Source: an uncultured Lachnospiraceae bacterium
GTDB lineage: Bacteria > Bacillota > Clostridia > Lachnospirales > Lachnospiraceae
DNA: 64,000 nucleotides
Direction: 5' to 3'
Assembly (NCBI GenBank): GCA_947565425.1
Contig: CANOFW010000010.1
Coordinates: forward strand, 1 to 64,000
Below the pieces are notes generated by a model. The model saw nothing but the letters and a program-made list of their open reading frames with translations, made no database searches and had not been told where the DNA came from. Below, in pieces: positions 1 to 64,000 of this stretch (its first letter is position 1; each line of letters begins with the position of its first letter). The translations under genes were made by a program, and so were the position numbers.

Positions 1-2
1 CC

Positions 3-542
3 TTGCAAGCGGGAAATGATATTTTTTTTAGATTTTACTTGACAAAAGCAGAACTTGTAGCATTGAAACATGATGCTTTTGATGGCAATACTATTAAAAT
101 TAGGAGAACAGAAACACGATATTTGGGAGAAGATGGCAAGTATGTCTACTCGGTGAAAGAGTTTCCTAAGAGTGAGGCAGGAGTTAGGACAGTAGTTATC
201 CCAGAAGATTATATGTGGCTATGTTCTAAAATAAGAATCTTAAATCCATTTGGAGAATATGTGTTTACTGGTAGTGATGGAAAGCGAATGACTACAAATT
301 GTATTAGGAGAAGACAAGAGCAGAATTGCAGGAAACTAGGTATATATAGAAAGTCTCCACATAAAATACGAAAAACTTATGGTTCAATATTACTTGATTA
401 TAATGTAGATAACAGATTGATTATGGAGCAGATGGGGCATACTGACATAAATTGTACAGAGAACCATTACCATAGGAACCGTAAGGATATTGAACAAAAA
501 AGCCGTATTATCAGTGCAATTCCAGAATTTAAGAAAGCATGA
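3..542 (+). CDS. Tyrosine recombinase (integrase), C-terminal catalytic part, cut by window edge
   Basis: Site-specific recombinase catalytic domain that would cut and rejoin attachment sites of an integrated element. The C-terminal box is readable: HKIRKT (His/Arg pair) near residues 119-124, and MGHTDINCTENHY, which gives the GH pair and the nucleophile Tyr. The first part aligns with the usual TG-x-R-x-GEL box but reads LTKAELVALK, so the first catalytic Arg appears to be missing, as if three codons (G-x-R) were deleted. The 5' end lies outside the window, so the full length is unknown. The sequence is AT-rich compared with the heme operon downstream. It is probably a decayed integrase of a mobile element lying to the left. 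The family call is firm; activity is doubtful. Confidence 0.8.
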   Translation: MQAGNDIFFRFYLTKAELVALKHDAFDGNTIKIRRTETRYLGEDGKYVYSVKEFPKSEAGVRTVVIPEDYMWLCSKIRILNPFGEYVFTGSDGKRMTTNCIRRRQEQNCRKLGIYRKSPHKIRKTYGSILLDYNVDNRLIMEQMGHTDINCTENHYHRNRKDIEQKSRIISAIPEFKKA

Positions 543-546
543 TTAC

Positions 547-566
547 AAAGTAATCAAAAGTAATCA
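547..566 (+). repeat. Perfect 10-bp tandem direct repeat after the integrase gene
   Basis: AAAGTAATCA occurs twice back to back, starting a few bases after the integrase stop codon. The first copy also forms a small dyad with the bases before it (GATTAC...GTAATC). Short direct repeats beside an integrase gene often are arm-type recombinase binding sites; that role is inferred here. Confidence 0.5.
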
Positions 567-611
567 TAGGAAAAACTGGAAAAGGTTGATTTTTCAAGGA
601 ATATCGAGGTT

Positions 612-643
612 TGCTAGCGTGTCCGATTCCCGTCAGCAGCTCT
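612..643 (+). other. tRNA-3'-end-like sequence, candidate attachment-site core
   Basis: The stretch around TCCGATTCCCGTCAGCAGCT resembles the T-arm and 3' acceptor strand of a tRNA but has no 5' half in front of it. It lies directly between the integrase gene and a terminator. Integrative elements that target tRNA 3' ends leave this kind of remnant. The T-stem pairing is imperfect, so an RNA gene is not called. Confidence 0.35.
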
Positions 644-658
644 AAAAAGGGCAAAAAT

Positions 659-703
659 AAAGGCTTTTCAAAGGAAATTCACTTTGAAAGGTCTTTATTT
701 TTT
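659..703 (+). terminator. Rho-independent terminator
   Basis: A 15-bp stem (659-673 with 682-696, two G-T pairs) closes an 8-base loop and is followed by a T-rich tract. Its position after the tRNA-like remnant suggests it was the terminator of the RNA gene whose 3' end served as the integration target. Confidence 0.75.
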
Positions 704-775
704 ATCATACTATTCCCCAAATTACTGAAATGATGGAATAGGATGGTTCTTTCATATGTGAGTTATTTATTTTGT

Positions 776-804
776 TTGACAGCGGATATTTTGTTTGTGA
801 TAAT
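776..804 (+). promoter_or_regulatory. Sigma-A promoter for the BIG2 protein
   Basis: TTGACA (776-781), a 17-base spacer and GATAAT (799-804), placed 40 bases before the start codon at 844. This is a near-consensus housekeeping promoter. Confidence 0.7.
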
Positions 805-843
805 ATTGTATATTATATTTCTTAAACGGAAAGGGGAATGGTT

Positions 844-2067
844 ATGAAACATTTAAAAGGTAGTTTGTTGTTGCTGCTGATTATGATGAGTTGTATTTTT
901 TGGGGGAATAGAGATGTCAAAGCGGCGGAACCGGATTTTTTTAAAGAATATTCTTCTGAAGATTCTTACATGGATGAGGAATATAATTTCAGGCTAAAAC
1001 ATAAGTGTAGGCTGACGATTTACATGAAAGGTGAAGAAGTAGATTATGATGATTATGATGACTATGATGATTATGGAAGTATGTATGTGACAATAGATGA
1101 TGGTGATTTTTTAAATACTTTTTTTGAAAAATATATGGATTTAAAAGATTCCTATCAAAAAACAATTACTTTAAAAGCCGGAAAATATTCATTATATGTT
1201 GACAGTGATGGGCCATATTATATATCTCTTTCGGGACAATATTACCCTGAACTATCATCGAAGGATTTTACGTTGGAGGAAGGCAAGACCAAAACACTTA
1301 AAGTAAACGGAACAAGCAGCAAGGTGAAATGGTCAAGTTCCAAGAAGTCAGTTGCAACCGTCAGTAATGAAGGTGTTGTGAAAGCAAAAAAGGCTGGGAA
1401 GGCTGTTATTACTGCCAAATGCGGAGAATATTCTTTAAAATGTAAAGTTACAGTAAAAAAGAAGCCAGTGTCATATAAAGTCGTTGCAAAGAAGTTGAAA
1501 ACATTTGCAAAGAAGAATAAGAATTATAAATTTAATACGATTGATGCAGGTAATAAATGCAGGCTGTATGGATATGGAGTATACGATTATACGAGTGAAT
1601 CCGTAATGTATGGTGAAGGATATGGTTTAACGGCAGTTTACTATCCTTATATAGAATTGGTGAAAAAGGGCAATGGAAAATCAGAAATAAGGTTGAGGAT
1701 TTTTGGCGAAATGTATGAATTATCGCTATACGACAGTACGTCATTATATTGCAGTTCCATTCAAGCGTTTACATCTAACAGAAGAATGAAATTTAGAATG
1801 AAAAATACCTACAACAGAAATGAATACAAATACTCAGGATACTACTATGAAGGAAGAATGAAAGGATATGCGCAGATTTCTTCATCTTTGTATCCGGAGA
1901 AATCAAATATAAAGAAATTTAATACTATGCTGGGACAAAACTCACTGTCTATGAAGCTGAATAGTTCCGATGGAGCATCTTTGAAGTTTGGTATTCCGGC
2001 AGCCAACAGAAAGAATTGGAAGAAATTGCTAAAAGAATACAATATATTGTTAAAAGATTATATATAA
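844..2067 (+). CDS. Secreted protein with one bacterial Ig-like (BIG2) domain
   Basis: Exported protein of 407 residues. The second ATG (844) is preferred because AAGGGG at 831-836 sits 7 bases upstream; the ATG at 838 is too close to it. Residues 1-26 form a signal peptide with a Lys start, a Leu-rich core and a VKA-AEP cleavage-like end. An acidic Asp/Tyr-repeat patch (DYDDYDDYDDY) follows. A BIG2 fold is readable around residues 135-205, with the typical VKWSSSKKSVATVSNEGVVKAKKAG pattern split between strand and turn. The basic, Tyr-rich C-terminal 200 residues are not recognised. No sorting signal or C-terminal membrane segment is seen, so it is probably released or bound by the basic region. 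Function unknown. Confidence 0.75.
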   Translation: MKHLKGSLLLLLIMMSCIFWGNRDVKAAEPDFFKEYSSEDSYMDEEYNFRLKHKCRLTIYMKGEEVDYDDYDDYDDYGSMYVTIDDGDFLNTFFEKYMDLKDSYQKTITLKAGKYSLYVDSDGPYYISLSGQYYPELSSKDFTLEEGKTKTLKVNGTSSKVKWSSSKKSVATVSNEGVVKAKKAGKAVITAKCGEYSLKCKVTVKKKPVSYKVVAKKLKTFAKKNKNYKFNTIDAGNKCRLYGYGVYDYTSESVMYGEGYGLTAVYYPYIELVKKGNGKSEIRLRIFGEMYELSLYDSTSLYCSSIQAFTSNRRMKFRMKNTYNRNEYKYSGYYYEGRMKGYAQISSSLYPEKSNIKKFNTMLGQNSLSMKLNSSDGASLKFGIPAANRKNWKKLLKEYNILLKDYI

Positions 2068-2126
2068 TATTATTTTGACGAGACACCAGAATTTTTCAAT
2101 ATTGATGTGTAGAGGAGTAAAATAAA

Positions 2127-2570
2127 ATGGTACGTGAAGCTATGAAAGAAGATTTATGCGAGATATTAGAATTGTATTTATGTTTGCATGAAGAAGCTAT
2201 CCCGGAACAATCAGAGGGTTTGTCCCATACTTGGAAACAAATTTTAGAAGATGAAAACCATCATTTGATCGTAAACGAGGTTGCTGGAAAAATTGTGTCT
2301 TCTTGCGTATGTGTCATAATTCCCAATTTGACGAGAAATGTGCGTCCGTATGCTTTTGTAGAAAATGTTGTTACCCATACAAATTTCAGAGGACAGGGAT
2401 TAGCATCACAATGTCTGGAATATGCAAAGCAAATAGCAAAACAACGTAACTGTTATAAAATGATGTTGCTGACAGGAAGCAAGAAAAAGGAGACGCTGGA
2501 TTTCTATAAGAAAGCAGGCTATAATAATACGGATAAGACGGCATTTATCCAGTGGCTTAATATAATTTGA
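2127..2570 (+). CDS. GNAT-family N-acetyltransferase
   Basis: Acetyl-CoA dependent acetyltransferase of 147 residues, the normal length for a single-domain GNAT. The acetyl-CoA pyrophosphate-binding motif RGQGLA is near residue 88, preceded by the beta strand PYAFVENVVTH. The C-terminal DFYKKAGY segment is the usual GNAT closing motif. The start has GAGGAG about 10 bases upstream. Its substrate cannot be told. It lies 60 bases after the BIG2 gene and 45 bases before hemA and may be an unrelated cargo gene. Confidence 0.85.
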   Translation: MVREAMKEDLCEILELYLCLHEEAIPEQSEGLSHTWKQILEDENHHLIVNEVAGKIVSSCVCVIIPNLTRNVRPYAFVENVVTHTNFRGQGLASQCLEYAKQIAKQRNCYKMMLLTGSKKKETLDFYKKAGYNNTDKTAFIQWLNII

Positions 2571-2615
2571 TGATGTAATCAGACTCGTCAACGAGGAACC
2601 CATGGAGATATAGTT

Positions 2616-4385
2616 ATGAATTTGAAAATGACAGGGATTGATTTTACGAGAGCCGAGATTGATATCAGGCAGCGTTTTTCCTTTACTAGAAATGCAATGG
2701 CAGAGGCGATGGAGCAATTAAAGCAGAAGCAGGAAATCCGAGGTTGCGTGCTGATTTCTACTTGCAATCGTATAGAGTTGTGGCTCAGTCTCAAGGAGGG
2801 CGCCAGTCTTTCTTTGCCGCAGATTCTTTGCAGTCTCAAGGGATTGGCGTGGGAAGAATATGGGCGTTATCTGGTAACGCGTGAAAGTGAGGAGGCAGTA
2901 AAGCATCTGTTTTATCTCAGCGCAGGTATGAAGTCCCAGATTGTAGGGGAGGACCAGATTTTAACGCAGGTGAAGGAGGCAATCTCGTTTGCCAGAGAGA
3001 AAGAGTGCGTGGATAAAATTTTGCAAGTATTGTTTCGCATGGCGGTCACTGCCGGAAAACAGGTGAAATCACGCGTGGTTATGGACAAGGCAAATTTCTC
3101 GGCAGCTCATCAGGCAGTCGATTTCTTCAAAGAACAAGGAACAGTGTTTGCGGGCAAAAAGTGCCTAGTGATTGGGAATGGAGAAATGGGCAAGTTGACG
3201 GCGCAATCATTGATGGAAGAGGGGGCGGACGTCACGGTTACGGTTCGTCAGTTCAAGAGCGGTATGGTGCAGATTCCGCAAGGTGCGAAAAGAATAGATT
3301 ATGGGCAGCGTTACCATCACATTTCGGGATGCGACATGATTTTTTCAGCGACGGCAAGCCCCAATGTTACGATTACCAGACAAATGCTTGCAGATTGTTT
3401 TGCGGACTGTGAGGATAGTAGGATTGCAGATAAAAGGCGGATTTTTGTAGATTTGGCTGTGCCGCGGGATATGGAAACATCCATTGCCGAAATGGAAAAT
3501 GTAGAGTATTATGATATGGACAGCTTGCCTATTCGGACGCAGTCGCCGGAAATGCGCAGCCAATACAGGCGGGCAGAGGAAATCCTCACAGAAGAGATAC
3601 GCAAATTTATGGTCTGGCAGGAATGCAGGGATATTAATCCGAGAATTCAGCAGATCGGCATGGAAGCGGCAGAAGAGTTAGTCTGGCGGATGGAACGGCC
3701 GCTTTCTGGATTGTGTTTGTCTGGCGAGGACAAGGAGCGGCTGCAACAGCAGCTTCGGCAAACGGCGGGGAAAGTTGTGGATAAGTTGCTGTTTGAATTG
3801 CGGGACCAGGCAGAACAGGAAGTATTGCAAAAGACCGTGGAGATTATGGAACAAGTATATAGAAAGGACAGAATGACAATGGAGTTATGGGATATTTATG
3901 ATGAAAATAAACAGAGGACAGGGCGTACCATGCGGCGCAACGATTGGACGATGAAGGAGGGAGAGTACCATCTTACGGTGTTAGGCGTTCTCATGCGCCC
4001 GGACGGAAAGTTCCTTATTACCAAACGGGTGGAGACGAAGGCGTGGGCTCCCGGCTGGTGGGAGGTTTCCGGGGGAGCTGCGATGGCGGGCGAGGAGTCG
4101 AGAGAGGCAGTCAACCGGGAAGTGTTCGAGGAAACGGGAATTGATGTATCAGGATGTGAGGACGGTTATCTCTTCACTTATCAGCGGGAGAATCCCGAAG
4201 AGGGGGATAATTACTTTGTGGACGTCTATCGTTTTGTCGTAGATTTTCAGGAGGAAGATGTGCATTTGCAGGAGAAGGAGACTGCCGGATTTCAGATTGC
4301 GGACAAGGAAGAGATAGAAAAGCTTGCTGCACAGGGGATTTTCCTTCACTATGACAGTATCAAGCGAGCATTTTCTGTATCATAG
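2616..4385 (+). CDS. hemA: Glutamyl-tRNA reductase fused to a C-terminal NUDIX hydrolase
   Basis: NADPH-dependent reduction of glutamyl-tRNA to glutamate-1-semialdehyde, the first committed step of C5 tetrapyrrole synthesis. Residues 1 to about 418 are a complete GluTR: the STCNR motif with catalytic Cys50, the GEDQILTQVKEA segment, a Rossmann stretch (LVIGNGEMGK) and a C-terminal dimerisation helix. Residues 420-589 are a complete NUDIX domain with a perfect box (GAAMAGE, then REVFEETGI), which resembles isopentenyl-diphosphate isomerase/NUDIX proteins that start MELWDIYDEN. Normal GluTR is about 400-430 residues, so this is a fusion. At the junction there is an AAAGGA (3863-3868) before in-frame ATGs at 3873 and 3879, so the NUDIX part could also be made separately. 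The start at 2616 has GGAG 8 bases upstream. First gene of the heme operon. Confidence 0.92.
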   Translation: MNLKMTGIDFTRAEIDIRQRFSFTRNAMAEAMEQLKQKQEIRGCVLISTCNRIELWLSLKEGASLSLPQILCSLKGLAWEEYGRYLVTRESEEAVKHLFYLSAGMKSQIVGEDQILTQVKEAISFAREKECVDKILQVLFRMAVTAGKQVKSRVVMDKANFSAAHQAVDFFKEQGTVFAGKKCLVIGNGEMGKLTAQSLMEEGADVTVTVRQFKSGMVQIPQGAKRIDYGQRYHHISGCDMIFSATASPNVTITRQMLADCFADCEDSRIADKRRIFVDLAVPRDMETSIAEMENVEYYDMDSLPIRTQSPEMRSQYRRAEEILTEEIRKFMVWQECRDINPRIQQIGMEAAEELVWRMERPLSGLCLSGEDKERLQQQLRQTAGKVVDKLLFELRDQAEQEVLQKTVEIMEQVYRKDRMTMELWDIYDENKQRTGRTMRRNDWTMKEGEYHLTVLGVLMRPDGKFLITKRVETKAWAPGWWEVSGGAAMAGEESREAVNREVFEETGIDVSGCEDGYLFTYQRENPEEGDNYFVDVYRFVVDFQEEDVHLQEKETAGFQIADKEEIEKLAAQGIFLHYDSIKRAFSVS

Positions 4386-4405
4386 GATGTGATAAGGGGT
4401 AATAA

Positions 4406-4864
4406 ATGAGTACATATTTTCCTATATTTGTCAACATGGAGGGGAAAAATATTCGGGTATTCGGCGGCGGGAAGATTGCGGCGAGAAGGGTACAAACGCT
4501 CTTAGCGTTTGGCGCGAATGTGCAGGTGACTGCGCCGCAGATAACAAAGAAGCTGGAAGATTTGGCGCGGCGCCAGGGGAAACTTATGTTGGATTATCAT
4601 ATCTATCAGCCTGGTGAACTGATAAAAGAAGATTTTGTGCTCGCCGCGACAGACAATGCACAGGTGAACGACGCAATTTTTCGGGAATGCCGCCAAAAGC
4701 AAATTCCGGTAAATGTGTCGTCTGATAAGGAGAAATGTGATTTCTATTTTCCGGCAATTGTGCAGGAGCAAGATATCACCATTGGAATTGCAGCAGGAGG
4801 CAGAGACCACCGGAAGGTGGCAGAAATGGCGAAGAGAATCCGGGAGTGGTTATTGTGCAAGTAA
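4406..4864 (+). CDS. Precorrin-2 dehydrogenase / sirohydrochlorin ferrochelatase N-domain (CysG-N/Met8 type)
   Basis: NAD-dependent oxidation of precorrin-2 to sirohydrochlorin, possibly also iron insertion. The 152-residue protein starts with the family pattern YFPIFVNMEGK followed by the NAD-binding FGGGKIAARR turn near residues 19-28. The strand/turn VLAATDNAQVN and the segment VNVSSDKEKCDFYFPA are also typical. It is shorter than yeast Met8 and corresponds to the stand-alone bacterial YlnF/SirC-like form. It lies 20 bases after hemA and overlaps hemC, so translation is probably coupled. With CobA it commits uroporphyrinogen III to siroheme or cobalamin. Confidence 0.88.
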   Translation: MSTYFPIFVNMEGKNIRVFGGGKIAARRVQTLLAFGANVQVTAPQITKKLEDLARRQGKLMLDYHIYQPGELIKEDFVLAATDNAQVNDAIFRECRQKQIPVNVSSDKEKCDFYFPAIVQEQDITIGIAAGGRDHRKVAEMAKRIREWLLCK

Positions 4865-5772
4865 TAAAAATCGGAACCAGGGAAAGCCGTTTGGCAGTCG
4901 TGCAGGCGGAAGTTGTGGCGTCCTATATCCATCGTTTCTGTGAGGGAAAAGAGCCGCAGCTTGTGACGATGAAGACGACAGGCGACAAGATTTTAGACCG
5001 GACGCTTTCTAAAGTTGGCGGCAAAGGGCTGTTTGTCAAAGAATTGGACTGTTTTCTGCGGGAGGGAAGTACGGATATATCGGTACATAGCTTAAAGGAC
5101 GTCCCCATGGAGGTATCCAGGGATTTACCGCTTCTGGGCGTTTCCGCAAGGGAGGACGCCAGAGACGTCTTAGTTCTGCCATTTGGTTTCACAGAGTTAA
5201 ATCCCGCGCTGCCGTTGGGGACTTCAAGCCCGCGGCGTATGATTCAGCTTGGGCGGCTGTTTCCGCAGATGGAGATAAAAAGTGTGCGGGGAAATGTACA
5301 GACACGTCTAGCAAAGCTTGACGGAGGAGCGTACAGCGGGCTTGTGCTGGCAGCCGCAGGTTTGAAACGGCTGGGCCTGGAAGGTAGAATCAGCCGTTAT
5401 TTCACAGTGGAAGAGATGGTTCCCGCGGCAGGCCAGGGCATGCTTGCCATTCAGGGAAGAGAAGGCGAAGATTACAGGTATCTTGAGGGCTTCTTTGATG
5501 AGAAAGCAGCCTGCTGCGCACGGGCGGAGCGCAGTTTTGTGCGTGCGCTTGACGGTGGGTGCAGCTCTCCGATTGCTGCATATGCGAAGATAACTTTGGC
5601 AGGTAATCATCTGGGTGCAGAAGACAGCGGCGGTGAGGAAGTTTTAAAGCTAACCGGGTTGTATGCAAGCGAAGGCAGCCGGGAATATCGGACGGCTTCT
5701 GTTGTGGGAAGGAAGGAAGAGGCAGAAAGACTTGGGCAAGAGCTTGCCAGGGAGATAAAAAATTTCGCTTAA
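4855..5772 (+). CDS. hemC: Porphobilinogen deaminase (hydroxymethylbilane synthase)
   Basis: Polymerises four porphobilinogens into hydroxymethylbilane. 305 residues, normal length. Motifs: IGTRESRLA at the N-terminus, KTTGDKILD, the catalytic Asp loop in SVHSLKDVP, GTSSPRR, and the dipyrromethane-carrying Cys236 in LDGGCSSPIAAYA. The GTG at 4855 is chosen because GGGAG at 4842-4846 is 8 bases upstream and it gives the family-typical start MQVIKIGTR; an in-frame GTG at 4846 is the alternative. It overlaps the previous gene by 10 bases. A short hairpin (5803-5808 with 5814-5819) follows the stop and may end this part of the operon. Confidence 0.94.
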   Translation: MQVIKIGTRESRLAVVQAEVVASYIHRFCEGKEPQLVTMKTTGDKILDRTLSKVGGKGLFVKELDCFLREGSTDISVHSLKDVPMEVSRDLPLLGVSAREDARDVLVLPFGFTELNPALPLGTSSPRRMIQLGRLFPQMEIKSVRGNVQTRLAKLDGGAYSGLVLAAAGLKRLGLEGRISRYFTVEEMVPAAGQGMLAIQGREGEDYRYLEGFFDEKAACCARAERSFVRALDGGCSSPIAAYAKITLAGNHLGAEDSGGEEVLKLTGLYASEGSREYRTASVVGRKEEAERLGQELAREIKNFA

Positions 5773-5826
5773 TTTGGAAATTAATTTGTCATGTATTTTA
5801 TACCGTAATTTTTTTACGGCTATTTG

Positions 5827-5855
5827 TTGCAGATAATTGTAATATTGGGTATACT
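5827..5855 (+). promoter_or_regulatory. Promoter before the AAA ATPase gene
   Basis: TTGCAG (5827-5832), a 17-base spacer and TATACT (5850-5855). It lies just after a weak hairpin behind hemC, so the AAA/TOPRIM insertion seems to carry its own promoter. Confidence 0.6.
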
Positions 5856-5905
5856 GTTATTAAAGATTTGTGTGTGGAAATCGTTTGAAAGGTAGGTATG
5901 CCAGG

Positions 5906-7060
5906 ATGTTAAAGAAGTTTACGCTCAGAAATTATAAAAATTTTAAGGATGAAATATCTATAGATTTCCATAATATTGCCGGATATCAGTTTAGTAGCGA
6001 TTGTATTTCAGATGGTGCGATTAGTAAAATGCTGATTTATGGGCGGAATGCGACGGGAAAAACGAATTTAGGAACAGCTTTTATGGATATTTATAGGCTA
6101 ATGACTGGCAGACCAATGTCTATAAGAGATGAAATATTGCTGAATGCAGATTCAAAGGAAGACTCAGCATTTTTTTCTTATACATTTCAATTTATGGGCA
6201 GAGAATTGAACTATAAATATTTTCGCTCGTCGAATTGGGAATTGCAGTATGAGGAATTAATAATAGATAGTACTGTTATTTTCAAATGTGATTTTGCTGA
6301 GGGAAGTTATGACTTTATGAATCTGGAATACATCGAAGCGGAAACTGCCATTACAGACAGGTATTTACAGTCAATAAAGACTGGTGAAGAATCGGAGGAT
6401 GACAACGAAGTTAAATTGCCATTTCTGAGATGGGTAATTAATAATGTCGCGTTAAAAAGTGATTCGATTCTAATCAAGATGGCTGATTATGTGCAAAGAA
6501 TGATATGGATTACGGTGAGCATTTCTATGCTGCATTATCCGAGAAAGATAAATGATAGTTTTTATGAGTTATTGGAGAATCCAGAGAAGTTAAAGGATTT
6601 CGAGGAGTTTTTAAATGCAATGGGAATAGAGTGCAGCCTGGTGTTGAAAAAATTACCTGATGGGCAGAGGGAGTTGTATTTTGCGCATGAGAAATTAATT
6701 CCATTTTTTCAAAATGCTTCCAGTGGGACTTTGGCATTGGTAACTTTGTATCGCAGGCTTGTTTCCAGAGTGTGGGAGGCTTCATTCATATATTTAGATG
6801 AGTTTGACGCATTTTATCATTATGAGATGGCAGAAAATTTAATTCGTTTTTTTAAGATAAAATATCCTAAGTGTCAGATAATAATGACGTCTCACAATAC
6901 AAATCTCATGACAAACAGGCTGATGAGACCAGATTGTTTGTTTATTTTATCAAGAATTGGAACACTGACTTCGCTTTGTAATGCGACACCCAGAGAATTA
7001 AGGGAAGGTCATAATCTTGAGAAAATGTATATTAGCGGGGAGTTTGAACAATATGAGTAA
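5906..7060 (+). CDS. AAA/ABC-type ATPase of an ATPase-TOPRIM (RloB-like) pair
   Basis: Single-domain ABC/SMC-like ATPase of about 384 residues, the kind found in RloB/OLD-like defence pairs. The N-terminal strand LKKFTLRNYKNFKDE is followed by Walker A GRNATGKT (about residues 46-53). Walker B is YLDEFDAF near residue 296, followed by the SHNTNL switch, and the signature region is NASSGTLALVTLYRR. ATG 5906 is chosen; upstream in-frame codons lack a fitting binding site, while AAAGGTAGG lies about 10 bases before it. It overlaps the next ATG by 8 bases, so the two were cotranslated. The partner is broken, so the pair is probably inactive. Visibly more AT-rich than the heme genes, which suggests insertion. 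Confidence 0.8.
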   Translation: MLKKFTLRNYKNFKDEISIDFHNIAGYQFSSDCISDGAISKMLIYGRNATGKTNLGTAFMDIYRLMTGRPMSIRDEILLNADSKEDSAFFSYTFQFMGRELNYKYFRSSNWELQYEELIIDSTVIFKCDFAEGSYDFMNLEYIEAETAITDRYLQSIKTGEESEDDNEVKLPFLRWVINNVALKSDSILIKMADYVQRMIWITVSISMLHYPRKINDSFYELLENPEKLKDFEEFLNAMGIECSLVLKKLPDGQRELYFAHEKLIPFFQNASSGTLALVTLYRRLVSRVWEASFIYLDEFDAFYHYEMAENLIRFFKIKYPKCQIIMTSHNTNLMTNRLMRPDCLFILSRIGTLTSLCNATPRELREGHNLEKMYISGEFEQYE

Positions 7061-7396
7061 TTATGTAAGCGTGGTAAGAAGGCGAAGGCGGAACCTGCTG
7101 ATTGTAGAAGGCAATCATGAAAAGAATAAATTATTTTCCCTGATGTTTCAATGTTTTCCAGAAATTAATATTGATATCAAGGATGTGTGCATAATATTCA
7201 TAAAGCGAATTGGCTTCAAAATGGACAAATTGATATAGAAATAGATAAATATAAGAAATGTTTTGAACGTATGGATTTAATGGAAATTTTAAAGGTGCAA
7301 AATACATTCAGTCAGGATGAGATCCAAGGGTATATTTGGGTATTAAATACATGTGTTTTCTTTGTGGCAGACTATAATTTTTCATTGCTCAATTAA
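7053..7396 (+). pseudogene. Remnant of TOPRIM (RloB-like) partner gene
   Basis: The start at 7053 reads MSNYVSVVRRRRRNLLIVEG followed by NHEKNKLF, which is the TOPRIM opening (IVEG-x-x-EK). The frame then drifts off after the INIDIKD segment and stops near 7236. A different frame from about 7190 to 7396 carries what looks like the C-terminal end (KKCFERMDLMEILKVQNTFS, then VLNTCVFFVADYN). The middle of a normal 200-300 residue protein is missing, so I read this as an internally deleted, frameshifted gene. The TOPRIM start is clear; matching the tail to the same gene is inference. Confidence 0.6.
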
Positions 7397-7430
7397 GGCT
7401 GCACCATTAACAGGGAAAGGGGCATTTTTG

Positions 7431-10127
7431 ATGGACAAGTCATCGGAAAATAAACCCAAAAAACAGATATGCACAGCATTGCTCGCCCATGTGGACGCAG
7501 GGAAAACTACGCTTTCCGAGGCGTTGTTATATGAGAGCGGCAATCTACGCAAAATAGGCAGGGTGGACAATGGAGATGCTTTTTTAGATACGGACGCGTT
7601 GGAGCGTGCAAGGGGGATTACCATTTTCTCCAAACAGGCGGTACTGAAAACGGACGACACGGTCTTTACGTTGTTAGATACGCCAGGACATGTCGATTTC
7701 TCGGCGGAAATGGAACGTACCCTGCAAGTGCTCGATTACGCGATATTGCTCATCAGCGGCGCCGACGGCGTGCAGGGGCACACACGCACGCTCTGGCAGC
7801 TATTAAAGAGGTATCATTTGCCGACCATCCTCTTTGTCAATAAGATGGACCAGCCGGGTACAGAGAGAGAAACGCTGCTAGAAGAATTAAGGGAAAAACT
7901 GGACGAAAACTGTCTTGATTTTTCCGATGTGGACAATGAGGAGTTTCAGGAAAATGTTGCCATGTGCCGGGAGGATGTGCTGGAATATTATTTAGAACAG
8001 GGCACGGTGGAAGAAGGACAAATCAGAGAGCTTATTTGGCAAAGGAAGGTATTTCCCTGCTATTTTGGTTCTGCCTTGAAGCTTGACGGAGTGAAAGAAT
8101 TTCTGCAAGGGCTGGAACGTTTTACGCAGCGGAAATCATACCCGCAGGAATTTGGCGCTAAAGTTTTTAAGATTACCCATGATGGGCAGGGCAACCGATT
8201 GAGCCATCTGAAAGTGACGGGCGGTGTGTTAAAAGTGAAAATGTCTCTGGGAAACGGGCAGGAGAAGGTCAACCAAATCCGCATTTATTCAGGTGAGAAG
8301 TTTGAGGCTGTGCCGGAGGCGTGCGCTGGGACTGTTTGTGCCGTGACCGGGTTGCAGGAAACGCGCCCGGGGGAAGGGCTGGGCATGGAAAAGGACGCTT
8401 TGGCGCCCTTATTGCAGCCGGTGTTGACTTACTGTATGGAGCTGCCGCCAGGATGCGATACAGGCAAAATGATGGCAAAATTGAGCCAGCTCGCAGAGGA
8501 GGATCCGCAGCTTCATATTATCTGGGATGAGACTTTGCAGGAAATCCGCGTGCAGGTTATGGGCGAGGTGCAGTTAGAAATCCTTACCAGTCTGATCCGA
8601 GAGCGGTTTGGCGTGGATGTGTCTTTTGGGGCAGGTAATATTTTGTACAAAGAGACGATATCCTGCCCGGTGGAGGGCGTAGGGCATTACGAACCTTTGC
8701 GCCATTATGCGGAGGTACATTTGTTGTTGGAGCCTGGAGAGCCAGGCAGCGGGCTTGTGTTTGCGGCGGCTTGCAGTGAAGACGTGTTAGACCGTAACTG
8801 GCAGCGGCTGGTGTTGACACATCTTATGGAGAAGGAGCACAGAGGCGTACTCACAGGTTCCGCGATTACGGATATGAAGATTACCCTCGCTGCGGGACGG
8901 GCACATCTCAAACATACCGAGGGCGGTGATTTCAGGCAGGCGACATACCGTGCGCTGCGTCAGGGGTTGATGGAGGCGCAGTCGGTGTTGCTAGAGCCAG
9001 TTTATGAATTTGTATTAGAAGTTCCAGAGCAAATGATTGGGCGCGCCATGACCGATATTGAGCGGATGCACGGCCATTTTGCGCCGCCTTCTGCGCAGAG
9101 CGGAATGGCGGTGATTGCCGGAACTGCGCCGGTATCTCAGATGCAGGATTATCCAAGGGAAGTCCTACAGTATACCAGAGGTGAAGGACGCTTGTCTTGT
9201 ACGTTGAAAGGTTATGAGCCTTGCCATAATACCGAAGAGGTCATGGAACAGACTGGCTATGCGCCGGAGCGGGATATGCAAAATACGGCGGATTCAGTGT
9301 TTTGTGCGCATGGCGCAGGATTTGTCGTAAAGTGGAATCAAGTCAAAGAACAGATGCATGTGGAGACGCCGGCGTTTGTACAGCGTGCGTTGCATGGAAT
9401 CGAGGATGCGGATATTTTGGACGAGACAGCCGGGATAGCAAAAGGGCGAAATCCGCAGGCAGAAACGGGCTTGCAGGAGGAAGCGTGGATCGGTGAAGAT
9501 GAGGTGGAGGCCATTCTTTCTAAGACCTTCTGTGCCAACAAGCACGGCAAGGAAGCAGTAAGAAAAGGCTATCACAGGAAGCGTGCGGTCACGGGAGAGT
9601 ATGCACCGCAGACAAAACGAACTTTTCAGATGCCGGAAAAGAAAGAGGAGTATTTTCTGGTAGACGGTTATAATATGATCTTTGCCTGGCAGGAATTAAA
9701 AGAGTTGGCGGAGCATAATATAGATAGCGCCAGAGACAGGCTTTTAGATATTATGTGTAACTACCAGGGAATGCGGGGATGTCATCTGATTGTAGTTTTT
9801 GATGCGTACCGCGTGCAGAATCACCGCACGGAGATTCTGGATTACCATAATATCCACGTCGTATTTACGAAAGAGGCGGAGACCGCCGACCAGTATATTG
9901 AAAAATTTGCACATGCGCATGGGCGGGAGTACCGTGTTGTGGTTGCTACTTCGGACGGCCTGGAGCAGATTATCATCCGCGGCCAGGGCTGCGGGCTGAT
10001 TTCTGCGCGGGAATTGCAAGAGGAAATCAAGCGTCTGGAACAGGAAGTGAGAGAAGGACTGGCAGAGAAACAAGTGGGAGGTAAAAGTTTTCTGGGAGAA
10101 GTGATGCCGGAAGAAGTGAAAGGTTAA
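7431..10127 (+). CDS. TetM/EF-G-like translational GTPase fused to a NYN (YacP) domain
   Basis: 898-residue ribosome-associated GTPase. G motifs: HVDAGKTT (residues 20-27), RGITI switch, DTPGHVDF and NKMD. EF-G-like domains follow, in the order of the ribosomal protection family (TetM/TetO/TetW). From about residue 740 a second module begins with YFLVDGYNMIFAW and continues with VVFDAYRV and VVVATSDGLEQ. This is the YacP/NYN PIN-like nuclease fold with its acidic residues. ATG 7431 follows GGGAAAGGGG with good spacing; the upstream in-frame stretch has no family similarity. Such fusions seem to occur in Lachnospiraceae, but a tetracycline resistance role should not be assumed. It ends 3 bases before the start of cobA-hemD and is likely cotranscribed with it. 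Confidence 0.88.
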   Translation: MDKSSENKPKKQICTALLAHVDAGKTTLSEALLYESGNLRKIGRVDNGDAFLDTDALERARGITIFSKQAVLKTDDTVFTLLDTPGHVDFSAEMERTLQVLDYAILLISGADGVQGHTRTLWQLLKRYHLPTILFVNKMDQPGTERETLLEELREKLDENCLDFSDVDNEEFQENVAMCREDVLEYYLEQGTVEEGQIRELIWQRKVFPCYFGSALKLDGVKEFLQGLERFTQRKSYPQEFGAKVFKITHDGQGNRLSHLKVTGGVLKVKMSLGNGQEKVNQIRIYSGEKFEAVPEACAGTVCAVTGLQETRPGEGLGMEKDALAPLLQPVLTYCMELPPGCDTGKMMAKLSQLAEEDPQLHIIWDETLQEIRVQVMGEVQLEILTSLIRERFGVDVSFGAGNILYKETISCPVEGVGHYEPLRHYAEVHLLLEPGEPGSGLVFAAACSEDVLDRNWQRLVLTHLMEKEHRGVLTGSAITDMKITLAAGRAHLKHTEGGDFRQATYRALRQGLMEAQSVLLEPVYEFVLEVPEQMIGRAMTDIERMHGHFAPPSAQSGMAVIAGTAPVSQMQDYPREVLQYTRGEGRLSCTLKGYEPCHNTEEVMEQTGYAPERDMQNTADSVFCAHGAGFVVKWNQVKEQMHVETPAFVQRALHGIEDADILDETAGIAKGRNPQAETGLQEEAWIGEDEVEAILSKTFCANKHGKEAVRKGYHRKRAVTGEYAPQTKRTFQMPEKKEEYFLVDGYNMIFAWQELKELAEHNIDSARDRLLDIMCNYQGMRGCHLIVVFDAYRVQNHRTEILDYHNIHVVFTKEAETADQYIEKFAHAHGREYRVVVATSDGLEQIIIRGQGCGLISARELQEEIKRLEQEVREGLAEKQVGGKSFLGEVMPEEVKG

Positions 10128-10130
10128 GTG

Positions 10131-11666
10131 ATGACAGAGGAAGGGACAGTGAAAGGAAAAGTATTTCTGGTGGGAGCCGGGCCAGCAGATGTGGGGCTTC
10201 TCACCTTAAAAGGCAAGGAAATACTGGAACAAGCCGAGGTAGTGGTTTGCGACCGTCTGGTAGGGGAGGGTATTTTGTCGCTGATTCCCCGTGATGCAGA
10301 GCGGATAGACGCCGGTAAGCGCGCCGGCAGTCATACTATGACACAGGAAGAAATCAATCAGACACTTTTAGAAAAAGCGCTGGAGGGAAAGTGCGTAGTA
10401 CGCCTAAAAGGTGGAGATCCCTTTTTGTTTGGCAGGGGCGGGGAAGAGTTGGAACTGCTGTTGCAGCATGAGATTCCCTTTGAGGTTGTGCCGGGCGTGA
10501 CATCGGCTTTTGCTGTCCCGGCGTACAATGGGATTCCGGTGACACACCGGGATTTTGCATCTTCCGTACATATCCTGACCGGGCACAGGAAACAGGGCCA
10601 ACCTTTGCAACTTGATTTTGAAGCGTTGGCGCGCTTATCCGGAACACTGGTTTTCCTCATGGGCGTCTTAACATTGGAAGAAATTTGTCGGGGCTTGCTG
10701 GCTGCGGGTATGCAGCCGCAGATTCCGGCGGCAGTATTGCAGCAGGGCGCGTGCGCCGGACAAAAAAAGATTATTTCCTGCCTTTCAAAAATTACAAAAG
10801 AAGCAAAGCGGCAGGGCATACAGACGCCGGCAATCCTTGTAGTTGGCGAGGTCTGTACGCTTGGCATTCAATTTGGCTGGTATGAGAAGCTTCCTCTTTT
10901 TGGACATAAAGTGTTGGTGACAAGACCGAAAGAGCGCGGGAAACTGCTGGCGGATAAGCTGCGGCAGTTGGGCGCGGAGGTAGTGGAGCATCCAACTATT
11001 CGTGTCGAAAAAATAAAAGAAAACCAAAGGCTGTGGCAGGAGTTTGAACGTCTCTCGCTATATAACTACCTCGTGTTTACATCTCCGGCAGGGGTATCGG
11101 TATTTTTTGACGAGCTGGCGGCGCGGGGGTATGATATCCGCAGTCTGGGATTGGCAAAGATTGCCGCAATTGGCCCAGGCACGGCACAGGAGATTCACAA
11201 GCGAGGGCTGCTATGTCCACATGTGCCAGAGGTTTATGACGGGGAGCATTTGGGAATACTGCTTGGAGAAATCTGTGAGGATGGGGAAAAGATTTTTATT
11301 CCGCGCGCAGCGAACGGAAATTTGCAGCTTATTCAGGAAATAGAAAAGCGAGCGTGTGTGGAAATAACGGATTTGCCGATTTACCAAACAGTTTATGAGG
11401 AGTTTCCTGCATTTGCGGATGTAAAAGGACAAATCGAAGAGGGACAGATTTCTATGGTGGTATTCACTAGTGCCTCCACGGTCAGAGGTTTTGTCCAGGC
11501 AACCAAAGGGCTGAATTACAGTTTTGTGCGGGCGGTATGTATTGGCAGGCAGACGGAGGCGGCAGCCAAAGAGCTTGCTATGAAGACTATGACGGCAAAA
11601 GAAGCAACGATAGACGGTATGGTGGAAGCTTGTGTAAAGTTATCAAAGGGAGGTGCGGATAAATGA
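10131..11666 (+). CDS. cobA-hemD: Uroporphyrinogen-III C-methyltransferase / uroporphyrinogen-III synthase fusion
   Basis: Two enzymes in 511 residues. The N-terminal part (about 1-245) is SAM-dependent CobA: VFLVGAGPADVGLLTLKG, VVCDRLV, VRLKGGDPFLFGRGGEE and VPGVTSAFAVPAYNGIPVTH, which together make precorrin-2. The C-terminal part (about 255-511) is HemD: VLVTRPKERG, LVFTSPAGVSVFF, IAAIGPGTA and VVFTSASTVRGF, which closes hydroxymethylbilane to uroporphyrinogen III. This fusion is common in Clostridia. ATG 10131 has AAAGG 8 bases upstream; a GTG at 10128 directly precedes it. The stop overlaps hemB (ATGA). Confidence 0.94.
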   Translation: MTEEGTVKGKVFLVGAGPADVGLLTLKGKEILEQAEVVVCDRLVGEGILSLIPRDAERIDAGKRAGSHTMTQEEINQTLLEKALEGKCVVRLKGGDPFLFGRGGEELELLLQHEIPFEVVPGVTSAFAVPAYNGIPVTHRDFASSVHILTGHRKQGQPLQLDFEALARLSGTLVFLMGVLTLEEICRGLLAAGMQPQIPAAVLQQGACAGQKKIISCLSKITKEAKRQGIQTPAILVVGEVCTLGIQFGWYEKLPLFGHKVLVTRPKERGKLLADKLRQLGAEVVEHPTIRVEKIKENQRLWQEFERLSLYNYLVFTSPAGVSVFFDELAARGYDIRSLGLAKIAAIGPGTAQEIHKRGLLCPHVPEVYDGEHLGILLGEICEDGEKIFIPRAANGNLQLIQEIEKRACVEITDLPIYQTVYEEFPAFADVKGQIEEGQISMVVFTSASTVRGFVQATKGLNYSFVRAVCIGRQTEAAAKELAMKTMTAKEATIDGMVEACVKLSKGGADK

Positions 11667-12646
11667 ATTTGACTTGCAGGCCGCGGCGTTTGCGCAGCGA
11701 CGGCATTTTGCGGAAAATGGTGCGGGAGGTGAGAGTGGACAAATCCTCGCTCATTTACCCCATGTTTGTGCGGGAAGGGAATCATATCAAAGAGGAAATC
11801 CCTTCTATGCCTGGGCAGTACCGCTATAGTGTGGACTGTATGGAAGAAAAACTGGTGGAACTTCGTGACGCCGGCGTGCAATCGGTGATGCTTTTTGGTA
11901 TTCCTGACAGTAAGGATGAAGTGGGAAGCGGCGCCTATGCCCAGGATGGGGTTGTGCAGCAAGCGTTTCGCAAGGCGAAACAAGTATGCCCAGATTTATA
12001 TTTGATTGGGGATGTTTGCATGTGCGAGTACACTTCCCATGGGCATTGCGGCGTGCTCTGCGGTCAGGAGGTGGACAATGACAGGACTTTGGAACTTCTG
12101 GCGAAGACGGCGTTGTCCCAGGTGCAGGCAGGCGCGGATATGGTTGCGCCCTCCGATATGATGGACGGCCGTGTGGCTGCGATTCGCAGGGTGCTTGACG
12201 AGAATGGTTATGAAAACGTTCCGCTTATGTCTTATGCAGTCAAATTTGCCTCTTCTTTCTATGGGCCGTTTCGTGACGCCGCCGGTTCTGCGCCTGCATT
12301 TGGCGATCGCAAATCTTACCAGATGGATTATCATAACCGCCGAGAAGCCTGGAAAGAAGCGATGCTTGATGTACAGGAAGGAGCGGATATCGTGATGGTT
12401 AAGCCGGCGATGGCGTATGGAGATTTGATTCGCGAAGTAAAAGAGCGCGTCAATGTTCCAGTTGCGGCTTATTCTGTCAGCGGGGAATATGCCATGGTAA
12501 AAGCAGCGGCGCAGGCGGGATTCCTTGAGGAAGAAGCAATTATGTGCGAGATGGCAGTGAGCGCTTACCGCGCAGGCTGTGATATTTATATCACCTATTT
12601 TGCCAAAGAGCTGGCAAAATGCATGGACGTGGGAATGATCGGATAG
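11663..12646 (+). CDS. hemB: Delta-aminolevulinic acid dehydratase (porphobilinogen synthase)
   Basis: Condenses two 5-aminolevulinates to porphobilinogen. 327 residues, normal length. The start overlaps the cobA-hemD stop by 4 bases. The opening RPRRLRSDGILRKMVREV is family-typical. The Zn-binding cysteines are in CMCEYTSHGHCG. The Schiff-base lysines are K194 (SYAVKFASSFYGPF) and K247 (VMVKPAMAY). Confidence 0.96.
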   Translation: MNLTCRPRRLRSDGILRKMVREVRVDKSSLIYPMFVREGNHIKEEIPSMPGQYRYSVDCMEEKLVELRDAGVQSVMLFGIPDSKDEVGSGAYAQDGVVQQAFRKAKQVCPDLYLIGDVCMCEYTSHGHCGVLCGQEVDNDRTLELLAKTALSQVQAGADMVAPSDMMDGRVAAIRRVLDENGYENVPLMSYAVKFASSFYGPFRDAAGSAPAFGDRKSYQMDYHNRREAWKEAMLDVQEGADIVMVKPAMAYGDLIREVKERVNVPVAAYSVSGEYAMVKAAAQAGFLEEEAIMCEMAVSAYRAGCDIYITYFAKELAKCMDVGMIG

Positions 12647-12657
12647 GGAGGAAGAGG

Positions 12658-13938
12658 ATGACGAGATCACAGCAATTATTTGCGGAGGCGGCAAAGGTAA
12701 TTCCCGGCGGAGTCAATTCGCCGGTACGCGCGTTCGGTTCCGTTGGCGGTACGCCGCGTTTTATCAAGCGCGCACAGGGAGCTTATATCTATGATGAGGA
12801 CGAAAATGAGTATCTTGATTTTGTCGGCTCCTGGGGGCCGATGATTTTAGGCCACGGCAAGGAAGAAGTGTTAAAAAGCGTGCAGGAAGCGTGTAGAAAA
12901 GGGCTTAGTTTTGGCGCGGCCACGGCAGTCGAGGTGGAGATGGCAAAACTCATCTGTGCTTTGGTTCCCTCCGTAGAGCTGGTGCGTATGGTAAATTCCG
13001 GGACGGAGGCAGTGATGAGCGCGATTCGCACGGCAAGGGGATTTACCGGACGGGATAAGATTGTCAAATTTGCTGGCTGCTACCATGGACATTCCGACGG
13101 ACTGTTGATACAGGCGGGTTCCGGTGTGATGACGGCGGGCGTACCCGATAGCCTAGGGGTGCCCGTGGGCTGCACAAAAGATACGCTTTCGGCAGAATAT
13201 AACAATTTAGAGAGCGTCAAGGCGCATTTTGAACGCTGCGGCGAGGAAATAGCAGCGGTGATTGTGGAGCCGGTAGCAGCAAATATGGGTGTGGTTCCTC
13301 CTGCGCCGGGATTTCTGAAAGGTCTGCGCAAAATATGTGACGATTATGACGCGCTGTTGATTTTTGATGAAGTGATTACCGGGTTCCGGCTGGGCATTGA
13401 TGGAGCGCAGGGTTATTACGGCGTCATCCCGGATTTAACGACGTTCGGCAAAATTATCGGCGGCGGCATGCCGGTAGGGGCATACGGCGGCAGACGGGAG
13501 ATTATGGAGCTTGTATCTCCCTTGGGCGGCGTATACCAGGCGGGCACTTTGAGCGGGAACCCAGTCGCTATGGCGGCGGGTATGGCGCAGCTTTCCATTT
13601 TGAGAGAGCATCCTCAATATTATGAAGATTTGAACCGGAAAGGCGACTGGTTCTATGGGCAGATACAGCGTTTGTTGAAAGAAAGGGGCAAGCCCTGGCA
13701 GGTAAACCATGTGGGTTCTTTAGGATGTCTGTATTTTACAGAGCAGATTGTGGAAGATTATCAGAGTGCGAAAACTTCCGATACGAGCTTTTTTGCAAAA
13801 TATTTCAACTACATGTTGGCGCAGGGGATTTATCTGGCGCCGTCACAGTTTGAGGCTATGTTTTTGTCTGTTGCACATACCAAGGAGATGCTGCAAAAAA
13901 CGTTAGAACGAATAACAATATTCTTACAAAAAATTTAA
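12658..13938 (+). CDS. hemL: Glutamate-1-semialdehyde 2,1-aminomutase
   Basis: PLP enzyme that turns the HemA product into 5-aminolevulinate. 426 residues. Motifs: IPGGVNSPVRAF, VNSGTEAVMSAIR, FDEVITGFR, and the PLP lysine K265 in TTFGKIIGGGMPVGAYGG. GGGAGG lies 7 bases before ATG 12658. It is the last gene of the operon; a weak AT hairpin (13937-13943 with 13948-13954) with a T run follows. HemA and HemL in the same operon fit the known channeling partnership. Confidence 0.96.
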   Translation: MTRSQQLFAEAAKVIPGGVNSPVRAFGSVGGTPRFIKRAQGAYIYDEDENEYLDFVGSWGPMILGHGKEEVLKSVQEACRKGLSFGAATAVEVEMAKLICALVPSVELVRMVNSGTEAVMSAIRTARGFTGRDKIVKFAGCYHGHSDGLLIQAGSGVMTAGVPDSLGVPVGCTKDTLSAEYNNLESVKAHFERCGEEIAAVIVEPVAANMGVVPPAPGFLKGLRKICDDYDALLIFDEVITGFRLGIDGAQGYYGVIPDLTTFGKIIGGGMPVGAYGGRREIMELVSPLGGVYQAGTLSGNPVAMAAGMAQLSILREHPQYYEDLNRKGDWFYGQIQRLLKERGKPWQVNHVGSLGCLYFTEQIVEDYQSAKTSDTSFFAKYFNYMLAQGIYLAPSQFEAMFLSVAHTKEMLQKTLERITIFLQKI

Positions 13939-14035
13939 AGAATATTAATTCTTTTTGCAACAAAAGGGTGTATACTGTGAGTATGGAAAAGATAGGAACT
14001 ATCGGAATATACAAAGAAGAAGCGGAGAGGTTACA

Positions 14036-14824
14036 GTGACGAGTGAAGAACGGATGAGAAGGGACAGGTATCTGGCAAGAAAGCGTCGGAGAAAACGGCA
14101 GAGGACAATTCAGATTATCAAGCGGTGTGTATTTTCTTGCGCGTGCGTGTTGCTGCTTGTATTTGCCTTGACAAAGATTTTATTGCGGGAGGAAAAACCG
14201 GAATCTGTACAGGCGCAGCGTAACATTTCCATACAGAATGTTATGGACGATAAGAAGCAGGAGAAAGAGCAGGGATTTCAACAGAAAGTTATTGAGGAAA
14301 CGCCGGATTATACGGTGGACCTTCTGACCCCCAATCCTTACTCCAGACCACAGATGGCAATTGAAGAAGTGAGAGGAATCGTGGTACATTATACGGCGAA
14401 TCCGGGTACGACGGCGGAGCAGAACCGCAGTTATTTCGAGAGCTTGAAAGACACACAAAAGACAAAGGCCAGCAGCCATTTTGTTGTAGGAATCGATGGC
14501 AAGATTGTGCAGTGTATTCCCAGCTCGGAGATGTCTTATGCTTCTAACGACCGCAATGCGGACACGTTATCTATCGAGTGTTGCCATCAGGACGAGACCG
14601 GGCAGTTCACGCAGGAGACTTATGATTCCCTGGTGGAATTGACAGCATGGCTCTGTGGGAAATTCAACTTGCCAGTGGATAGCGTAATTCGGCATTACGA
14701 TGTAACCGGCAAGGAATGTCCCATCTACTATGTGGAGCATGAAGACGCCTGGGAGCAGTTTAAAAAGGATGTGCAGAAATATCTTGACGAGCATGGCAAA
14801 GAGACGAAGCAGGACTTGACGTAA
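14036..14824 (+). CDS. Membrane-anchored N-acetylmuramoyl-L-alanine amidase (Amidase_2)
   Basis: Cell-wall hydrolase cutting the amide between muramic acid and the stem peptide. GTG 14036 is preferred since GGAGAGG lies 5 bases before it; ATG 14054 is an alternative. A very basic N-terminus (RYLARKRRRKRQR) precedes one transmembrane segment (about residues 28-47), so the enzyme domain is outside. The catalytic domain, about residues 100-255, shows IVVHYTANPGT (first Zn His), SSHFVVGIDG, and IRHYDVTGKECP (second His plus Cys/Lys). It resembles PGRP/AmpD-type amidases. Confidence 0.87.
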   Translation: MTSEERMRRDRYLARKRRRKRQRTIQIIKRCVFSCACVLLLVFALTKILLREEKPESVQAQRNISIQNVMDDKKQEKEQGFQQKVIEETPDYTVDLLTPNPYSRPQMAIEEVRGIVVHYTANPGTTAEQNRSYFESLKDTQKTKASSHFVVGIDGKIVQCIPSSEMSYASNDRNADTLSIECCHQDETGQFTQETYDSLVELTAWLCGKFNLPVDSVIRHYDVTGKECPIYYVEHEDAWEQFKKDVQKYLDEHGKETKQDLT

Positions 14825-14832
14825 GGATAATA

Positions 14833-15080
14833 ATGGAAGAAACGCTGACAGTGACGTTTCCCCATACGTCTGTTTTGTATCTTCGTTCTTACCAAAAGAC
14901 GCCGGATAAAATCAGGTTATTCTTAAAAGACTTGATGAGTTGGAACGGCAGGGAATAATCGGGGCATTTGATAAGCGGACAATTATTGACTTATCGGGTG
15001 ATGTCATTAAGGAGATTGCAGAATATACGGAGCTTAGTATTGCAGAAGTGGAGCGGCTTGCAGGACTTAAAACCGTGTAA
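14833..15080 (+). pseudogene. Remnant of Rpn-family recombination-promoting nuclease/putative transposase
   Basis: The segment from ATG 14833 reads VTFPHTSVLYLRSYQKTPDK, a motif I recognise from the middle of PD-(D/E)XK Rpn-type transposase-like proteins in Lachnospiraceae. The frame then changes, and the continuation reads RLDELERQGIIGAFDKRTII and DLSGDVIKEIAEYTEL up to a stop at 15080, which fits the later part of the same family. The nuclease N-terminus is absent and the middle is deleted. The first frame stops at 14958. The family assignment is from memory of motifs. Confidence 0.5.
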
Positions 15081-15537
15081 AAACAGCTTTTTAAAAATAG
15101 GGGGAATTGTGCAATGAAAATGTATAATTTTCCCTGTTTTATCGTTAAAATACAAAATTGAGGGTCTCAAGTAGAGTCAATCTTCCATCTATAAGTCGAA
15201 ATATTTTTTTCAGTGTTTTCCACAATGGTTCATACGCTATCAGATATCAGCTTGATTTTCCATAGAATGGCAGGTGTTTTGCTGCCGTAATCATAAAAAT
15301 ATAACCTTTTTCGTAAAAAAATGCATGTACATTTCTTAGAAAACAATTGCGTCATATAAAAATCAACTAATGAATGAGGATATTATATTGATTTTTTCCC
15401 CTAAAAATAAGATAATTACATCATAAGTCTGACTATCAGAATGTATACGATGTCTGTAATTTTGATGTCAGGCGGAAGGAAGAGGAACTCGTGTTGCCCT
15501 CTGACTTCAAAAAATATTAAGTAAAGGATGGAGAGAT
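15081..15537. other. Non-coding stretch before the large LamG/Ig-like gene
   Basis: AT-rich, with no credible gene. It contains a weak 9-bp hairpin near 15100-15140 behind the Rpn remnant, a promoter at 15388-15416, and a dyad with GTCAG / CTGAC arms between about 15466 and 15505 in the transcribed leader. The mRNA leader of the next gene is thus about 115 bases long. No riboswitch family is recognised. Confidence 0.5.
15388..15416 (+). promoter_or_regulatory. Promoter of the LamG/Ig-like surface protein
   Basis: TTGATT (15388-15393), a 17-base spacer and GATAAT (15411-15416), with transcription expected about 115 bases before the start codon at 15538. Confidence 0.55.
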
Positions 15538-18500
15538 ATGGGAAAAGTGAAGAACACGCGAAAACGGCTGCTCACATTTGTGCTTGCGCTGGCAATGGTA
15601 CTCACTTCCGTGAGCTTGCCAAAGGCAACGGCTGAAGCGGCTGAAGGTGTCAAAGTCCATTTGGTGCAAATCACAAAACCAAAAGCTACGACTTTGACAT
15701 TGGCAGTAGGCGAACCTTACCGTATCAGGGTGAAGGTTAGGCCAAGGAACGCAGAGAACAAGAAACTGGAGTTCAAGTCAAGCAAGAAGAAGATTGCCAA
15801 GATTGGTAGAAAGGGTAAAATCTTCGCTTACAAGAAGGGTACAACGAAGCTTACTGTTAAGTCTACGGACGGCAGCAATCTGAAAGCAACCCTTACCTTG
15901 AAAGTAGTAGACCCGGTATTGGTTAAGAAGGTAACGCTTGACAAGAAGTCTGCTACGGTAAAGGCTGGCAAGAGCATACAGCTCACAGCTACCTGCGCGC
16001 CTAAGAACGCTACGTTCAAGAAGGTAAAATGGACATCTTCTAATAAGAAGGTTGCTACCGTTGGCATCAAGGGCGTTGTAAAAGGCGTTAAGGGCGGTAA
16101 AGTTACAATTACCGCAACATCCACGGACGGCACCAATAAGAAGGCTTCTGCTACGGTGACCGTGTTGAATAAGGTGCCGGTTAAGAGTGTGACGCTCGAC
16201 AAGACGAGCGCAACTGTTGATGCTGGCAAGACAACTACGCTGAAAGCGACTGTCGCACCTGCAAACGCTACCGATAAGAGCGTGGTATGGGAGTCTTCCG
16301 ATACGCAGGTTGCCACTGTTTCCAGCCAGGGTGTTGTGACAGGTATCAAGGCTGGTACAGCTAAGATTACTGCAACAGCAAACGATGGCACAGAGAAGCA
16401 GGCTGCTTGCACGGTAACAGTAAAGAATGCTACTAAGACTCTGGATAGCATTGCTGTTACAAAAGAACCCACGAAGAAAGATTATTTCGTAGGCGATAAG
16501 TTCGATCCGGCAGGCATGGAAGTTACAGCAACTTATTCTGACGGCAGCAAGAAAGTGCTTGAGCAGGCAGATTACAAGCTTACTCCGGCAACCACGGCTT
16601 CCTTAAGAGTGACGGACAAGGCAGTGACGATTAGCTACACGGAAGGAGCAGTTACTAAGACAGCAACAACACCGATTTCTGTAAAAGTGAAACCGACAGT
16701 AAAGAGCATTGAGCTCACAACCCAGCCGACGAAGAAGACTTATGTAGAGGGCGAAGAATTTGATCCGGCAGGAATGGTAATCACAGCAACGCTTACAGAC
16801 AATACGACGAAAGAGATTACAGCTGATTGTACATACTCCAAAGATCCGTTGGCAGTAACCGTAAAGGACGAGAATACGATCTTTACAATCTCCTACAAGG
16901 TTAGCAGTTCTAAGACCTTGACGGTAGACGTTCCGATCCTTGTTACAGCAAAAGATCCGCTCAAGTCTATCAGCGCAGAGCTTTTGAAGACTGTACTGGA
17001 GAAAGAGGGCGCATGTTTCAACGATGACGATGTAAAGGTAACCGCAACATTTGAGAGCGGTAAGACGGCAGTGATCAGCATGAACGACTGTACCGTAGAT
17101 CCCGCTGCGTTTACTAAAGACACAACAAGCGCGACTATTACATATCGTTACGGCGGCGTTGATAAGTCTGTAAGAGTAGAAGGCTTCACAGTAACATCTT
17201 ATCGTGAGAGATATACGTTTGAGGATGCTAAGACAGTAGGAACTGTTGTAAAACGTGCGAATGAAAGCGGCAATGCAGTACCTACCGAAGACAATGCAGG
17301 CGACGTACAGCTTGAATTTGTGGACGGCGTGAATGGCAAGGCGCTCAAGATGGATGGTAAGTTTGGCCTCAGGCTTGATAAGATTGCTGGAACTGCCTCC
17401 AAGAACTATAGTATCTCCGCATGGTTCAAACCGGATGGAAATCTGAATCCGAACCAGGCGCTGATTATTTCTACCGCTAACAAGTTTGGTCTTACAGACG
17501 GGCTGCCAGAGACTTGGTGTGCAATTGCAGGTAACGATCCGAACGGAACGACGCCTCCATCTGACAACAAGCTGAAACTTTGGTCTTATGACAAAGATAT
17601 TTCATGGTCAGTAATTGGTAGAACTGCAACTGCGATTCCGGTAGGCGCAGACGCAGGTTGGACACACGTTGCACTTGTAGTTGACAATGCAGGCGAGGCA
17701 GAAGATAACTATGCAACTGGTACGCTCTATGTAAATGGTAAGAAAGTTACATCCGGCAAAGTACGCAACGAGAAGAATGAGTTGATGAAGACTTACGTTG
17801 GTGTAACTGGCTGGACGGCTGACGGATATTTCAAGGGTCTTGTAGACGAGCTGGTATTTACCAACGAAGTTCTGACAGATGCAGAAGTAGAGGCATATTA
17901 TCTTGAGAATGCCGGCAACAGCGGTACACAGCTTGGAACAATTACAGCGGTAACACCGGAAGAAAATGCAGAGGTAAACGTTATTTACGGAACAAGCCTT
18001 GCAGACGTGAAACGTCAGCTTGAGAAGATTACATTTGAGGCAACCGTAGAAGGTAAGGAAGAGAAAGTTACACTTACCACCAAGGCAAATATGTGGACCG
18101 TGGAAGGTTATGAAGTTACTTCCACAGCAGATGCGAAAGCTTCTGTAACATTGCAGGCTCCAGACGGCTATCTGTTTAAAGATGGCGACGGCACATCCCT
18201 GACAATGACACGTACTTTAACAATTAAGATTCAGAATCCGGCAACGATCACTGAGGTAACACCATCTCAGACAGAGATTACCGTGCCTTTCAGGGAGCCG
18301 GAAGACGCTATTAAAGAACAGCTTGCTGCATTGACATTTGCAGTGACAACCAGTGATGAAAGCGCATATGAGATTGCTAATGCAGCATCACTGTGGACCT
18401 TGACAAAAGAAGAAGGCGGCTATAAGGCAGCATTTGATTTAGGTACACCGAAGGCAGGTTACAAGTATGCAGACGGCTTGAAGGTAGAAGTAGCAGTCAA

Positions 18501-20940
18501 AGAGGAGCAGCCTGCTCTGATTACTGGATTGACCGTAGATCCGAATGCAATTGAAGTAGCTTTCGGCATTTCTGAGGACGCCGTGAAAGCAGAACTTGCG
18601 AAATTAGCAATTACTGCACAGGTGACAACTGGCGAAGCTCCGGCTATCGCTAACGCAGCAGAACTTTGGACAATTACTGATTATGCGGCTGAGACGGCAG
18701 GAACATACACTGCTAAAGCTACAATTGCGGCTCCGACCGGATTTGATTTCGGCGAAGGCGTAAGCGCTGAGATTACTGTTACAGTAACCGTTAAAGAAGC
18801 AGGCGCGCATGTTCTGGACAGCATCAGAGTTACGACAAATCCGACAAAGATGAACTACATTGTCGGCGATGATTTTGATGCGACTGGTATGGTAGTGACA
18901 GCTCATTATGCAGACGGCGCTGATGAAGACGTGACAGATAAAGTAATTGTAGCCTCAACAGATATGGTATTGGGCAAGAATAACGTTGAGATTTCTTACT
19001 CAGAAGGTGAAGCAGATGCAGTTGTTGAGAAGACCTGTACGCTGGAAGTAGAAGCAGTTAAGGTAGAAGACGGCGCGGCTGTACACTATGGATTTGAAGA
19101 GAGCCTGGCAGACAGCAAGGGCGGGCCAAGCGCTGTTATGGCTACAAATAAAACGATGGTGGATAACACAAACGAGCCGACTTATACAAATGGTTTGAAA
19201 GGCAAAGGCGTTTCACTTGGAGAAGAAGAATGGGGCGATGTCATCAGACTTGGACGTTCCGTAACAAGTAATAATTTCTCCATTAACATCTGGGCAAATC
19301 CGAGGACGTTGACAAGAAGGTTTGCTGTGTTGTTGAACGGATTGCCAGAGAATGCGCCGGCTAACAGACAGCTTGCTATTTATACTTGCTGTAACGGTGT
19401 TGCTCAGGATTTAAGATTCTGTATTGGAAATAATGAAGAAAAAGACGTAAAAGGTGTTTCAGGTTGGGGTACTGGCAAATGGTCCATGGTTACTTGGGTC
19501 AATACGGCTGACAGAATTCATGTATACGTGAACGGTGAAGAGATACTCAATGTTGAGAGCAAGGTTAATGTTGCCAACTTGAAAAAACTCTTTATCAGCG
19601 GTAGTCCGTATGACCAGACATTTGATGGGTACATTGACGAAGTTAGTATTTATGACTCTTCTTTGAAACAGAGTCAGGTTAAAGCGCTTTATAACACGAT
19701 TAAACCTACCATTGCAAACATCAGCGTGGACGCAAAGGCAGAAGACTTTACTTTCTTGTCAAGTGTATTGGGAGACAGTGTAGATCCAATTCAGGAAGCG
19801 TTGAAAGCATTGAAGATTAATGTTGACATGGTAGTTGGTGAAGCGCCAGTATTTGATAATACGGAAGACTGGACGCTGACTGAGACAGAAACCGGCTACA
19901 AGGCAACGAAGAAACTGACCATACCGGAAGGATATGAAGTGGCTGAAGGCGTAAGCGATACGCTGGAAGTAAATGTTATTGTAAAGAATGCTGTGCTGGA
20001 GTCCATTGCAGTTACAACCCCGCCAAGTAAGTTATCTTATTACATCGGTGAGGAATTTGACCCAGCAGGTATGGTTGTCACAGCAACATATGATGATGAA
20101 TCAACAAAAGATGTGACGAATAAGGTTACCATTACGTCTGAGAAAGTTGTAACACCAGAGGATGGTGCGGCAGCCGACAAGCAGGTAATTACCATCAGTT
20201 ATACGGAGGGTGAGAAGACCCAGACAACAACGCTGGAAATCACGGTTGAAGATCCTATTGCTGCAATGAACGCTGCCAGAACAGGTTATTTCACTTTTGA
20301 TGATGGATTGAAGAATGAAATTACCGGAGGAAATGCAGAAGAAGCAATATTAAGCAGTCAGGCAGATGGGGCAGCAGTTGCCTATAGTGATGCTGGAGTA
20401 AAAGGGAAAGCGTTGAAAGTTTCCGGACCTAAAGGTAAGGGAATTAAGCTGGATACCAAGATTGCGGATACCGCGAATTACACGATTTCCATGTGGGTAA
20501 AAGCAGTAGATCTTGGAGCAACCGCAGATCAGGGCCACGCACCAGTGCTTTTCATGCAGGGAGCTTCTGGCTATCAGAATACCTGGTTTTCCAATATGGC
20601 TAATAATCCGGAGCATTTCTTTATCAGAGGAGCCGACTGGAATCACAGAGACGGTCATGAATCCGGGAATCAGACAGGTGTATTAGTAAATAACACATGG
20701 AAGATGATTACTTTGTCAGTAGCAAATAATGCGGCGACATTCTATGTGGATGGAGTTGAAAAGTTCAAGATGACTATGTATCATGGAACGGACGGCACTC
20801 TGTATCTTGGAACTTGCCCATACGATTGGACATTTAATGCAGAGTATGATGAAGTAAGTATTTACAATCAGCCGTTAGCAGCAGTGCAGGTTGGCTTACT
20901 CTATAATAGCTCAAAACCGGCAGAGGTTCCAGCTGAATAA
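15538..20940 (+). CDS. Large secreted protein with BIG2, BIG3-like and three LamG-type domains
   Basis: 1800-residue exported protein. Signal peptide 1-36 (basic start, core FVLALAMVLTSVSL, cleavage after AEA). Three BIG2 modules cover roughly residues 45-300 (VKWTSSNKKVATV and VVWESSDTQVATV are typical). BIG3-like modules with the FDPAGM or FDATGM motif follow near residues 320, 405, 1115 and 1510. Three concanavalin/LamG-like lectin domains start near residues 558, 1180 and 1582, each ending in a VDELVF/IDEVSIY/YDEVSIY strand. Start ATG 15538 has GGAGAG upstream. No LPxTG, SLH or C-terminal membrane segment is visible, so the way it stays on the surface, if it does, is unclear. The domain set suggests a glycan-binding adhesin; this is inference. 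Confidence 0.8.
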   Translation: MGKVKNTRKRLLTFVLALAMVLTSVSLPKATAEAAEGVKVHLVQITKPKATTLTLAVGEPYRIRVKVRPRNAENKKLEFKSSKKKIAKIGRKGKIFAYKKGTTKLTVKSTDGSNLKATLTLKVVDPVLVKKVTLDKKSATVKAGKSIQLTATCAPKNATFKKVKWTSSNKKVATVGIKGVVKGVKGGKVTITATSTDGTNKKASATVTVLNKVPVKSVTLDKTSATVDAGKTTTLKATVAPANATDKSVVWESSDTQVATVSSQGVVTGIKAGTAKITATANDGTEKQAACTVTVKNATKTLDSIAVTKEPTKKDYFVGDKFDPAGMEVTATYSDGSKKVLEQADYKLTPATTASLRVTDKAVTISYTEGAVTKTATTPISVKVKPTVKSIELTTQPTKKTYVEGEEFDPAGMVITATLTDNTTKEITADCTYSKDPLAVTVKDENTIFTISYKVSSSKTLTVDVPILVTAKDPLKSISAELLKTVLEKEGACFNDDDVKVTATFESGKTAVISMNDCTVDPAAFTKDTTSATITYRYGGVDKSVRVEGFTVTSYRERYTFEDAKTVGTVVKRANESGNAVPTEDNAGDVQLEFVDGVNGKALKMDGKFGLRLDKIAGTASKNYSISAWFKPDGNLNPNQALIISTANKFGLTDGLPETWCAIAGNDPNGTTPPSDNKLKLWSYDKDISWSVIGRTATAIPVGADAGWTHVALVVDNAGEAEDNYATGTLYVNGKKVTSGKVRNEKNELMKTYVGVTGWTADGYFKGLVDELVFTNEVLTDAEVEAYYLENAGNSGTQLGTITAVTPEENAEVNVIYGTSLADVKRQLEKITFEATVEGKEEKVTLTTKANMWTVEGYEVTSTADAKASVTLQAPDGYLFKDGDGTSLTMTRTLTIKIQNPATITEVTPSQTEITVPFREPEDAIKEQLAALTFAVTTSDESAYEIANAASLWTLTKEEGGYKAAFDLGTPKAGYKYADGLKVEVAVKEEQPALITGLTVDPNAIEVAFGISEDAVKAELAKLAITAQVTTGEAPAIANAAELWTITDYAAETAGTYTAKATIAAPTGFDFGEGVSAEITVTVTVKEAGAHVLDSIRVTTNPTKMNYIVGDDFDATGMVVTAHYADGADEDVTDKVIVASTDMVLGKNNVEISYSEGEADAVVEKTCTLEVEAVKVEDGAAVHYGFEESLADSKGGPSAVMATNKTMVDNTNEPTYTNGLKGKGVSLGEEEWGDVIRLGRSVTSNNFSINIWANPRTLTRRFAVLLNGLPENAPANRQLAIYTCCNGVAQDLRFCIGNNEEKDVKGVSGWGTGKWSMVTWVNTADRIHVYVNGEEILNVESKVNVANLKKLFISGSPYDQTFDGYIDEVSIYDSSLKQSQVKALYNTIKPTIANISVDAKAEDFTFLSSVLGDSVDPIQEALKALKINVDMVVGEAPVFDNTEDWTLTETETGYKATKKLTIPEGYEVAEGVSDTLEVNVIVKNAVLESIAVTTPPSKLSYYIGEEFDPAGMVVTATYDDESTKDVTNKVTITSEKVVTPEDGAAADKQVITISYTEGEKTQTTTLEITVEDPIAAMNAARTGYFTFDDGLKNEITGGNAEEAILSSQADGAAVAYSDAGVKGKALKVSGPKGKGIKLDTKIADTANYTISMWVKAVDLGATADQGHAPVLFMQGASGYQNTWFSNMANNPEHFFIRGADWNHRDGHESGNQTGVLVNNTWKMITLSVANNAATFYVDGVEKFKMTMYHGTDGTLYLGTCPYDWTFNAEYDEVSIYNQPLAAVQVGLLYNSSKPAEVPAE

Positions 20941-21118
20941 TACGCTGCGAAACAACACAAAAGAACCTGAAAAGGTGAACGTACAAAAGAGAAAATCCCC
21001 CTCTCAGGCTGGCGTTCCGATGGAAACGCCGCCTGGCGCGGAGGAGAAATGAAGAAATTCCGGTTCGCCGGGCGTCTGCGCTTCACAGCGTTGTGCCCTG
21101 GCGGACCGGAAATTTTTC
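20941..21118 (+). terminator. Intergenic hairpins including a strong terminator-like stem
   Basis: Directly after the LamG gene lies a small stem (GGCGTTCC / GGAAACGCC near 21010-21030). A longer, partly mismatched GC-rich stem-loop follows, with outer arms 21058-21064 and 21105-21111, trailed by an AATTTTTC tract. The larger stem can end transcription. The region runs directly into the palindromic repeat at 21119. Confidence 0.55.
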
Positions 21119-21202
21119 ATCTTATAGGAAAGTATTTGCCACACTAAAGTATGAAAGTGTTTTCCCATAAGATGAAAAATTATGAGCACTCGCACAAGAG
21201 GA
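21119..21202 (+). repeat. Palindromic intergenic repeat with directional tail, copy A
   Basis: Terminal arms ATCTTATAGG / CCATAAGAT flank an inner CACACT...AGTGT dyad, followed by the tail GAGCACTCGCACAAGAGG. The same arrangement occurs at 23798 and 43884. In this copy the tail AAGAGGAG supplies the ribosome binding site of the methylase gene that starts at 21210. Confidence 0.75.
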
Positions 21203-21209
21203 GAATACC

Positions 21210-23219
21210 ATGGGATATTTCAGAGATGATGCGGAGTATTTATCGTTAAAGGAGCTTTGTGGAGAGTTGTCTATTTCTACGGCAACGGGACAAAATTGGC
21301 TGAAGCTGGGGAAGCTGACCCCTCAATATACAGAGAAAGCGCCGTTCTTTCGCAGAGATTATGTGGAAAATTTAAAAAGTGAAATAAAGTCTGGCAGGAA
21401 TGAAGCCTTAAAAAGCAGGCGCAATAAAAAATACGTTTCAGGCAATGCCTTTTATCACGCATATGTTTCTGAGAATTGTAAAAATCTTGCTCTTCTTGAG
21501 AAGATGCTTTGCATGGTTGAGAAAGAAAAAATTGTCTTAGATATGCCCATGATTCAATGCATCGTAGCGGATTGTGCACTTCATTTATTGTCTGAAAAGT
21601 CGGGAATTCGTGCAAAAGAGGGAACCTACTATTTGTATGAATATCTAAAGGGCGAACTGGAAGTTTCTAAGTACCATACGTTGATAGACGCTCTGATTGC
21701 GGACAAAAAGGCTGCGCTGAATTTGTGCCAGAAATATCCGTATTTATTTCATCTTGATTATATTTATGAAAAAAATGAGGATATTTTAGGACTTATTTAC
21801 ATTTCCTGTAGAAATGCCGGTATACGCAAAACAGCGGGCTTGTATTATACTCCAACCAAAGTGGTGAAAGCATTAATTTCTAATCTAAACACTGCTGCCA
21901 AGGGTAAGATATTAGATCCCAGTTGTGGAACCGGAAATTTCTTGTTGCAGCTTCCAGAGACCGTACCGTTTGATAATATTTATGGAAACGATATTGATAT
22001 AGTTAGTGTGAAAATTGCACGTCTGAATATGGCGTTGAAATATCCGCAAGAAAGTATTGAGCGTATTTGTAAGCACATTACGGCGTTGGATTATTTGACA
22101 GCCTATCGGGAGACGGGATTTCAGTCAATTATAGGCAATCCCCCCTGGGGGTATGAATTTTCGGAGGATGAAAAGTCAGTATTAAAAAAGCAATATAGAA
22201 CTGCCGCGGGCAAGAACTTGGAATCGTATGATTTGTTTGTGGAGCGTGCGCTTTCTGGATTGAGCGATAAAGGTCAGTTATCCTTTGTATTGCCGGAAGC
22301 AATTTTAAATGTAAAGGCACATACGAATATTAGAAAAATGATACTCGGCAAAAGTGTTATCAAAAGCATAGAATTTTTAGGCAACGTCTTTGACGGAGTA
22401 CAATGCCCGTGTATTATATTGCAGCTCTTACGTACAGACAAGCCTTTTTCTACCGCAGGCATGAAAATCAAAGACAGGAACCGTTCGTTTGAAATCGGCA
22501 GTGAAAGGGCAGTGACGTCGGAATGCTTTAGTTTTACGACAACGGATTTAGAATATGCCATATTAGAGAAAATCAAAAGGACAGGAAATGCTGTGACATT
22601 GGCGGGGAATGCCAGCTTTGCACTGGGAATTGTAACCGGAAACAATAAAAAGTATCTTTCGTCTCATAAAACGGATGAGAACGAGATTGTACTCAAGGGC
22701 TCAGATATCAATCTATATCATGTCAATGCTCCAGAGAATTACATTGTCTTTCAGCCGGAAAATTATCAGCAAGTTGCTCCGGTAGAATTGTATCGGGCGC
22801 CGGAGAAGTTGCTGTATCGTTTTATATGCAGCCGCTTGATATTTGCATATGATGACCAGAGGACGCTTACATTAAATAGCTGTAATATTTTGATTCCCAA
22901 ATTGAAGGGCGCAAAAATGAAATATATACTTGCCGTGTTAAACGCAAGCGTTGCGCAATTTCTATATCAGAAAGAATTTCATTCCCTCAAAGTATTACGC
23001 TCACACATCGAGCGCATACCCATTCCGATTGTAAGTGAATCTGTGCAGAATGAAATTATTGCCGTTACGGATTTACTGATACGAGGCGTGGATGTTGCGG
23101 CTGCCAAAGATGCTTACGATAAACTAGATCAGCTCATTTTTCAGGCGTTTCAATTAACGCCTTCTGAACAAGAGGTTATCAAATCGTCTGTAGGCGATAT
23201 GGGGAAATTTTTAGCATAA
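21210..23219 (+). CDS. Orphan N6-adenine DNA methyltransferase (Eco57I/TaqI-like)
   Basis: DNA methylase of 669 residues. The N-terminus carries a helix-turn-helix-like segment (LSLKELCGELSISTATGQNW). Methylase motif X/TAG region GLYYTPTKVVKAL precedes the SAM-binding motif I DPSCGTGNFL (about residue 236). Catalytic motif IV is NPPWGYEF near residue 309. The C-terminal third looks like a TaqI-type target recognition region, ending KVLRSHIERIPIP. No endonuclease motif is seen inside the protein, and neighbours contain no restriction enzyme, so it is called orphan. The start has AAGAGGAG 7 bases upstream, provided by repeat copy A. Confidence 0.85.
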   Translation: MGYFRDDAEYLSLKELCGELSISTATGQNWLKLGKLTPQYTEKAPFFRRDYVENLKSEIKSGRNEALKSRRNKKYVSGNAFYHAYVSENCKNLALLEKMLCMVEKEKIVLDMPMIQCIVADCALHLLSEKSGIRAKEGTYYLYEYLKGELEVSKYHTLIDALIADKKAALNLCQKYPYLFHLDYIYEKNEDILGLIYISCRNAGIRKTAGLYYTPTKVVKALISNLNTAAKGKILDPSCGTGNFLLQLPETVPFDNIYGNDIDIVSVKIARLNMALKYPQESIERICKHITALDYLTAYRETGFQSIIGNPPWGYEFSEDEKSVLKKQYRTAAGKNLESYDLFVERALSGLSDKGQLSFVLPEAILNVKAHTNIRKMILGKSVIKSIEFLGNVFDGVQCPCIILQLLRTDKPFSTAGMKIKDRNRSFEIGSERAVTSECFSFTTTDLEYAILEKIKRTGNAVTLAGNASFALGIVTGNNKKYLSSHKTDENEIVLKGSDINLYHVNAPENYIVFQPENYQQVAPVELYRAPEKLLYRFICSRLIFAYDDQRTLTLNSCNILIPKLKGAKMKYILAVLNASVAQFLYQKEFHSLKVLRSHIERIPIPIVSESVQNEIIAVTDLLIRGVDVAAAKDAYDKLDQLIFQAFQLTPSEQEVIKSSVGDMGKFLA

Positions 23220-23266
23220 GAGCTGTAATTTTGCAGTATTTTAGTAGCAAAAGGTCTTGTTGCCTC

Positions 23267-23295
23267 TTGCCTTTTGGAAAAAGGTATGGTAAAAT
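23267..23295 (+). promoter_or_regulatory. Promoter of rplS
   Basis: TTGCCT (23267-23272), a 17-base spacer and an extended TGG-TAAAAT -10 box (23290-23295). Confidence 0.65.
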
Positions 23296-23302
23296 ACTGT
23301 CT

Positions 23303-23375
23303 TGTGAGACAAGAAGATGATGGTCCTCTGTTACCGCGTGTATTAAGAACATCTAATGAAATAGGAGGTCACAGA
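23303..23375 (+). ncRNA. rplS 5' leader, candidate L19 leader
   Basis: About 75 transcribed bases lie between the promoter and the rplS start, containing a short hairpin (CTTGTGAGACAAG) near 23301-23313. An L19 leader RNA is known in Firmicutes; position and size fit, but the conserved structure could not be confirmed by eye. Confidence 0.35.
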
Positions 23376-23729
23376 ATGAACGCAACAGAAATTATTAAGA
23401 GCATTGAGCAGGAACAGTTGAAGCCGCAGGTAGACGAATTCCGCGTAGGCGACACCGTTAGAGTGTACGGTAAGATCAAAGAGGGAAACCGTGAGAGAAT
23501 CCAGGTTTTCGAGGGAATTGTCTTAAAGAGGCAGGGCGGAAGCAGCCGTGAGACTTTCACAGTAAGGAAGTTTTCTAATGGCGTCGGCGTAGAGAAGACA
23601 TGGCCGCTGCATTCTCCCAACGTAGAGAAGATTGAAGTTGTCCGTTACGGTAAGGTAAGACGTGCGAAGTTGAATTACCTGAGAGGCCGTGTAGGAAAGA
23701 GAGCGAAAGTAAAAGAATTAGTGAAATAA
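23376..23729 (+). CDS. rplS: 50S ribosomal protein L19
   Basis: Ribosomal protein at the 30S-50S interface; 117 residues, full length. Family-typical stretches: [50 protein letters not shown] and [22 protein letters not shown] at 23363-23368 fits ATG 23376. It opens the conserved block with lepB, ylqF and rnhB but has its own terminator. Confidence 0.97.
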
Positions 23730-23752
23730 TCCAAGGCAGAGATGAATCATGG

Positions 23753-23788
23753 GAAGGGACAACTACGACGGTATTTGTTCCTTCTTTT
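23753..23788 (+). terminator. rplS terminator
   Basis: Stem GAAGGGACAA (23753-23762) with TTGTTCCTTC (23775-23784), one G-T pair, 12-base loop, then TTTT. It sits 23 bases after the rplS stop. Confidence 0.75.
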
Positions 23789-23797
23789 GTATCTTTT

Positions 23798-23883
23798 ATC
23801 TTATAGCAAAGACATTGTCACACTTAACGTGTGAAAGAGCCTTTTCAATAAGATAAAAATGATTATGCGCACTCGCACAAGAG
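23798..23883 (+). repeat. Palindromic intergenic repeat with directional tail, copy B
   Basis: Arms ATCTTATAGCAAA / TTTTCAATAAGAT, inner TCACACTTAACGTGTGA dyad, tail TGCGCACTCGCACAAGAG. The tail reaches into an upstream in-frame extension of lepB (from ATG 23859), which is why that longer start is not accepted. Confidence 0.75.
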
Positions 23884-23909
23884 CAGCGAACAGGCAGGAG
23901 CAGCAGAAT

Positions 23910-24494
23910 ATGAGAAGACGAACAGCAGGGCTGAGTTTTTACCGGGAAAAAAAGAAAATTAATATAGGTCTGCTGAAAGAAATAGCAGTCTGGATTGTGG
24001 AGATTCTCTTGACGATTGTGGCGGCAATAATTATGGTGTCCTTTTTTGGATTTCGTGTATCGGTCATCGGGCCGTCTATGTCACCGACGTTGGAGAATGG
24101 AGAGAAGGTTCTGGTCAACCGTTTTGTGTACAAACTGTTTGACCCCAAGCAGAATGACTTGATTGTATTTCAACCCAACGGCAATGAGAAATCCCATTAC
24201 TACGTAAAGCGTGTGATTGCGCTGCCCGGAGACACGGTGCAGATTAAAGACGGCAAAGTGTATGTCAATGGGGAGCCTCTTGCGGAGGGCGCGGATGCAG
24301 AGAAGATAGAGAGTGCTATGATGGCGGAGAATGAAATTGTTGTCGGTGAAGACGAGTATTTTGTGCTGGGAGATAACCGCAACAATAGTGAAGACAGCCG
24401 CTATGCCAGCATTGGCAATGTGAAGAAAGATCATATTACAGGGGAGGCGTGGATGGTTGTCTATCCCTTTGATCGAATTGGGATGTTGAAATAG
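23910..24494 (+). CDS. lepB: Signal peptidase I (first of two)
   Basis: Membrane serine/lysine protease that removes signal peptides after Sec or Tat export. 194 residues from ATG 23910, which has AGGAG 9 bases upstream; a longer reading from 23859 would be encoded by repeat copy B. One N-terminal transmembrane segment (about residues 27-47). Catalytic Ser56 in GPSMSPTL, Lys100 in YYVKRVIALPGDTV, then the GDNRNNSEDSRY box. SipS-like Gram-positive type. Confidence 0.93.
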   Translation: MRRRTAGLSFYREKKKINIGLLKEIAVWIVEILLTIVAAIIMVSFFGFRVSVIGPSMSPTLENGEKVLVNRFVYKLFDPKQNDLIVFQPNGNEKSHYYVKRVIALPGDTVQIKDGKVYVNGEPLAEGADAEKIESAMMAENEIVVGEDEYFVLGDNRNNSEDSRYASIGNVKKDHITGEAWMVVYPFDRIGMLK

Positions 24495-24533
24495 CAATTT
24501 TTTTGCTTACAAACTTATACGAGGAGGTAAGAC

Positions 24534-25385
24534 ATGCATTTTCAATGGTATCCGGGACATATGACGAAGGCAAAGCGTCAAATGCAAGAGGATATAAAGC
24601 TGATAGATTTGGTGATTGAGCTGGTGGACGCCCGCGTACCGCTCAGCAGCCGGAACCCTGACATTGATGAATTGGGAAGGCAGAAGGCGAGACTGATATT
24701 GATGAATAAGGCGGATCTTGCCGACGAGGAGCAAAATCAGGCATGGGCAGCGTATTTCAAGGAAAAGGGTTTTTTTGTGGTCAAGCTGGACGCTAGGACC
24801 AAGGCAGGTATGAAAACCATTAGCAGCGTAATTATGGACGCCTGTAAGGAGAAGATTGAGCGCGACCGCAGGCGTGGAATTAAGAATCGTCCAGTACGCG
24901 CAATGGTTGTGGGGATTCCCAATGTCGGCAAATCTACCTTTATCAATACCTATGCGGGAAAGGCATGTGCAAAGACGGGCAATAAGCCGGGGGTCACCAA
25001 AGGGAAGCAATGGATTCGTCTCAATAAAAATGTAGAGCTTTTGGACACGCCGGGAATTTTATGGCCCAAGTTTGAAGATCAGAGGGTCGGACTGTATCTG
25101 GCGTTTGTCGGTTCCATCAAAGATGAGCTTCTCAATATTGACGAATTATCTTTGGAGTTGATTAAGATTTTGCAGGCGAACTATCCAGGAGTGTTGGCGC
25201 AGCGCTATGAGGTTGTGGAAGAACAGACGCCGGCGAAGGTTTTGCAGGAGATTGCCGGGAATCGTAACTGTGTAAAAAAGGGCGGTGAACTGGACTACAG
25301 CAAGGCATCGGCGCTTGTGATAGATGAGTTTCGCAGCGGCAGGCTGGGAAAAATAACACTTGAATTTCCCAGGCAGCAGAGCTAA
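24534..25385 (+). CDS. ylqF: Ribosome biogenesis GTPase YlqF/RbgA
   Basis: GTPase for late 50S assembly. 283 residues. Circularly permuted G-motif order: NKADL (G4) near residue 61, then GIPNVGKSTFIN (G1) near residue 127, GVTKGKQW (G2) and DTPGIL (G3). N-terminal FQWYPGHMTKAKRQM is diagnostic. GAGGAGG-type site (GAGGAGGT) before the ATG. Position between signal peptidase and rnhB matches Bacillus-type synteny. Confidence 0.95.
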   Translation: MHFQWYPGHMTKAKRQMQEDIKLIDLVIELVDARVPLSSRNPDIDELGRQKARLILMNKADLADEEQNQAWAAYFKEKGFFVVKLDARTKAGMKTISSVIMDACKEKIERDRRRGIKNRPVRAMVVGIPNVGKSTFINTYAGKACAKTGNKPGVTKGKQWIRLNKNVELLDTPGILWPKFEDQRVGLYLAFVGSIKDELLNIDELSLELIKILQANYPGVLAQRYEVVEEQTPAKVLQEIAGNRNCVKKGGELDYSKASALVIDEFRSGRLGKITLEFPRQQS

Positions 25386-25469
25386 AATATAGATAATCAG
25401 GGTAACCGGTATCAGAAATATATCAATTATGCTGTTATACTGGAAATACAGGAATAAGGATGAGAAGAT

Positions 25470-26048
25470 ATGGGCAGACACAAAGAGCAGGAACAACCAG
25501 CAGAGAAAGAGACAAATGTAGTGCGGGAGACCATTAGTTTTATTATTTATATTGGGATTGTATTTTTACTGACGTATCTGGTGATCCATTATGTTGGGCA
25601 ACGCACGCAGGTCAGCGGGAGTTCGATGGAAGCGACGCTAAGCGATGGAGATAATCTGATTGTAGATAAGATTTCCTATCGATTTCATGATCCAGAGAGG
25701 TTTGATATCATTGTTTTCCCTTATAAATATGAGGACAATACGTTTTATATAAAGCGAATTATTGGTCTTCCAGGTGAGACAGTGCAGATAGACGAGCAGG
25801 GAAACATTTATGTGGATGGGGAGGTGCTCGACGAGTCTTATGGCAGGGAAGTTATTTTAGACCCTGGCGATGCCGAGGAACCTATTACCTTGGCGGAGGA
25901 TGAATATTTTGTTTTAGGCGATAACAGGAATGCCAGCTCAGACAGCCGGGACCCCAGCGTGGGCAAGATTCTCGGTGAAGATATCGTCGGCAGAGCGTGG
26001 CTGAGGATTTTCCCATTCAACAAGGTAGGGTTTATCAAACATAAATAA
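25470..26048 (+). CDS. lepB: Signal peptidase I (second copy)
   Basis: 192-residue signal peptidase with one N-terminal membrane segment (about residues 22-43). Catalytic Ser52 in SGSSMEATL, Lys95 in FYIKRIIGLPGET, and box GDNRNASSDSRDPS. It differs from the first copy in the substrate-side loop, which is longer around residues 120-140. Two or more SPases are common where many proteins are exported. Confidence 0.93.
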   Translation: MGRHKEQEQPAEKETNVVRETISFIIYIGIVFLLTYLVIHYVGQRTQVSGSSMEATLSDGDNLIVDKISYRFHDPERFDIIVFPYKYEDNTFYIKRIIGLPGETVQIDEQGNIYVDGEVLDESYGREVILDPGDAEEPITLAEDEYFVLGDNRNASSDSRDPSVGKILGEDIVGRAWLRIFPFNKVGFIKHK

Positions 26049-26089
26049 ACGATTTACATAAAGCGGAGTACAACCGGAGGAGGATTTCA

Positions 26090-26854
26090 GTGAGCGGACA
26101 AAAGAAAATCGCGGAATTGAAAGCGGAATTACAGGCAGCAGAGGAAGATATGCTGCCTTCTTTTATTTTAAGTTATCAATCGGATGCGCGGGCAGGTGTA
26201 CAGAAGCTTGTAGCCCAGGCAAAGAAGCGCCTGCAAGCTTTAGAGGATGAGCGAGCAAGAATTGAGGGACTGAAAGTTTATGAGAGACAGTATGAAGAGA
26301 TGGGGTATGTGTGCGGTATTGATGAGGCAGGCAGAGGACCGCTGGCGGGCCCGGTGGTGGCAGGTGCAGTAATTTTACCTAGAGATTGTAAGATTTTGTA
26401 CATCAATGATTCCAAGAAGCTCAGCGAGAAGAAACGGGAGGAACTCTATGAGATTATTATGGAGCAGGCGATTGCCACTGGAATTGGTATGGTAAGCCCG
26501 GCGCGTATTGACGAAATCAATATTTTGCAGGCAACTTATGAGGCAATGCGCGAGGCGATTCAGAATTTGTATGTAATGCCCGATATATTATTAAATGATG
26601 CAGTGACGATTCCTGGTGTGTCTATCCCTCAGGTGCCAATTATTAAGGGCGATGCCAAGAGTGTATCCATTGGAGCGGCGAGCATTATCGCCAAGGTTAC
26701 CAGGGATCGGCTGATGCGGGAATATGATAAAGAGCTGCCGGAATACGGATTTGCCAGCAACAAAGGTTATGGCTCGGCAGAGCATGTGCAGGCAATCCGC
26801 ACATATGGTCCGTCTCCCATTCACAGACAGACGTTTATCCGAAAGCTATCGTGA
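26090..26854 (+). CDS. rnhB: Ribonuclease HII
   Basis: Removes RNA primers and misincorporated ribonucleotides from RNA-DNA hybrids. 254 residues with the extra N-terminal alpha region seen in Firmicutes RnhB. Catalytic acidic residues in CGIDEAGRGPLAGPVVAGA, NDSKKLSEKKRE and LLNDAV; GDAKSVSIGAASIIAKVTRD is the family box. GTG start at 26090 with GGAGGAGG upstream. Confidence 0.95.
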   Translation: MSGQKKIAELKAELQAAEEDMLPSFILSYQSDARAGVQKLVAQAKKRLQALEDERARIEGLKVYERQYEEMGYVCGIDEAGRGPLAGPVVAGAVILPRDCKILYINDSKKLSEKKREELYEIIMEQAIATGIGMVSPARIDEINILQATYEAMREAIQNLYVMPDILLNDAVTIPGVSIPQVPIIKGDAKSVSIGAASIIAKVTRDRLMREYDKELPEYGFASNKGYGSAEHVQAIRTYGPSPIHRQTFIRKLS

Positions 26855-26937
26855 TGATTGACGGTCAAGTCTGTGACGGGGGGCAGTGGCTCATGTTGCG
26901 CAGCTCGCGAAGATGAAAAAGAAAGGCAGGAATGACA

Positions 26938-28875
26938 ATGCCATTTGTGGATAGTGTTCAGCAATATCAGAATAATGCGGTATCAAATGCCCAGACGTTG
27001 AGTCAGCCTAAGGAGACAGGGGCGGTACGCCAGATTTCCGCGCAGGCGCAGCAATTAGTGCCGGGCAAAGTGTTTGAGGGAACGGTGACCGAGATTAAAA
27101 ACGGACAGGTAACGATTGGGCTGAATGATGGGAGTACAATTTCCGCCAGGATGGACGCAGGTGTCAACTTAGAAAAAGGCCAGCCCATGCTGTTTGAGGT
27201 GAAATCAAACACCGGAGAGCAAATTGCGATTCGTCCGGTGAGTTTGGAGAGTGCACAGAATCCTACGCTGTTGAAAGCTTTAGAGGCGGCAGGGTTGAAA
27301 GTCAATGAGCGCAATCTTTCCATGGTGAATCAGATGATGGCGGAGAAAATGCCTATCAATAAGCAGAGCTTGTTGCAGATGATGCGTGCTTCCTCTGCTT
27401 TTCCCAAAGCGGATATGCAGACATTGGTACAGATGCAGAAGTTAGGATTTGTGATTACGGAGGATTCTTTAAATCAGTTTCAGAATTATAAGAATGGACA
27501 GCAGGCAATTTTGCCTCAGATGAATCATCTCATGGAGGGGATTGCAGAGCTGTCAGGTAAATTTTTTGGCGCGGAGACGACGGGGCAGGCGCCGGGCGCG
27601 CTCTTGGGATTTCAACAGCAGATTTTAGGAATCCTCTTGGGTTCAGGGCAGCAGCCGTTATCAGAAGCACAGATGAGTACTGTTCAGAACCAGGCGGCGC
27701 TGGGGGAACTTGCTGAGAACCAAGCTGTTCAGAACTTGACGGTAACGGATGTTGATGCTGCGCAGGGCGCGATTATCCATCAGGATTTGACAGAAGGCGG
27801 TAGTAATTTCTTGCCTGGGAATGATGGCGCGCAACAAGGAGCAGTTTCTGAGCATCCCGGAGGGGAGGCATCACAGATGCCAGGAACTATTGCCGGGGAA
27901 GCATCACAGGCTCAGGGGACTGCAACTTCTGGAAATGTTACCGGGGAAGTGGCGCTGGCTCAGGGAGACGTATCTTCCGCAAATGTTATCGGGGAGGCAG
28001 CGCAGACGCCGGGAGCTGCCACGGCCTCTGGTGGGGAAGGTGGAGCCACCGTTGCACAATTACTTTCTAATGAACAACAGGGAAGACTTAGCGAGATGTT
28101 ACAAGAGTTTTCCGGGGCAAGGGGCAATGAACAACTTTTGCCGGAAGGGAAATTGAACACCAACTTGAGTGCGGGCGAACTTTTGCAGCAGATGATGAAA
28201 GTATTAGAACAGAGCAAAGACGCGGACAAATCTTCGATACAGAAGTTGTTTCAGTCAGAAGAGTATAAGGGATTATTGAAACAGGCAATGTCAGAACAGT
28301 GGACGCTGACGCCTGATAAGTTAAAGGAAGAGGGCGCAGTCAGGGAATTTTACCAACGCTTATCCAATCAAATGACGGAATTGCAGCAGGCGCTTGCGCA
28401 GGCGGGGAAAGAGGGTTCTGCGCTAGCCAAAGGCGCGCAGACTGTGCAGAGTAATTTGGAATTTATGAACCAGATGAATCAGTTGTACACCTATGTGCAA
28501 CTGCCTTTGAAGTTGCAGAACCAGAATGCCCACAGCGATCTCTATGTGTATACGAATAAGAAGAACCTTCGCCAGAAGGAAGGAGCGTTGACGGCGTTGC
28601 TTCATTTGGATATGGATCATCTTGGGGCAACAGATATATTTGTCAAACTGTTGGGAACATCGGTACAGACAGAATTCTATTTCCAGGATGAAGTTTCCTG
28701 CCGTCTGATTACACAGTGTTCAGATGAACTTATAAAACGGCTGGAGGAAAAGGGATATTCCTGTGAGGTCAAAGTGGAGAACCGCAGGAAGAAACAGGAC
28801 TTTGTGCAGGATTTCCTGGAGCGGGAGAATCCGCCGGGGAAATTGCAGCGGTATTCCTTTGACGTGAAGGCGTAG
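26938..28875 (+). CDS. ylqG: YlqG-like protein with FliK-type C-terminal domain
   Basis: 645-residue protein of unclear function. ATG 26938 is chosen (AGG at 26928-26930 is 7 bases upstream); ATG 26932 is the alternative. Residues about 35-105 form a small beta domain (VFEGTVTEIKNGQVTIGLND). The middle is Gln-rich and low complexity, with Gly/Ala/Ser-rich repeats of the form GEA-QTPG or GEASQ (about residues 300-365). The last 130 residues resemble the hook-length-control (FliK) C-terminus: VQLPLKLQNQNAHSDLYVYT and HLDMDHLGATDIFVKL. Followed by the FlhB-like ylqH. The order rnhB-ylqG-ylqH is the Bacillus arrangement. Confidence 0.75.
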   Translation: MPFVDSVQQYQNNAVSNAQTLSQPKETGAVRQISAQAQQLVPGKVFEGTVTEIKNGQVTIGLNDGSTISARMDAGVNLEKGQPMLFEVKSNTGEQIAIRPVSLESAQNPTLLKALEAAGLKVNERNLSMVNQMMAEKMPINKQSLLQMMRASSAFPKADMQTLVQMQKLGFVITEDSLNQFQNYKNGQQAILPQMNHLMEGIAELSGKFFGAETTGQAPGALLGFQQQILGILLGSGQQPLSEAQMSTVQNQAALGELAENQAVQNLTVTDVDAAQGAIIHQDLTEGGSNFLPGNDGAQQGAVSEHPGGEASQMPGTIAGEASQAQGTATSGNVTGEVALAQGDVSSANVIGEAAQTPGAATASGGEGGATVAQLLSNEQQGRLSEMLQEFSGARGNEQLLPEGKLNTNLSAGELLQQMMKVLEQSKDADKSSIQKLFQSEEYKGLLKQAMSEQWTLTPDKLKEEGAVREFYQRLSNQMTELQQALAQAGKEGSALAKGAQTVQSNLEFMNQMNQLYTYVQLPLKLQNQNAHSDLYVYTNKKNLRQKEGALTALLHLDMDHLGATDIFVKLLGTSVQTEFYFQDEVSCRLITQCSDELIKRLEEKGYSCEVKVENRRKKQDFVQDFLERENPPGKLQRYSFDVKA

Positions 28876-28899
28876 GGGAATCTGTTGCAGTGTTACGCT

Positions 28900-28937
28900 C
28901 CTAAGGCATCCCCCAGGCAAGCCTGGTACCCCTTAGG
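28900..28937 (+). other. Intergenic hairpin between ylqG and ylqH
   Basis: Nested arms: CCTAAGG (28900-28906) with CCTTAGG (28931-28937), and CCAGGC (28913-28918) with GCCTGG (28921-28926). No T tract follows, so it is more likely an RNA-processing or stability element than a terminator. Confidence 0.5.
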
Positions 28938-28978
28938 ACAAATGCCTTGCAGATATAGAGAAAGGGAGAGTCATCAGT

Positions 28979-29308
28979 ATGGATGAGGTACGGTATAAAA
29001 ACACCGGAGAACCGGTTACAGCAGAGAGTAAGGATGGGCACAAATTAAAGACTGCTGTGGCGGTGGCGTATGAGCCGGGAGAACGGGCGCCGAAGATTAT
29101 TGCCACCGGAAAAGGCTATACCGCAGAGCGGATTATAGAGAAAGCGAAGGAGGAGAAAATCCCCTTCTATAAGGACGATAAGTTGGCGAAAACTTTGTCC
29201 AAACTGGAAATTGGCGAGATGATTCCGCCTGAATTGTATGAAGTAGTGGCGGAGATTTTGGTGTTTGTGGACGATATGGAGCGGATGAAAGAGAAACTTA
29301 GGTCTTAG
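28979..29308 (+). CDS. ylqH: FlhB-like cytoplasmic domain protein YlqH
   Basis: 109 residues, equivalent to the cytoplasmic C-terminal domain of FlhB/EscU export-gate proteins without the membrane part. Readable family pattern: TAVAVAYEPGERAPKIIATG, AERIIEKAKEEKIPFYKDDKL, and LEIGEMIPPELYEVVAEIL. The autocleavage NPTH motif is absent. No flagellar genes are in the window. The role of this stand-alone form is unknown. Confidence 0.85.
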   Translation: MDEVRYKNTGEPVTAESKDGHKLKTAVAVAYEPGERAPKIIATGKGYTAERIIEKAKEEKIPFYKDDKLAKTLSKLEIGEMIPPELYEVVAEILVFVDDMERMKEKLRS

Positions 29309-29387
29309 AGGAAGCTTTTGCGGGGAATGTTCGCAGGCGTAGAAACAGGGTAGGTATGGATGCGGAGTATAGAAACAGGGGGAAACT

Positions 29388-29753
29388 TTGGCAGGCACAG
29401 GGAATGGGAATCGCAAGACAGGCACACAGTATGAAGTATTGGCGGCGTCTTATTTGCAAGGGTTGGGATTTGAGATTTTGCAGCATAATTTCAGCAGTAG
29501 ATTTGGTGAGATTGACCTCATAGCGAAGGAGGGAAAGTATCTTGTATTTGTCGAGGTCAAATACCGGGCGACAGACAGTGGCGGTCATCCTTTGGAGGCG
29601 GTAGATGTGCGCAAACAGAGGCGCATCATTAAGACGGCAGAGTTCTATCTTCTGCGTTATGGGTTCGCAGAGGACACGCCCTGCCGTTTTGATGTGGTGG
29701 GAATCATTGGCGAGGAAATGTGCCATGTGAGGAATGCGTTTGAAAAGAGTTAA
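29388..29753 (+). CDS. yraN: YraN-family endonuclease-like protein (UPF0102)
   Basis: 121 residues with a PD-(D/E)XK-like fold: YEVLAASYLQGLGFEILQHN, GEIDLIAKEGKYLVFVEVKYR split over the catalytic Asp and Glu-x-Lys, then EAVDVRKQRRI. Translation appears to begin at TTG 29388, with GGGGGAA 5 bases upstream. Cellular role unproven in the family. Confidence 0.88.
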   Translation: MAGTGNGNRKTGTQYEVLAASYLQGLGFEILQHNFSSRFGEIDLIAKEGKYLVFVEVKYRATDSGGHPLEAVDVRKQRRIIKTAEFYLLRYGFAEDTPCRFDVVGIIGEEMCHVRNAFEKS

Positions 29754-29795
29754 TCATAGATGTTATTACAGTAGAAAGGGAAGGGTTTTATATTT

Positions 29796-30671
29796 ATGGA
29801 GTATACGCTTGTGAGAAAACAGAAAGAGGGAAAAGAGCCTGTGCCGGTTATGCGTTCTAAACAATTGACCAGCGTGACGTTTCCCTATTTATCATACCCG
29901 ATTTTAGAACAGACAGGAATGGTGGAACACTGTTTTACGACTCGTCTTGGCGGCGTCAGCAGAGGAATGTTTGCGAGCCTGAATCTCAGTTTTACACGGG
30001 GCGATGACAGACTGGCAGTGGAAGAGAATTTCCACAGGGTATCGAAGGTGATGAATGGTCAGATTGGGGATTTTGTGCTGAGCGACCAGACGCACACCAC
30101 CAATGTGAGGCGTGTGGGCAGGGAGGATGCCGGCAAGGGGATTACACGTGGGCGCGGTTATGCGGATGTGGATGGATTGATTACAGACGAGCCAGGGCTT
30201 GTGCTGTCCACGTTTTACGCAGATTGCGTGCCCTTGTATTTTGTGGATGTGAAAAAGCACGCCATTGGGCTATCCCACTCAGGTTGGCGTGGGACAGTGA
30301 GCAGAATAGGACGAGCGACGCTTGCGGCGATGCACCGGGAATTCGGTACGCAGCCGGAGGACGTCGTCTGCGCCATTGGACCGTCAATCTGTCAGGATTG
30401 TTATGAAGTAAGCGCAGATGTGGCGGAAGCATTTATGCGGGAATTTTCTGGTTATGAAGAGGAGATTTTACGAGACAAAGGAAACGGTAAATATCAGCTT
30501 GATTTGTGGCGGGCGAATGAGATCGTACTTTTGCAGGCGGGAATAAAGCAGGAACATTTATCGGTGACAGATGTGTGCACTTGTTGTAATCCACAAATAT
30601 TATTTTCTCATCGGGCAAGCCGGGGGAAGCGCGGGAATCTGGGGGCGTTTTTGAGCCTGAAAGATGCGTGA
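29796..30671 (+). CDS. pgeF: PgeF/YfiH-type polyphenol oxidase family protein (laccase domain)
   Basis: 291 residues. The family is linked to peptidoglycan-editing and purine nucleoside phosphorylase/laccase-like activities. Metal-binding residues are visible in SDQTHTTNV (His), FYADCVPLYF (Cys) and GLSHSGWRGTV (His). The end CTCCNPQILFSHRASRGKRG is also typical. Two bases at its 3' end region overlap the upstream reading extension of the next gene; the true mcrB start is at 30707. Confidence 0.9.
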   Translation: MEYTLVRKQKEGKEPVPVMRSKQLTSVTFPYLSYPILEQTGMVEHCFTTRLGGVSRGMFASLNLSFTRGDDRLAVEENFHRVSKVMNGQIGDFVLSDQTHTTNVRRVGREDAGKGITRGRGYADVDGLITDEPGLVLSTFYADCVPLYFVDVKKHAIGLSHSGWRGTVSRIGRATLAAMHREFGTQPEDVVCAIGPSICQDCYEVSADVAEAFMREFSGYEEEILRDKGNGKYQLDLWRANEIVLLQAGIKQEHLSVTDVCTCCNPQILFSHRASRGKRGNLGAFLSLKDA

Positions 30672-30706
30672 TATATTTAAAAATATTTTATATAGGGGTG
30701 ATACGA

Positions 30707-33565
30707 ATGAGTAACTATGGTGAAACAACCGTACCGGATAAGAAACAAGTAACAGAATGGATTTTATCAGGGAATCCAGAAAATTATGATTTGAAAGCAG
30801 CCTTTCGAGAACTTGGCACACTTGTTTGGAAACAGAAGGCAAATGTAGCGGTTGGAGATATTGTGTACATATATGTTTCTAAGACAGTACATGCCATACA
30901 GTTTAAGTGTAGAGCGAGGGTTGTAGATAAGAAAGTATCTACAATTGATGATAGCAAGTTTCAAATATCTGGTGAATTTGATGATGGAAAAGGAAAGTAT
31001 ATGGAACTCCAAATGATAAAGGAGTTCTCGAGTAAGCTGCTTGATAAAGGAGCTTTAGAAAAACATGGTTTTAAACCGTCAAGGGGACCTATGCGTGTTC
31101 AGTCAGAAGTGAAGGAGTATCTGGATATTGTACAGAAACTACTTTACGCAGAGGAAATGGAACCGGATATGCATGATGCAACGTATGAGCTTGTTAGGGA
31201 AGTTATTCATGCGTATGAATTGTTGGAGGATTTATCCGTATGTGATGCCAAAGACTTAAATCTTCTTTATCTTATGTGTGTGGGCACCTGGAAACATGGA
31301 TTGGATGCGAAGAAGAAAACGATAAATGAAAGTCATTTGCCAGTTCAGGAGAAAGCTCGCTTGGTGACGCTTCTTGATACGTTATGGGAAAGGGCAAAAG
31401 ACGAACAGTATAAAAATAATGAGGGAAAAAAGAATACTATTGGTATGTTTGGTACGGGATTTTATACGTTCCAGGGAAGAACAGATGATAATTCACCGCG
31501 AAAATTTATTCAGATGTGCATAGATATAAAGGACATGTCTGAGGATGAGCAAATCTTTGATAGATGTGAGCAAGTATTAAATAGTGATTTTCAGGGAATG
31601 CGCGCTGCTTCTGCATCCATGGTATTGCATTGCTTAAAGCCTATGACATTTCCTATTTTCAGCGATAACCAGGGAGCTCAAGACATATATAAATATTTCC
31701 AGTTAGAAATGAAACGCAAAACGGAGGTTGGCACGTATATCAGAAATGCAAGAGTGATTAAAGAATTTCGTGATGCAAACTTTCATGTAAAGAATTATCG
31801 AATTTTTGATATAGCAGCTAGGGAGCTTGTAAAGGAAAAAACGCATACAGAAATTGATTATTTAGGAGTGTTGGATTATCTGGATAACAATTATGAATTG
31901 CCCTACAAGGACCCAATGACAGAAGGATTAGATATTGAAGAAAAAGAAAGATTGCTGGAAATAAAATCTAGGGGCCAAAAAGCGATTACCGAAATGAAAA
32001 AGATGGTAGAATTGTGTAAGCAAAAGTATGGACTTGATAAATGTGAGACAATTCAGTGGCTTGATGGTTCTAACATAAAGACCAGAAAGTATTTATGGGC
32101 ACAAATGAAATATCGTAAGTATGCGAGCAATCCAATTAGCGTCTCTATTTTTGTGGAGGTTTCACCACATTTGAACAAGGCGAGGTATCGTTTTAGTTTG
32201 GAAGTGAAAAATGATGGTACGGATAAAAAGCAAATGCGATCTTACCATAGTTATTTAGATTTGCCATTGCAACCAGAAAGTTCTTTCGTGTATGTAAATG
32301 ACAGTAATGAACGTGGACGAGTAGAGGTTATAAATGAGACGGTTGATGTGATTAAAAGCAAACTAGCAGATGGTACATATAGGAAAGTTCAACTTTCCAG
32401 AATCGAAGAACGGACCGATGAAATAACCAATGATGAGTTAGAAGAGGCGATGTTAGAAGCGGTAGGAGCATTGATACCATATTATGAGTATGTAGTAGGT
32501 GAGGAAGATATGCAGCGGAAGCCAAGTCCTTCTGAACGTGGGAACAAAAGGATAGAGTTTGACAAGAATATTATCTTGTATGGACCTCCTGGCACAGGGA
32601 AGACCTACTATTCGGCAATCTATGCAGTTGCTATCTGTGATGGAAAAGCATTGACAGAACTGACCGATTATCACGCAGTAATGGCAAGATATCACCAACT
32701 GAAAAGAGCAGGAAGAGTTGCGTTTACTACATTTCATCAGTCATATGGCTATGAGGAATTTATCGAAGGAATCAAACCTGTTATGGAGGGGGACGGACTC
32801 GCATATAAGCTGGAGAATGGCGTGTTTAAATCATTTTGCAAGAATGCAAGGAATCCTGAAGATACGCAGCAGTCTCATATAGAACAGAATTATGTATTTA
32901 TCATTGATGAGATTAATCGTGGAAATATTTCTAAAATATTTGGTGAATTGATCACATTGATTGAGGAGACAAAGAGAGCAGGAATGTTAGAAGAGACCTC
33001 AGCAGTGCTGCCATATTCAGGCGAAGACTTTAGTGTTCCTGCCAATGTTTATTTGATAGGAACGATGAACACCGCCGACCGTTCGATTGCCTTGATGGAC
33101 ACAGCACTTCGCAGACGATTTCAGTTTATAGAAATGATGCCAAATCCACAAGTGCTTAGAGAACTTCACGCGGACAAAATTGAAGATTTGGATGTAGCAG
33201 CAATGCTCGAAAAGATCAATGAGCGCATCACATTTTTATATGATAGGGAGCACACGATTGGACATGCCTTTTTCACCGGGCTTCAGGGAGAGAATGCTGT
33301 GATTGGAAAGTTACGGTCTATTTTTGAAAAGTCAGTTATTCCACTTTTGCAGGAATATTTCTATGAAGATTATCAGAAAATTCAACTGGTTTTGGGTGAC
33401 AATGATAAAAGTAGTGAAGGGTTGAAGTTTATTGTTGATAAGAAGACGGTAGCAAAAGATATTTTTAGAGGAAGTGTTGAGGATGTTATTGATCTTCCAG
33501 AAAAGAATTATGTCATTAATCAAGAGGCACTAGGTAACATCAACAGTTATAAAGAGATTTTGTAA
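30707..33565 (+). CDS. mcrB: McrB-type GTPase with EVE-like N-terminal domain
   Basis: Motor subunit of a modification-dependent restriction system. ATG 30707 follows AGGGGTGA by 7 bases. Residues about 10-110 look like an EVE/PUA-type modified-base reader (NPENYDLKAAFRELGTLVW, GDIVYIYVS). The middle (about 430-560) is a second putative DNA-recognition region resembling MrcB_N. The C-terminal AAA part is clear: Walker A GPPGTGKT (residue 626), FTTFHQSYGYEEFIEGIKP, Walker B FIIDEINRGN (D734), and the McrB-specific MNTADRSIALMDTALRRRF (N788). 952 residues. Translation of mcrC starts 14 bases after its stop. Confidence 0.88.
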   Translation: MSNYGETTVPDKKQVTEWILSGNPENYDLKAAFRELGTLVWKQKANVAVGDIVYIYVSKTVHAIQFKCRARVVDKKVSTIDDSKFQISGEFDDGKGKYMELQMIKEFSSKLLDKGALEKHGFKPSRGPMRVQSEVKEYLDIVQKLLYAEEMEPDMHDATYELVREVIHAYELLEDLSVCDAKDLNLLYLMCVGTWKHGLDAKKKTINESHLPVQEKARLVTLLDTLWERAKDEQYKNNEGKKNTIGMFGTGFYTFQGRTDDNSPRKFIQMCIDIKDMSEDEQIFDRCEQVLNSDFQGMRAASASMVLHCLKPMTFPIFSDNQGAQDIYKYFQLEMKRKTEVGTYIRNARVIKEFRDANFHVKNYRIFDIAARELVKEKTHTEIDYLGVLDYLDNNYELPYKDPMTEGLDIEEKERLLEIKSRGQKAITEMKKMVELCKQKYGLDKCETIQWLDGSNIKTRKYLWAQMKYRKYASNPISVSIFVEVSPHLNKARYRFSLEVKNDGTDKKQMRSYHSYLDLPLQPESSFVYVNDSNERGRVEVINETVDVIKSKLADGTYRKVQLSRIEERTDEITNDELEEAMLEAVGALIPYYEYVVGEEDMQRKPSPSERGNKRIEFDKNIILYGPPGTGKTYYSAIYAVAICDGKALTELTDYHAVMARYHQLKRAGRVAFTTFHQSYGYEEFIEGIKPVMEGDGLAYKLENGVFKSFCKNARNPEDTQQSHIEQNYVFIIDEINRGNISKIFGELITLIEETKRAGMLEETSAVLPYSGEDFSVPANVYLIGTMNTADRSIALMDTALRRRFQFIEMMPNPQVLRELHADKIEDLDVAAMLEKINERITFLYDREHTIGHAFFTGLQGENAVIGKLRSIFEKSVIPLLQEYFYEDYQKIQLVLGDNDKSSEGLKFIVDKKTVAKDIFRGSVEDVIDLPEKNYVINQEALGNINSYKEIL

Positions 33566-33579
33566 AGTGTGGTGATAAC

Positions 33580-34890
33580 ATGGGGAAGGCTTTTGTGGTA
33601 AAAGAGTTTGATTCCATTATCTGTAATGAGGACTATAAAAATGACGAAAAATATAAATATTTGGATCAGAAGGTATTTAACGATTTGGTTGCGTTTATTC
33701 ACGAATTTTCAGGAGATGCACAGAATACAGACGCCTTAAATTTTATGAAGATTAGTTGCCGGCGCAATGTAGGTGATGTCGTCTCGATTAAGAATTATGT
33801 TGGTCTAATTCAAATGAAAAATGGTTTTCAGATTGAGGTCTTGCCTAAGCTATCTTTTGGTGAGAGAGAGGATGAAGGAAATACACGAACCAAGAAAGTG
33901 TTTCTGAAAATGCTCTGTAGCTTGAAGGATTTTCCGAGTAAGGTGTTTCATGATGCCTCCTTGAACGTCGAACGGATGAATTTGTATGAATTATTTATCA
34001 ATCTGTATTTACAGGAAGTAAGGCAATTGGTAAAGCGAGGACTCAAATCTACTTATGTGGAACAGGAGGACAATCTACGATATTATAAGGGAAAGCTTTT
34101 AGTGAGTCAGCATGTGAGAGCAAATTTGGCCCACAGGGAGCGCTTCTATGTTGCGTTTGAGGAATTTCACCCCAATATGCCTGAAAACCGGCTTGTGAAG
34201 GCAACACTTGTGAAGTTACAGAACTTGACATCCAGCGCAGAGAATGCCAAAGAGATCAGACAGCTTCTCACGGCATTTGAGCAGGTTGAAGTCTCGACAA
34301 ATTATGAGAAAGATTTTACAAAAACCGTAAGAAACAGGAGTACTGAGGACTATGTAATGTTAATGCAGTGGTCTAAGGTATTTTTGATGAATAAGAGTTT
34401 TACGACGTTTTCAGGTGCCGCGGCGTCAAGAGCATTGTTGTTCTCGATGGAAACGGTCTATGAAAGTTATGTGGCACAGAAGTTGAAAAAGATTATGGTC
34501 CCAGCAGGGTGGGATATTTCTTGCCAGGAAAAGAGATATTATCTTTTTCATGAACCAAGGTATCAGTTTGCGCTGAAACCAGATATCGTAATGAGGAAAG
34601 ATGGTAGAACAGTCGTTTTAGACACTAAGTGGAAACGTTTGTACAACAAAGATCGTGACAACTATGGAATATCGCAGGCTGACATGTATCAGATGTATGC
34701 CTATTCAAAGAAATATCAAACTCCAGAAATTTGGCTTCTATATCCGATAAATGATGAAATGAGAGGTCATGCACCTATTAAGTTTGAAAGCGGTGACGAA
34801 ACAACTGTTAATTTGCATTTTGTTGATGTTGATAAGATAGAAGACAGTTTGCAGGAATTAAAAGACAAAATAGAGCAACTGAAAAGGTAG
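33580..34890 (+). CDS. mcrC: McrC-type nuclease subunit
   Basis: 436-residue nuclease partner of McrB. N-terminal segment typical of McrC (VGLIQMKNGFQIEVLPKL). The PD-(D/E)XK catalytic site is near the C-terminus: LKPDIVMRKDG, then VVLDTKWKRL, with Asp and D-x-K both present, followed by ISQADMYQMYAYSKKY. Length is normal and there is no frameshift, so the pair appears intact. AT-rich like mcrB, consistent with horizontal gain. Confidence 0.9.
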   Translation: MGKAFVVKEFDSIICNEDYKNDEKYKYLDQKVFNDLVAFIHEFSGDAQNTDALNFMKISCRRNVGDVVSIKNYVGLIQMKNGFQIEVLPKLSFGEREDEGNTRTKKVFLKMLCSLKDFPSKVFHDASLNVERMNLYELFINLYLQEVRQLVKRGLKSTYVEQEDNLRYYKGKLLVSQHVRANLAHRERFYVAFEEFHPNMPENRLVKATLVKLQNLTSSAENAKEIRQLLTAFEQVEVSTNYEKDFTKTVRNRSTEDYVMLMQWSKVFLMNKSFTTFSGAAASRALLFSMETVYESYVAQKLKKIMVPAGWDISCQEKRYYLFHEPRYQFALKPDIVMRKDGRTVVLDTKWKRLYNKDRDNYGISQADMYQMYAYSKKYQTPEIWLLYPINDEMRGHAPIKFESGDETTVNLHFVDVDKIEDSLQELKDKIEQLKR

Positions 34891-34910
34891 TGTTCTTAAT
34901 TTTTCAATAA

Positions 34911-35101
34911 GGGGCTGTCGCACTAATATATTTACTCGTTCAAAAGGTCTTGCCGCTTATGCGGCAAAGACAGAATGCACAAAAATCACTCTGGGAAGCT
35001 AGCTTCCCAAGATAATTTTTGTGCATGTTGTTTACATTGCGAAGCAATGCAAACCTTTTGAACGAATCATAACTTGTAATTTATGTTAGTGCGACAACCC
35101 C
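34911..35101. repeat. 191-bp nested inverted-repeat element
   Basis: Outer arms GGGGCTGTCGCACTAA (34911-34926) and TTAGTGCGACAACCCC (35086-35101) differ by one base. Inside are TCGTTCAAAAGG / CCTTTTGAACGA arms (34936-34947, 35054-35065), then local hairpins TTGCCGC..GCGGCAA, GGGAAGC..GCTTCCC and CATTGC..GCAATG. It lies between the convergent mcrC and ABC-F genes. No coding capacity; it looks like a MITE or folded intergenic element. Confidence 0.75.
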
Positions 35102-35109
35102 ATCTATGA

Positions 35110-36750
35110 TTAGTCATCCTCCTCCTGCGCATTGCTGGTGGAATAGACCTGTCTCTTTCTTGCCATCTCGTCACTCTCTAAGTATTCGTCGTAAGTTGTG
35201 GTCTTGTCGATCATGGAGCCGTTGGGCAAAAGTTCGATGATGCGGTTTGCGGTCGTCTGCACTACCTGATGGTCCCTGGAAGCAAAGAGGATTACGCCTG
35301 GGAACTTGATAAGTCCATTGTTCAAGGCCGTGATACTCTCCATGTCAAGGTGGTCGGTGGGCTCGTCAAGGATTAAGATGTTAGAGCCTTCAATCATCAT
35401 GCGGGAGAGCAGCACGCGTACCTTCTCGCCACCGGACAGTACCCGCATGTGCTTCACGCCATCCTCTCCGGCAAACAGCATTCTTCCTAAGAAGCCGCGG
35501 ACATAGGTAGCGTCTTTAATTTCAGAAAATTGTGTCAGCCAGTCGGCAATCTGTAAGTCATTGTCGAAAATCTTCGTATTGTCCTTGGGGAAATAGGATT
35601 GGCTGGTCGTAACGCCCCATTTGTAATTTCCCTCATCTGGTTCCATCTCTCCGGCAAGAATCTGGAACAGCGTAGTCTTGGCAAGCTCGCAGCTTCCCAC
35701 AAAAGCAATCTTGTCGTCATGGCCGACAATAAAAGAGATATTGTCTAATACTTTCACGCCGTCAATCGTCTTGCTCAAGTTCTCTACGGTCAGTACTTCA
35801 TTGCCAATTTCCCGGTTGGGGCGGAAATCAATATAAGGATATTTGCGGCTGGAGGGTTTAATCTCGTCCAACTGAATTTTCTCTAGGGCGCGTTTCCTGG
35901 AAGTCGCTTGCTTGGATTTGGAAGCGTTGGCGGAGAAACGTGAGATAAACTCTTGTAATTCCTTTATCTTTTCTTCCTTTTTCTTATTGGCTTCCTTCAT
36001 CTGTTTGATTAATAGCTGGCTTGACTCATACCAGAAATCGTAATTGCCGGCGTAGAGCTGAATCTTGGCATAGTCGATGTCTGCGGTGTGCGTGCAGACT
36101 TTATTGAGGAAATAACGGTCATGGGAGACCACAATTACGGTATTATCAAAATTGATCAAAAATTCTTCCAGCCATGCGATGGCGTCTAAGTCCAGGTGGT
36201 TGGTAGGCTCGTCTAAAAGCAGGATGTCGGGGTTGCCAAAAAGCGCCTGCGCGAGAAGCACTTTAACCTTCATATCGCCGGGAAGGTCTTTCATGACAGC
36301 GTAATGGTGGTCTGTGTCAATGCCCAGTCCATTTAAAAGCTGTGCGGCGTCCGATTCGGCGTTCCAGCCATCCATTTCCGCAAATTCTGCTTCCAATTCG
36401 CTGGCGCGGATGCCGTCTTCGTCCGTGAAGTCTTCCTTCATATAAATGGCATCCTTTTCTTTCATTACTTCATAGAGTCGCTGGTTGCCCATGATGACGG
36501 TATCGAGTACCGTGTATTCATCGTATTTGAAATGATCCTGCTGTAAGAAGGAGAGACGCTGGCCGGGGGTAATGACAACGTCTCCGCTGGTGGGTTCTAA
36601 CTGTCCATTTAAAATTTTTAAAAAGGTAGATTTTCCAGCGCCGTTGGCTCCGATGAGACCATAGCAGTTTCCTTCTGTAAACTTGATGTTGACATCTTCA
36701 AATAACGCTTTCTTTCCCATTCTGAGAGATATATTGTTTGCACTAATCAT
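35110..36750 (-). CDS. ABC-F family ATPase (YkpA/YbiT subgroup)
   Basis: Cytosolic tandem-ATPase protein of 546 residues that acts on ribosomes in known family members. First half: Walker A GANGAGKST (34-42), Walker B LLLDEPTNHLD, switch VSHDRYF. Linker with KSKQATSRKRALEKI. Second half: LSGGEKVRV signature and LILDEPTDHLD. The other composite site is degenerate: the first signature reads LPGDM (156-160), the second Walker A reads GSCELAKTT (352-360) and the second switch His is Arg492 (ASRDHQ). Relatives in this subgroup already deviate in the first two; the Arg is unexpected. Only gene on the minus strand between 30 and 44 kb. Confidence 0.9.
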   Translation of the reverse strand: MISANNISLRMGKKALFEDVNIKFTEGNCYGLIGANGAGKSTFLKILNGQLEPTSGDVVITPGQRLSFLQQDHFKYDEYTVLDTVIMGNQRLYEVMKEKDAIYMKEDFTDEDGIRASELEAEFAEMDGWNAESDAAQLLNGLGIDTDHHYAVMKDLPGDMKVKVLLAQALFGNPDILLLDEPTNHLDLDAIAWLEEFLINFDNTVIVVSHDRYFLNKVCTHTADIDYAKIQLYAGNYDFWYESSQLLIKQMKEANKKKEEKIKELQEFISRFSANASKSKQATSRKRALEKIQLDEIKPSSRKYPYIDFRPNREIGNEVLTVENLSKTIDGVKVLDNISFIVGHDDKIAFVGSCELAKTTLFQILAGEMEPDEGNYKWGVTTSQSYFPKDNTKIFDNDLQIADWLTQFSEIKDATYVRGFLGRMLFAGEDGVKHMRVLSGGEKVRVLLSRMMIEGSNILILDEPTDHLDMESITALNNGLIKFPGVILFASRDHQVVQTTANRIIELLPNGSMIDKTTTYDEYLESDEMARKRQVYSTSNAQEEDD

Positions 36751-36825
36751 CGTGGTAATCCTTTCTATGATTCTGATTTTAACAGTAACAGTATACCTTA
36801 AATCCTTTATATTTCAAGAGTTTTA

Positions 36826-36854
36826 TTGAAAAAATATGGAAAATTTGCTATGAT
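36826..36854 (+). promoter_or_regulatory. Promoter of the GGDEF/EAL gene
   Basis: TTGAAA (36826-36831), a 17-base spacer and an extended TGC-TATGAT -10 box (36849-36854), 45 bases before the start codon. Confidence 0.7.
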
Positions 36855-36898
36855 AAAGTAATAACAATAAAGATGTTCGTAAAAAATGGGGTTTTGGT

Positions 36899-39800
36899 AT
36901 GGATGATCAAAAGATACTGGAAAAGGAAGCCTTATCTGAGAAGGATGAGGAGCAGTTGGGCAGGCTGAGCAGAACGATTCAGAAGCTGCCGACAGGATGT
37001 GCTGTGATACAGGGGACGGAACACTGGGAGCTGGTGAAAGGGAATGAAGAATTTTTCCGGCTTATCGGCTATACGGAAGAGGAAATCCAGGTATTACCGA
37101 ACGATTTTGGGGATGCAGTTTACCGTGAAGATCGGGAGAAGCTGCATAAGATAATGGAAGAATTGATGCATACGGATAAGATACGGCAATGTGATATCCG
37201 TATCTGTGGCAAAGAGGGAGAGATTCGTTGGATTGCTATGAGTCTGCGTATATTTTATTATCAGGGCAGAACGCCATATTTTCTGGTGTCCTGCTGGGAT
37301 ATTCATATGCGCAAGAAGATAGAAGCGGAGCTGTATTTACAGACGGAGCGTTATAAACTGGTAGAGGAAATTAATCAGGAGTTCCCCTTTGAATATGATG
37401 TGGAGAATAAGACAATTTTCATTGCTTCCAGTTCTAATATCATGATTGCTGACCGCGGAGGTAAAGATTTTTTTGTATCAATCAAGGCTTTAGAGGAAAT
37501 CATTTATCGTGAGGATTATGAAGAATTTTTCGGCATGATCAGGCGCGCTTCCGGGGAAGAAGAACATGGTATGATAGAATACCGTGTGAATGTTGCGGAT
37601 GCCGGACAGGAGCCCGAGTATGCATGGCACAGGACGATTTATAAGAGCGTCCCCGGGGAGAACGGCGGGATTTTGCGCATTCTCGGAAGGACGGAGGATG
37701 TCACCAGGGAGCGGCGTATCCAGGATGAGATGGAGCTGAAGCTCAAACAGGATGATCTGACGAAGTTGTTGAATAAATCGACGACGAAGTCGGAGGTGGA
37801 AGCGTTTCTCAAGAAAAATGTCCGCGGCACACATGCATTGATGCTGATAGACGTAGACAATTTCAAAAGAATTAACGATACGCTGGGGCATATGTTCGGC
37901 GATAGCGTACTGATTACGATTGCTAAGAAGATTCAGGATTTATTTCGGGCGACGGATATTGTGGGCAGAATCGGCGGGGATGAGTTCATGGTATTTATGA
38001 AACATACCGATTATTACCAGGCGAAGCTCAAAGCTGAGAACATTTGTAAGAACGTCCGCCAGACATATCATGGCGGAGGGCAGGAAGAGATTGAGGTAAG
38101 TTGTAGTGTGGGCGTGGCGATTATCGGCACAGTCAAAGAGAGTTACAGTTCCCTGTTTGCCAAGGCAGATATGGCAATGTATCAGGCGAAAGAGGCGGGC
38201 AAGAATCAGTTCCGTATTGCGGAGGCGACAGATCCGCTGTGGAAGATTCGCAAGGCGACGAGAATTGAGCCGCGTATAGAGCAATATAAGGCGGGTAAGG
38301 TGCAGGATATGGACTTCCTCTCAGAAGCATTTACACTTTTATCCCATGCCAAGGACGTCAACGATTCTTTAAATATTTTAATGGAGCGTATTGGACGTCA
38401 GTATGATTTAGGCATTGTTTCCGTGTTGGAGTGTGATAGGGAGCGTAAGGAGCTCATTCAGACCAACTGCTGGACCAGAGAGAACGGTGTAATTTACGAG
38501 CCGCAGTTTGTGGACAAGTTTGAGGACTGGGATGGATTTATGAGTGGGTTTGACGAGTGGGGATTGGCTTATATCAATGACTGCTGGGGCGATGAGCATG
38601 TATCGGAAAAGGATAAGGCGGTATTTCGCGAGAGAAGGATGCGTGCGATTGTCAATTGCAGTTTCTCCTATTTTGAGTTGGGAGAAGGGTATGTGAGTTT
38701 CTGCGATTTGGAGAAGCCTAGAGTCTGGAGTAATTTTGAGAAAGAGACATTTTTAGAGCTGACGCGTATGCTGTCTGTATTTGTAGCATTGCGGGTACAG
38801 CGGGAGGAGGATCAGCGCAAAATCCGCCATCTCAAGCGGCGGGACATGCTGACCGGCCTTTATATAGAAGAAGCGTTTAAGAGCAGTGCGAAGGAGAAGC
38901 TTGCCAGCGGAGAAATAGATTTACAGTATGCCATTGTGTATACGGATATCAATGATTTTTCTTATATCAATGAGAATTTTGGTCATGAGGCAGGTAATGA
39001 GATTCTTAAGAAGTTTGCCAAAAGGATTAGGAGCGGTAACAACAAGATTTCCTGCCGACTCTACTCAGACTTGTTTGTGACCTTAATTTGGGGGAAAAGT
39101 AAAGAGGAGATTATGGGCATTGTCTCCAGGGCGAGTGTGGAATTTTCCAACCAGCAGAAAGAAGTCTATACTTCCTGCAATCTTAGGCTGTCCACAGGGC
39201 TTTATTTTATCGACGATGTGGAGGAAAATTTGGACACGGCAATCGAGAATGCAAACATTGCCAGGAAGAGTATCAAAGGCAGTACGGTATTGTGCAGGGT
39301 TTATGAAAGCAGAATGCGCAGGCAGCGCGAACTGGAGAAGCAGATATTAGCGGAATTTCAAAGCGATCTCGCACAGAGCAGGTTCCAGGTATATATCCAG
39401 CCCAAATTTCTCTTAGACCAGATGGAGATTTCCGGTGGGGAAGCGTTGGTGCGTTTAAAGAAGCAGGATGGCAAGCTGGAATCTCCTGGTGTGTTCATTC
39501 CGGTCTTGGAGAAATCCGGTTACATTGTGGAACTTGATTTTTATATGTATGAACAAGTTTTAATTTACATGAGGCGTTGGAAAGACGAAGGTTATAAGCT
39601 TCCCATTATTTCTGTGAATTTTTCCAGATGTCATTTTGAGAAGGATGGAATTTTCCAGCGTATTATGGATTTGACGGACAAGTATGGGGTAGAACATCCG
39701 TTCATTGAGATTGAGATTACGGAGAGTCTGTTTGTGCTGGGGTATGATCTTGTTAAGACTGAGGTGCAGCAGCTTCGTGCGGCAGGTTTTCGAGTGGCAA

Positions 39801-40114
39801 TTGATGATTTTGGCACGGGCTATTCGTCTCTGGGAATGTTGCTTGATATTCCGGCAGACATCGTGAAGATTGACCGCAGTTTTCTCAACCGTGAGAACCG
39901 CCAGAATGAAGAGGCGTTTCTGCGCAATATGGGCTGTTTAATCCGCAGCGTCAAGGAAGAAGTCATCTTTGAGGGCATTGAAACGGAGGAGCAGAGAGAA
40001 TTTCTTGTGAAATGCGGATTCCGTTATGGACAGGGATTTCTATTTGACCGCCCCCTGCCAGTAGAAGTTTTTCAGAATAAATATATGAAACCTAAGGAAA
40101 GTCCTTTGTTTTGA
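36899..40114 (+). CDS. PAS-GGDEF-GAF-GGDEF-EAL cyclic-di-GMP signalling protein
   Basis: 1071-residue cytosolic protein with no membrane segment. Domains: PAS about 25-140, second PAS-like about 150-275, GGDEF about 285-440 with an intact RIGGDEF motif (359-363), a GAF-like sensor about 470-630, a second GGDEF fold about 640-800 whose active-site motif has become RLYSDLF, and EAL about 815-1060. The EAL catalytic set is intact: EAL at 848-850, EIEITES, IDDFGTGYSS, VKIDRSF, and EGIETEEQ. It can therefore potentially both make and degrade c-di-GMP. Monocistronic, own promoter. Confidence 0.9.
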   Translation: MDDQKILEKEALSEKDEEQLGRLSRTIQKLPTGCAVIQGTEHWELVKGNEEFFRLIGYTEEEIQVLPNDFGDAVYREDREKLHKIMEELMHTDKIRQCDIRICGKEGEIRWIAMSLRIFYYQGRTPYFLVSCWDIHMRKKIEAELYLQTERYKLVEEINQEFPFEYDVENKTIFIASSSNIMIADRGGKDFFVSIKALEEIIYREDYEEFFGMIRRASGEEEHGMIEYRVNVADAGQEPEYAWHRTIYKSVPGENGGILRILGRTEDVTRERRIQDEMELKLKQDDLTKLLNKSTTKSEVEAFLKKNVRGTHALMLIDVDNFKRINDTLGHMFGDSVLITIAKKIQDLFRATDIVGRIGGDEFMVFMKHTDYYQAKLKAENICKNVRQTYHGGGQEEIEVSCSVGVAIIGTVKESYSSLFAKADMAMYQAKEAGKNQFRIAEATDPLWKIRKATRIEPRIEQYKAGKVQDMDFLSEAFTLLSHAKDVNDSLNILMERIGRQYDLGIVSVLECDRERKELIQTNCWTRENGVIYEPQFVDKFEDWDGFMSGFDEWGLAYINDCWGDEHVSEKDKAVFRERRMRAIVNCSFSYFELGEGYVSFCDLEKPRVWSNFEKETFLELTRMLSVFVALRVQREEDQRKIRHLKRRDMLTGLYIEEAFKSSAKEKLASGEIDLQYAIVYTDINDFSYINENFGHEAGNEILKKFAKRIRSGNNKISCRLYSDLFVTLIWGKSKEEIMGIVSRASVEFSNQQKEVYTSCNLRLSTGLYFIDDVEENLDTAIENANIARKSIKGSTVLCRVYESRMRRQRELEKQILAEFQSDLAQSRFQVYIQPKFLLDQMEISGGEALVRLKKQDGKLESPGVFIPVLEKSGYIVELDFYMYEQVLIYMRRWKDEGYKLPIISVNFSRCHFEKDGIFQRIMDLTDKYGVEHPFIEIEITESLFVLGYDLVKTEVQQLRAAGFRVAIDDFGTGYSSLGMLLDIPADIVKIDRSFLNRENRQNEEAFLRNMGCLIRSVKEEVIFEGIETEEQREFLVKCGFRYGQGFLFDRPLPVEVFQNKYMKPKESPLF

Positions 40115-40171
40115 GGAGTGCAGACATAGATTTTTTTCGGGAAAAATACTCAGCAGCAAAGCGGAGAGGTA

Positions 40172-40200
40172 TTGACTTTTTGGGACATAATCATTATAGT
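40172..40200 (+). promoter_or_regulatory. Promoter of nifJ
   Basis: TTGACT (40172-40177), a 17-base spacer and TATAGT (40195-40200). Confidence 0.7.
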
Positions 40201-40279
40201 ATAAAAGAAGGAAAAATCTGCATGTCTGTTTCCGGTTATTGGAAATAGTATGCTTAATATTAAGTAGGAGGAAAATGTA

Positions 40280-43200
40280 ATGAAAAGATCTATGAAAACC
40301 ATGGATGGAAATCATGCAGCAGCTCATGCTTCATATGCATTTACAGATGTTGCAGCCATCTACCCGATTACACCTTCATCTGTTATGGCAGAAGCTACAG
40401 ATGAATGGGCAACTCAGGGAAGAAAGAATATTTTCGGCCAGACTGTTCAGGTTACAGAGATGCAGTCTGAGGCAGGTGCAGCAGGTACTGTGCACGGTTC
40501 CCTGGCAGCAGGCGCGTTGACAACCACTTATACGGCATCTCAGGGATTATTGTTAATGATTCCTAACCTTTATAAGATTGCCGGTGAGGGTCTTCCAGGC
40601 GTGTTTAACGTATCTGCACGTTGCGTAGCAACTCATGCGCTGAATATTTTCGGCGACCATTCTGATGTATATGCATGCCGCCAGACTGGTGCAGCAATGC
40701 TTTGCGAGTCTTCCGTACAGGAGGTTATGGACTTGACCCCGGTTGCACACTGCGCAGCTTTAGAGGGACATCTTCCTTTCATCAATTTCTTTGACGGTTT
40801 CCGTACTTCTCATGAGATTCAAAAGATTGAGACTTGGGATTATGAAGATCTGAAAGATATGGTAAGCATGGATGCAATTGACGGTTTCCGCAAGAATGCA
40901 TTGAACCCCAACCATCCGCGCCAGGACGGTTCTGCACAGAACCCGGATATCTTCTTCCAGAGCAGAGAGGCATGTAACTCCACTTATGACGCTATGCCCG
41001 CAATTGTTCAGAAATATATGGACAAGGTAAATGAGAAGCTTGGTACAGATTACAAGCTCTTCAACTATTACGGAGCAGCAGACGCAGAGAAGGTTATCGT
41101 TGCTATGGGTTCCGTATGTGACACCATTGATGAGACCATCGACTATTTGATGGAAAGAGGCGAGAAAGTCGGCGTTGTCAAAGTTCGTCTTTACAGACCG
41201 TTCAGCAAAGAAGCATTCGTAGCAGCTATTCCTGAGACTGCAAAATTAATCGCTGTATTAGACAGAACAAAAGAGCCTGGTTCTCTTGGCGAGCCGTTGT
41301 ACCTGGATGTTGTTGCAGCATTGAAGGGAACGAAGTTTGAGTCTGTTCAGATTACAAGCGGACGTTATGGCCTTGGTTCCAAAGACACAACTCCTGGACA
41401 GATTATCGCTGTTTATAACAATACAGATAAAGAGAAATTCACAATTGGTATCTATGATGACGTTACCAATCTTTCTCTGGAAGTAAAAGAAGACCCAGTT
41501 ACCACTCCGGAAGGAACCATTAACTGTAAGTTCTGGGGACTTGGAGCTGACGGTACGGTTGGTGCTAATAAGAACTCTATCAAGATTATCGGAGACAACA
41601 CAGACATGTATGCACAGGCATATTTTGACTATGACTCCAAGAAATCCGGCGGCGTAACCATGTCCCACCTGCGTTTCGGTAAGAAAGCAATTAAGTCTAC
41701 TTATCTGATTAAGCAGGCAAACTTTGTGGCATGCCACAATCCTTCCTACGTGCGTAAGTACAACATGGTTCAGGAACTTGTACCGGGCGGAACATTCCTT
41801 CTGAACTGCTCCTGGTCACCGGAAGAGTTAGAGAACCATTTACCTGGACAGGTTAAGAGATATATTGCAGAGAATGATATCAAGTTCTATACCATCGACG
41901 GTATCAAGATTGGTAAAGAGATCGGACTTGGCGGCCGTATCAACACGGTATTGCAGTCTGCCTTCTTCAAACTAGCTGAGATCATTCCTGAGGAGAGAGC
42001 AATTGAGCTCATGAAGGCTGCTGCTAAGGCAACCTATGGCAAGAAGGGTGACAAGATCGTACAGATGAACTACGATGCAATTGACGCCGGCGCTAAGGGT
42101 GTTGTTAAGATTGAAGTGCCTGCAAGCTGGAAAGATGCTCAGGATGAGAGCTTCGCTAAGGTTGCAACTGGCGATCGTCAGGATGTTGTAGATTTCGTAA
42201 ATAATATTCAGATTCCGGTTAATGCCCAGGAGGGTAACAAGATTCCGGTATCTGTTGTCAAAGCATATGAGCATGGTCAGACACCTTCCGGTGCAGCAGC
42301 ATACGAGAAGCGCGGCATTGCCGTTGACGTTCCTGTATGGAATCCGGAAAACTGTATCCAGTGTAACATCTGTTCCTATGTATGTCCGCACGCTGTTATC
42401 CGTCCGGTAGCTATGACAGAGGATGAGGCAGCGAAGGCTCCAGAAGGAATGCAGACACTGGCAATGACAGGAATGCCGAACTACAAGTTTAGCATGACAA
42501 TTTCTGCACTTGACTGTACAGGCTGCGGTTCCTGTGCAAACGTATGCCCGGGCAAGAAGGGTGAGAAAGCATTGACAATGCAGAACTGCGAAGCGAATGT
42601 GGGCGAGCAGGCATACTTCGATTATGGTCTGACCGTTGAGAAGAAGATTGATGTTGTTGAGAAATTCAAAGAGACAACCATCAAGGGCTCTCAGTTCAAA
42701 CAGCCGCTTCTTGAGTTCTCAGGAGCTTGTGGTGGATGTGGCGAGACACCTTACGCTAAGTTGATTACACAGTTGTTCGGTGACAGGATGTACATTGCAA
42801 ATGCAACAGGATGTTCCTCTATCTGGGGTAACTCCTCACCATCTACACCGTACACCGTAAATGAGAGAGGTCAGGGTCCTGCATGGTCCAACTCCTTATT
42901 TGAGGATGCGGCTGAGTTCGGTTATGGTATGTTATTAGCTCAAAAAGCAATCAGAGGCAAGCTGAAAGGCAAAGTAGAGGCTCTGGTAGCAGACGGCAAG
43001 AATGCAGACGTTGCAGCAGCAGGAAAAGAGTGGTTAGACACTTATGGAATCGGCGCGCTCAACGGAACTGCTACAGATAAATTAGTTGCAGCTTTGGAAG
43101 CTTGCGGATGCGACGCTTCTAAGGAAATCCTGGCTGAGAAAGATTTCCTGGCTAAGAAGTCACAGTGGATCTTCGGTGGTGATGGATGGGCATACGACAT

Positions 43201-43816
43201 CGGATTTGGCGGTGTTGACCATGTACTTGCCAGCGGACAGGATATCAACATCATGGTATTCGATACCGAGGTATATTCCAATACTGGCGGACAGTCCTCT
43301 AAGGCTACTCCGGTAGGTGCTATTGCACAGTTCGCAGCAGGCGGTAAAGAAGTGAAGAAAAAAGACTTAGCTTCCATCGCTATGAGCTACGGCTATGTAT
43401 ACGTTGCACAGATCGCTATGGGCGCTGACTACAACCAGTGTATCAAGGCAATCGCAGAGGCAGAGGCTTATCCGGGACCGTCTCTGGTTATCGCTTATGC
43501 TCCATGTATCAACCACGGTATCAAGGTTGGTATGAGCAAGGCTCAGACCGAGGAGAAGAACGCAGTAGAAGCTGGTTACTGGCATAACTTCCGTTTCAAT
43601 CCGGAATTGAAGAAGGAAGGCAAGGCAGCATTCTCCTTAGACAGCAAGGCTCCGACTGGAGATTACAAGGCATTCTTGAACGGCGAGGTTCGTTACAATG
43701 CGCTTGCTAGATTCAATCCTGAGAGAGCAGAGGAGTTGTTCTCAGCTTCTGAGGAAATCGCCAAAGAGCGTTATGAATACCTCAACAAGTTAGTTACTCT
43801 TTATGGAGAGAAATAA
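40280..43816 (+). CDS. nifJ: Pyruvate:ferredoxin (flavodoxin) oxidoreductase
   Basis: Single-chain PFOR, 1178 residues, converting pyruvate and CoA to acetyl-CoA, CO2 and reduced ferredoxin in fermentation. N-terminal alpha/gamma part begins KTMDGNHAAAHASYAFTDVA and YPITPSS. Two 4Fe-4S motifs are readable: CIQCNICSYVCP and CTGCGSCANVCPG. The TPP-binding part has GGDGWAYDIGFGG and YSNTGGQSSKATP, and GACGGCGETPY holds the third-cluster cysteines. Codon use looks biased as in highly expressed genes. It is followed by a strong terminator. Confidence 0.97.
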   Translation: MKRSMKTMDGNHAAAHASYAFTDVAAIYPITPSSVMAEATDEWATQGRKNIFGQTVQVTEMQSEAGAAGTVHGSLAAGALTTTYTASQGLLLMIPNLYKIAGEGLPGVFNVSARCVATHALNIFGDHSDVYACRQTGAAMLCESSVQEVMDLTPVAHCAALEGHLPFINFFDGFRTSHEIQKIETWDYEDLKDMVSMDAIDGFRKNALNPNHPRQDGSAQNPDIFFQSREACNSTYDAMPAIVQKYMDKVNEKLGTDYKLFNYYGAADAEKVIVAMGSVCDTIDETIDYLMERGEKVGVVKVRLYRPFSKEAFVAAIPETAKLIAVLDRTKEPGSLGEPLYLDVVAALKGTKFESVQITSGRYGLGSKDTTPGQIIAVYNNTDKEKFTIGIYDDVTNLSLEVKEDPVTTPEGTINCKFWGLGADGTVGANKNSIKIIGDNTDMYAQAYFDYDSKKSGGVTMSHLRFGKKAIKSTYLIKQANFVACHNPSYVRKYNMVQELVPGGTFLLNCSWSPEELENHLPGQVKRYIAENDIKFYTIDGIKIGKEIGLGGRINTVLQSAFFKLAEIIPEERAIELMKAAAKATYGKKGDKIVQMNYDAIDAGAKGVVKIEVPASWKDAQDESFAKVATGDRQDVVDFVNNIQIPVNAQEGNKIPVSVVKAYEHGQTPSGAAAYEKRGIAVDVPVWNPENCIQCNICSYVCPHAVIRPVAMTEDEAAKAPEGMQTLAMTGMPNYKFSMTISALDCTGCGSCANVCPGKKGEKALTMQNCEANVGEQAYFDYGLTVEKKIDVVEKFKETTIKGSQFKQPLLEFSGACGGCGETPYAKLITQLFGDRMYIANATGCSSIWGNSSPSTPYTVNERGQGPAWSNSLFEDAAEFGYGMLLAQKAIRGKLKGKVEALVADGKNADVAAAGKEWLDTYGIGALNGTATDKLVAALEACGCDASKEILAEKDFLAKKSQWIFGGDGWAYDIGFGGVDHVLASGQDINIMVFDTEVYSNTGGQSSKATPVGAIAQFAAGGKEVKKKDLASIAMSYGYVYVAQIAMGADYNQCIKAIAEAEAYPGPSLVIAYAPCINHGIKVGMSKAQTEEKNAVEAGYWHNFRFNPELKKEGKAAFSLDSKAPTGDYKAFLNGEVRYNALARFNPERAEELFSASEEIAKERYEYLNKLVTLYGEK

Positions 43817-43844
43817 GAGAATATTGATTGAATAATCTATCTAT

Positions 43845-43883
43845 AAAAGCGGCATAGCCAGTTGTTGGCTATGCCGCTTTTTT
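43845..43883 (+). terminator. nifJ terminator
   Basis: Perfect 16-bp stem AAAAGCGGCATAGCCA / TGGCTATGCCGCTTTT with a 5-base loop and a T run. Confidence 0.92.
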
Positions 43884-43967
43884 CTCTTATAGGAAAGACC
43901 TTGTCACGCTAAAGCGTGAAAGTATCTTCCTATAAGAGAAAAATGATATGCGCACTCGCACAAGAGG
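43884..43967 (+). repeat. Palindromic intergenic repeat with directional tail, copy C
   Basis: Best-preserved copy: perfect arms CTCTTATAGGAA (43884-43895) and TTCCTATAAGAG (43927-43938), inner TCACGCT / AGCGTGA (43904-43910, 43913-43919), and tail TGCGCACTCGCACAAGAGG. It directly abuts the nifJ terminator. Confidence 0.8.
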
Positions 43968-44008
43968 AAACTATTGCTTCGCAATTGTGCTCGGCGCAGT
44001 AAACCGTC

Positions 44009-44053
44009 CAAGTCCCTCATGAATGAGGGATTTAGGGAGTTGATGTGGACTTG
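44009..44053. other. Nested dyad between nifJ and the XRE gene
   Basis: CAAGTCC (44009-44015) pairs with GGACTTG (44047-44053) and encloses CCCTCAT-ga-ATGAGGG (44014-44029). It lies just after the stop of the minus-strand XRE gene and may stabilise or end that transcript. Confidence 0.45.
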
Positions 44054-44078
44054 TCCGCTTTGTTCTATGCGTTATGTC

Positions 44079-44417
44079 TTATCTTGGAATAATCTCTTTC
44101 AAATGCATCTCAATAAGAGAATCAATGAGCTCCCGATAAGTAGGTGAAAGATGCCTGTAATTCTCGATTAGTTTTTTCTCAGAAGGCGAGAGCGTGTCTT
44201 CACTTCGTTGTTCCAATGGATAAGGAATGTCCGTGAAATCTACCAGATAATCTATGGAAGTGTTAAAATAAGCCGCAATTTCAGATAGTGTTTCAATGCT
44301 GGGCTGTGAACGATTATTCTCATATTTGCATATAGATTGTTGTTTCAAATTAAATAAATCTGCAAAACGCTCTTGGCTGAGCCCATGAATCTCCCGCAGT
44401 TTTTTTAAGTTCTTCAA
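44079..44417 (-). CDS. XRE-family transcriptional regulator
   Basis: 112-residue DNA-binding protein. The helix-turn-helix is at the N-terminus: LKKLREIHGLSQERFADLFN, then QQSICKYENNRSQPSIETL, about residues 4-58. The C-terminal 45 residues are helical and could dimerise. GGAGGAA lies upstream of the start on the minus strand. It is divergent from the regulator at 44741 and probably controls itself and/or the divergent cluster. Confidence 0.88.
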   Translation of the reverse strand: MKNLKKLREIHGLSQERFADLFNLKQQSICKYENNRSQPSIETLSEIAAYFNTSIDYLVDFTDIPYPLEQRSEDTLSPSEKKLIENYRHLSPTYRELIDSLIEMHLKEIIPR

Positions 44418-44495
44418 TAAAATTCCTCCGAAGATTGTATGATATTACAGTTTATCTTATAGTTTTTGACGATTCCCCTTCTGTTGAATAGTTAA

Positions 44496-44524
44496 AGTAT
44501 ACCACATTTCATTTTTTTTAAACA
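44496..44524 (-). promoter_or_regulatory. Promoter of the XRE gene (minus strand)
   Basis: On the minus strand TTGTTT, an 18-base spacer and an extended TGG-TATACT -10 box (plus-strand 44496-44501). Confidence 0.5.
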
Positions 44525-44548
44525 AAAACTAAATAGGTGTTATGGACA

Positions 44549-44672
44549 ACAACTTTTAGTTGTGATAAAATGTTGCAGAAAGTCGAAAAAAGTAATAATT
44601 TGTATCGGAACTATCACAGAACTATCTTTTTATTACAATGTTACAGACGATTTATTAACAACTATAAGTAGT
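44549..44672. promoter_or_regulatory. Candidate operator cluster in the divergent intergenic region
   Basis: Two similar dyads, ACAACT-TTT-AGTTGT (44549-44563) and ACAACT-ATA-AGTAGT (44658-44672), flank a pair of direct repeats GAACTATC (44608-44615 and 44619-44626) spaced 11 bases apart, one helical turn. They lie between two divergent HTH regulator genes, a typical operator setting. Confidence 0.45.
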
Positions 44673-44740
44673 AAGAAGGGCGCTTAACGAGCATAAGAGA
44701 AGCGTTCCGTACATAGGAGTTGGGGGAAAGAGGAGGAAGA

Positions 44741-46183
44741 ATGTCACTGTTTTCAGAAAACTTAAAAGAGTATGTGCAAAAGAGCCATATATCTGTCAGC
44801 AAATTGTCAGCAGAGACGGAAATTAGCCGAACATTGTTTCATAAATACCTTTCGGGAAACAGGATGCCGAAAAACAGTCAGGAAGTGAGGCGTATCGGCA
44901 GTGCAATGATGCTTTTACCCAGACAACAGGAAGATCTTCTGGAGTGTTATGCCAGAAGTACATATGGGGAAAAGAATTATGAGAGTTTTGGAAAGCTCAA
45001 GCATATGTTGGAAGGAATGTATGATTTTCGCCTGGAAAAGAGAAGAAGAATATTGGATATGGATATTGTAAAAAAGCTGTCTTTAATCAATGGAGAAGAG
45101 GCAGCTTCCTTTTATGGGCGTCTGCAAGTGGAAGATGCCTTGACACAGCTTTTATGGCTGGCAGCGGGAAAGAATCGCAAGGAATGTGTGAAGGTGAAAA
45201 TGATTATTCAGCCGGATCAGGACAATATCATAAATCCTATCCTGCGTATGAGTAGCCACCTGGATTTGGATCTGGAGCATATTGTGTGTCTGGACTGCAA
45301 TAAGAATGATAATGATAATATCGGGCTGCTGTTTTCCACGCTGGCATTTGAATTTGCCAGTACTGCGTATCAAAGTTATTTCTATTATGACAATATTATC
45401 TATCATGTCAATCAAATGAGCTTGCTGCCCAATATGCTGTTGGTTGGGGAATATGTGTTTTTGTGCAGCAATGAAGCAGATGAATGTTTGATTCTCCATC
45501 AGAAGACAGAAATAGAATTTTTCCGAAAAGAATATGAAAAAATGAAAAATTGCACGCAGAAATTAGGCATTATCAACCAGAGCGCGGAGGAATTGGCGGA
45601 GCTTATGAGCCTGGTGATGGAGAGTGGCATGGTTGATTTGCAGATAGGATGTTTCCCCTGTCTATTGGCAGCAATGGACGAGAAGATAATACAGCGGCAT
45701 TTGAGATTACAATCTCCAGCAATGGAGAAGGCCGTGCAGATGATAGGGGAAACATTTTCTCAATTGAAGGAAAAGAGACAGTTCCGAAATTATTTTTCGG
45801 AGGCAGGACTGCGTAAGTTTATGCAAAATGGGATCATTCAGGGATACCCTTCTGATATTTTTCTGCCGTTTACAGCACAGGAACGGATGGTAATTCTCAA
45901 GCGTTTGCTATGGCTTTTGAAATCAGGGAGCTTATCTTATTATATGGCAAGGGAAAGCAGGCTTCGTATGGATGATGCGGTTGTCATATATGCCAGTCGG
46001 GGAGGGGATGTGAATTTCTGGTGTAAAAGTGGGGCATATGGAAAAACAATTATGGTGAAAGAGACAAGTATCGTGGAGAACATTCATCGTTTCATTGATT
46101 ATGCAGTGGAAAATGACTGGTTTTACAGTAAGCAAGTAACCATCGAGTGTATAGAGCAGATGATCATAGAATACTCCATGTGA
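44741..46183 (+). CDS. HTH-containing regulator of the secretion-type cluster
   Basis: 480-residue cytosolic protein. ATG 44741 has AGGAGG 4 bases further upstream; a longer start at 44720 is less likely. The N-terminus is a lambda-repressor-like HTH (YVQKSHISVSKLSAETEISR then TLFHKYLSGNRMP, about residues 10-50). The remaining 400 residues are not recognised; they are mainly helical with no membrane segment. The gene is 135 bases before the protease-FHA gene and in the same direction. It likely senses something and controls the downstream operon; this is inference from position. Confidence 0.65.
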   Translation: MSLFSENLKEYVQKSHISVSKLSAETEISRTLFHKYLSGNRMPKNSQEVRRIGSAMMLLPRQQEDLLECYARSTYGEKNYESFGKLKHMLEGMYDFRLEKRRRILDMDIVKKLSLINGEEAASFYGRLQVEDALTQLLWLAAGKNRKECVKVKMIIQPDQDNIINPILRMSSHLDLDLEHIVCLDCNKNDNDNIGLLFSTLAFEFASTAYQSYFYYDNIIYHVNQMSLLPNMLLVGEYVFLCSNEADECLILHQKTEIEFFRKEYEKMKNCTQKLGIINQSAEELAELMSLVMESGMVDLQIGCFPCLLAAMDEKIIQRHLRLQSPAMEKAVQMIGETFSQLKEKRQFRNYFSEAGLRKFMQNGIIQGYPSDIFLPFTAQERMVILKRLLWLLKSGSLSYYMARESRLRMDDAVVIYASRGGDVNFWCKSGAYGKTIMVKETSIVENIHRFIDYAVENDWFYSKQVTIECIEQMIIEYSM

Positions 46184-46200
46184 TAGGTTTACAGAATTTT

Positions 46201-46240
46201 ACAAAATCTGACAAAATCTGTGTCACACTTTTTGTCACAG
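46201..46240 (+). promoter_or_regulatory. Direct-repeat cluster upstream of the secretion-type operon promoter
   Basis: ACAAAATCTG occurs twice in tandem (46201-46210, 46211-46220) and GTCACA twice, 12 bases apart (46222-46227, 46234-46239), ending immediately before the -35 box. This arrangement suits a transcriptional activator, possibly the product of the preceding gene. Confidence 0.5.
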
Positions 46241-46241
46241 G

Positions 46242-46271
46242 TTGTATTGGAGCGTGCAAGTGAAATATAAT
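46242..46271 (+). promoter_or_regulatory. Promoter of the protease/kinase/EssC operon
   Basis: TTGTAT (46242-46247), an 18-base spacer and TATAAT (46266-46271), 48 bases before the start of the protease-FHA gene. Confidence 0.65.
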
Positions 46272-46318
46272 TTTAAAAGGTTTGAAATAGATTACCCAAA
46301 GACGAAGGAGGAACAGAA

Positions 46319-48028
46319 ATGAAAAATGTAACCCTAAAAAGTCATATACGGGGCGCATTGGTGATTATGATGGCCTTGATATGTATCATATCAGGACTCA
46401 TGTCAGGACCAACGCTTCGCGTATGTGCAGAAACATCACAGGCAGTCACAGAGGCGCGAAATGGCGTTTTGCGTGTGGATCTGCTGTATGTGGATAAAGA
46501 TAACAATGAGTTTCTTTTAGGAAGTGGAAGCGGTTTTCTGATTAACAATGACACGATCATTACATGCGCGCATGTGGTGAACCTTTCTAATGAGAACGTA
46601 GAGAAGGCGAATGAAGCGATTGGCAACGGTTTTAAGAAAAATTATAAAGACCGTCTGAAAATCCGCGTTGTGGTTATGCGTGATGTTTATGTATATGCAA
46701 CGATAAAGAATCAGAGCGAACAGACAGATTTTGCAATTTTGAGTCTGAGTGATGCAATTTATGACCGTGAGCCGCTAACATTAGACATCACCGATACGAT
46801 TGATTCTACTATGCAGGTGTATGCGCTCGGGTTCCCGGCAGCTCCTGAGTATTATCAGAATGTAAACAAATATACATATGATGATGTCAGCGTGACCGAC
46901 GGTAAGGTGACGAAACTTTCGACCATTGGCAATGTAGATATGATCCAGCACAGCGCGGCGTTGAGTGAAGGAAACTCTGGCGGCCCGTTAGTGACCGACG
47001 CGGGTTATGTTGTAGGTGTTAATAATGCTACCGTGGATAATACATATTATTATGCAATCACCATCAATCAGATTGTCGACGCTTTGAATGCGCTCGGTAT
47101 AGAGTATACGACCAGTGATGGTAGTACGGCAGGAAATACCGACGAAGGCAGCCCGGAGGGAGAAACCGGCGAAGCCGAAGAGCCGGCGCCGGCGGAAGAT
47201 GATAACGGAACGGCGGAGGCAGAGCCAGAGCCCAGCGTGGAAGCGGCAGATAAAACGGCATTAAGCAGTGCGATCAGTGAAGCAAAGGAGAAAGACCAGA
47301 GCGGTTATTCCGAGGAGTCCGTTGCCAATCTCAATGAGTTGATTAGCGAGGCCGAAGAAGTAAGCGCCAACGAGCAGGCGACGCAGATTGAAGTGGACGG
47401 CGTAGAGGGAAGACTTCGCGCAGCCATGGATGCTTTAGTGGAAAAACAGTCTGGATTGGACATGAAACTTATCATTATTATCGTTGCCGTGGTTGTGCTC
47501 GTTTTGGTTGTTGTTCTGATTATTGTCTTGATGGGCAGCAAGAAAAAGAAAACACCGCCGCAGGGAATGACATCGTCGAACATGCATCCAGGACAGCCTG
47601 CGGGTGGGCCAGCATCGCCGAACAATGCACCGAGACCGCCTTTTGCACAGCCTGACGCTGGAGGTAACGGAGAGACCACGGTATTAAGCGCAGGGGCAGG
47701 AGAGACAACCGTATTAGGCGGCGGCGCCACACAATCTTCGGCAAAACTGATTCGTGTTAAGACGGGTGAGAACATTCCTATAAACAGAGCAGAGTTTACG
47801 ATCGGTAAGGAAAAGAGCCGGGTAAATTATTGTATCACTGGAGATAGTTCTATAAGCAGAAGCCATGCAAAGATTTCTGTGAACGGCGGCGAGTATGTAA
47901 TTACGGATATGCGCTCTACAAACGGAACCTTTGTAAATGGGGTTAAAGTAGAATCCGGACATCCGACGGTATTGAAAAATGGTGACAAGGTAGTGTTATC
48001 AGAAGAAGAATTTGAATTTCGGATGTAA
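46319..48028 (+). CDS. Extracellular trypsin-like protease joined by one membrane segment to a cytosolic FHA domain
   Basis: 569 residues. Signal/anchor at 13-38, then an HtrA-like serine protease domain outside: His85 (TCAHVV), Asp137 (QTDFAIL), Ser220 (GNSGGPL), with no PDZ. An acidic Glu/Pro-rich stretch and a short helical FIVAR-like segment (about 315-375) follow, then a strong membrane segment (about 381-406) and KKKK stop-transfer. Inside are two GETTVL motifs (451-456 and 461-466) and a C-terminal FHA domain (about 480-569) with ISRSHAKI and STNGTFVNG. The FHA binds phosphothreonine in known families. AAGGAGG 7 bases before the ATG. First gene of the cluster whose later genes encode PP2C, kinases and EssC. 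Confidence 0.88.
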   Translation: MKNVTLKSHIRGALVIMMALICIISGLMSGPTLRVCAETSQAVTEARNGVLRVDLLYVDKDNNEFLLGSGSGFLINNDTIITCAHVVNLSNENVEKANEAIGNGFKKNYKDRLKIRVVVMRDVYVYATIKNQSEQTDFAILSLSDAIYDREPLTLDITDTIDSTMQVYALGFPAAPEYYQNVNKYTYDDVSVTDGKVTKLSTIGNVDMIQHSAALSEGNSGGPLVTDAGYVVGVNNATVDNTYYYAITINQIVDALNALGIEYTTSDGSTAGNTDEGSPEGETGEAEEPAPAEDDNGTAEAEPEPSVEAADKTALSSAISEAKEKDQSGYSEESVANLNELISEAEEVSANEQATQIEVDGVEGRLRAAMDALVEKQSGLDMKLIIIIVAVVVLVLVVVLIIVLMGSKKKKTPPQGMTSSNMHPGQPAGGPASPNNAPRPPFAQPDAGGNGETTVLSAGAGETTVLGGGATQSSAKLIRVKTGENIPINRAEFTIGKEKSRVNYCITGDSSISRSHAKISVNGGEYVITDMRSTNGTFVNGVKVESGHPTVLKNGDKVVLSEEEFEFRM

Positions 48029-48038
48029 GTAAAAATCA

Positions 48039-48128
48039 GGGGCTGCCGCAATAAGCGAGAAGCAGATGACAGTTTTTGCAGATCGTCACGATTTACAGGC
48101 TGTACGCTTCAACTTAATGCGACAGCCC
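48039..48128. repeat. 90-bp inverted-repeat element related to the 34911 element
   Basis: Ends GGGGCTGCCGCAATAAG (48039-48055) and CTTAATGCGACAGCCC (48113-48128) form terminal inverted repeats that match the ends of the 191-bp element at 34911. It is inserted between the protease-FHA gene and the phosphatase gene, and supplies spurious upstream codons to the latter. Confidence 0.65.
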
Positions 48129-48152
48129 TTGCAATTAAGAAATGGAGTGTTT

Positions 48153-48920
48153 ATGGATTTTATAGCAGAAGCACATACAGATGTGGGCATAAAGAAGAAG
48201 ACAAACCAGGATTCTATTCTCATCCAGATGGCGGATACAACAGCCGGAAAAGTGGTGTTTGCAGCGGTATGTGACGGAATGGGAGGGCTTGCGAAAGGCG
48301 AGGTGGCAAGCGCTAGTTTGATCCGGGCGTGCGCATCCTGGTTCCAGGAGGTTTTCCCTGTGCTCTTAGACCAGGGCATAGAAGAAGAGACATTAAAGGA
48401 AAGCCTGGAAACGGTGATTCGGGATAAAAACAACCATATTATGGAGTATGGCAGAACGTCAGGTGTCAGTTTGGGAACTACGGTAGTATTACTGTTAATT
48501 GTAAAACGGCGGTATTATATTTTGAATGTTGGAGATTCGCGCGTTTATAAGATAACCGACAGTGTGCGGCAGTTGACGAAGGACCAGACGTTTATCCAGC
48601 GAGAAATGGATATGGGAAGAATGACCCCGGAGCAGGCAAAAACGGACCCACAGAGAAATGTTTTATTACAGTGCGTTGGCGCGGGCGATTACTTGGAACC
48701 TGATTTTTACAGCGGCGAGGTTGCAGCGAGAGAAAATTATATGCTTTGTTCCGATGGGTTCCGCCATATTATAACGGAGGAGGAACTCTTTCAATACCTA
48801 AACCCACAAGCGGCGAATACAGAACAGACGATGAAGGAGTGTATGAAATATCTGACGGATTTAAATAAATATCGTAGAGAGCAGGATAACATATCGGTTG
48901 TCCTGATTCATACATACTAG
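48153..48920 (+). CDS. PP2C-type Ser/Thr protein phosphatase
   Basis: 255 residues, full PP2C length, no membrane segment. Metal-binding motifs: NQDS near residue 18, VCDGMGG, GDSRVYK, CSDGF, and a closing EQDNISVVL. It would dephosphorylate the targets of the neighbouring kinases (PrpC/PrkC-type pair). ATG 48153 with GGAG upstream; the longer reading from 48066 is made from the inverted-repeat element. Eleven bases separate it from the kinase gene. Confidence 0.92.
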   Translation: MDFIAEAHTDVGIKKKTNQDSILIQMADTTAGKVVFAAVCDGMGGLAKGEVASASLIRACASWFQEVFPVLLDQGIEEETLKESLETVIRDKNNHIMEYGRTSGVSLGTTVVLLLIVKRRYYILNVGDSRVYKITDSVRQLTKDQTFIQREMDMGRMTPEQAKTDPQRNVLLQCVGAGDYLEPDFYSGEVAARENYMLCSDGFRHIITEEELFQYLNPQAANTEQTMKECMKYLTDLNKYRREQDNISVVLIHTY

Positions 48921-48931
48921 GGGGAACAATC

Positions 48932-50644
48932 ATGCTGGAGATAGGATCTGTTATAGATGGAAAGTACAAGATTTTAAATAAGGTCGGGCAGGGAGGCATG
49001 AGCGTCGTCTACCTTGCAATGAATGAGCGGGCAAACAAGCAGTGGGCAATCAAAGAGTTGCGCAAGGACGGTACAAGTGAATACGATGTAGTCAAACAGG
49101 GGCTGATCGCGGAGACCGATATCCTAAAGCGTCTGAGTCATCCCAATTTGCCCAGTATCATAGATGTGATTGACCGGGATGACACGTTTTTGATTGTCAT
49201 GGATTATATAGAGGGAAATCCTTTGAGTAAGGCGCTGGAACATTATGGAGCGCAGAATCAGGAGGACGTTATCGCGTGGGCAAAACAATTGTGCGATGTT
49301 CTAGGATATCTTCATTCGCGCAAGCCGCCGATTATTTATCGGGATATGAAGCCCTCTAATGTTATGTTAAAGCCCGATGGGAAAGTGACGCTGATTGACT
49401 TCGGTACGGCGCGAGAGTTTAAGGAAACAAGCGTGGAAGATACAAAATGTCTGGGCACACAGGGCTATGCGGCGCCGGAGCAGTATGGAGGTCATGGGCA
49501 GACAGATGCAAGGACGGATATTTATTGCCTTGGCGCAACCCTATATCATCTTGTTACCGGGCATAATCCATGCCAGCCGCCCTATGAAATGTATCCAATT
49601 CGCTATTGGAATCCGGCATTGTCCTCTGGGTTAGAGCAGATCATTGCCAAATGTACCCAGAGGAATCCGCAAGACCGTTACCAGTCCTGCGAAGAGCTTT
49701 TGTATGATTTAGAGAATTATGAAACCTTAGACAGCGAATACCAAAGGGCAGAAAAAAGAAAATGGAGCATGTTTCTTGCCTCTGGTTTTCTGACAGTGGC
49801 AGCATGTTTGGGCGCGGTGGGGTTCCATGTTGCGGCAAGCGCGGAGACGAGGAATAGTTATGACGCTTATCTGACGGCAGCGTCTGTGGCGGAGAGTGAG
49901 CAGGCAATGGAGTATTTCAGCAGTTCCATCAATTTAAAGCCTTCCGATGAGACGGCGTATCAAGCCATGCTTGCTTATATGTTGAATGATAATCAGATTA
50001 CAAGTGAGGAGGATGAGAATCTTCGCGCCATTTTTAATGAGACAAATGGTACGTCGAGATCAAACATTGAATATCTGAGACTGAATAATACGGATGCGTA
50101 CGAAGCCTTCGCCTATGAGCTGGGAAATGCTTATTTTTATACTTATCAGGAAGCGAACCGCAAGGCAAAAGCACAGAAATGGTTTGAAGTGGCGGCTGCC
50201 TCCACTTCCTTGGACAAGAAAAAGGCTGCGCGGGCGGAATGCCTCGGAAAAATAGCCTCTTATTCGGCAACGCTGGGGGTAAAGAATGAGGCGGGGGACG
50301 CTTCCACCACTTATTATGACTATTGGCTGGATATCACCTCTTTGCTGGGAAGCGATACGCTTTCTGCGGATAACAATGTCACTGCGCTGAGAACGTATAA
50401 AGATTTTGTCTACAATGTCTTTACCTATATGCAAGATTTTAAGGAAGCGGGGATTACTAAGCGTGATATCTCATCACAATTAAGCGCCGTCAGCACGGCG
50501 GTGGAAGCGATATCTGTAGATGCTGCCAATTCCGTGGAGGTAAAGTTAAAACAGGATATCGCGGAATACATAGAACAAGCGTTACAGACCATGGAATCAC
50601 TGTATTTTGATACAGCCGATACGCCACAGAAGGAGGAGCCATGA
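48932..50644 (+). CDS. Transmembrane Ser/Thr protein kinase with extracellular TPR-like part
   Basis: 570 residues. Kinase domain about 1-265: Gly loop GQGGMSVVY, Lys41 (AIKEL), catalytic loop YRDMKPSNVM, LIDFGTA, GTQGYAAPEQY activation segment; all catalytic residues present. One membrane segment (about 283-305), then a helical external domain (about 310-565) with no PASTA repeats. Known PknB/PrkC kinases use PASTA repeats outside, so this sensor part differs. The stop overlaps the next gene by 4 bases. Confidence 0.92.
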   Translation: MLEIGSVIDGKYKILNKVGQGGMSVVYLAMNERANKQWAIKELRKDGTSEYDVVKQGLIAETDILKRLSHPNLPSIIDVIDRDDTFLIVMDYIEGNPLSKALEHYGAQNQEDVIAWAKQLCDVLGYLHSRKPPIIYRDMKPSNVMLKPDGKVTLIDFGTAREFKETSVEDTKCLGTQGYAAPEQYGGHGQTDARTDIYCLGATLYHLVTGHNPCQPPYEMYPIRYWNPALSSGLEQIIAKCTQRNPQDRYQSCEELLYDLENYETLDSEYQRAEKRKWSMFLASGFLTVAACLGAVGFHVAASAETRNSYDAYLTAASVAESEQAMEYFSSSINLKPSDETAYQAMLAYMLNDNQITSEEDENLRAIFNETNGTSRSNIEYLRLNNTDAYEAFAYELGNAYFYTYQEANRKAKAQKWFEVAAASTSLDKKKAARAECLGKIASYSATLGVKNEAGDASTTYYDYWLDITSLLGSDTLSADNNVTALRTYKDFVYNVFTYMQDFKEAGITKRDISSQLSAVSTAVEAISVDAANSVEVKLKQDIAEYIEQALQTMESLYFDTADTPQKEEP

Positions 50645-51093
50645 GCCAGGCAGAGAATTTAATCAGTTTATACCAGACAGGTTTTAAGATTTGTGCAGTG
50701 CTGGCAGTCTTGTTCCTGATTCTGACGGTGGTGTTGTTTTTCAAGTTTCATATCCGAAATACGATTGCCAGCCGTACCGGGCGTGCTCGGCGAAAAACGA
50801 TCGAGCAAATGCGGGAGGCAAACGAACGGACGGGACGTTTGAAGTATGCGGGGAAGGTGGCAATGGGCGAGTATACGCCGCTGTCTTTGCATGAGGAAAA
50901 AACAGCGCAAACACAAAGCGCCGAAAAGCAAAGCGGCAAGCTGCAAATGGAAGAGACAATGCCTCTTGTTGCCTCACAGGAGGCGAATGCGAAAGGCGCG
51001 CCCATCAGGGGCAGGAAAGGAAAGAAGTCTCATACGGGAAAATTTGTGATAACCAAAGAAGTGCTGCTTATCCATACGGATGAGTGGATTTAG
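50641..51093 (+). CDS. Small single-span membrane protein with Thr motifs
   Basis: 150 residues, no recognised family. ATG overlaps the kinase stop (ATGA) and has AAGGAGG upstream. One membrane segment (about 15-37) is followed by a basic cytosolic part. GEYTPL (Thr79) and EETMPL (Thr106) recall the ETTVL-type phosphothreonine motifs of FHA partners, so it may be a substrate of the adjacent kinases. The basic C-terminal third (RGRKGKKSHTGKF) ends in HTDEWI. Confidence 0.7.
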   Translation: MSQAENLISLYQTGFKICAVLAVLFLILTVVLFFKFHIRNTIASRTGRARRKTIEQMREANERTGRLKYAGKVAMGEYTPLSLHEEKTAQTQSAEKQSGKLQMEETMPLVASQEANAKGAPIRGRKGKKSHTGKFVITKEVLLIHTDEWI

Positions 51094-51123
51094 CAGGAAG
51101 GAAGCAAAGGAGTGTGAAGTTAG

Positions 51124-54100
51124 ATGAAAAAAAGGCAATGGATGAAGAGCAAACGATTTATTTCACTCGTTTTGGCATGTTTATTAGTCGTATCCATCAT
51201 CCCTTGGGGGGATTTGGTGGTAAGGGCGGAAGAAGAAGCTTTCAGCATTACCTTGCAAGAAGAGGGCGGAATTGGCGTTGTGTCTGACATAAGTATCAAA
51301 GAGCCCCAGCAGGTATCGCCGGAAGATGGAAGTCTGGCAGACGGAAAAATTTCTGGTATTCCGGCGGGTGCAAAAGTAACGTTTCATGTTGCGCCGGAGG
51401 CTGGAAAATATCTGGAAAAAGTAGTAAGCCGCAAGCCTATTGAGGGTACGCCACCGGATGTAAGCGCGGGAAATGTGGTTACCACGCAAGATGGATTTGC
51501 CATTGAAGAGAGCGTTACGGTAGAGCAGGATGGTTCTGGTCTTTATAAAGTAACCATGGAAGAAGTCACGGAGAATTTGACGCTTGTATGTTACTATGGA
51601 GAGCTGCGGGAAGAAGCTGACGCCGCTTCCTATTTTACCATCAAAGCGGTAGACAGTACGTCGCAGGAGTCAGAGACGTATCCGGCATTTGGACAGGCTG
51701 TTGATGGAAAATATTACGCGAAGAGCGGATTTTTCCTTTGCCCGGCAGAGGGAATGAAGCTGAAAATGGAAGGCGAAGATTCTTTCAGCAGTGAAAAGCG
51801 CAGTTATCCAGAAGGAAACATCACCACGTTTTTTGCACAAACTACAGCAGGAGGCTCCAATTTTAAGAAAGTATCTTTAAAACAGCCGGGAGTTTTTTTG
51901 CAGCTTGACAGTGCGGCTCCGGAAATTAATGAAATTACGTTTTCTGGGACCGGGGCGTCAGAGAGTATTTGGAGCAAAGACAGTGTGGTCGAGACGACAT
52001 ACGGTTACTATTTCCAGGATAGTACTACGCTGCATATAAAAGCGGAAGACAATGCATCTGGTATTCATGCGATTACATGCCGTCTGGAAAATATTGACGG
52101 CAGCCAGGCAACAGAAGTCATCGAGGCGGGCGAGGGACAGGAGTTCGCTTTACAGGTTGCCAAAAACTTTAAAGGACGAATCTATATCATGGCAGAAGAT
52201 AATGTAGGCAATCAGAGCGCGGAGATTCAGCCTGCCGGCGTCATTGTGGAGGACGAGACAAATCATGAGAGCCATGCAAAGATTACCATTGATTTGCCGG
52301 ACACGGATTGTCGGGATGCACAAGGGCATAACCTTTATCAGAACGATATTACCATTCCGCTTACGGTGAAAGATACGTATGCCGGTTTGAAAAAGATCGA
52401 GTGGTCGCTAACTGTGCCCTCTGGCGAGGAGACGGAGGAAATCGTACAGGAAGGAACGATTGATATTGACAATACAGGCAATCTGTCCGGGAACACAGAC
52501 GGCTGGAATATCGTGCAAGAGGACAACAACCTGGTTACAGAGTTGAACAAAGAGCTTGTTGTTGACAGGAACGAAAACAACATTACCTTAAATGTGACCT
52601 TGACAGACCGTACCGACCGTGAGACTCCCGGTAAGGAGACATTCAGTATTGATAAAACGTTGCCGGAGATAACGGTAACATACAATGAGGGCGATTCTGC
52701 GGACTCTTCCGCGGACGAGAGTAACAGCAGGTTCTATAAGAATACCCGTGAAGCAGTCGTTACCGTAAAAGAGAGAAATTTCCAGGAGGATGCAGAGAAT
52801 CTCTCAGTGAGCAAAGCATTAGAAGAGGCAGGTGTAACGATATCGGAATGGAAAAATGAAGATGGATTGAGTGGAATCAGCGATGAGGCGAAGCATACGT
52901 GCACAGTTACCTTCCCAGGAGACAGCGCCTATCGGTTTTCGCTGGCTGTGACAGATTTAGCAGGCAATCAGCAGACGTATCAGGCGGACGGTGCGGCGGA
53001 TATTTTTACCGTGGATCAGACAGCGCCGGTGTTGAGTACGGATATTGAAATTTTACCAACGGATGCGGACAACGCGAAAGAGTATCGGCAATCAGCGCCA
53101 GAGGCGATTACCTGGTATAACCAGGATGTGAAATTCTCTTTTACGGCGCAGGATTCTGTTTCCGGTTTATACCGGGTAACCTCCCACGACGCACAAGGCG
53201 TTGACGGCAAATTGAGCAATCATGTGGATGAGACGTACGAATTGACAGATTATTCTGTGGACGGCGTTGCATATGGGAAACAGGGAGAAGTTACCGAGCA
53301 GAAATTTACCGAGGCTGCCACCGCAGGAGAAGGAACGTATCAATTGGCGATTGAGGCGATGGATTATGCAGGTGGAGAGACAAAAAAGGAATCCGGCGTA
53401 ATTGGGGTTGACAAGACGGCGCCGAAGATTTCGCGTATTGTATTCTCATCCGCAGAAGAGTCAGAAGACGACTGGAAGGACGACAGTATCGAGAAGACGT
53501 CTTATGGCTACTATTTTAAAGAGGCGACAACTGTTAAAGTTTACGCCGAAGATGCAGCGTCCGGGTTGAAATCCATTTCCTACCGTCTGAAAGATGTTGC
53601 TGATACCCAGGAGCGGGAATATCAGACGTTGATACCGCAAAAAGATGTTCAAAGCGGCAGGGACTATGTGGAAGTGGATATTGCCGCAAATTTCAAGGGA
53701 CAGATTTACGTCTATGCGACAGATCAGGTAGAGAATCAGAGCGGTGTGATTCATCCGTCGGGCATCATTGTGGAAAACGAAGATCATCATAAGGGCGACG
53801 CGGCCATAGAGGTGAAGATGCCAGAACCTTCTTACCAAACTACCAGTGGAGAACTGTTCTACCATCAAGACCGTATTAATATCCCCATCACTGTCAGGGA
53901 CAGCTATGCAGGCATTCAAAAAGTAGAATGGAAGCTGACGTATGAGGGAGAAGACAGCACAGGCAATCAGTCCGGGGCAATTGAAATTGGCAACGATGGA
54001 AACATGCCTGACGAAAGCCATGGCTGGGAGAAGAAGTTCTATGAAGATAATCTTATCACAGAGATGGCAAAGACGCTTACTGTGACAGAAGCGGGAAATA

Positions 54101-57100
54101 ACATTCTTCTGGAGGTAATCTTGACGGACCGTGCGGGGAACCAGACGATAGAGACGAAACGTTTCCATGTGGATAGAACGGCGCCCACGATTCGCGGGGT
54201 TACGTTCTCTGGAAGCGGGCATGCAGAGAGTGAATGGGATCATGCCAGCGTGGATCAAACGGATTACGGTTACTATTTCAGAGAAAAGACAGATGTGACC
54301 GTGCAGGCAGAAGATACTTCTTCTGGTGTAAAGAGTATTACGTATCGCTTCGTGGATATCAATGGCACAGAAAAGAAAGAAACAAAGAATGTAGATGCCA
54401 AGAATCAGATTACCTTTACCATTCCGGCAGAATTTAAGGGACAGATTTTTGTTCATGCGACAGATCATGTGGCGAATGTCAGCCATGAGCTGCAAACGGA
54501 TGGTTTGATTGTAGAGAGCAAAAGGCATCACGAGGAAAATACTAAGATTAGCCTAACAATGCCGCAAACGTTTTATGAGGACGCTAAGAAGCAAAAGCTT
54601 TATAACAATGATATCAACGTTCCGATTACGGTAAGCGATAGTTACACAGGCATTCGCAAAGTAGAATGGTCGGTAACTTCCGGAACAGACAAAGCAAATA
54701 ATCAGTCGGGTGTGATTGAGATTAGCAATGATGGAACATTATCCGGGGATAGCAAGGATTGGAATATCCGTGGAGAGGATGAAAATCTTATCACAGAGCT
54801 GGCAAGAGAGATTACCGTGCGCAATAACAGCAATGATATTAAATTATATGTGAAGCTGACAGACCGTGCAGGGCATACGACGGAACGCGAAGAGATTTTC
54901 AGTATTGACAAGACGGAGCCGGAGATTTCGGTATCATACAACAAGAAGGAATCTCCAAGTACTTCTGTGGACAATCATTACAAGGAATTTTATAACCAAG
55001 AACGTGAAGCGCAGATAACGGTAAAAGAGAGAAACTTTGACGAGGAACAAGCAGAGATTATCTTGAAGAAGGCGTTTATCAATGCCGCTGTGGAAATCTC
55101 TGACTGGAAGAGCCAGGATAAATTAGGCGGAATCAGCGATAGCGCAGCTTATACCTGTACCATTACCTATCAGGGCAGCAGCGCATACAATTTCTCAATG
55201 CATGTGACAGATTTGGTAGGCAAGGAGAAGACGTACCACACAGATGGAACTTCTGATATTTTCATGGTGGATAAGGGAAAACCGTCGTTGAATAAGGAGA
55301 ATTTCAAGGTGACGCCCCAAGACCGTGCTACGGCTCGCAAGTACGTAGACGGACAAAATGTGACGTGGTACAACCAGAATGTAGATTTCTCTTTTACAGC
55401 CAAAGACAGTTGTTCCGGTTTATATCAGGTGTCGACGTCTGCTGTTACGATGGGTGAATTAAGCGGTAAATTCCGGCGCAATATCAATAAAACTTATCCG
55501 CTAGAGGATTATCGCATACAGGAAAATGATTATGGAAAACGCGGGCAGGTAGAGGAGCAGAGCTATGTTGTTGCTACCGCGACCGGAAAGAACAAAAGCG
55601 ACAAGTACAGACTTTTGGTGGAAGCGGCAGATTATGCGGGCAATGCGTCCGACATGCAGTCGAAGATTATCGGTATTGATATGGAAAAGCCGAAGATTAC
55701 CGGAATTACATTTACGGGTGTCGGCAACCAGGACAGCAGTTGGAAGAGCGTTACAACGGTAGACAGTGAAGATTACGGCTACTATTTCAGGGAGACGGCG
55801 ACGGTGAAGATTACCGCTACCGATGTGAATGCAAACGGTTCTTCTGGACTGAAATCAATCTCTTATCGTCTGGAAGATATCAAGGATAAGGCGGAGCGCA
55901 AATTTGTAACGCCCAGATTACAGACGGAGGGCGAGGAGCAGTTTATTACTTTTACCGTTCCAGAAGGGTTCAAGGGTCAGATTTATGCTTATGCCACAGA
56001 TAATGTGGGCAATCAGGGGAATACCGAACAGCCAGACGGCACGGTAAAAGAAAGCGCACAGCAAGCAGCAGAGGCAAGGATTGAGATCACAAGCCCGGAG
56101 ACGTCCTATCAGGATGCAGAAGGCAGGCCGCTGTACGCTAAAGATACGACGTTCCATCTGGTAGTGGAAGACGTTCACGCAGGTTTAAGGAAAATTGAAT
56201 GGTCTGTGGAATCGGAGGAAGATTCGGACAGTAATCAGACCGGTACGGTGGATATTGACAACAATGGAAGCTTGAGCAATGGCGACTGGAAGGTTACAGC
56301 GAGAGATGAGAATTTAGTGACGAAAATGGAACGTGACCTTACCGTACGCAACAATAGTAATCATATTTCTTTGAAGGTAACGTTGACAGACCGTGCGGGC
56401 AATGTGACGGAGTATAACGATGGCAGAGGGCTGGTATTCAGCATTGATAAAACACAGCCACAGATTAATGTGACGTACCTTGAAAACGATGCGTCCCATG
56501 AAAAATATTATAACAAGGACCGTACGGCTGTAATCACAGTAACAGAGCGTAACTTTGACGAAGAGGCGACGAATCGGCAGATTCAGATTTCCAATACGGA
56601 CGGTTCTATTCCGGCTTATGGCACCTGGAGCCACGGTGGGGAGAGCGGAACAGACCGCGCTACTCATACATGTACGATTACGTATGCGGCGGATGGTGAT
56701 TATACGTTTACGATGACAGCGACGGATAAGGCGCAAAATTCCGCAGTATATGGGAATACAGACGAGTTTACAATTGACCAGACGAAGCCAGAGATTGATG
56801 TTTCTTATAGTACGGCGGACTTGTCTAACGGTATCTATTACAAGGATGAATGTGTGGCGACCGTCACCGTAAAAGAGCATAATTTTGATGATGCAGGTGT
56901 TGTATTTACGCAGGTTGCAGAATTAGACGGACAGACAATTTCCGCTCCGGTAAGCGGCGGTTGGAGCAGTAATGGTGATGTGCATACGGCAACCATTCAT
57001 TATAACATCGACGGCGATTATACGCTGAGCGTGGCGTGCGAGGATATGGCGGCAAATGAAGCGGAGAATTATACCGGGACAAAATTTGTGGTAGATATGA

Positions 57101-58197
57101 CAGAACCGGAGATTGAAATTACCAATGTAGACGATATGAACGCTTACAATGGAACGGTGGCGCCGGGCGTTACCTTCCATGACATCAACTGTGATGCGCA
57201 GAGCGTGAAAATCACTTTAAATGGGTACAAGCATGAGCCGCAGGATTTGACGGGAAGCATGTCAAGTGAAACGCATGGCGGCAGCGTGCAGTTGGAGGAT
57301 TTCGCTCATACGACAGAGATGGACGACGTCTATACGCTGACGGCACAGGTGACGGATTTGGCTGGAAACAGCAAGGAAGTATCAAAGGTATTCTCGGTCA
57401 ACCGTTATGGCTCCAATTACATATTAAGTAAAGATACCAACAAGCTAGTGAATGATTATTATGCGAATCAGGAAGAAGATCTCGTCATTCATGAGGTCAA
57501 TGTAAGCTCTCTGGAGACCGAAGGCATTACATGCAGCCGCGACGGTGAGCTGGTGAAACTGGAAGAGGGACAGAACTATGAGATAAAAGATGAAGGAACG
57601 GAATATGCCTCCTGGAAAGAGTACACCTATACGGTTTATGCAGATAACTTTGCAGAGGAAGGTTCTTATATGGTAACCGTTCTTTCTACCGATACAGCGA
57701 AAAACAGCATGACGAATCGTACGGCTAAGGCCAAGGAGTATGCGAAGGAAGTTGAGTTTGTCATTGATAAGACGGCACCCACTAGCGTTATTTCTGGTGT
57801 GGAGAACAATAAGCAATATGTGGAAGCAAAGCACGAAGTGAAGATTGACAGTCAGGATAATATTGCAATTGACAGCGTGGAAGTGTATATGAACGACAAA
57901 GGTACGCCAGTTGCAACCTGGAGTCAGCAAGAGCTTGCAGAAAATGACGGCATTATGAGCTATGTACTTAACGCGGCACCTCACTGGCAGAATCTGCGTG
58001 TAGTTGCATTAGATAAAGCAGGAAATCGCTCTGAGAGTGATACCATTCGCTGTCTGCTGACAACCAATATCCTGGTACAGTTCTATAATAACCGGATTCT
58101 GTTCTTTGGAACGCTCTTTCTATTGGCGGCAGCTGCAGGCTTCGGTTACTGGTTACTGTTTGTAAAGCGCAGGAAAGCGCAAAAGCAGGAAAAATAA
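51124..58197 (+). CDS. Giant membrane-anchored repeat protein with Ig-like modules
   Basis: 2357 residues. Signal peptide 1-36 ends VVRAEEE. C-terminal membrane segment about 2319-2345 followed by KRRKAQKQEK anchors it in the membrane with almost the whole chain outside. Module A carries YGYYF near residues 293, 794, 1048 and 1553, then SGLKSISYRL-like and KGQIYVYATD-like strands. Module B carries KERNF or variants near 549, 1302, 1807 and 1916. Many modules close with IDKTxPEI-like strands, typical of Ig-like surface folds. No LPxTG. It sits between the kinases within the operon, so it is probably a structural or adhesive part of the system. Function not known. Confidence 0.8.
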   Translation: MKKRQWMKSKRFISLVLACLLVVSIIPWGDLVVRAEEEAFSITLQEEGGIGVVSDISIKEPQQVSPEDGSLADGKISGIPAGAKVTFHVAPEAGKYLEKVVSRKPIEGTPPDVSAGNVVTTQDGFAIEESVTVEQDGSGLYKVTMEEVTENLTLVCYYGELREEADAASYFTIKAVDSTSQESETYPAFGQAVDGKYYAKSGFFLCPAEGMKLKMEGEDSFSSEKRSYPEGNITTFFAQTTAGGSNFKKVSLKQPGVFLQLDSAAPEINEITFSGTGASESIWSKDSVVETTYGYYFQDSTTLHIKAEDNASGIHAITCRLENIDGSQATEVIEAGEGQEFALQVAKNFKGRIYIMAEDNVGNQSAEIQPAGVIVEDETNHESHAKITIDLPDTDCRDAQGHNLYQNDITIPLTVKDTYAGLKKIEWSLTVPSGEETEEIVQEGTIDIDNTGNLSGNTDGWNIVQEDNNLVTELNKELVVDRNENNITLNVTLTDRTDRETPGKETFSIDKTLPEITVTYNEGDSADSSADESNSRFYKNTREAVVTVKERNFQEDAENLSVSKALEEAGVTISEWKNEDGLSGISDEAKHTCTVTFPGDSAYRFSLAVTDLAGNQQTYQADGAADIFTVDQTAPVLSTDIEILPTDADNAKEYRQSAPEAITWYNQDVKFSFTAQDSVSGLYRVTSHDAQGVDGKLSNHVDETYELTDYSVDGVAYGKQGEVTEQKFTEAATAGEGTYQLAIEAMDYAGGETKKESGVIGVDKTAPKISRIVFSSAEESEDDWKDDSIEKTSYGYYFKEATTVKVYAEDAASGLKSISYRLKDVADTQEREYQTLIPQKDVQSGRDYVEVDIAANFKGQIYVYATDQVENQSGVIHPSGIIVENEDHHKGDAAIEVKMPEPSYQTTSGELFYHQDRINIPITVRDSYAGIQKVEWKLTYEGEDSTGNQSGAIEIGNDGNMPDESHGWEKKFYEDNLITEMAKTLTVTEAGNNILLEVILTDRAGNQTIETKRFHVDRTAPTIRGVTFSGSGHAESEWDHASVDQTDYGYYFREKTDVTVQAEDTSSGVKSITYRFVDINGTEKKETKNVDAKNQITFTIPAEFKGQIFVHATDHVANVSHELQTDGLIVESKRHHEENTKISLTMPQTFYEDAKKQKLYNNDINVPITVSDSYTGIRKVEWSVTSGTDKANNQSGVIEISNDGTLSGDSKDWNIRGEDENLITELAREITVRNNSNDIKLYVKLTDRAGHTTEREEIFSIDKTEPEISVSYNKKESPSTSVDNHYKEFYNQEREAQITVKERNFDEEQAEIILKKAFINAAVEISDWKSQDKLGGISDSAAYTCTITYQGSSAYNFSMHVTDLVGKEKTYHTDGTSDIFMVDKGKPSLNKENFKVTPQDRATARKYVDGQNVTWYNQNVDFSFTAKDSCSGLYQVSTSAVTMGELSGKFRRNINKTYPLEDYRIQENDYGKRGQVEEQSYVVATATGKNKSDKYRLLVEAADYAGNASDMQSKIIGIDMEKPKITGITFTGVGNQDSSWKSVTTVDSEDYGYYFRETATVKITATDVNANGSSGLKSISYRLEDIKDKAERKFVTPRLQTEGEEQFITFTVPEGFKGQIYAYATDNVGNQGNTEQPDGTVKESAQQAAEARIEITSPETSYQDAEGRPLYAKDTTFHLVVEDVHAGLRKIEWSVESEEDSDSNQTGTVDIDNNGSLSNGDWKVTARDENLVTKMERDLTVRNNSNHISLKVTLTDRAGNVTEYNDGRGLVFSIDKTQPQINVTYLENDASHEKYYNKDRTAVITVTERNFDEEATNRQIQISNTDGSIPAYGTWSHGGESGTDRATHTCTITYAADGDYTFTMTATDKAQNSAVYGNTDEFTIDQTKPEIDVSYSTADLSNGIYYKDECVATVTVKEHNFDDAGVVFTQVAELDGQTISAPVSGGWSSNGDVHTATIHYNIDGDYTLSVACEDMAANEAENYTGTKFVVDMTEPEIEITNVDDMNAYNGTVAPGVTFHDINCDAQSVKITLNGYKHEPQDLTGSMSSETHGGSVQLEDFAHTTEMDDVYTLTAQVTDLAGNSKEVSKVFSVNRYGSNYILSKDTNKLVNDYYANQEEDLVIHEVNVSSLETEGITCSRDGELVKLEEGQNYEIKDEGTEYASWKEYTYTVYADNFAEEGSYMVTVLSTDTAKNSMTNRTAKAKEYAKEVEFVIDKTAPTSVISGVENNKQYVEAKHEVKIDSQDNIAIDSVEVYMNDKGTPVATWSQQELAENDGIMSYVLNAAPHWQNLRVVALDKAGNRSESDTIRCLLTTNILVQFYNNRILFFGTLFLLAAAAGFGYWLLFVKRRKAQKQEK

Positions 58198-58231
58198 ATT
58201 TGGAAAACGCGGATGAAAGCGTTATTGGCGC

Positions 58232-58273
58232 CGGATTTGCACTGTGAAGCAGCAGTATTCCTCTGCAAATCCG
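58232..58273 (+). other. Inverted repeat in the leader of the second kinase gene
   Basis: CGGATTTGCA (58232-58241) and TGCAAATCCG (58264-58273) form a perfect 10-bp stem with a 22-base loop, between the giant gene and the kinase gene. No T tract. It could lower or separate expression of the downstream half of the operon. Confidence 0.5.
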
Positions 58274-58323
58274 TGCGCATCTAATGGAGAGGCTGTCACA
58301 CGAATATGGAAAGGGGGCGTCAG

Positions 58324-60222
58324 ATGGAACGCGGGCAGATTGTAGGGCAGATTTACCAGATTGTAGAGGAAATCGGCAACGGCGGGACAGGAGTGATTTA
58401 TAAAGCGTACCATCTGCGCCTGGAAAAGTATGTGGTCATCAAGAAGATTAAAGACAATTTCTGTATGCCTGTCAGTATGCGGTGGGAGGCAGACATCTTA
58501 AAGAAGTTACATCATACCTGTCTCCCTCAGGTGTACGACTTTATTCAGCAGGGAGGCCAGGTGTTCACGGTCATGGAATATATTGACGGCTGTGATTTGG
58601 AGTATTATCTGCGGCAGGGGATCTTTTTCCAGCCGCAGCAGCTTCTAGCCTGGCTTCGCGAGCTGTGTAGTGTTTTGGTGTATCTCCATTCTCAGAATCC
58701 GCCCATTTTGCACAGTGATATTAAACCCGCCAATATTATGGTCACGGCAGAAGGGCAGATTTATCTGATTGATTTTAATATATCCTTCGGGCTAGAGGAG
58801 GAACAAGATATCTTAGGCATTAGCCAGCATTATGCTGCGCCGGAGCAGGCATATCGGGCAAACTACTATGTGGCGACAGGAAGGGCAGAAAATTTTGTCT
58901 TGGATGGACGCATGGATTTGTACAGTCTGGCGGCAACGTTTTACGCTTTAATCTGTGGCATGCCTCCAAGTATGGATTACGAGACGAATATCCCGCTGGG
59001 GGCTATGCAGTTACCGCAGTTTTCACCATCGTTTCTGCATGTGATTGACAAAGCCATGCAGGTAAATCCCCAAGATAGGTATCCTACGGCAAAGCAAATG
59101 TATGCGGCGTTAGTGGATTTGCGAAAGCTGGATGTACGTTATCGTAAACTGCGTTTGGGGCAGGTCGCGGCGACTACGGGGTATGCCGTGTTGTTTATGA
59201 TTTCCGTAGGACTTATTTTTCACGGCATAAAGACGCAGACACGGGAAAATTTTCAGAAGGATTATGAAATTTTTTATGATGCAGTAAATCAGGAAAATGA
59301 GGAACAGATTTTAAATCAAGGGTTGTATATTCTGAATAAAGAATCTTATCAGGCAATATTGGAGAAACAGTCGGAGGAAACAGCCGCGATATTCCATGCT
59401 GTTGGCAGTTATTATTATGAGCTGGAGGATTATGGAAACGCCAGCGTCTATTATGAAAAAGCGGCGGAGACGGCGGAGGGAAGCGCGCGGGCAGATTACA
59501 GTCGCGATTATGCAATTGCTTTGGCCAAGGAAGGGCGAATGGAAGAGGCACAGTACATGTTGCAGCAGTCGCAAGAGATTGGACTGAGCAGTGTAGATGC
59601 AAGCTATATTCGGGCCGAGATTGCATATGAGATGCAGGAGTATGAACAAGCATCCAAAGAGGCACAGGCGGTATTGGAAGGAAACGCAGACCCCTGGTTA
59701 TGCCAGAAGGCATATATGTTGAAAGCGGATGCTGCAAAGGCCGAAGGAGATTATCAGGGACAAATTACCTGTCTGGAAGAGGCAAAGAACCTGGGGGAAA
59801 AGAACCTGGTACTGCAAAAGCTGGGAGCGGCATATGTGGATGCAGCAAGGCAAACACAAGGTACGACGGCGGCCAGAGAGTATTATAAAAAATCATTGGA
59901 AATTTATAAACGTTTGGCGTCCATGGCTTATCCCTCTGTGGAAGATCGGATAAATCTGGCGATTGTCTATCTACAGCTTGGTGAGAGTTATCATGGTCAA
60001 AAGATCTTACTCTCGTTGACAGAAGAACATGTATCGGATTATAGAGTTTGGATGTATTTGGCGTTTGCTTATGAGCAGGATGGGGATGCGGCAAGGATGA
60101 AATATTGTTGCGAGGAGGCTGTTAAATATTATGAAAGCGCTGGTATGTCCAAAGAGGAAGAGGTAAGCGGACAGGTCGCTCATTTATATGAATTATATGA
60201 AAGGACTGGTGAACGAAAATGA
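58324..60222 (+). CDS. Second transmembrane Ser/Thr kinase-like protein with TPR repeats
   Basis: 632 residues. ATG 58324 is used (AAGGGGG 6 bases upstream). Kinase fold about 8-265: GNGGTGVIY loop, Lys40 (VVIKKIK), catalytic loop HSDIKPANIM (HSD in place of HRD, but the catalytic Asp and Asn kept), LIDFNIS where DFG is DFN, and YAAPEQAY. One membrane segment (about 279-300) is followed by an extracellular TPR-rich part (about 310-625). The altered HRD/DFG motifs make reduced or altered activity possible. EssB of type VIIb systems is also a kinase-like membrane protein, but this one has a complete kinase domain. Confidence 0.85.
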   Translation: MERGQIVGQIYQIVEEIGNGGTGVIYKAYHLRLEKYVVIKKIKDNFCMPVSMRWEADILKKLHHTCLPQVYDFIQQGGQVFTVMEYIDGCDLEYYLRQGIFFQPQQLLAWLRELCSVLVYLHSQNPPILHSDIKPANIMVTAEGQIYLIDFNISFGLEEEQDILGISQHYAAPEQAYRANYYVATGRAENFVLDGRMDLYSLAATFYALICGMPPSMDYETNIPLGAMQLPQFSPSFLHVIDKAMQVNPQDRYPTAKQMYAALVDLRKLDVRYRKLRLGQVAATTGYAVLFMISVGLIFHGIKTQTRENFQKDYEIFYDAVNQENEEQILNQGLYILNKESYQAILEKQSEETAAIFHAVGSYYYELEDYGNASVYYEKAAETAEGSARADYSRDYAIALAKEGRMEEAQYMLQQSQEIGLSSVDASYIRAEIAYEMQEYEQASKEAQAVLEGNADPWLCQKAYMLKADAAKAEGDYQGQITCLEEAKNLGEKNLVLQKLGAAYVDAARQTQGTTAAREYYKKSLEIYKRLASMAYPSVEDRINLAIVYLQLGESYHGQKILLSLTEEHVSDYRVWMYLAFAYEQDGDAARMKYCCEEAVKYYESAGMSKEEEVSGQVAHLYELYERTGERK

Positions 60223-60326
60223 CAGGGACATCTTATATCGTGGCTGGGATTGTGTTGTTGTTAGTTTCCACAAGCATATTTTTATTGCTGCTGTTTTTGC
60301 TTCATCGGTGGGGAAAGACATTTTAA
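60219..60326 (+). CDS. 35-residue single-span membrane peptide
   Basis: Short gene whose ATG overlaps the kinase stop codon (ATGA), followed 15 bases later by the next gene. The product is nearly all one hydrophobic helix (IVLLLVSTSIFLLLLFLL) with a short HRWGKTF basic tail. The tight coupling and clean transmembrane pattern support a real small protein. Confidence 0.6.
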   Translation: MTGTSYIVAGIVLLLVSTSIFLLLLFLLHRWGKTF

Positions 60327-60341
60327 GGAAGGTAAAATTTC

Positions 60342-61910
60342 ATGGATAACAAAAGAAGGACGCTGGTAATCTGTATCATTAGTGCATTGCTTGTGATTTG
60401 CAGCGGAACGGTAGTTTTGTGTTTTATGTGGGCGGGCGATGCAGCTACAACACTTGAAAAACAGATTCAGACGGCTGACATGTATTATGCCAAGGGCGAT
60501 TATGAGCATGCAGTCATTGCTTATCAGGCGGCAATTGAGGAAGATAAGACGGATGAAAAACCTTACCAGAGGTTGACAATGATTTATTTATCGCAAAATG
60601 AGATGACGCTGGCACAAAATGTATTAAGTATGGGAATTACCAATACATCTTCGCCCAGGCTTATAGAGATGTGGAAGGTTTATTTTGGTGATGACGTACA
60701 AGTCGCGCAGGGGGAAGAAACAGAAGATTCCAAGGAAACGGTCGCAGAGATGACAGTGAACTGGCGTCTGCTTTCTGAAATCGCAGCGGCGACGTATCAT
60801 GATTGTCAAATAAAGTATGGAGAGCCTTCGATTAGTCAAAAGGACCAGGTGTGTACGGTGACTTATGGAAAGACAGGGATTTCCTATCGGTATTATAATA
60901 CATCGGATAATAGCAACGTGGTGGATCAAACGCTGGGACGTCCGTACGATATGGCAAAAGCCAAAGAAGTCTCATTGGATAATCTTTCGCTTTTATTTGG
61001 AGGGATGGAAGATAGTTTGGACTATCAGACCTTGTCACAGCTTGATGTGCGGAAATTGAAAAAAGGCTATGACAAACAACTGAAACGCTATGTCGTCAGT
61101 TTCCTCTGTGGAAGCTGTAATGTTATGGTGGAAAGCGATGAAAACGGAAATATCACCTCTTGCAATGCCTGGAATAAGATTACGCCAGCACAAGCGGACG
61201 AGGAAGAGAAAGAATTTCCGGTGGAAGCACAGGTTTTGGATGCGACAACCGGCGCAGGCGTTTTGGGGGCTATTGTAAATGTGCGCGCAGAGGATGACCA
61301 GACCGGAGAAATTCTTGCACAGACAGAGACGGATGCAGACGGATTTTGTGAGGTAGATTTGTTAAGCGGTTATTATCTGGCAGAGATTAAGATGGAAGGC
61401 TATATTACGGAATATTTTGAAATATATGTAGATCCTGTTGGTGATACGGAAAACTTACAGTTTGTCATCTCACCTACGGTAGAGAGCGGTCAGATCCGCA
61501 TTGTCCTGGAATGGGGAAGTTCTCCCGCAGACTTAGACTCCCATTTGGAAGGGACGTTATCAGACGGTACGGGGGTAAATATTTATTTTGCAAATCAGAC
61601 GTTATCCAAGAACGGAGAAGATCTGGTATCGCTGGATGTGGATGATACCCGCGGATATGGGCCGGAGACGACCACCATCAATGACAGCGGCGGAAATTAT
61701 CATTTCTATGTACTTGATTACCGGCAGGAGGGGACGCTGGGAATTAATGGGGCGACGGTAAAGGTTTACATGCCGGGAGAGAAAGCGCCAGTTGTGATAG
61801 AAGCGCCGTCGGATGTGGTGAACGTCTGGGATGTGCTGAATATTGACGCTGGTGTATTAACTGTGAATAACCGCGCCGGGGAGTCAGACACCGAACAGGG
61901 CGCAAAGTAA
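60342..61910 (+). CDS. Membrane-anchored TPR protein with carboxypeptidase-regulatory-like and YfaP-like domains
   Basis: 522 residues. An N-terminal membrane anchor (about 7-29) leads outside to a short TPR region (about 40-110). An unrecognised domain (about 140-280) follows. A CarboxypepD_reg-like beta domain covers about 285-375 (EAQVLDATTGAGVLGAIVNV, GYITEYFEI). A YfaP/DUF2135-like beta domain at the end shows IVLEWGSSPADLDSHL and the DVDDTRGYGPETTTI pattern. AAGGAAGG precedes the ATG. Likely part of an extracellular assembly; exact role unknown. Confidence 0.7.
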   Translation: MDNKRRTLVICIISALLVICSGTVVLCFMWAGDAATTLEKQIQTADMYYAKGDYEHAVIAYQAAIEEDKTDEKPYQRLTMIYLSQNEMTLAQNVLSMGITNTSSPRLIEMWKVYFGDDVQVAQGEETEDSKETVAEMTVNWRLLSEIAAATYHDCQIKYGEPSISQKDQVCTVTYGKTGISYRYYNTSDNSNVVDQTLGRPYDMAKAKEVSLDNLSLLFGGMEDSLDYQTLSQLDVRKLKKGYDKQLKRYVVSFLCGSCNVMVESDENGNITSCNAWNKITPAQADEEEKEFPVEAQVLDATTGAGVLGAIVNVRAEDDQTGEILAQTETDADGFCEVDLLSGYYLAEIKMEGYITEYFEIYVDPVGDTENLQFVISPTVESGQIRIVLEWGSSPADLDSHLEGTLSDGTGVNIYFANQTLSKNGEDLVSLDVDDTRGYGPETTTINDSGGNYHFYVLDYRQEGTLGINGATVKVYMPGEKAPVVIEAPSDVVNVWDVLNIDAGVLTVNNRAGESDTEQGAK

Positions 61911-61929
61911 ATAGTTGAGGTTGACGTAT

Positions 61930-62481
61930 ATGGAATGGTATGTAATCACCATACTTCTTGCTCTGCTGGCAGTTTTGCTTGTGGCGCTGCTTATTGTTGT
62001 CTGTGTACGCAGATATCGTGATAAAAAAGAAATGGAAAAATATTATGAAGCAGCCAGACAGATGGTAAAGGAAGAAAGTCTGAATTATTCCTTGAAAAAC
62101 CCTTATCTCAAGTCTTGCGCTATAACGGCGCGCAGCCCGCAAAAAATTATGCTCTATGTAAAGTTTATCAAGAGCAATGAAAAGGGCGGTGTGATCTTTG
62201 ACCCGGAGAAGGTGGTTATTTTCGGAAGGCAGAAGGAACAAGTATCTGTTTGTATTAACGAAGCCGTCGTGTCTTCTAAGCATTGCCAGGTTTATTTGAG
62301 CGGCGGCGAAATCTGGCTGGAAGATATGAATTCTGCCAATGGGACATGCCTGATTCGCAAGAGAAAGGAATACCGTTTGTCGCCAGGTTATCCTATCATG
62401 TTGGCAGACAAGGACGTCTTGCATGTAGGAAGCAGATATTTTCAAATACAGATGTTCTATTATGATATGACAATGATGTAG
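61930..62481 (+). CDS. Membrane-anchored FHA-domain protein
   Basis: 183 residues. One N-terminal membrane segment (about 4-27), a short linker, then a cytosolic FHA domain (about 95-175): VIFGRQKEQVSVCINEAVVS, SKHCQVYL, and NSANGTCLI. The Gly-Arg and Ser-x-x-His positions that contact phosphothreonine are both present. ATG 61930 has TGAGG 9 bases upstream; an in-frame TTG at 61915 is the alternative. It directly precedes essC by 11 bases. Confidence 0.82.
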   Translation: MEWYVITILLALLAVLLVALLIVVCVRRYRDKKEMEKYYEAARQMVKEESLNYSLKNPYLKSCAITARSPQKIMLYVKFIKSNEKGGVIFDPEKVVIFGRQKEQVSVCINEAVVSSKHCQVYLSGGEIWLEDMNSANGTCLIRKRKEYRLSPGYPIMLADKDVLHVGSRYFQIQMFYYDMTMM

Positions 62482-62492
62482 GAGGAAAGGCC

Positions 62493-64000
62493 ATGATATT
62501 GATGATATACCAGAAAGATTCTTTTAAAGAATATCTGTTGCCCAATGGAAATAATATGAACTATTCTATCCGGTTGGAGAAAGAGATTTTTCATCTCAAG
62601 AAAGACATCGAACTCTGTCTGGATATTACGCAGAATCAATGGAATATCAAAGAAAGCCCGCAATATATATTAGTTTCAGACGGTAAAATATATAAGCATA
62701 AACAGCTTGCACAGGAAGAAATTTTACATATAAAAACAGAGGACAAAGAGCAGTTAGATGTGATTGCTGTAGCGCACAGCCCCGTTTTTCCCATCTTTCA
62801 GAAATACGATATTTCCCGTATGGTGGAGATTACGGTGGGCAAAGATGAGGGGAATATGATTTCTTATCAGTTTATGACGCTGGTATCGCAGAATCATTGC
62901 CGTATTGTCAAAGAAAACGGCTCCTTTTATGTGATAGACAGCAGTTCAAACGGAAGTTTCAGCAATGGCAGACGCATAAAGAAACAGCGTTTGGAATTTG
63001 GAGACGTCATCAATATTTTTGGACTGAACATTTTGTTTCTGGACGGTATTCTGGGCGTTGCTGCCCATTATGGGGAAGCAGTGGTAGACCAAAAATATCT
63101 AAAACCCATAAAACCGGAACAAGTGGAAGAAAAGAGGCGGGAAGACGTTGGCAATGCGGCAACGGTGGAAGACAGGAATTATAACAGGCCGCCGCGTTAT
63201 CTGCCGTCAATTAACCGAGAGAGCGTTGAAATCGAGGAACCGCCCAGCTTGCAGCACACTAAACAAAAACCTTTGATTTATACGATTGGACCGTCTTTTA
63301 CCATGGCGTTGCCGATGATGTTAGGGTGCGGCTTCTCTTTTCTCAGTACCCAGATGTCGGGCAGAACGTCCGGTGCATTTATGTTTACCGGAATCATTAC
63401 GGCGGTGGCCTCCGCTACGCTTGGCGTAGTGTGGGCGCTTGCCAATCTCAAATATGCACAGCGCGAAGAGCGGGAAAATGAGCAGTCCAGGTTTAATGCT
63501 TACGGCAACTATCTCATTGAGACGGCCGACGATCTGAAGGCGAAATATGAGCAAAATGCTAATGCACTGCGCGATTTGTACCCTTCTTCCAAGCAATGTT
63601 GTTACTTTGACCGTAGTTCCAACCGTATATGGAACCGCAATGTATCACATGAGGATTTCTTATTCCAGCGTCTTGGGCTTGGCAATATTCCTTTCCAGGT
63701 ACAGATAAAGATACCGAAAGAGAAATTTAGTGTGCAGCAAGATCCCTTAAAACAGAAACCAGGTATCATTCAAAACGATTACCGTATGCTGGAAAATGTG
63801 CCGGTAGGCATTGATTTAAAGCAGTATCAGCTTTGGGGCATTGTAGGCGGTGCGGAGTCCAAAAGGACGATGAATATTGTCTATAATCTGGTGGCGCAGA
63901 TTGCCGCCAATAATTGTTATACGGATGTAAAGATGGTATTTATCTACGATGAACAAAAGCTAGGGGATAAAGAGGAATGGAGCTTTGTAAAGTGGCTGCC
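62493..64000 (+). CDS. essC: EssC-type type VIIb secretion ATPase, N-terminal third, cut by window edge
   Basis: Only the first 502 codons are in the window. GGAGG lies 7 bases before ATG 62493. Residues 1-80 look like the divergent first FHA of EssC. A clear second FHA covers about 95-185 (VTVGKDEGN, VSQNHCRIV, SSSNGSFSNGRRI). Two membrane segments are at about 263-288 and 296-320. Then comes the EssC-typical stretch: ALRDLYPSS, WNRNVSHEDFLFQRLGLGN, KIPKEKFSVQQDPL and ENVPVGIDLKQYQLWGIVGG. The FtsK/SpoIIIE ATPase domains with Walker motifs would follow beyond 64000. Family call is from motif order; this would be the motor of a type VII (Ess/Yuk) secretion system. Confidence 0.82.
   Translation, partial: MILMIYQKDSFKEYLLPNGNNMNYSIRLEKEIFHLKKDIELCLDITQNQWNIKESPQYILVSDGKIYKHKQLAQEEILHIKTEDKEQLDVIAVAHSPVFPIFQKYDISRMVEITVGKDEGNMISYQFMTLVSQNHCRIVKENGSFYVIDSSSNGSFSNGRRIKKQRLEFGDVINIFGLNILFLDGILGVAAHYGEAVVDQKYLKPIKPEQVEEKRREDVGNAATVEDRNYNRPPRYLPSINRESVEIEEPPSLQHTKQKPLIYTIGPSFTMALPMMLGCGFSFLSTQMSGRTSGAFMFTGIITAVASATLGVVWALANLKYAQREERENEQSRFNAYGNYLIETADDLKAKYEQNANALRDLYPSSKQCCYFDRSSNRIWNRNVSHEDFLFQRLGLGNIPFQVQIKIPKEKFSVQQDPLKQKPGIIQNDYRMLENVPVGIDLKQYQLWGIVGGAESKRTMNIVYNLVAQIAANNCYTDVKMVFIYDEQKLGDKEEWSFVKWL

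Follow-up and report, generated by a model that had tools for sequence, protein, structure and literature searches.

The type VII secretion subtypes T7SSc to T7SSj go back to Garrett, Higginson and Palmer (2024; PMC11217815). Several have a kinase, FHA proteins and a PPM phosphatase, and the authors suggested regulation by phosphorylation; in their main-text descriptions, to which all comparisons with these subtypes refer, I see no phospho-acceptor sites named for T7SSc–j. The subtypes most relevant here are T7SSe, in which a DUF6382-FHA protein (J) is stated for all loci and which includes a part, H, hitherto without an assigned role, and T7SSi, known from Vallitalea, with an ATPase bearing an N-terminal FHA domain of poor pThr conservation, a YukD-type protein and a LytR-like regulator called unique to that subtype (PMC11217815), which I take to be of the LytTR type.

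Genes of the Locus

The stretch of DNA considered (the window) comprises positions 1–64000 of a 93,348-bp Lachnospiraceae contig (C10), so that contig and window numbering are the same. Window gene calls and profile searches place ten genes, from an HTH regulator to the start of EssC, in a single run on the + strand; every gene listed in the initial annotation is present. The features of the window are:

44720..46183, + strand, HTH regulator, 487 aa (ATG at 44741; HTH_60 17.9 bits, below the cut-off of 24.1)
46319..48028, + strand, protease-FHA: extracytoplasmic trypsin-like protease, TM, cytoplasmic FHA, 569 aa
47672..47686, + strand, ETTVL motif 1 in the TM-FHA linker of protease-FHA (residues 452–456), predicted pThr acceptor/FHA ligand
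47702..47716, + strand, ETTVL motif 2 in the same linker (residues 462–466), predicted pThr acceptor/FHA ligand
48066..48920, + strand, PP2C/PPM phosphatase (F)
48932..50644, + strand, membrane Ser/Thr kinase 1 (D orthologue), AIKE/YRDMKPSN/DFG kept
50641..51093, + strand, H: single TM and cytoplasmic tail, 150 aa, C-terminus HTDEWI
50953..50967, + strand, ETMPL in H
51124..58197, + strand, I: giant Ig-like envelope protein, 2357 aa, signal peptide and C-terminal TM recognised by eye
58306..60222, + strand, membrane kinase 2, VIKK/HSDIKPAN/DFN, TPR-like C-terminus below the Pfam cut-off
60342..61910, + strand, TM-TPR-like protein, its TPR and carboxypeptidase-regulatory-like regions both below the Pfam cut-off
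61915..62481, + strand, TM-FHA reader directly upstream of EssC, GR/SSKH/NG
62493..64000, + strand, EssC ATPase, N-terminal part with FHA

Beyond the window the contig continues with:

to 67484, remainder of EssC
67481..68197, LytTR protein (LytTR 4e-19)
68181..68864, u227, 3' of the LytTR gene
68861..69145, YukD-like protein (PF08817 27.4 bits, cut-off 27)
within 69266..71370, five WXG100 matches
71454..72014, further TM-FHA protein
72031..72303, DUF4176
72342..73460, candidate substrate, 372 aa

The initial annotation had tied its secretion reading to Walker motifs in the protein cut at 64000 and to WXG100 genes close by. The reading survives on both counts: the sequence past 64000 contains GTTGSGKS within EssC, WXG100 genes lie less than 8 kb from 64000, and the YukD homologue also sought there is represented by the YukD-like protein. 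The full-length EssC, of 1663 aa, scores 1066.7 bits with TIGR03928 (cut-off 778.4), with FtsK_SpoIIIE (5e-50) and FHA (45.3 bits) domains. From its sequence, the locus almost certainly encodes a type VII secretion system.

A kit of phosphothreonine writers, eraser and readers had been claimed to lie beside the secretion motor, and this is borne out as far as conserved residues go: kinases 1 and 2 both keep K/D/N/D, the His/Asp/Ser triad of the trypsin domain is complete, and the FHA residues are those described below. The count of three FHA proteins, with EssC, is right for the window, and the TM-FHA protein beyond 64000 is a fourth.

Relation to T7SSb

EssC, YukD and WXG100 proteins are common to this locus and to T7SSb of S. 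aureus and B. subtilis, the combination of FHA and FtsK domains in EssC is a T7SSb trait, and TIGR03928 is the Firmicutes EssC model, all of which might suggest a canonical T7SSb whose EssB and EsaA have diverged. Both parts had been sought, and both models are silent in the genome concerned, which is 92.9% complete, a limit on these negatives: EssB (PF10140) gave no match there while the control matched in B. subtilis, and EsaA (TIGR03929) gave none while its control matched four named genomes including B. subtilis, one of them over the cut-off. EssB exceeds the cut-off in 9 of 200 genomes of the family, and the 19 genomes that carry this EssC type include none of these. Where T7SSb has the pseudokinase EssB, the locus has kinases with their catalytic residues, and its EssC falls outside the T7SSb clade, the two clades having support of 100/100 each. 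Canonical T7SSb is rejected on the silent models and the position of EssC, and its diverged form is highly improbable. The secretion reading is supported; the earlier label "type VIIb-like" is not, and of what was observed it alone is wrong.

Relation to T7SSe, T7SSd and T7SSj

The closest likeness in the signalling genes is with T7SSe. Counterparts of the TseD kinase, the TseF phosphatase, TseH and TseI are all present in the order F-D-H-I, as in the Neobacillus locus, to which they show homology; the Coriobacteriia MAG has D-H and I. The five WXG100 genes and the YukD-like gene correspond to TseA, TseA2 and TseB, with A and A2 not assigned among the WXG100 genes. A membrane kinase, a single-TM H and a giant Ig protein are common to the locus, T7SSe and T7SSd (PMC11217815); the PPM phosphatase, the F-D-H-I order and more than one WXG100 gene are common to the locus and T7SSe. 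Kinase 1 matches the kinase of the Coriobacteriia MAG at 43% and groups with it and two Clostridia kinases (SH-aLRT 98) in a kinase tree constructed without G597, G596, G595a, G595b, G601, G598, G010 and G001.

In contrast to T7SSe and T7SSd, the locus has no DUF6382-FHA protein, a LytTR protein, u227 and a second kinase are additional, and its EssC clade is separate in the free tree. DUF6382-FHA is confirmed in Neobacillus, while the sole match in the genome under study is on contig C6, in a region read as Tad-pilus; the J position is occupied by protease-FHA. Inspection without a K model recognised no separate single-TM protein like TseK at the locus. T7SSd is described from Actinomycetota only, which does not suit the locus: the EssC rows of two window-family genomes are identical to loci titled Lachnospiraceae. 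T7SSj, of the C. acetobutylicum type (PMC11217815), has in common with the locus a kinase with TPR-like C-terminus, PPM phosphatase, Ig protein, YukD and WXG100, but it has DUF6382-FHA and no H, whereas the locus has H and no DUF6382-FHA, and its EssC lies outside the TsjC clade. Membership by content in either T7SSe or T7SSj is rejected for want of DUF6382-FHA.

One might still regard the locus as a derived T7SSe, protease-FHA having replaced DUF6382-FHA. The gene order, the homologous H and I and the place of protease-FHA speak for this, as does an AU test that does not reject union with T7SSd/e and the genome's own second EssC (p-AU 0.105). The absence of J, given for all T7SSe loci (PMC11217815), a T7SSe part list without LytTR and u227, and EssC clades that lie apart in the free tree make it somewhat unlikely.

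Relation to T7SSi

Candidate T7SSi loci were those of f158, whose identity as Vallitaleaceae I infer from kinship and gene content. The order EssC-LytTR-u227-YukD is common to the locus and these candidates: each of the four f158 loci that were read shows it, with the LytTR model at 1e-50 to 1e-48 and the u227 model at 3e-8 to 2e-9. With T7SSi as published (PMC11217815) the locus also has in common an FHA-bearing ATPase of poor pThr conservation and a YukD-type protein, and its LytTR protein corresponds to the LytR-like regulator TsiN. A possible counterpart of TsiG, the EspG-like protein of T7SSi, u227 is homologous to the protein encoded in the same place at the candidate loci; Pfam and PDB profile searches give no sequence support for u227 as EspG-like, and a 39-residue PilT match (E 8e-4) was taken as chance. 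The F-D-H-I block, protease-FHA and TM-FHA are extra in the locus. Upstream of EssC, where the locus has TM-FHA, the candidates have a gene for a 442–503-aa protein with a C-terminal TM, presumably TsiM, and the part of their DNA that was read contains no match to the PP2C, kinase, H or Ig models.

The locus might be a T7SSi whose range extends from Vallitalea into the Lachnospiraceae and which acquired a general kinase/FHA kit as its neighbour. The common gene order, the regulator "unique to T7SSi" (PMC11217815), if of LytTR type, and an AU test that does not reject union with the candidate T7SSi and f150 rows (p-AU 0.272) favour this reading, against which stand the separation of the clades at 100/100 in the free tree, the lack of PP2C, kinase, H and Ig matches at the candidate loci, their different upstream gene and the indirect assignment of f158 to Vallitaleaceae. 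It is possible, but falls well short of probable.

EssC Trees and Subtype Status

The EssC of the locus lies in a clade of its own (support 100/100), mainly of Lachnospiraceae and distinct from the rows of b, d/e, f and j and of candidate T7SSi, and the genome's second EssC is sister to T7SSd/e. T7SSf forms a separate clade, and T7SSc is represented by a single row (G219, labelled from content), outside the clade of the locus; no row is known as T7SSg or T7SSh. This separation comes from trees of 38 and 32 rows, both chosen subsets, and also from one of 65 rows, before which G595a, G597, G598, G596, G601, G135 and L173 were removed because they duplicate other rows or are fragments; since G601 and L173 are one locus, that locus is absent from every EssC tree. 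The loci of Neobacillus mesonae and the Coriobacteriia MAG were typed from their genes, those of Cohnella, Paenibacillus and Clostridium cibarium mostly by EssC kinship. I take G750 to be C. acetobutylicum, partly on its two EssC loci, and "C. felsineum" for G753, like "T7SSc" for G219, is my own label from content. A plasmid search found distant EssC/EccC only, none spanning 80% of the query.

Neither the trees nor the AU tests fix the branching order between EssC clades. A rejection (p 8e-11) of the clade together with T7SSd/e was discarded as unfair because it omitted the second EssC, the sister of T7SSd/e; since the repeat with that row gave the p-AU of 0.105, I do not claim that the motor and the signalling block descended separately.

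The gene content fits none of the eight subtypes T7SSc–j as described in the main text of PMC11217815, and the locus probably represents a distinct, undescribed Lachnospiraceae subtype, on the evidence of its sequence. The suggestion that it was "not yet described" is right for the combination of genes; T7SS with kinase, PPM and FHA proteins, and the idea of phospho-regulation, were already published (PMC11217815).

Conservation of the Neighbourhood

Neighbours were counted at 21 loci whose EssC is of this type, of which 19 come from the family sample (200 genomes) and the others are G1050 and G1003, neighbourhoods having been fetched for only part of the EssC matches. G177, a fragment, was given no EssC type, and set aside were G132 throughout, G024 for TM-FHA, G051 for u227 and YukD, and G068 and G082 for YukD. 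YukD is found 3' of EssC wherever the contig extends far enough (17/17), LytTR at 16 of 20 loci, u227 at 15 of 19 and TM-FHA upstream of EssC at 12 of 19; four members of the EssC clade have neither LytTR nor u227. This association of genes exceeds chance. In both G136 and G002 an HTH regulator homologous to that of the window occurs close to the EssC locus. In G132 a TM-FHA-like fragment of 68 aa lies upstream.

The kinases, PP2C and FHA proteins could belong to general envelope signalling and adjoin the secretion genes by coincidence, as the family also has protease-FHA and FHA proteins with ETTVL linkers that do not lie near EssC. The DNA read at the 21 loci has PP2C in 12 and a kinase in 13, several contigs being short, the genes of the window form one run, and kinase, H and Ig protein adjoin EssC in both Neobacillus (with PP2C) and the actinobacterial Coriobacteriia MAG; coincidence is accordingly unlikely.

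FHA Domains and ETTVL/ETTLL Motifs

In the FHA domain of EssC, 18 rows of the clade are readable; ten of these show G-K and only two G-R, while the six T7SSd/e/j reference rows have G-R. TM-FHA upstream of EssC is canonical here and in four relatives, and five have lost pThr residues (G102 being partly readable and G002 outside the alignment).

Repeated ETTVL/ETTLL is found in the H tails of T7SSd/e loci and in the protease-FHA linker of the window. At least two clustered TTxL occur in 6 of 12 H-family proteins and in all four protease-FHA proteins that share a contig with EssC of this type; in shuffles of five protease-FHA rows, two motifs were reached in 7 to 22 of 5000. The TT form is gone from the H of the window, which has only ETMPL, and likewise from G172 and the kinase-H fusion of G051; the H C-terminus is HTEEVL in G136 and HTDEVL in G051. 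Five of 14 protease-FHA proteins have no ETTVL, and protease-FHA also shares contigs with EssC from other lineages (G190, G140), where the sequences that were read have one motif. Two ETTVL are present in six FHA proteins in which no trypsin domain was detected, one of them a fragment at the edge of a contig, from a locus with this EssC type. TTxL clusters as a T7SS-specific trait are weakened by such two-motif proteins elsewhere in the family, and because the motif occurs in other FHA proteins ETTVL/ETTLL is not T7SS-specific.

ETTSVF are the letters of the GarA/OdhI motif. The FHA-bound threonine in GarA, OdhI and DgcB has hydrophobic residues at +2 and +3, the rule including also Glu at −2, a hydrophobic residue at −3 and Ser at +1 (PMC6733907). 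Both ETTVL copies have the +2 and +3 hydrophobic residues and Glu close before, here at −1, and lack the −3 hydrophobic residue and +1 Ser. By this resemblance to known FHA ligands, the ETTVL/ETTLL of the protease-FHA linker and of relatives' H tails are candidate phospho-docking sites.

Proposed Mechanism and Its Meaning

The giant Ig protein would span the wall, and H would hold a disordered cytoplasmic tail next to kinase D. Kinase D, with kinase 2, may phosphorylate T-x-x-[LIV] threonines (ETTVL/ETTLL) in the protease-FHA linker here and in the H tails of relatives, and the phosphothreonines would be bound by TM-FHA and protease-FHA, perhaps also by EssC, through their FHA domains, keeping EssC at the envelope complex and secretion-competent until PP2C stripped the phosphates and released it. 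Sensing or conditioning of the envelope would fall to the protease domain and to the parts of the kinases outside the cytoplasm, and the LytTR protein would set transcription. Phospho-gating of secretion is what I infer from these parts, and the docking mechanism as a whole is plausible, if somewhat short of an even chance. An undescribed Lachnospiraceae subtype with proposed phospho-docking control is, by a little, the explanation I favor overall. More tentatively, the system may be a mosaic of a T7SSi-type motor block and a T7SSd/e-type F-D-H-I block, in which H and the protease-FHA linker would be multisite pThr tails docking EssC through FHA domains, a phosphorylation-controlled export clutch whose reader would also be coupled to an extracytoplasmic protease.

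How T7SS are switched outside mycobacteria and staphylococci is a standing question, and phospho-control of some of T7SSc–j was raised in 2024 (PMC11217815). The locus offers, in gut-type Lachnospiraceae, a combination outside the eight subtypes, and its named candidate acceptor sites and readers would make the idea of phospho-control addressable at the level of peptides. It joins the part lists of T7SSi and T7SSd/e, which bears on how subtypes arise from exchangeable modules.

Locus Content and Layout

The genome (3.36 Mb, 92.9% complete) contributes contig C10 of 93,348 bp, whose bases 1–64000 form the window. The recognised genes of the secretion locus run on past it, all on one strand, with gaps of fewer than 140 bases, or overlaps, between genes as far as EssC; the genes for EssC, the LytTR protein, an unassigned 227-aa protein (u227) and the YukD-like protein overlap one another. 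The features are as follows, in contig coordinates.

33580–34890: McrBC restriction component, upstream of the locus
36899–40114: PAS-GGDEF-EAL protein, upstream of the locus
44720–73460, + strand: recognised genes of the T7SS locus, in the order of the next three lines
In the window: HTH regulator, trypsin-like protease-TM-FHA, PP2C, kinase 1, 150-aa single-TM protein, 2357-aa Ig-like giant
In the window, continued: kinase 2 with TPR-like C-terminus, TM-TPR-like protein, membrane-anchored FHA (TM-FHA) protein, start of EssC
Past the window: remainder of EssC, LytTR protein, u227, YukD-like protein, WXG100 genes, another TM-FHA protein, DUF4176 protein, 372-aa candidate substrate
73457–75622, − strand (L002:11457–13622): pair of a GHKL histidine kinase and a LytTR response regulator, oriented towards the locus end
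91988–93286 (L003), contig end: integrase-like protein, by reading of the sequence letters

The GHKL/LytTR pair may act as partner to, or compete with, the LytTR protein linked to EssC. In profile searches, EssC (1663 aa) scored 1066.7 bits against TIGR03928 (cut-off 778.4) and 5e-50 against FtsK_SpoIIIE, and the five WXG100 matches in the whole genome all lie at this locus. With a full-length EssC of the FtsK/SpoIIIE type and WXG100 genes beside it, the reading of the locus as a secretion system is upheld against both refuting conditions set in the initial annotation. The 372-aa candidate substrate gave no LXG match in Pfam; I call it LXG-like from its helical start and neighbouring genes.

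The Locus Is Not T7SSb

The initial annotation had likened the locus to T7SSb, a label that must be dropped, since the models for EssB (PF10140) and EsaA (TIGR03929) found no match in the genome and its EssC belongs to a clade apart from that of T7SSb. In a sample of 200 genomes of the family, Lachnospiraceae, EssC matches (E 1e-30 or better) were found in 49 and EssB above its cut-off in 9. EssC of the type considered here is present in 19 genomes, this one included (18 taken from a 65-row tree and G135 by identity, with a fragment from G177 left out), none of which is among the nine with EssB. No EssC match was obtained in G161, the only sampled genome of the same genus, and the locus may therefore be gained or lost.

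Relation to Described Types

Types T7SSc to T7SSj were described by Garrett, Higginson and Palmer (2024; PMC11217815). In the available part of their account, T7SSe comprises a WXG100 pair, a YukD-like protein, an ATPase, a kinase (D), a PPM phosphatase (F), a single-TM protein (H), a giant Ig-like protein (I), a DUF6382-FHA protein (J) and a second single-TM protein (K). T7SSj resembles it but lacks H and carries TPR on the kinase. T7SSi, described from Vallitalea, is the only type with a LytR-like regulator. The same source already proposes threonine phosphorylation as a control of T7SS. The general idea of phospho-control is thus published, and the question that remains is whether this locus belongs to one of T7SSc to T7SSj. 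The string "Lachnospir" does not occur in the main text of that paper, and the matches listed in literature searches included no later paper applying its nomenclature to such a locus.

To place EssC, trees of 65 rows (quick) and of 38 and 32 rows (careful) were constructed, with type anchors assigned by gene content. Neobacillus mesonae (L144) served for T7SSe, having EssC, YukD, two WXG100 proteins, DUF6382-FHA, PP2C, a kinase, a single-TM protein and an Ig giant. A Coriobacteriia MAG (L189) with an Ig protein, EssC, a kinase and H, and no YukD match, served as T7SSd-like. G750, which I take to be C. acetobutylicum ATCC 824, anchored both T7SSf and T7SSj, and genomes of another family (f158), with a C-terminal-TM protein, EssC, LytTR, a u227-like protein and YukD, were candidate T7SSi. 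The EssC rows of the present type form one clade (100/100), apart from T7SSb, T7SSd/e, T7SSf, T7SSj and candidate T7SSi, which have clades of their own (98–100). The trees do not settle the branching order between clades: constraining the present clade with candidate T7SSi and family f150 gave a p-AU of 0.272, and constraining it with T7SSd/e and the second EssC of the same genome gave 0.105.

That second EssC (1546 aa; C25:34763–39091, loci L070 and L071) has a YukD-like protein, PP2C and a 717-aa kinase nearby. It is sister to the T7SSd/e rows (100/100), with no obvious fit to any named type, and its FHA domain retains GR/SRRH/NG. Another arrangement, which I could not place in any named type, is found at L132–L135 (G449, G355), where an EssC with no detected N-terminal FHA has two kinases, at least two FHA proteins and PP2C close by.

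Gene order points in two directions. The order EssC-LytTR-u227-YukD is shared with four candidate T7SSi loci, and the order PP2C-kinase 1-H-Ig with Neobacillus, except that the protease-FHA protein occupies the place of the Neobacillus DUF6382-FHA. The small TM protein aligns to H from Neobacillus at 22% and to its counterpart in the Coriobacteriia MAG at 30%. In a kinase tree, kinase 1 clusters with the kinase of that MAG and with two from Clostridia (SH-aLRT 98). DUF6382 itself, found in 195 of the 200 family genomes, has a single match in this genome, on another contig and adjoining genes read as a Tad-pilus set. Judged by its genes, the locus appears to combine T7SSi-like and T7SSe-like blocks, and the combination is new.

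The two blocks recur to different extents among the 21 loci with this EssC type (Table). A vWA-TM-FHA protein is present in other members of the clade (confirmed by Pfam in the four scanned: G002, G183, G153, G1050). Taken with the protease-TM-FHA protein, an extracytoplasmic domain linked across the membrane to FHA therefore recurs in the clade.

Table. Recurrence of genes among 21 loci with EssC of the present type.
YukD: 17 of 17 testable
LytTR: 16 of 20
u227: 15 of 19
TM-FHA upstream of EssC: 12 of 19
Protease-FHA on the EssC contig: 4 of 21 (own, G136, G172, G051)
H on the EssC contig: 4 of 21 (the same four)
Ig giant: 5 of 21 (own, G136, G172, G082 at a contig end, G1050 weakly)

ETTVL/ETTLL Motifs as Candidate FHA Ligands

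Both kinases retain the active-site Lys, Asp, Asn and Asp. In G051 (L064), a single 442-aa reading frame encodes both H and a kinase 1 that has lost the extracytoplasmic domain; this fusion supports the view that kinase 1 and H may work together. The tail of H is inferred to be cytoplasmic, on the same side as the kinase domain, because basic residues follow the TM segment.

H tails carry ETTVL/ETTLL repeats. Six of the 12 proteins of the H family have a cluster, defined as at least two TT[VILMF][LFVI] within 60 residues (G136, 2 motifs; G556, 5, a protein assigned to H by position rather than by model; Neobacillus, 4; Coriobacteriia, 7; L145, 2; L204, 5). None is present in H of the present genome, which has ETMPL only, or in H of G172, the G051 fusion, L142, L159 and G693. 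Among 79 named loci (1414 ORFs), eight proteins have clusters: four H, two EssC and two hydrophobic membrane proteins. In a separate set of loci, scanned first, the matches outside H were four EssC (three in P-loop stretches) and one membrane protein.

The protease-FHA protein of the window has two ETTVL motifs between TM and FHA. Its orthologues have two as well: those sharing a contig with EssC in G136, G051 and G172, that of G082 on a different contig, and that of G010, away from EssC. So does a contig-edge fragment of an FHA protein in G135. Shuffled sequences of five protease-FHA rows attained two motifs in 7 to 22 of 5000. The FHA-bound threonine of DgcB, GarA and OdhI is described, in the part of the source available, as having hydrophobic residues at −3, +2 and +3 (the last crucial), Glu at −2 and Ser at +1 (PMC6733907). 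Counting from its first Thr, ETTVL matches at +2 and +3 and has Glu at −1 instead.

Several observations, on the motif and on the FHA domains, weigh against the proposed docking of FHA domains on these motifs. Among 14 trypsin-FHA proteins in 30 loci, six have two motifs, two have one in the linker, one has it only at the TM edge and five have none; six FHA proteins of these loci have two motifs and no detected trypsin domain. In G190 and G140, protease-FHA proteins share a contig with an EssC from another lineage, and those read have a single motif. The motif is a wider feature of the family's FHA proteins, and such linkers, seen at L278–L306 with the protease domain present or absent, are perhaps a wider FHA ligand code.

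The FHA domain of EssC keeps Ser and His in all 18 readable rows of the clade and Asn-Gly in 17. The arginine position differs: 10 of these rows read G-K, 2 read G-R and 6 have other residues, whereas the six T7SSd/e/j rows used for reference read G-R. Because that arginine is largely replaced in the clade, EssC may be a weak reader or a non-reader. The TM-FHA protein upstream of EssC is canonical in the present genome, G153, G082, G051 and G136; it has lost pThr residues in G068, G172, G135, G183 and G011, is partly readable in G102 and lies outside the alignment in G002. The ETTxL tails, as candidate FHA ligands, are a new and testable element of the locus.
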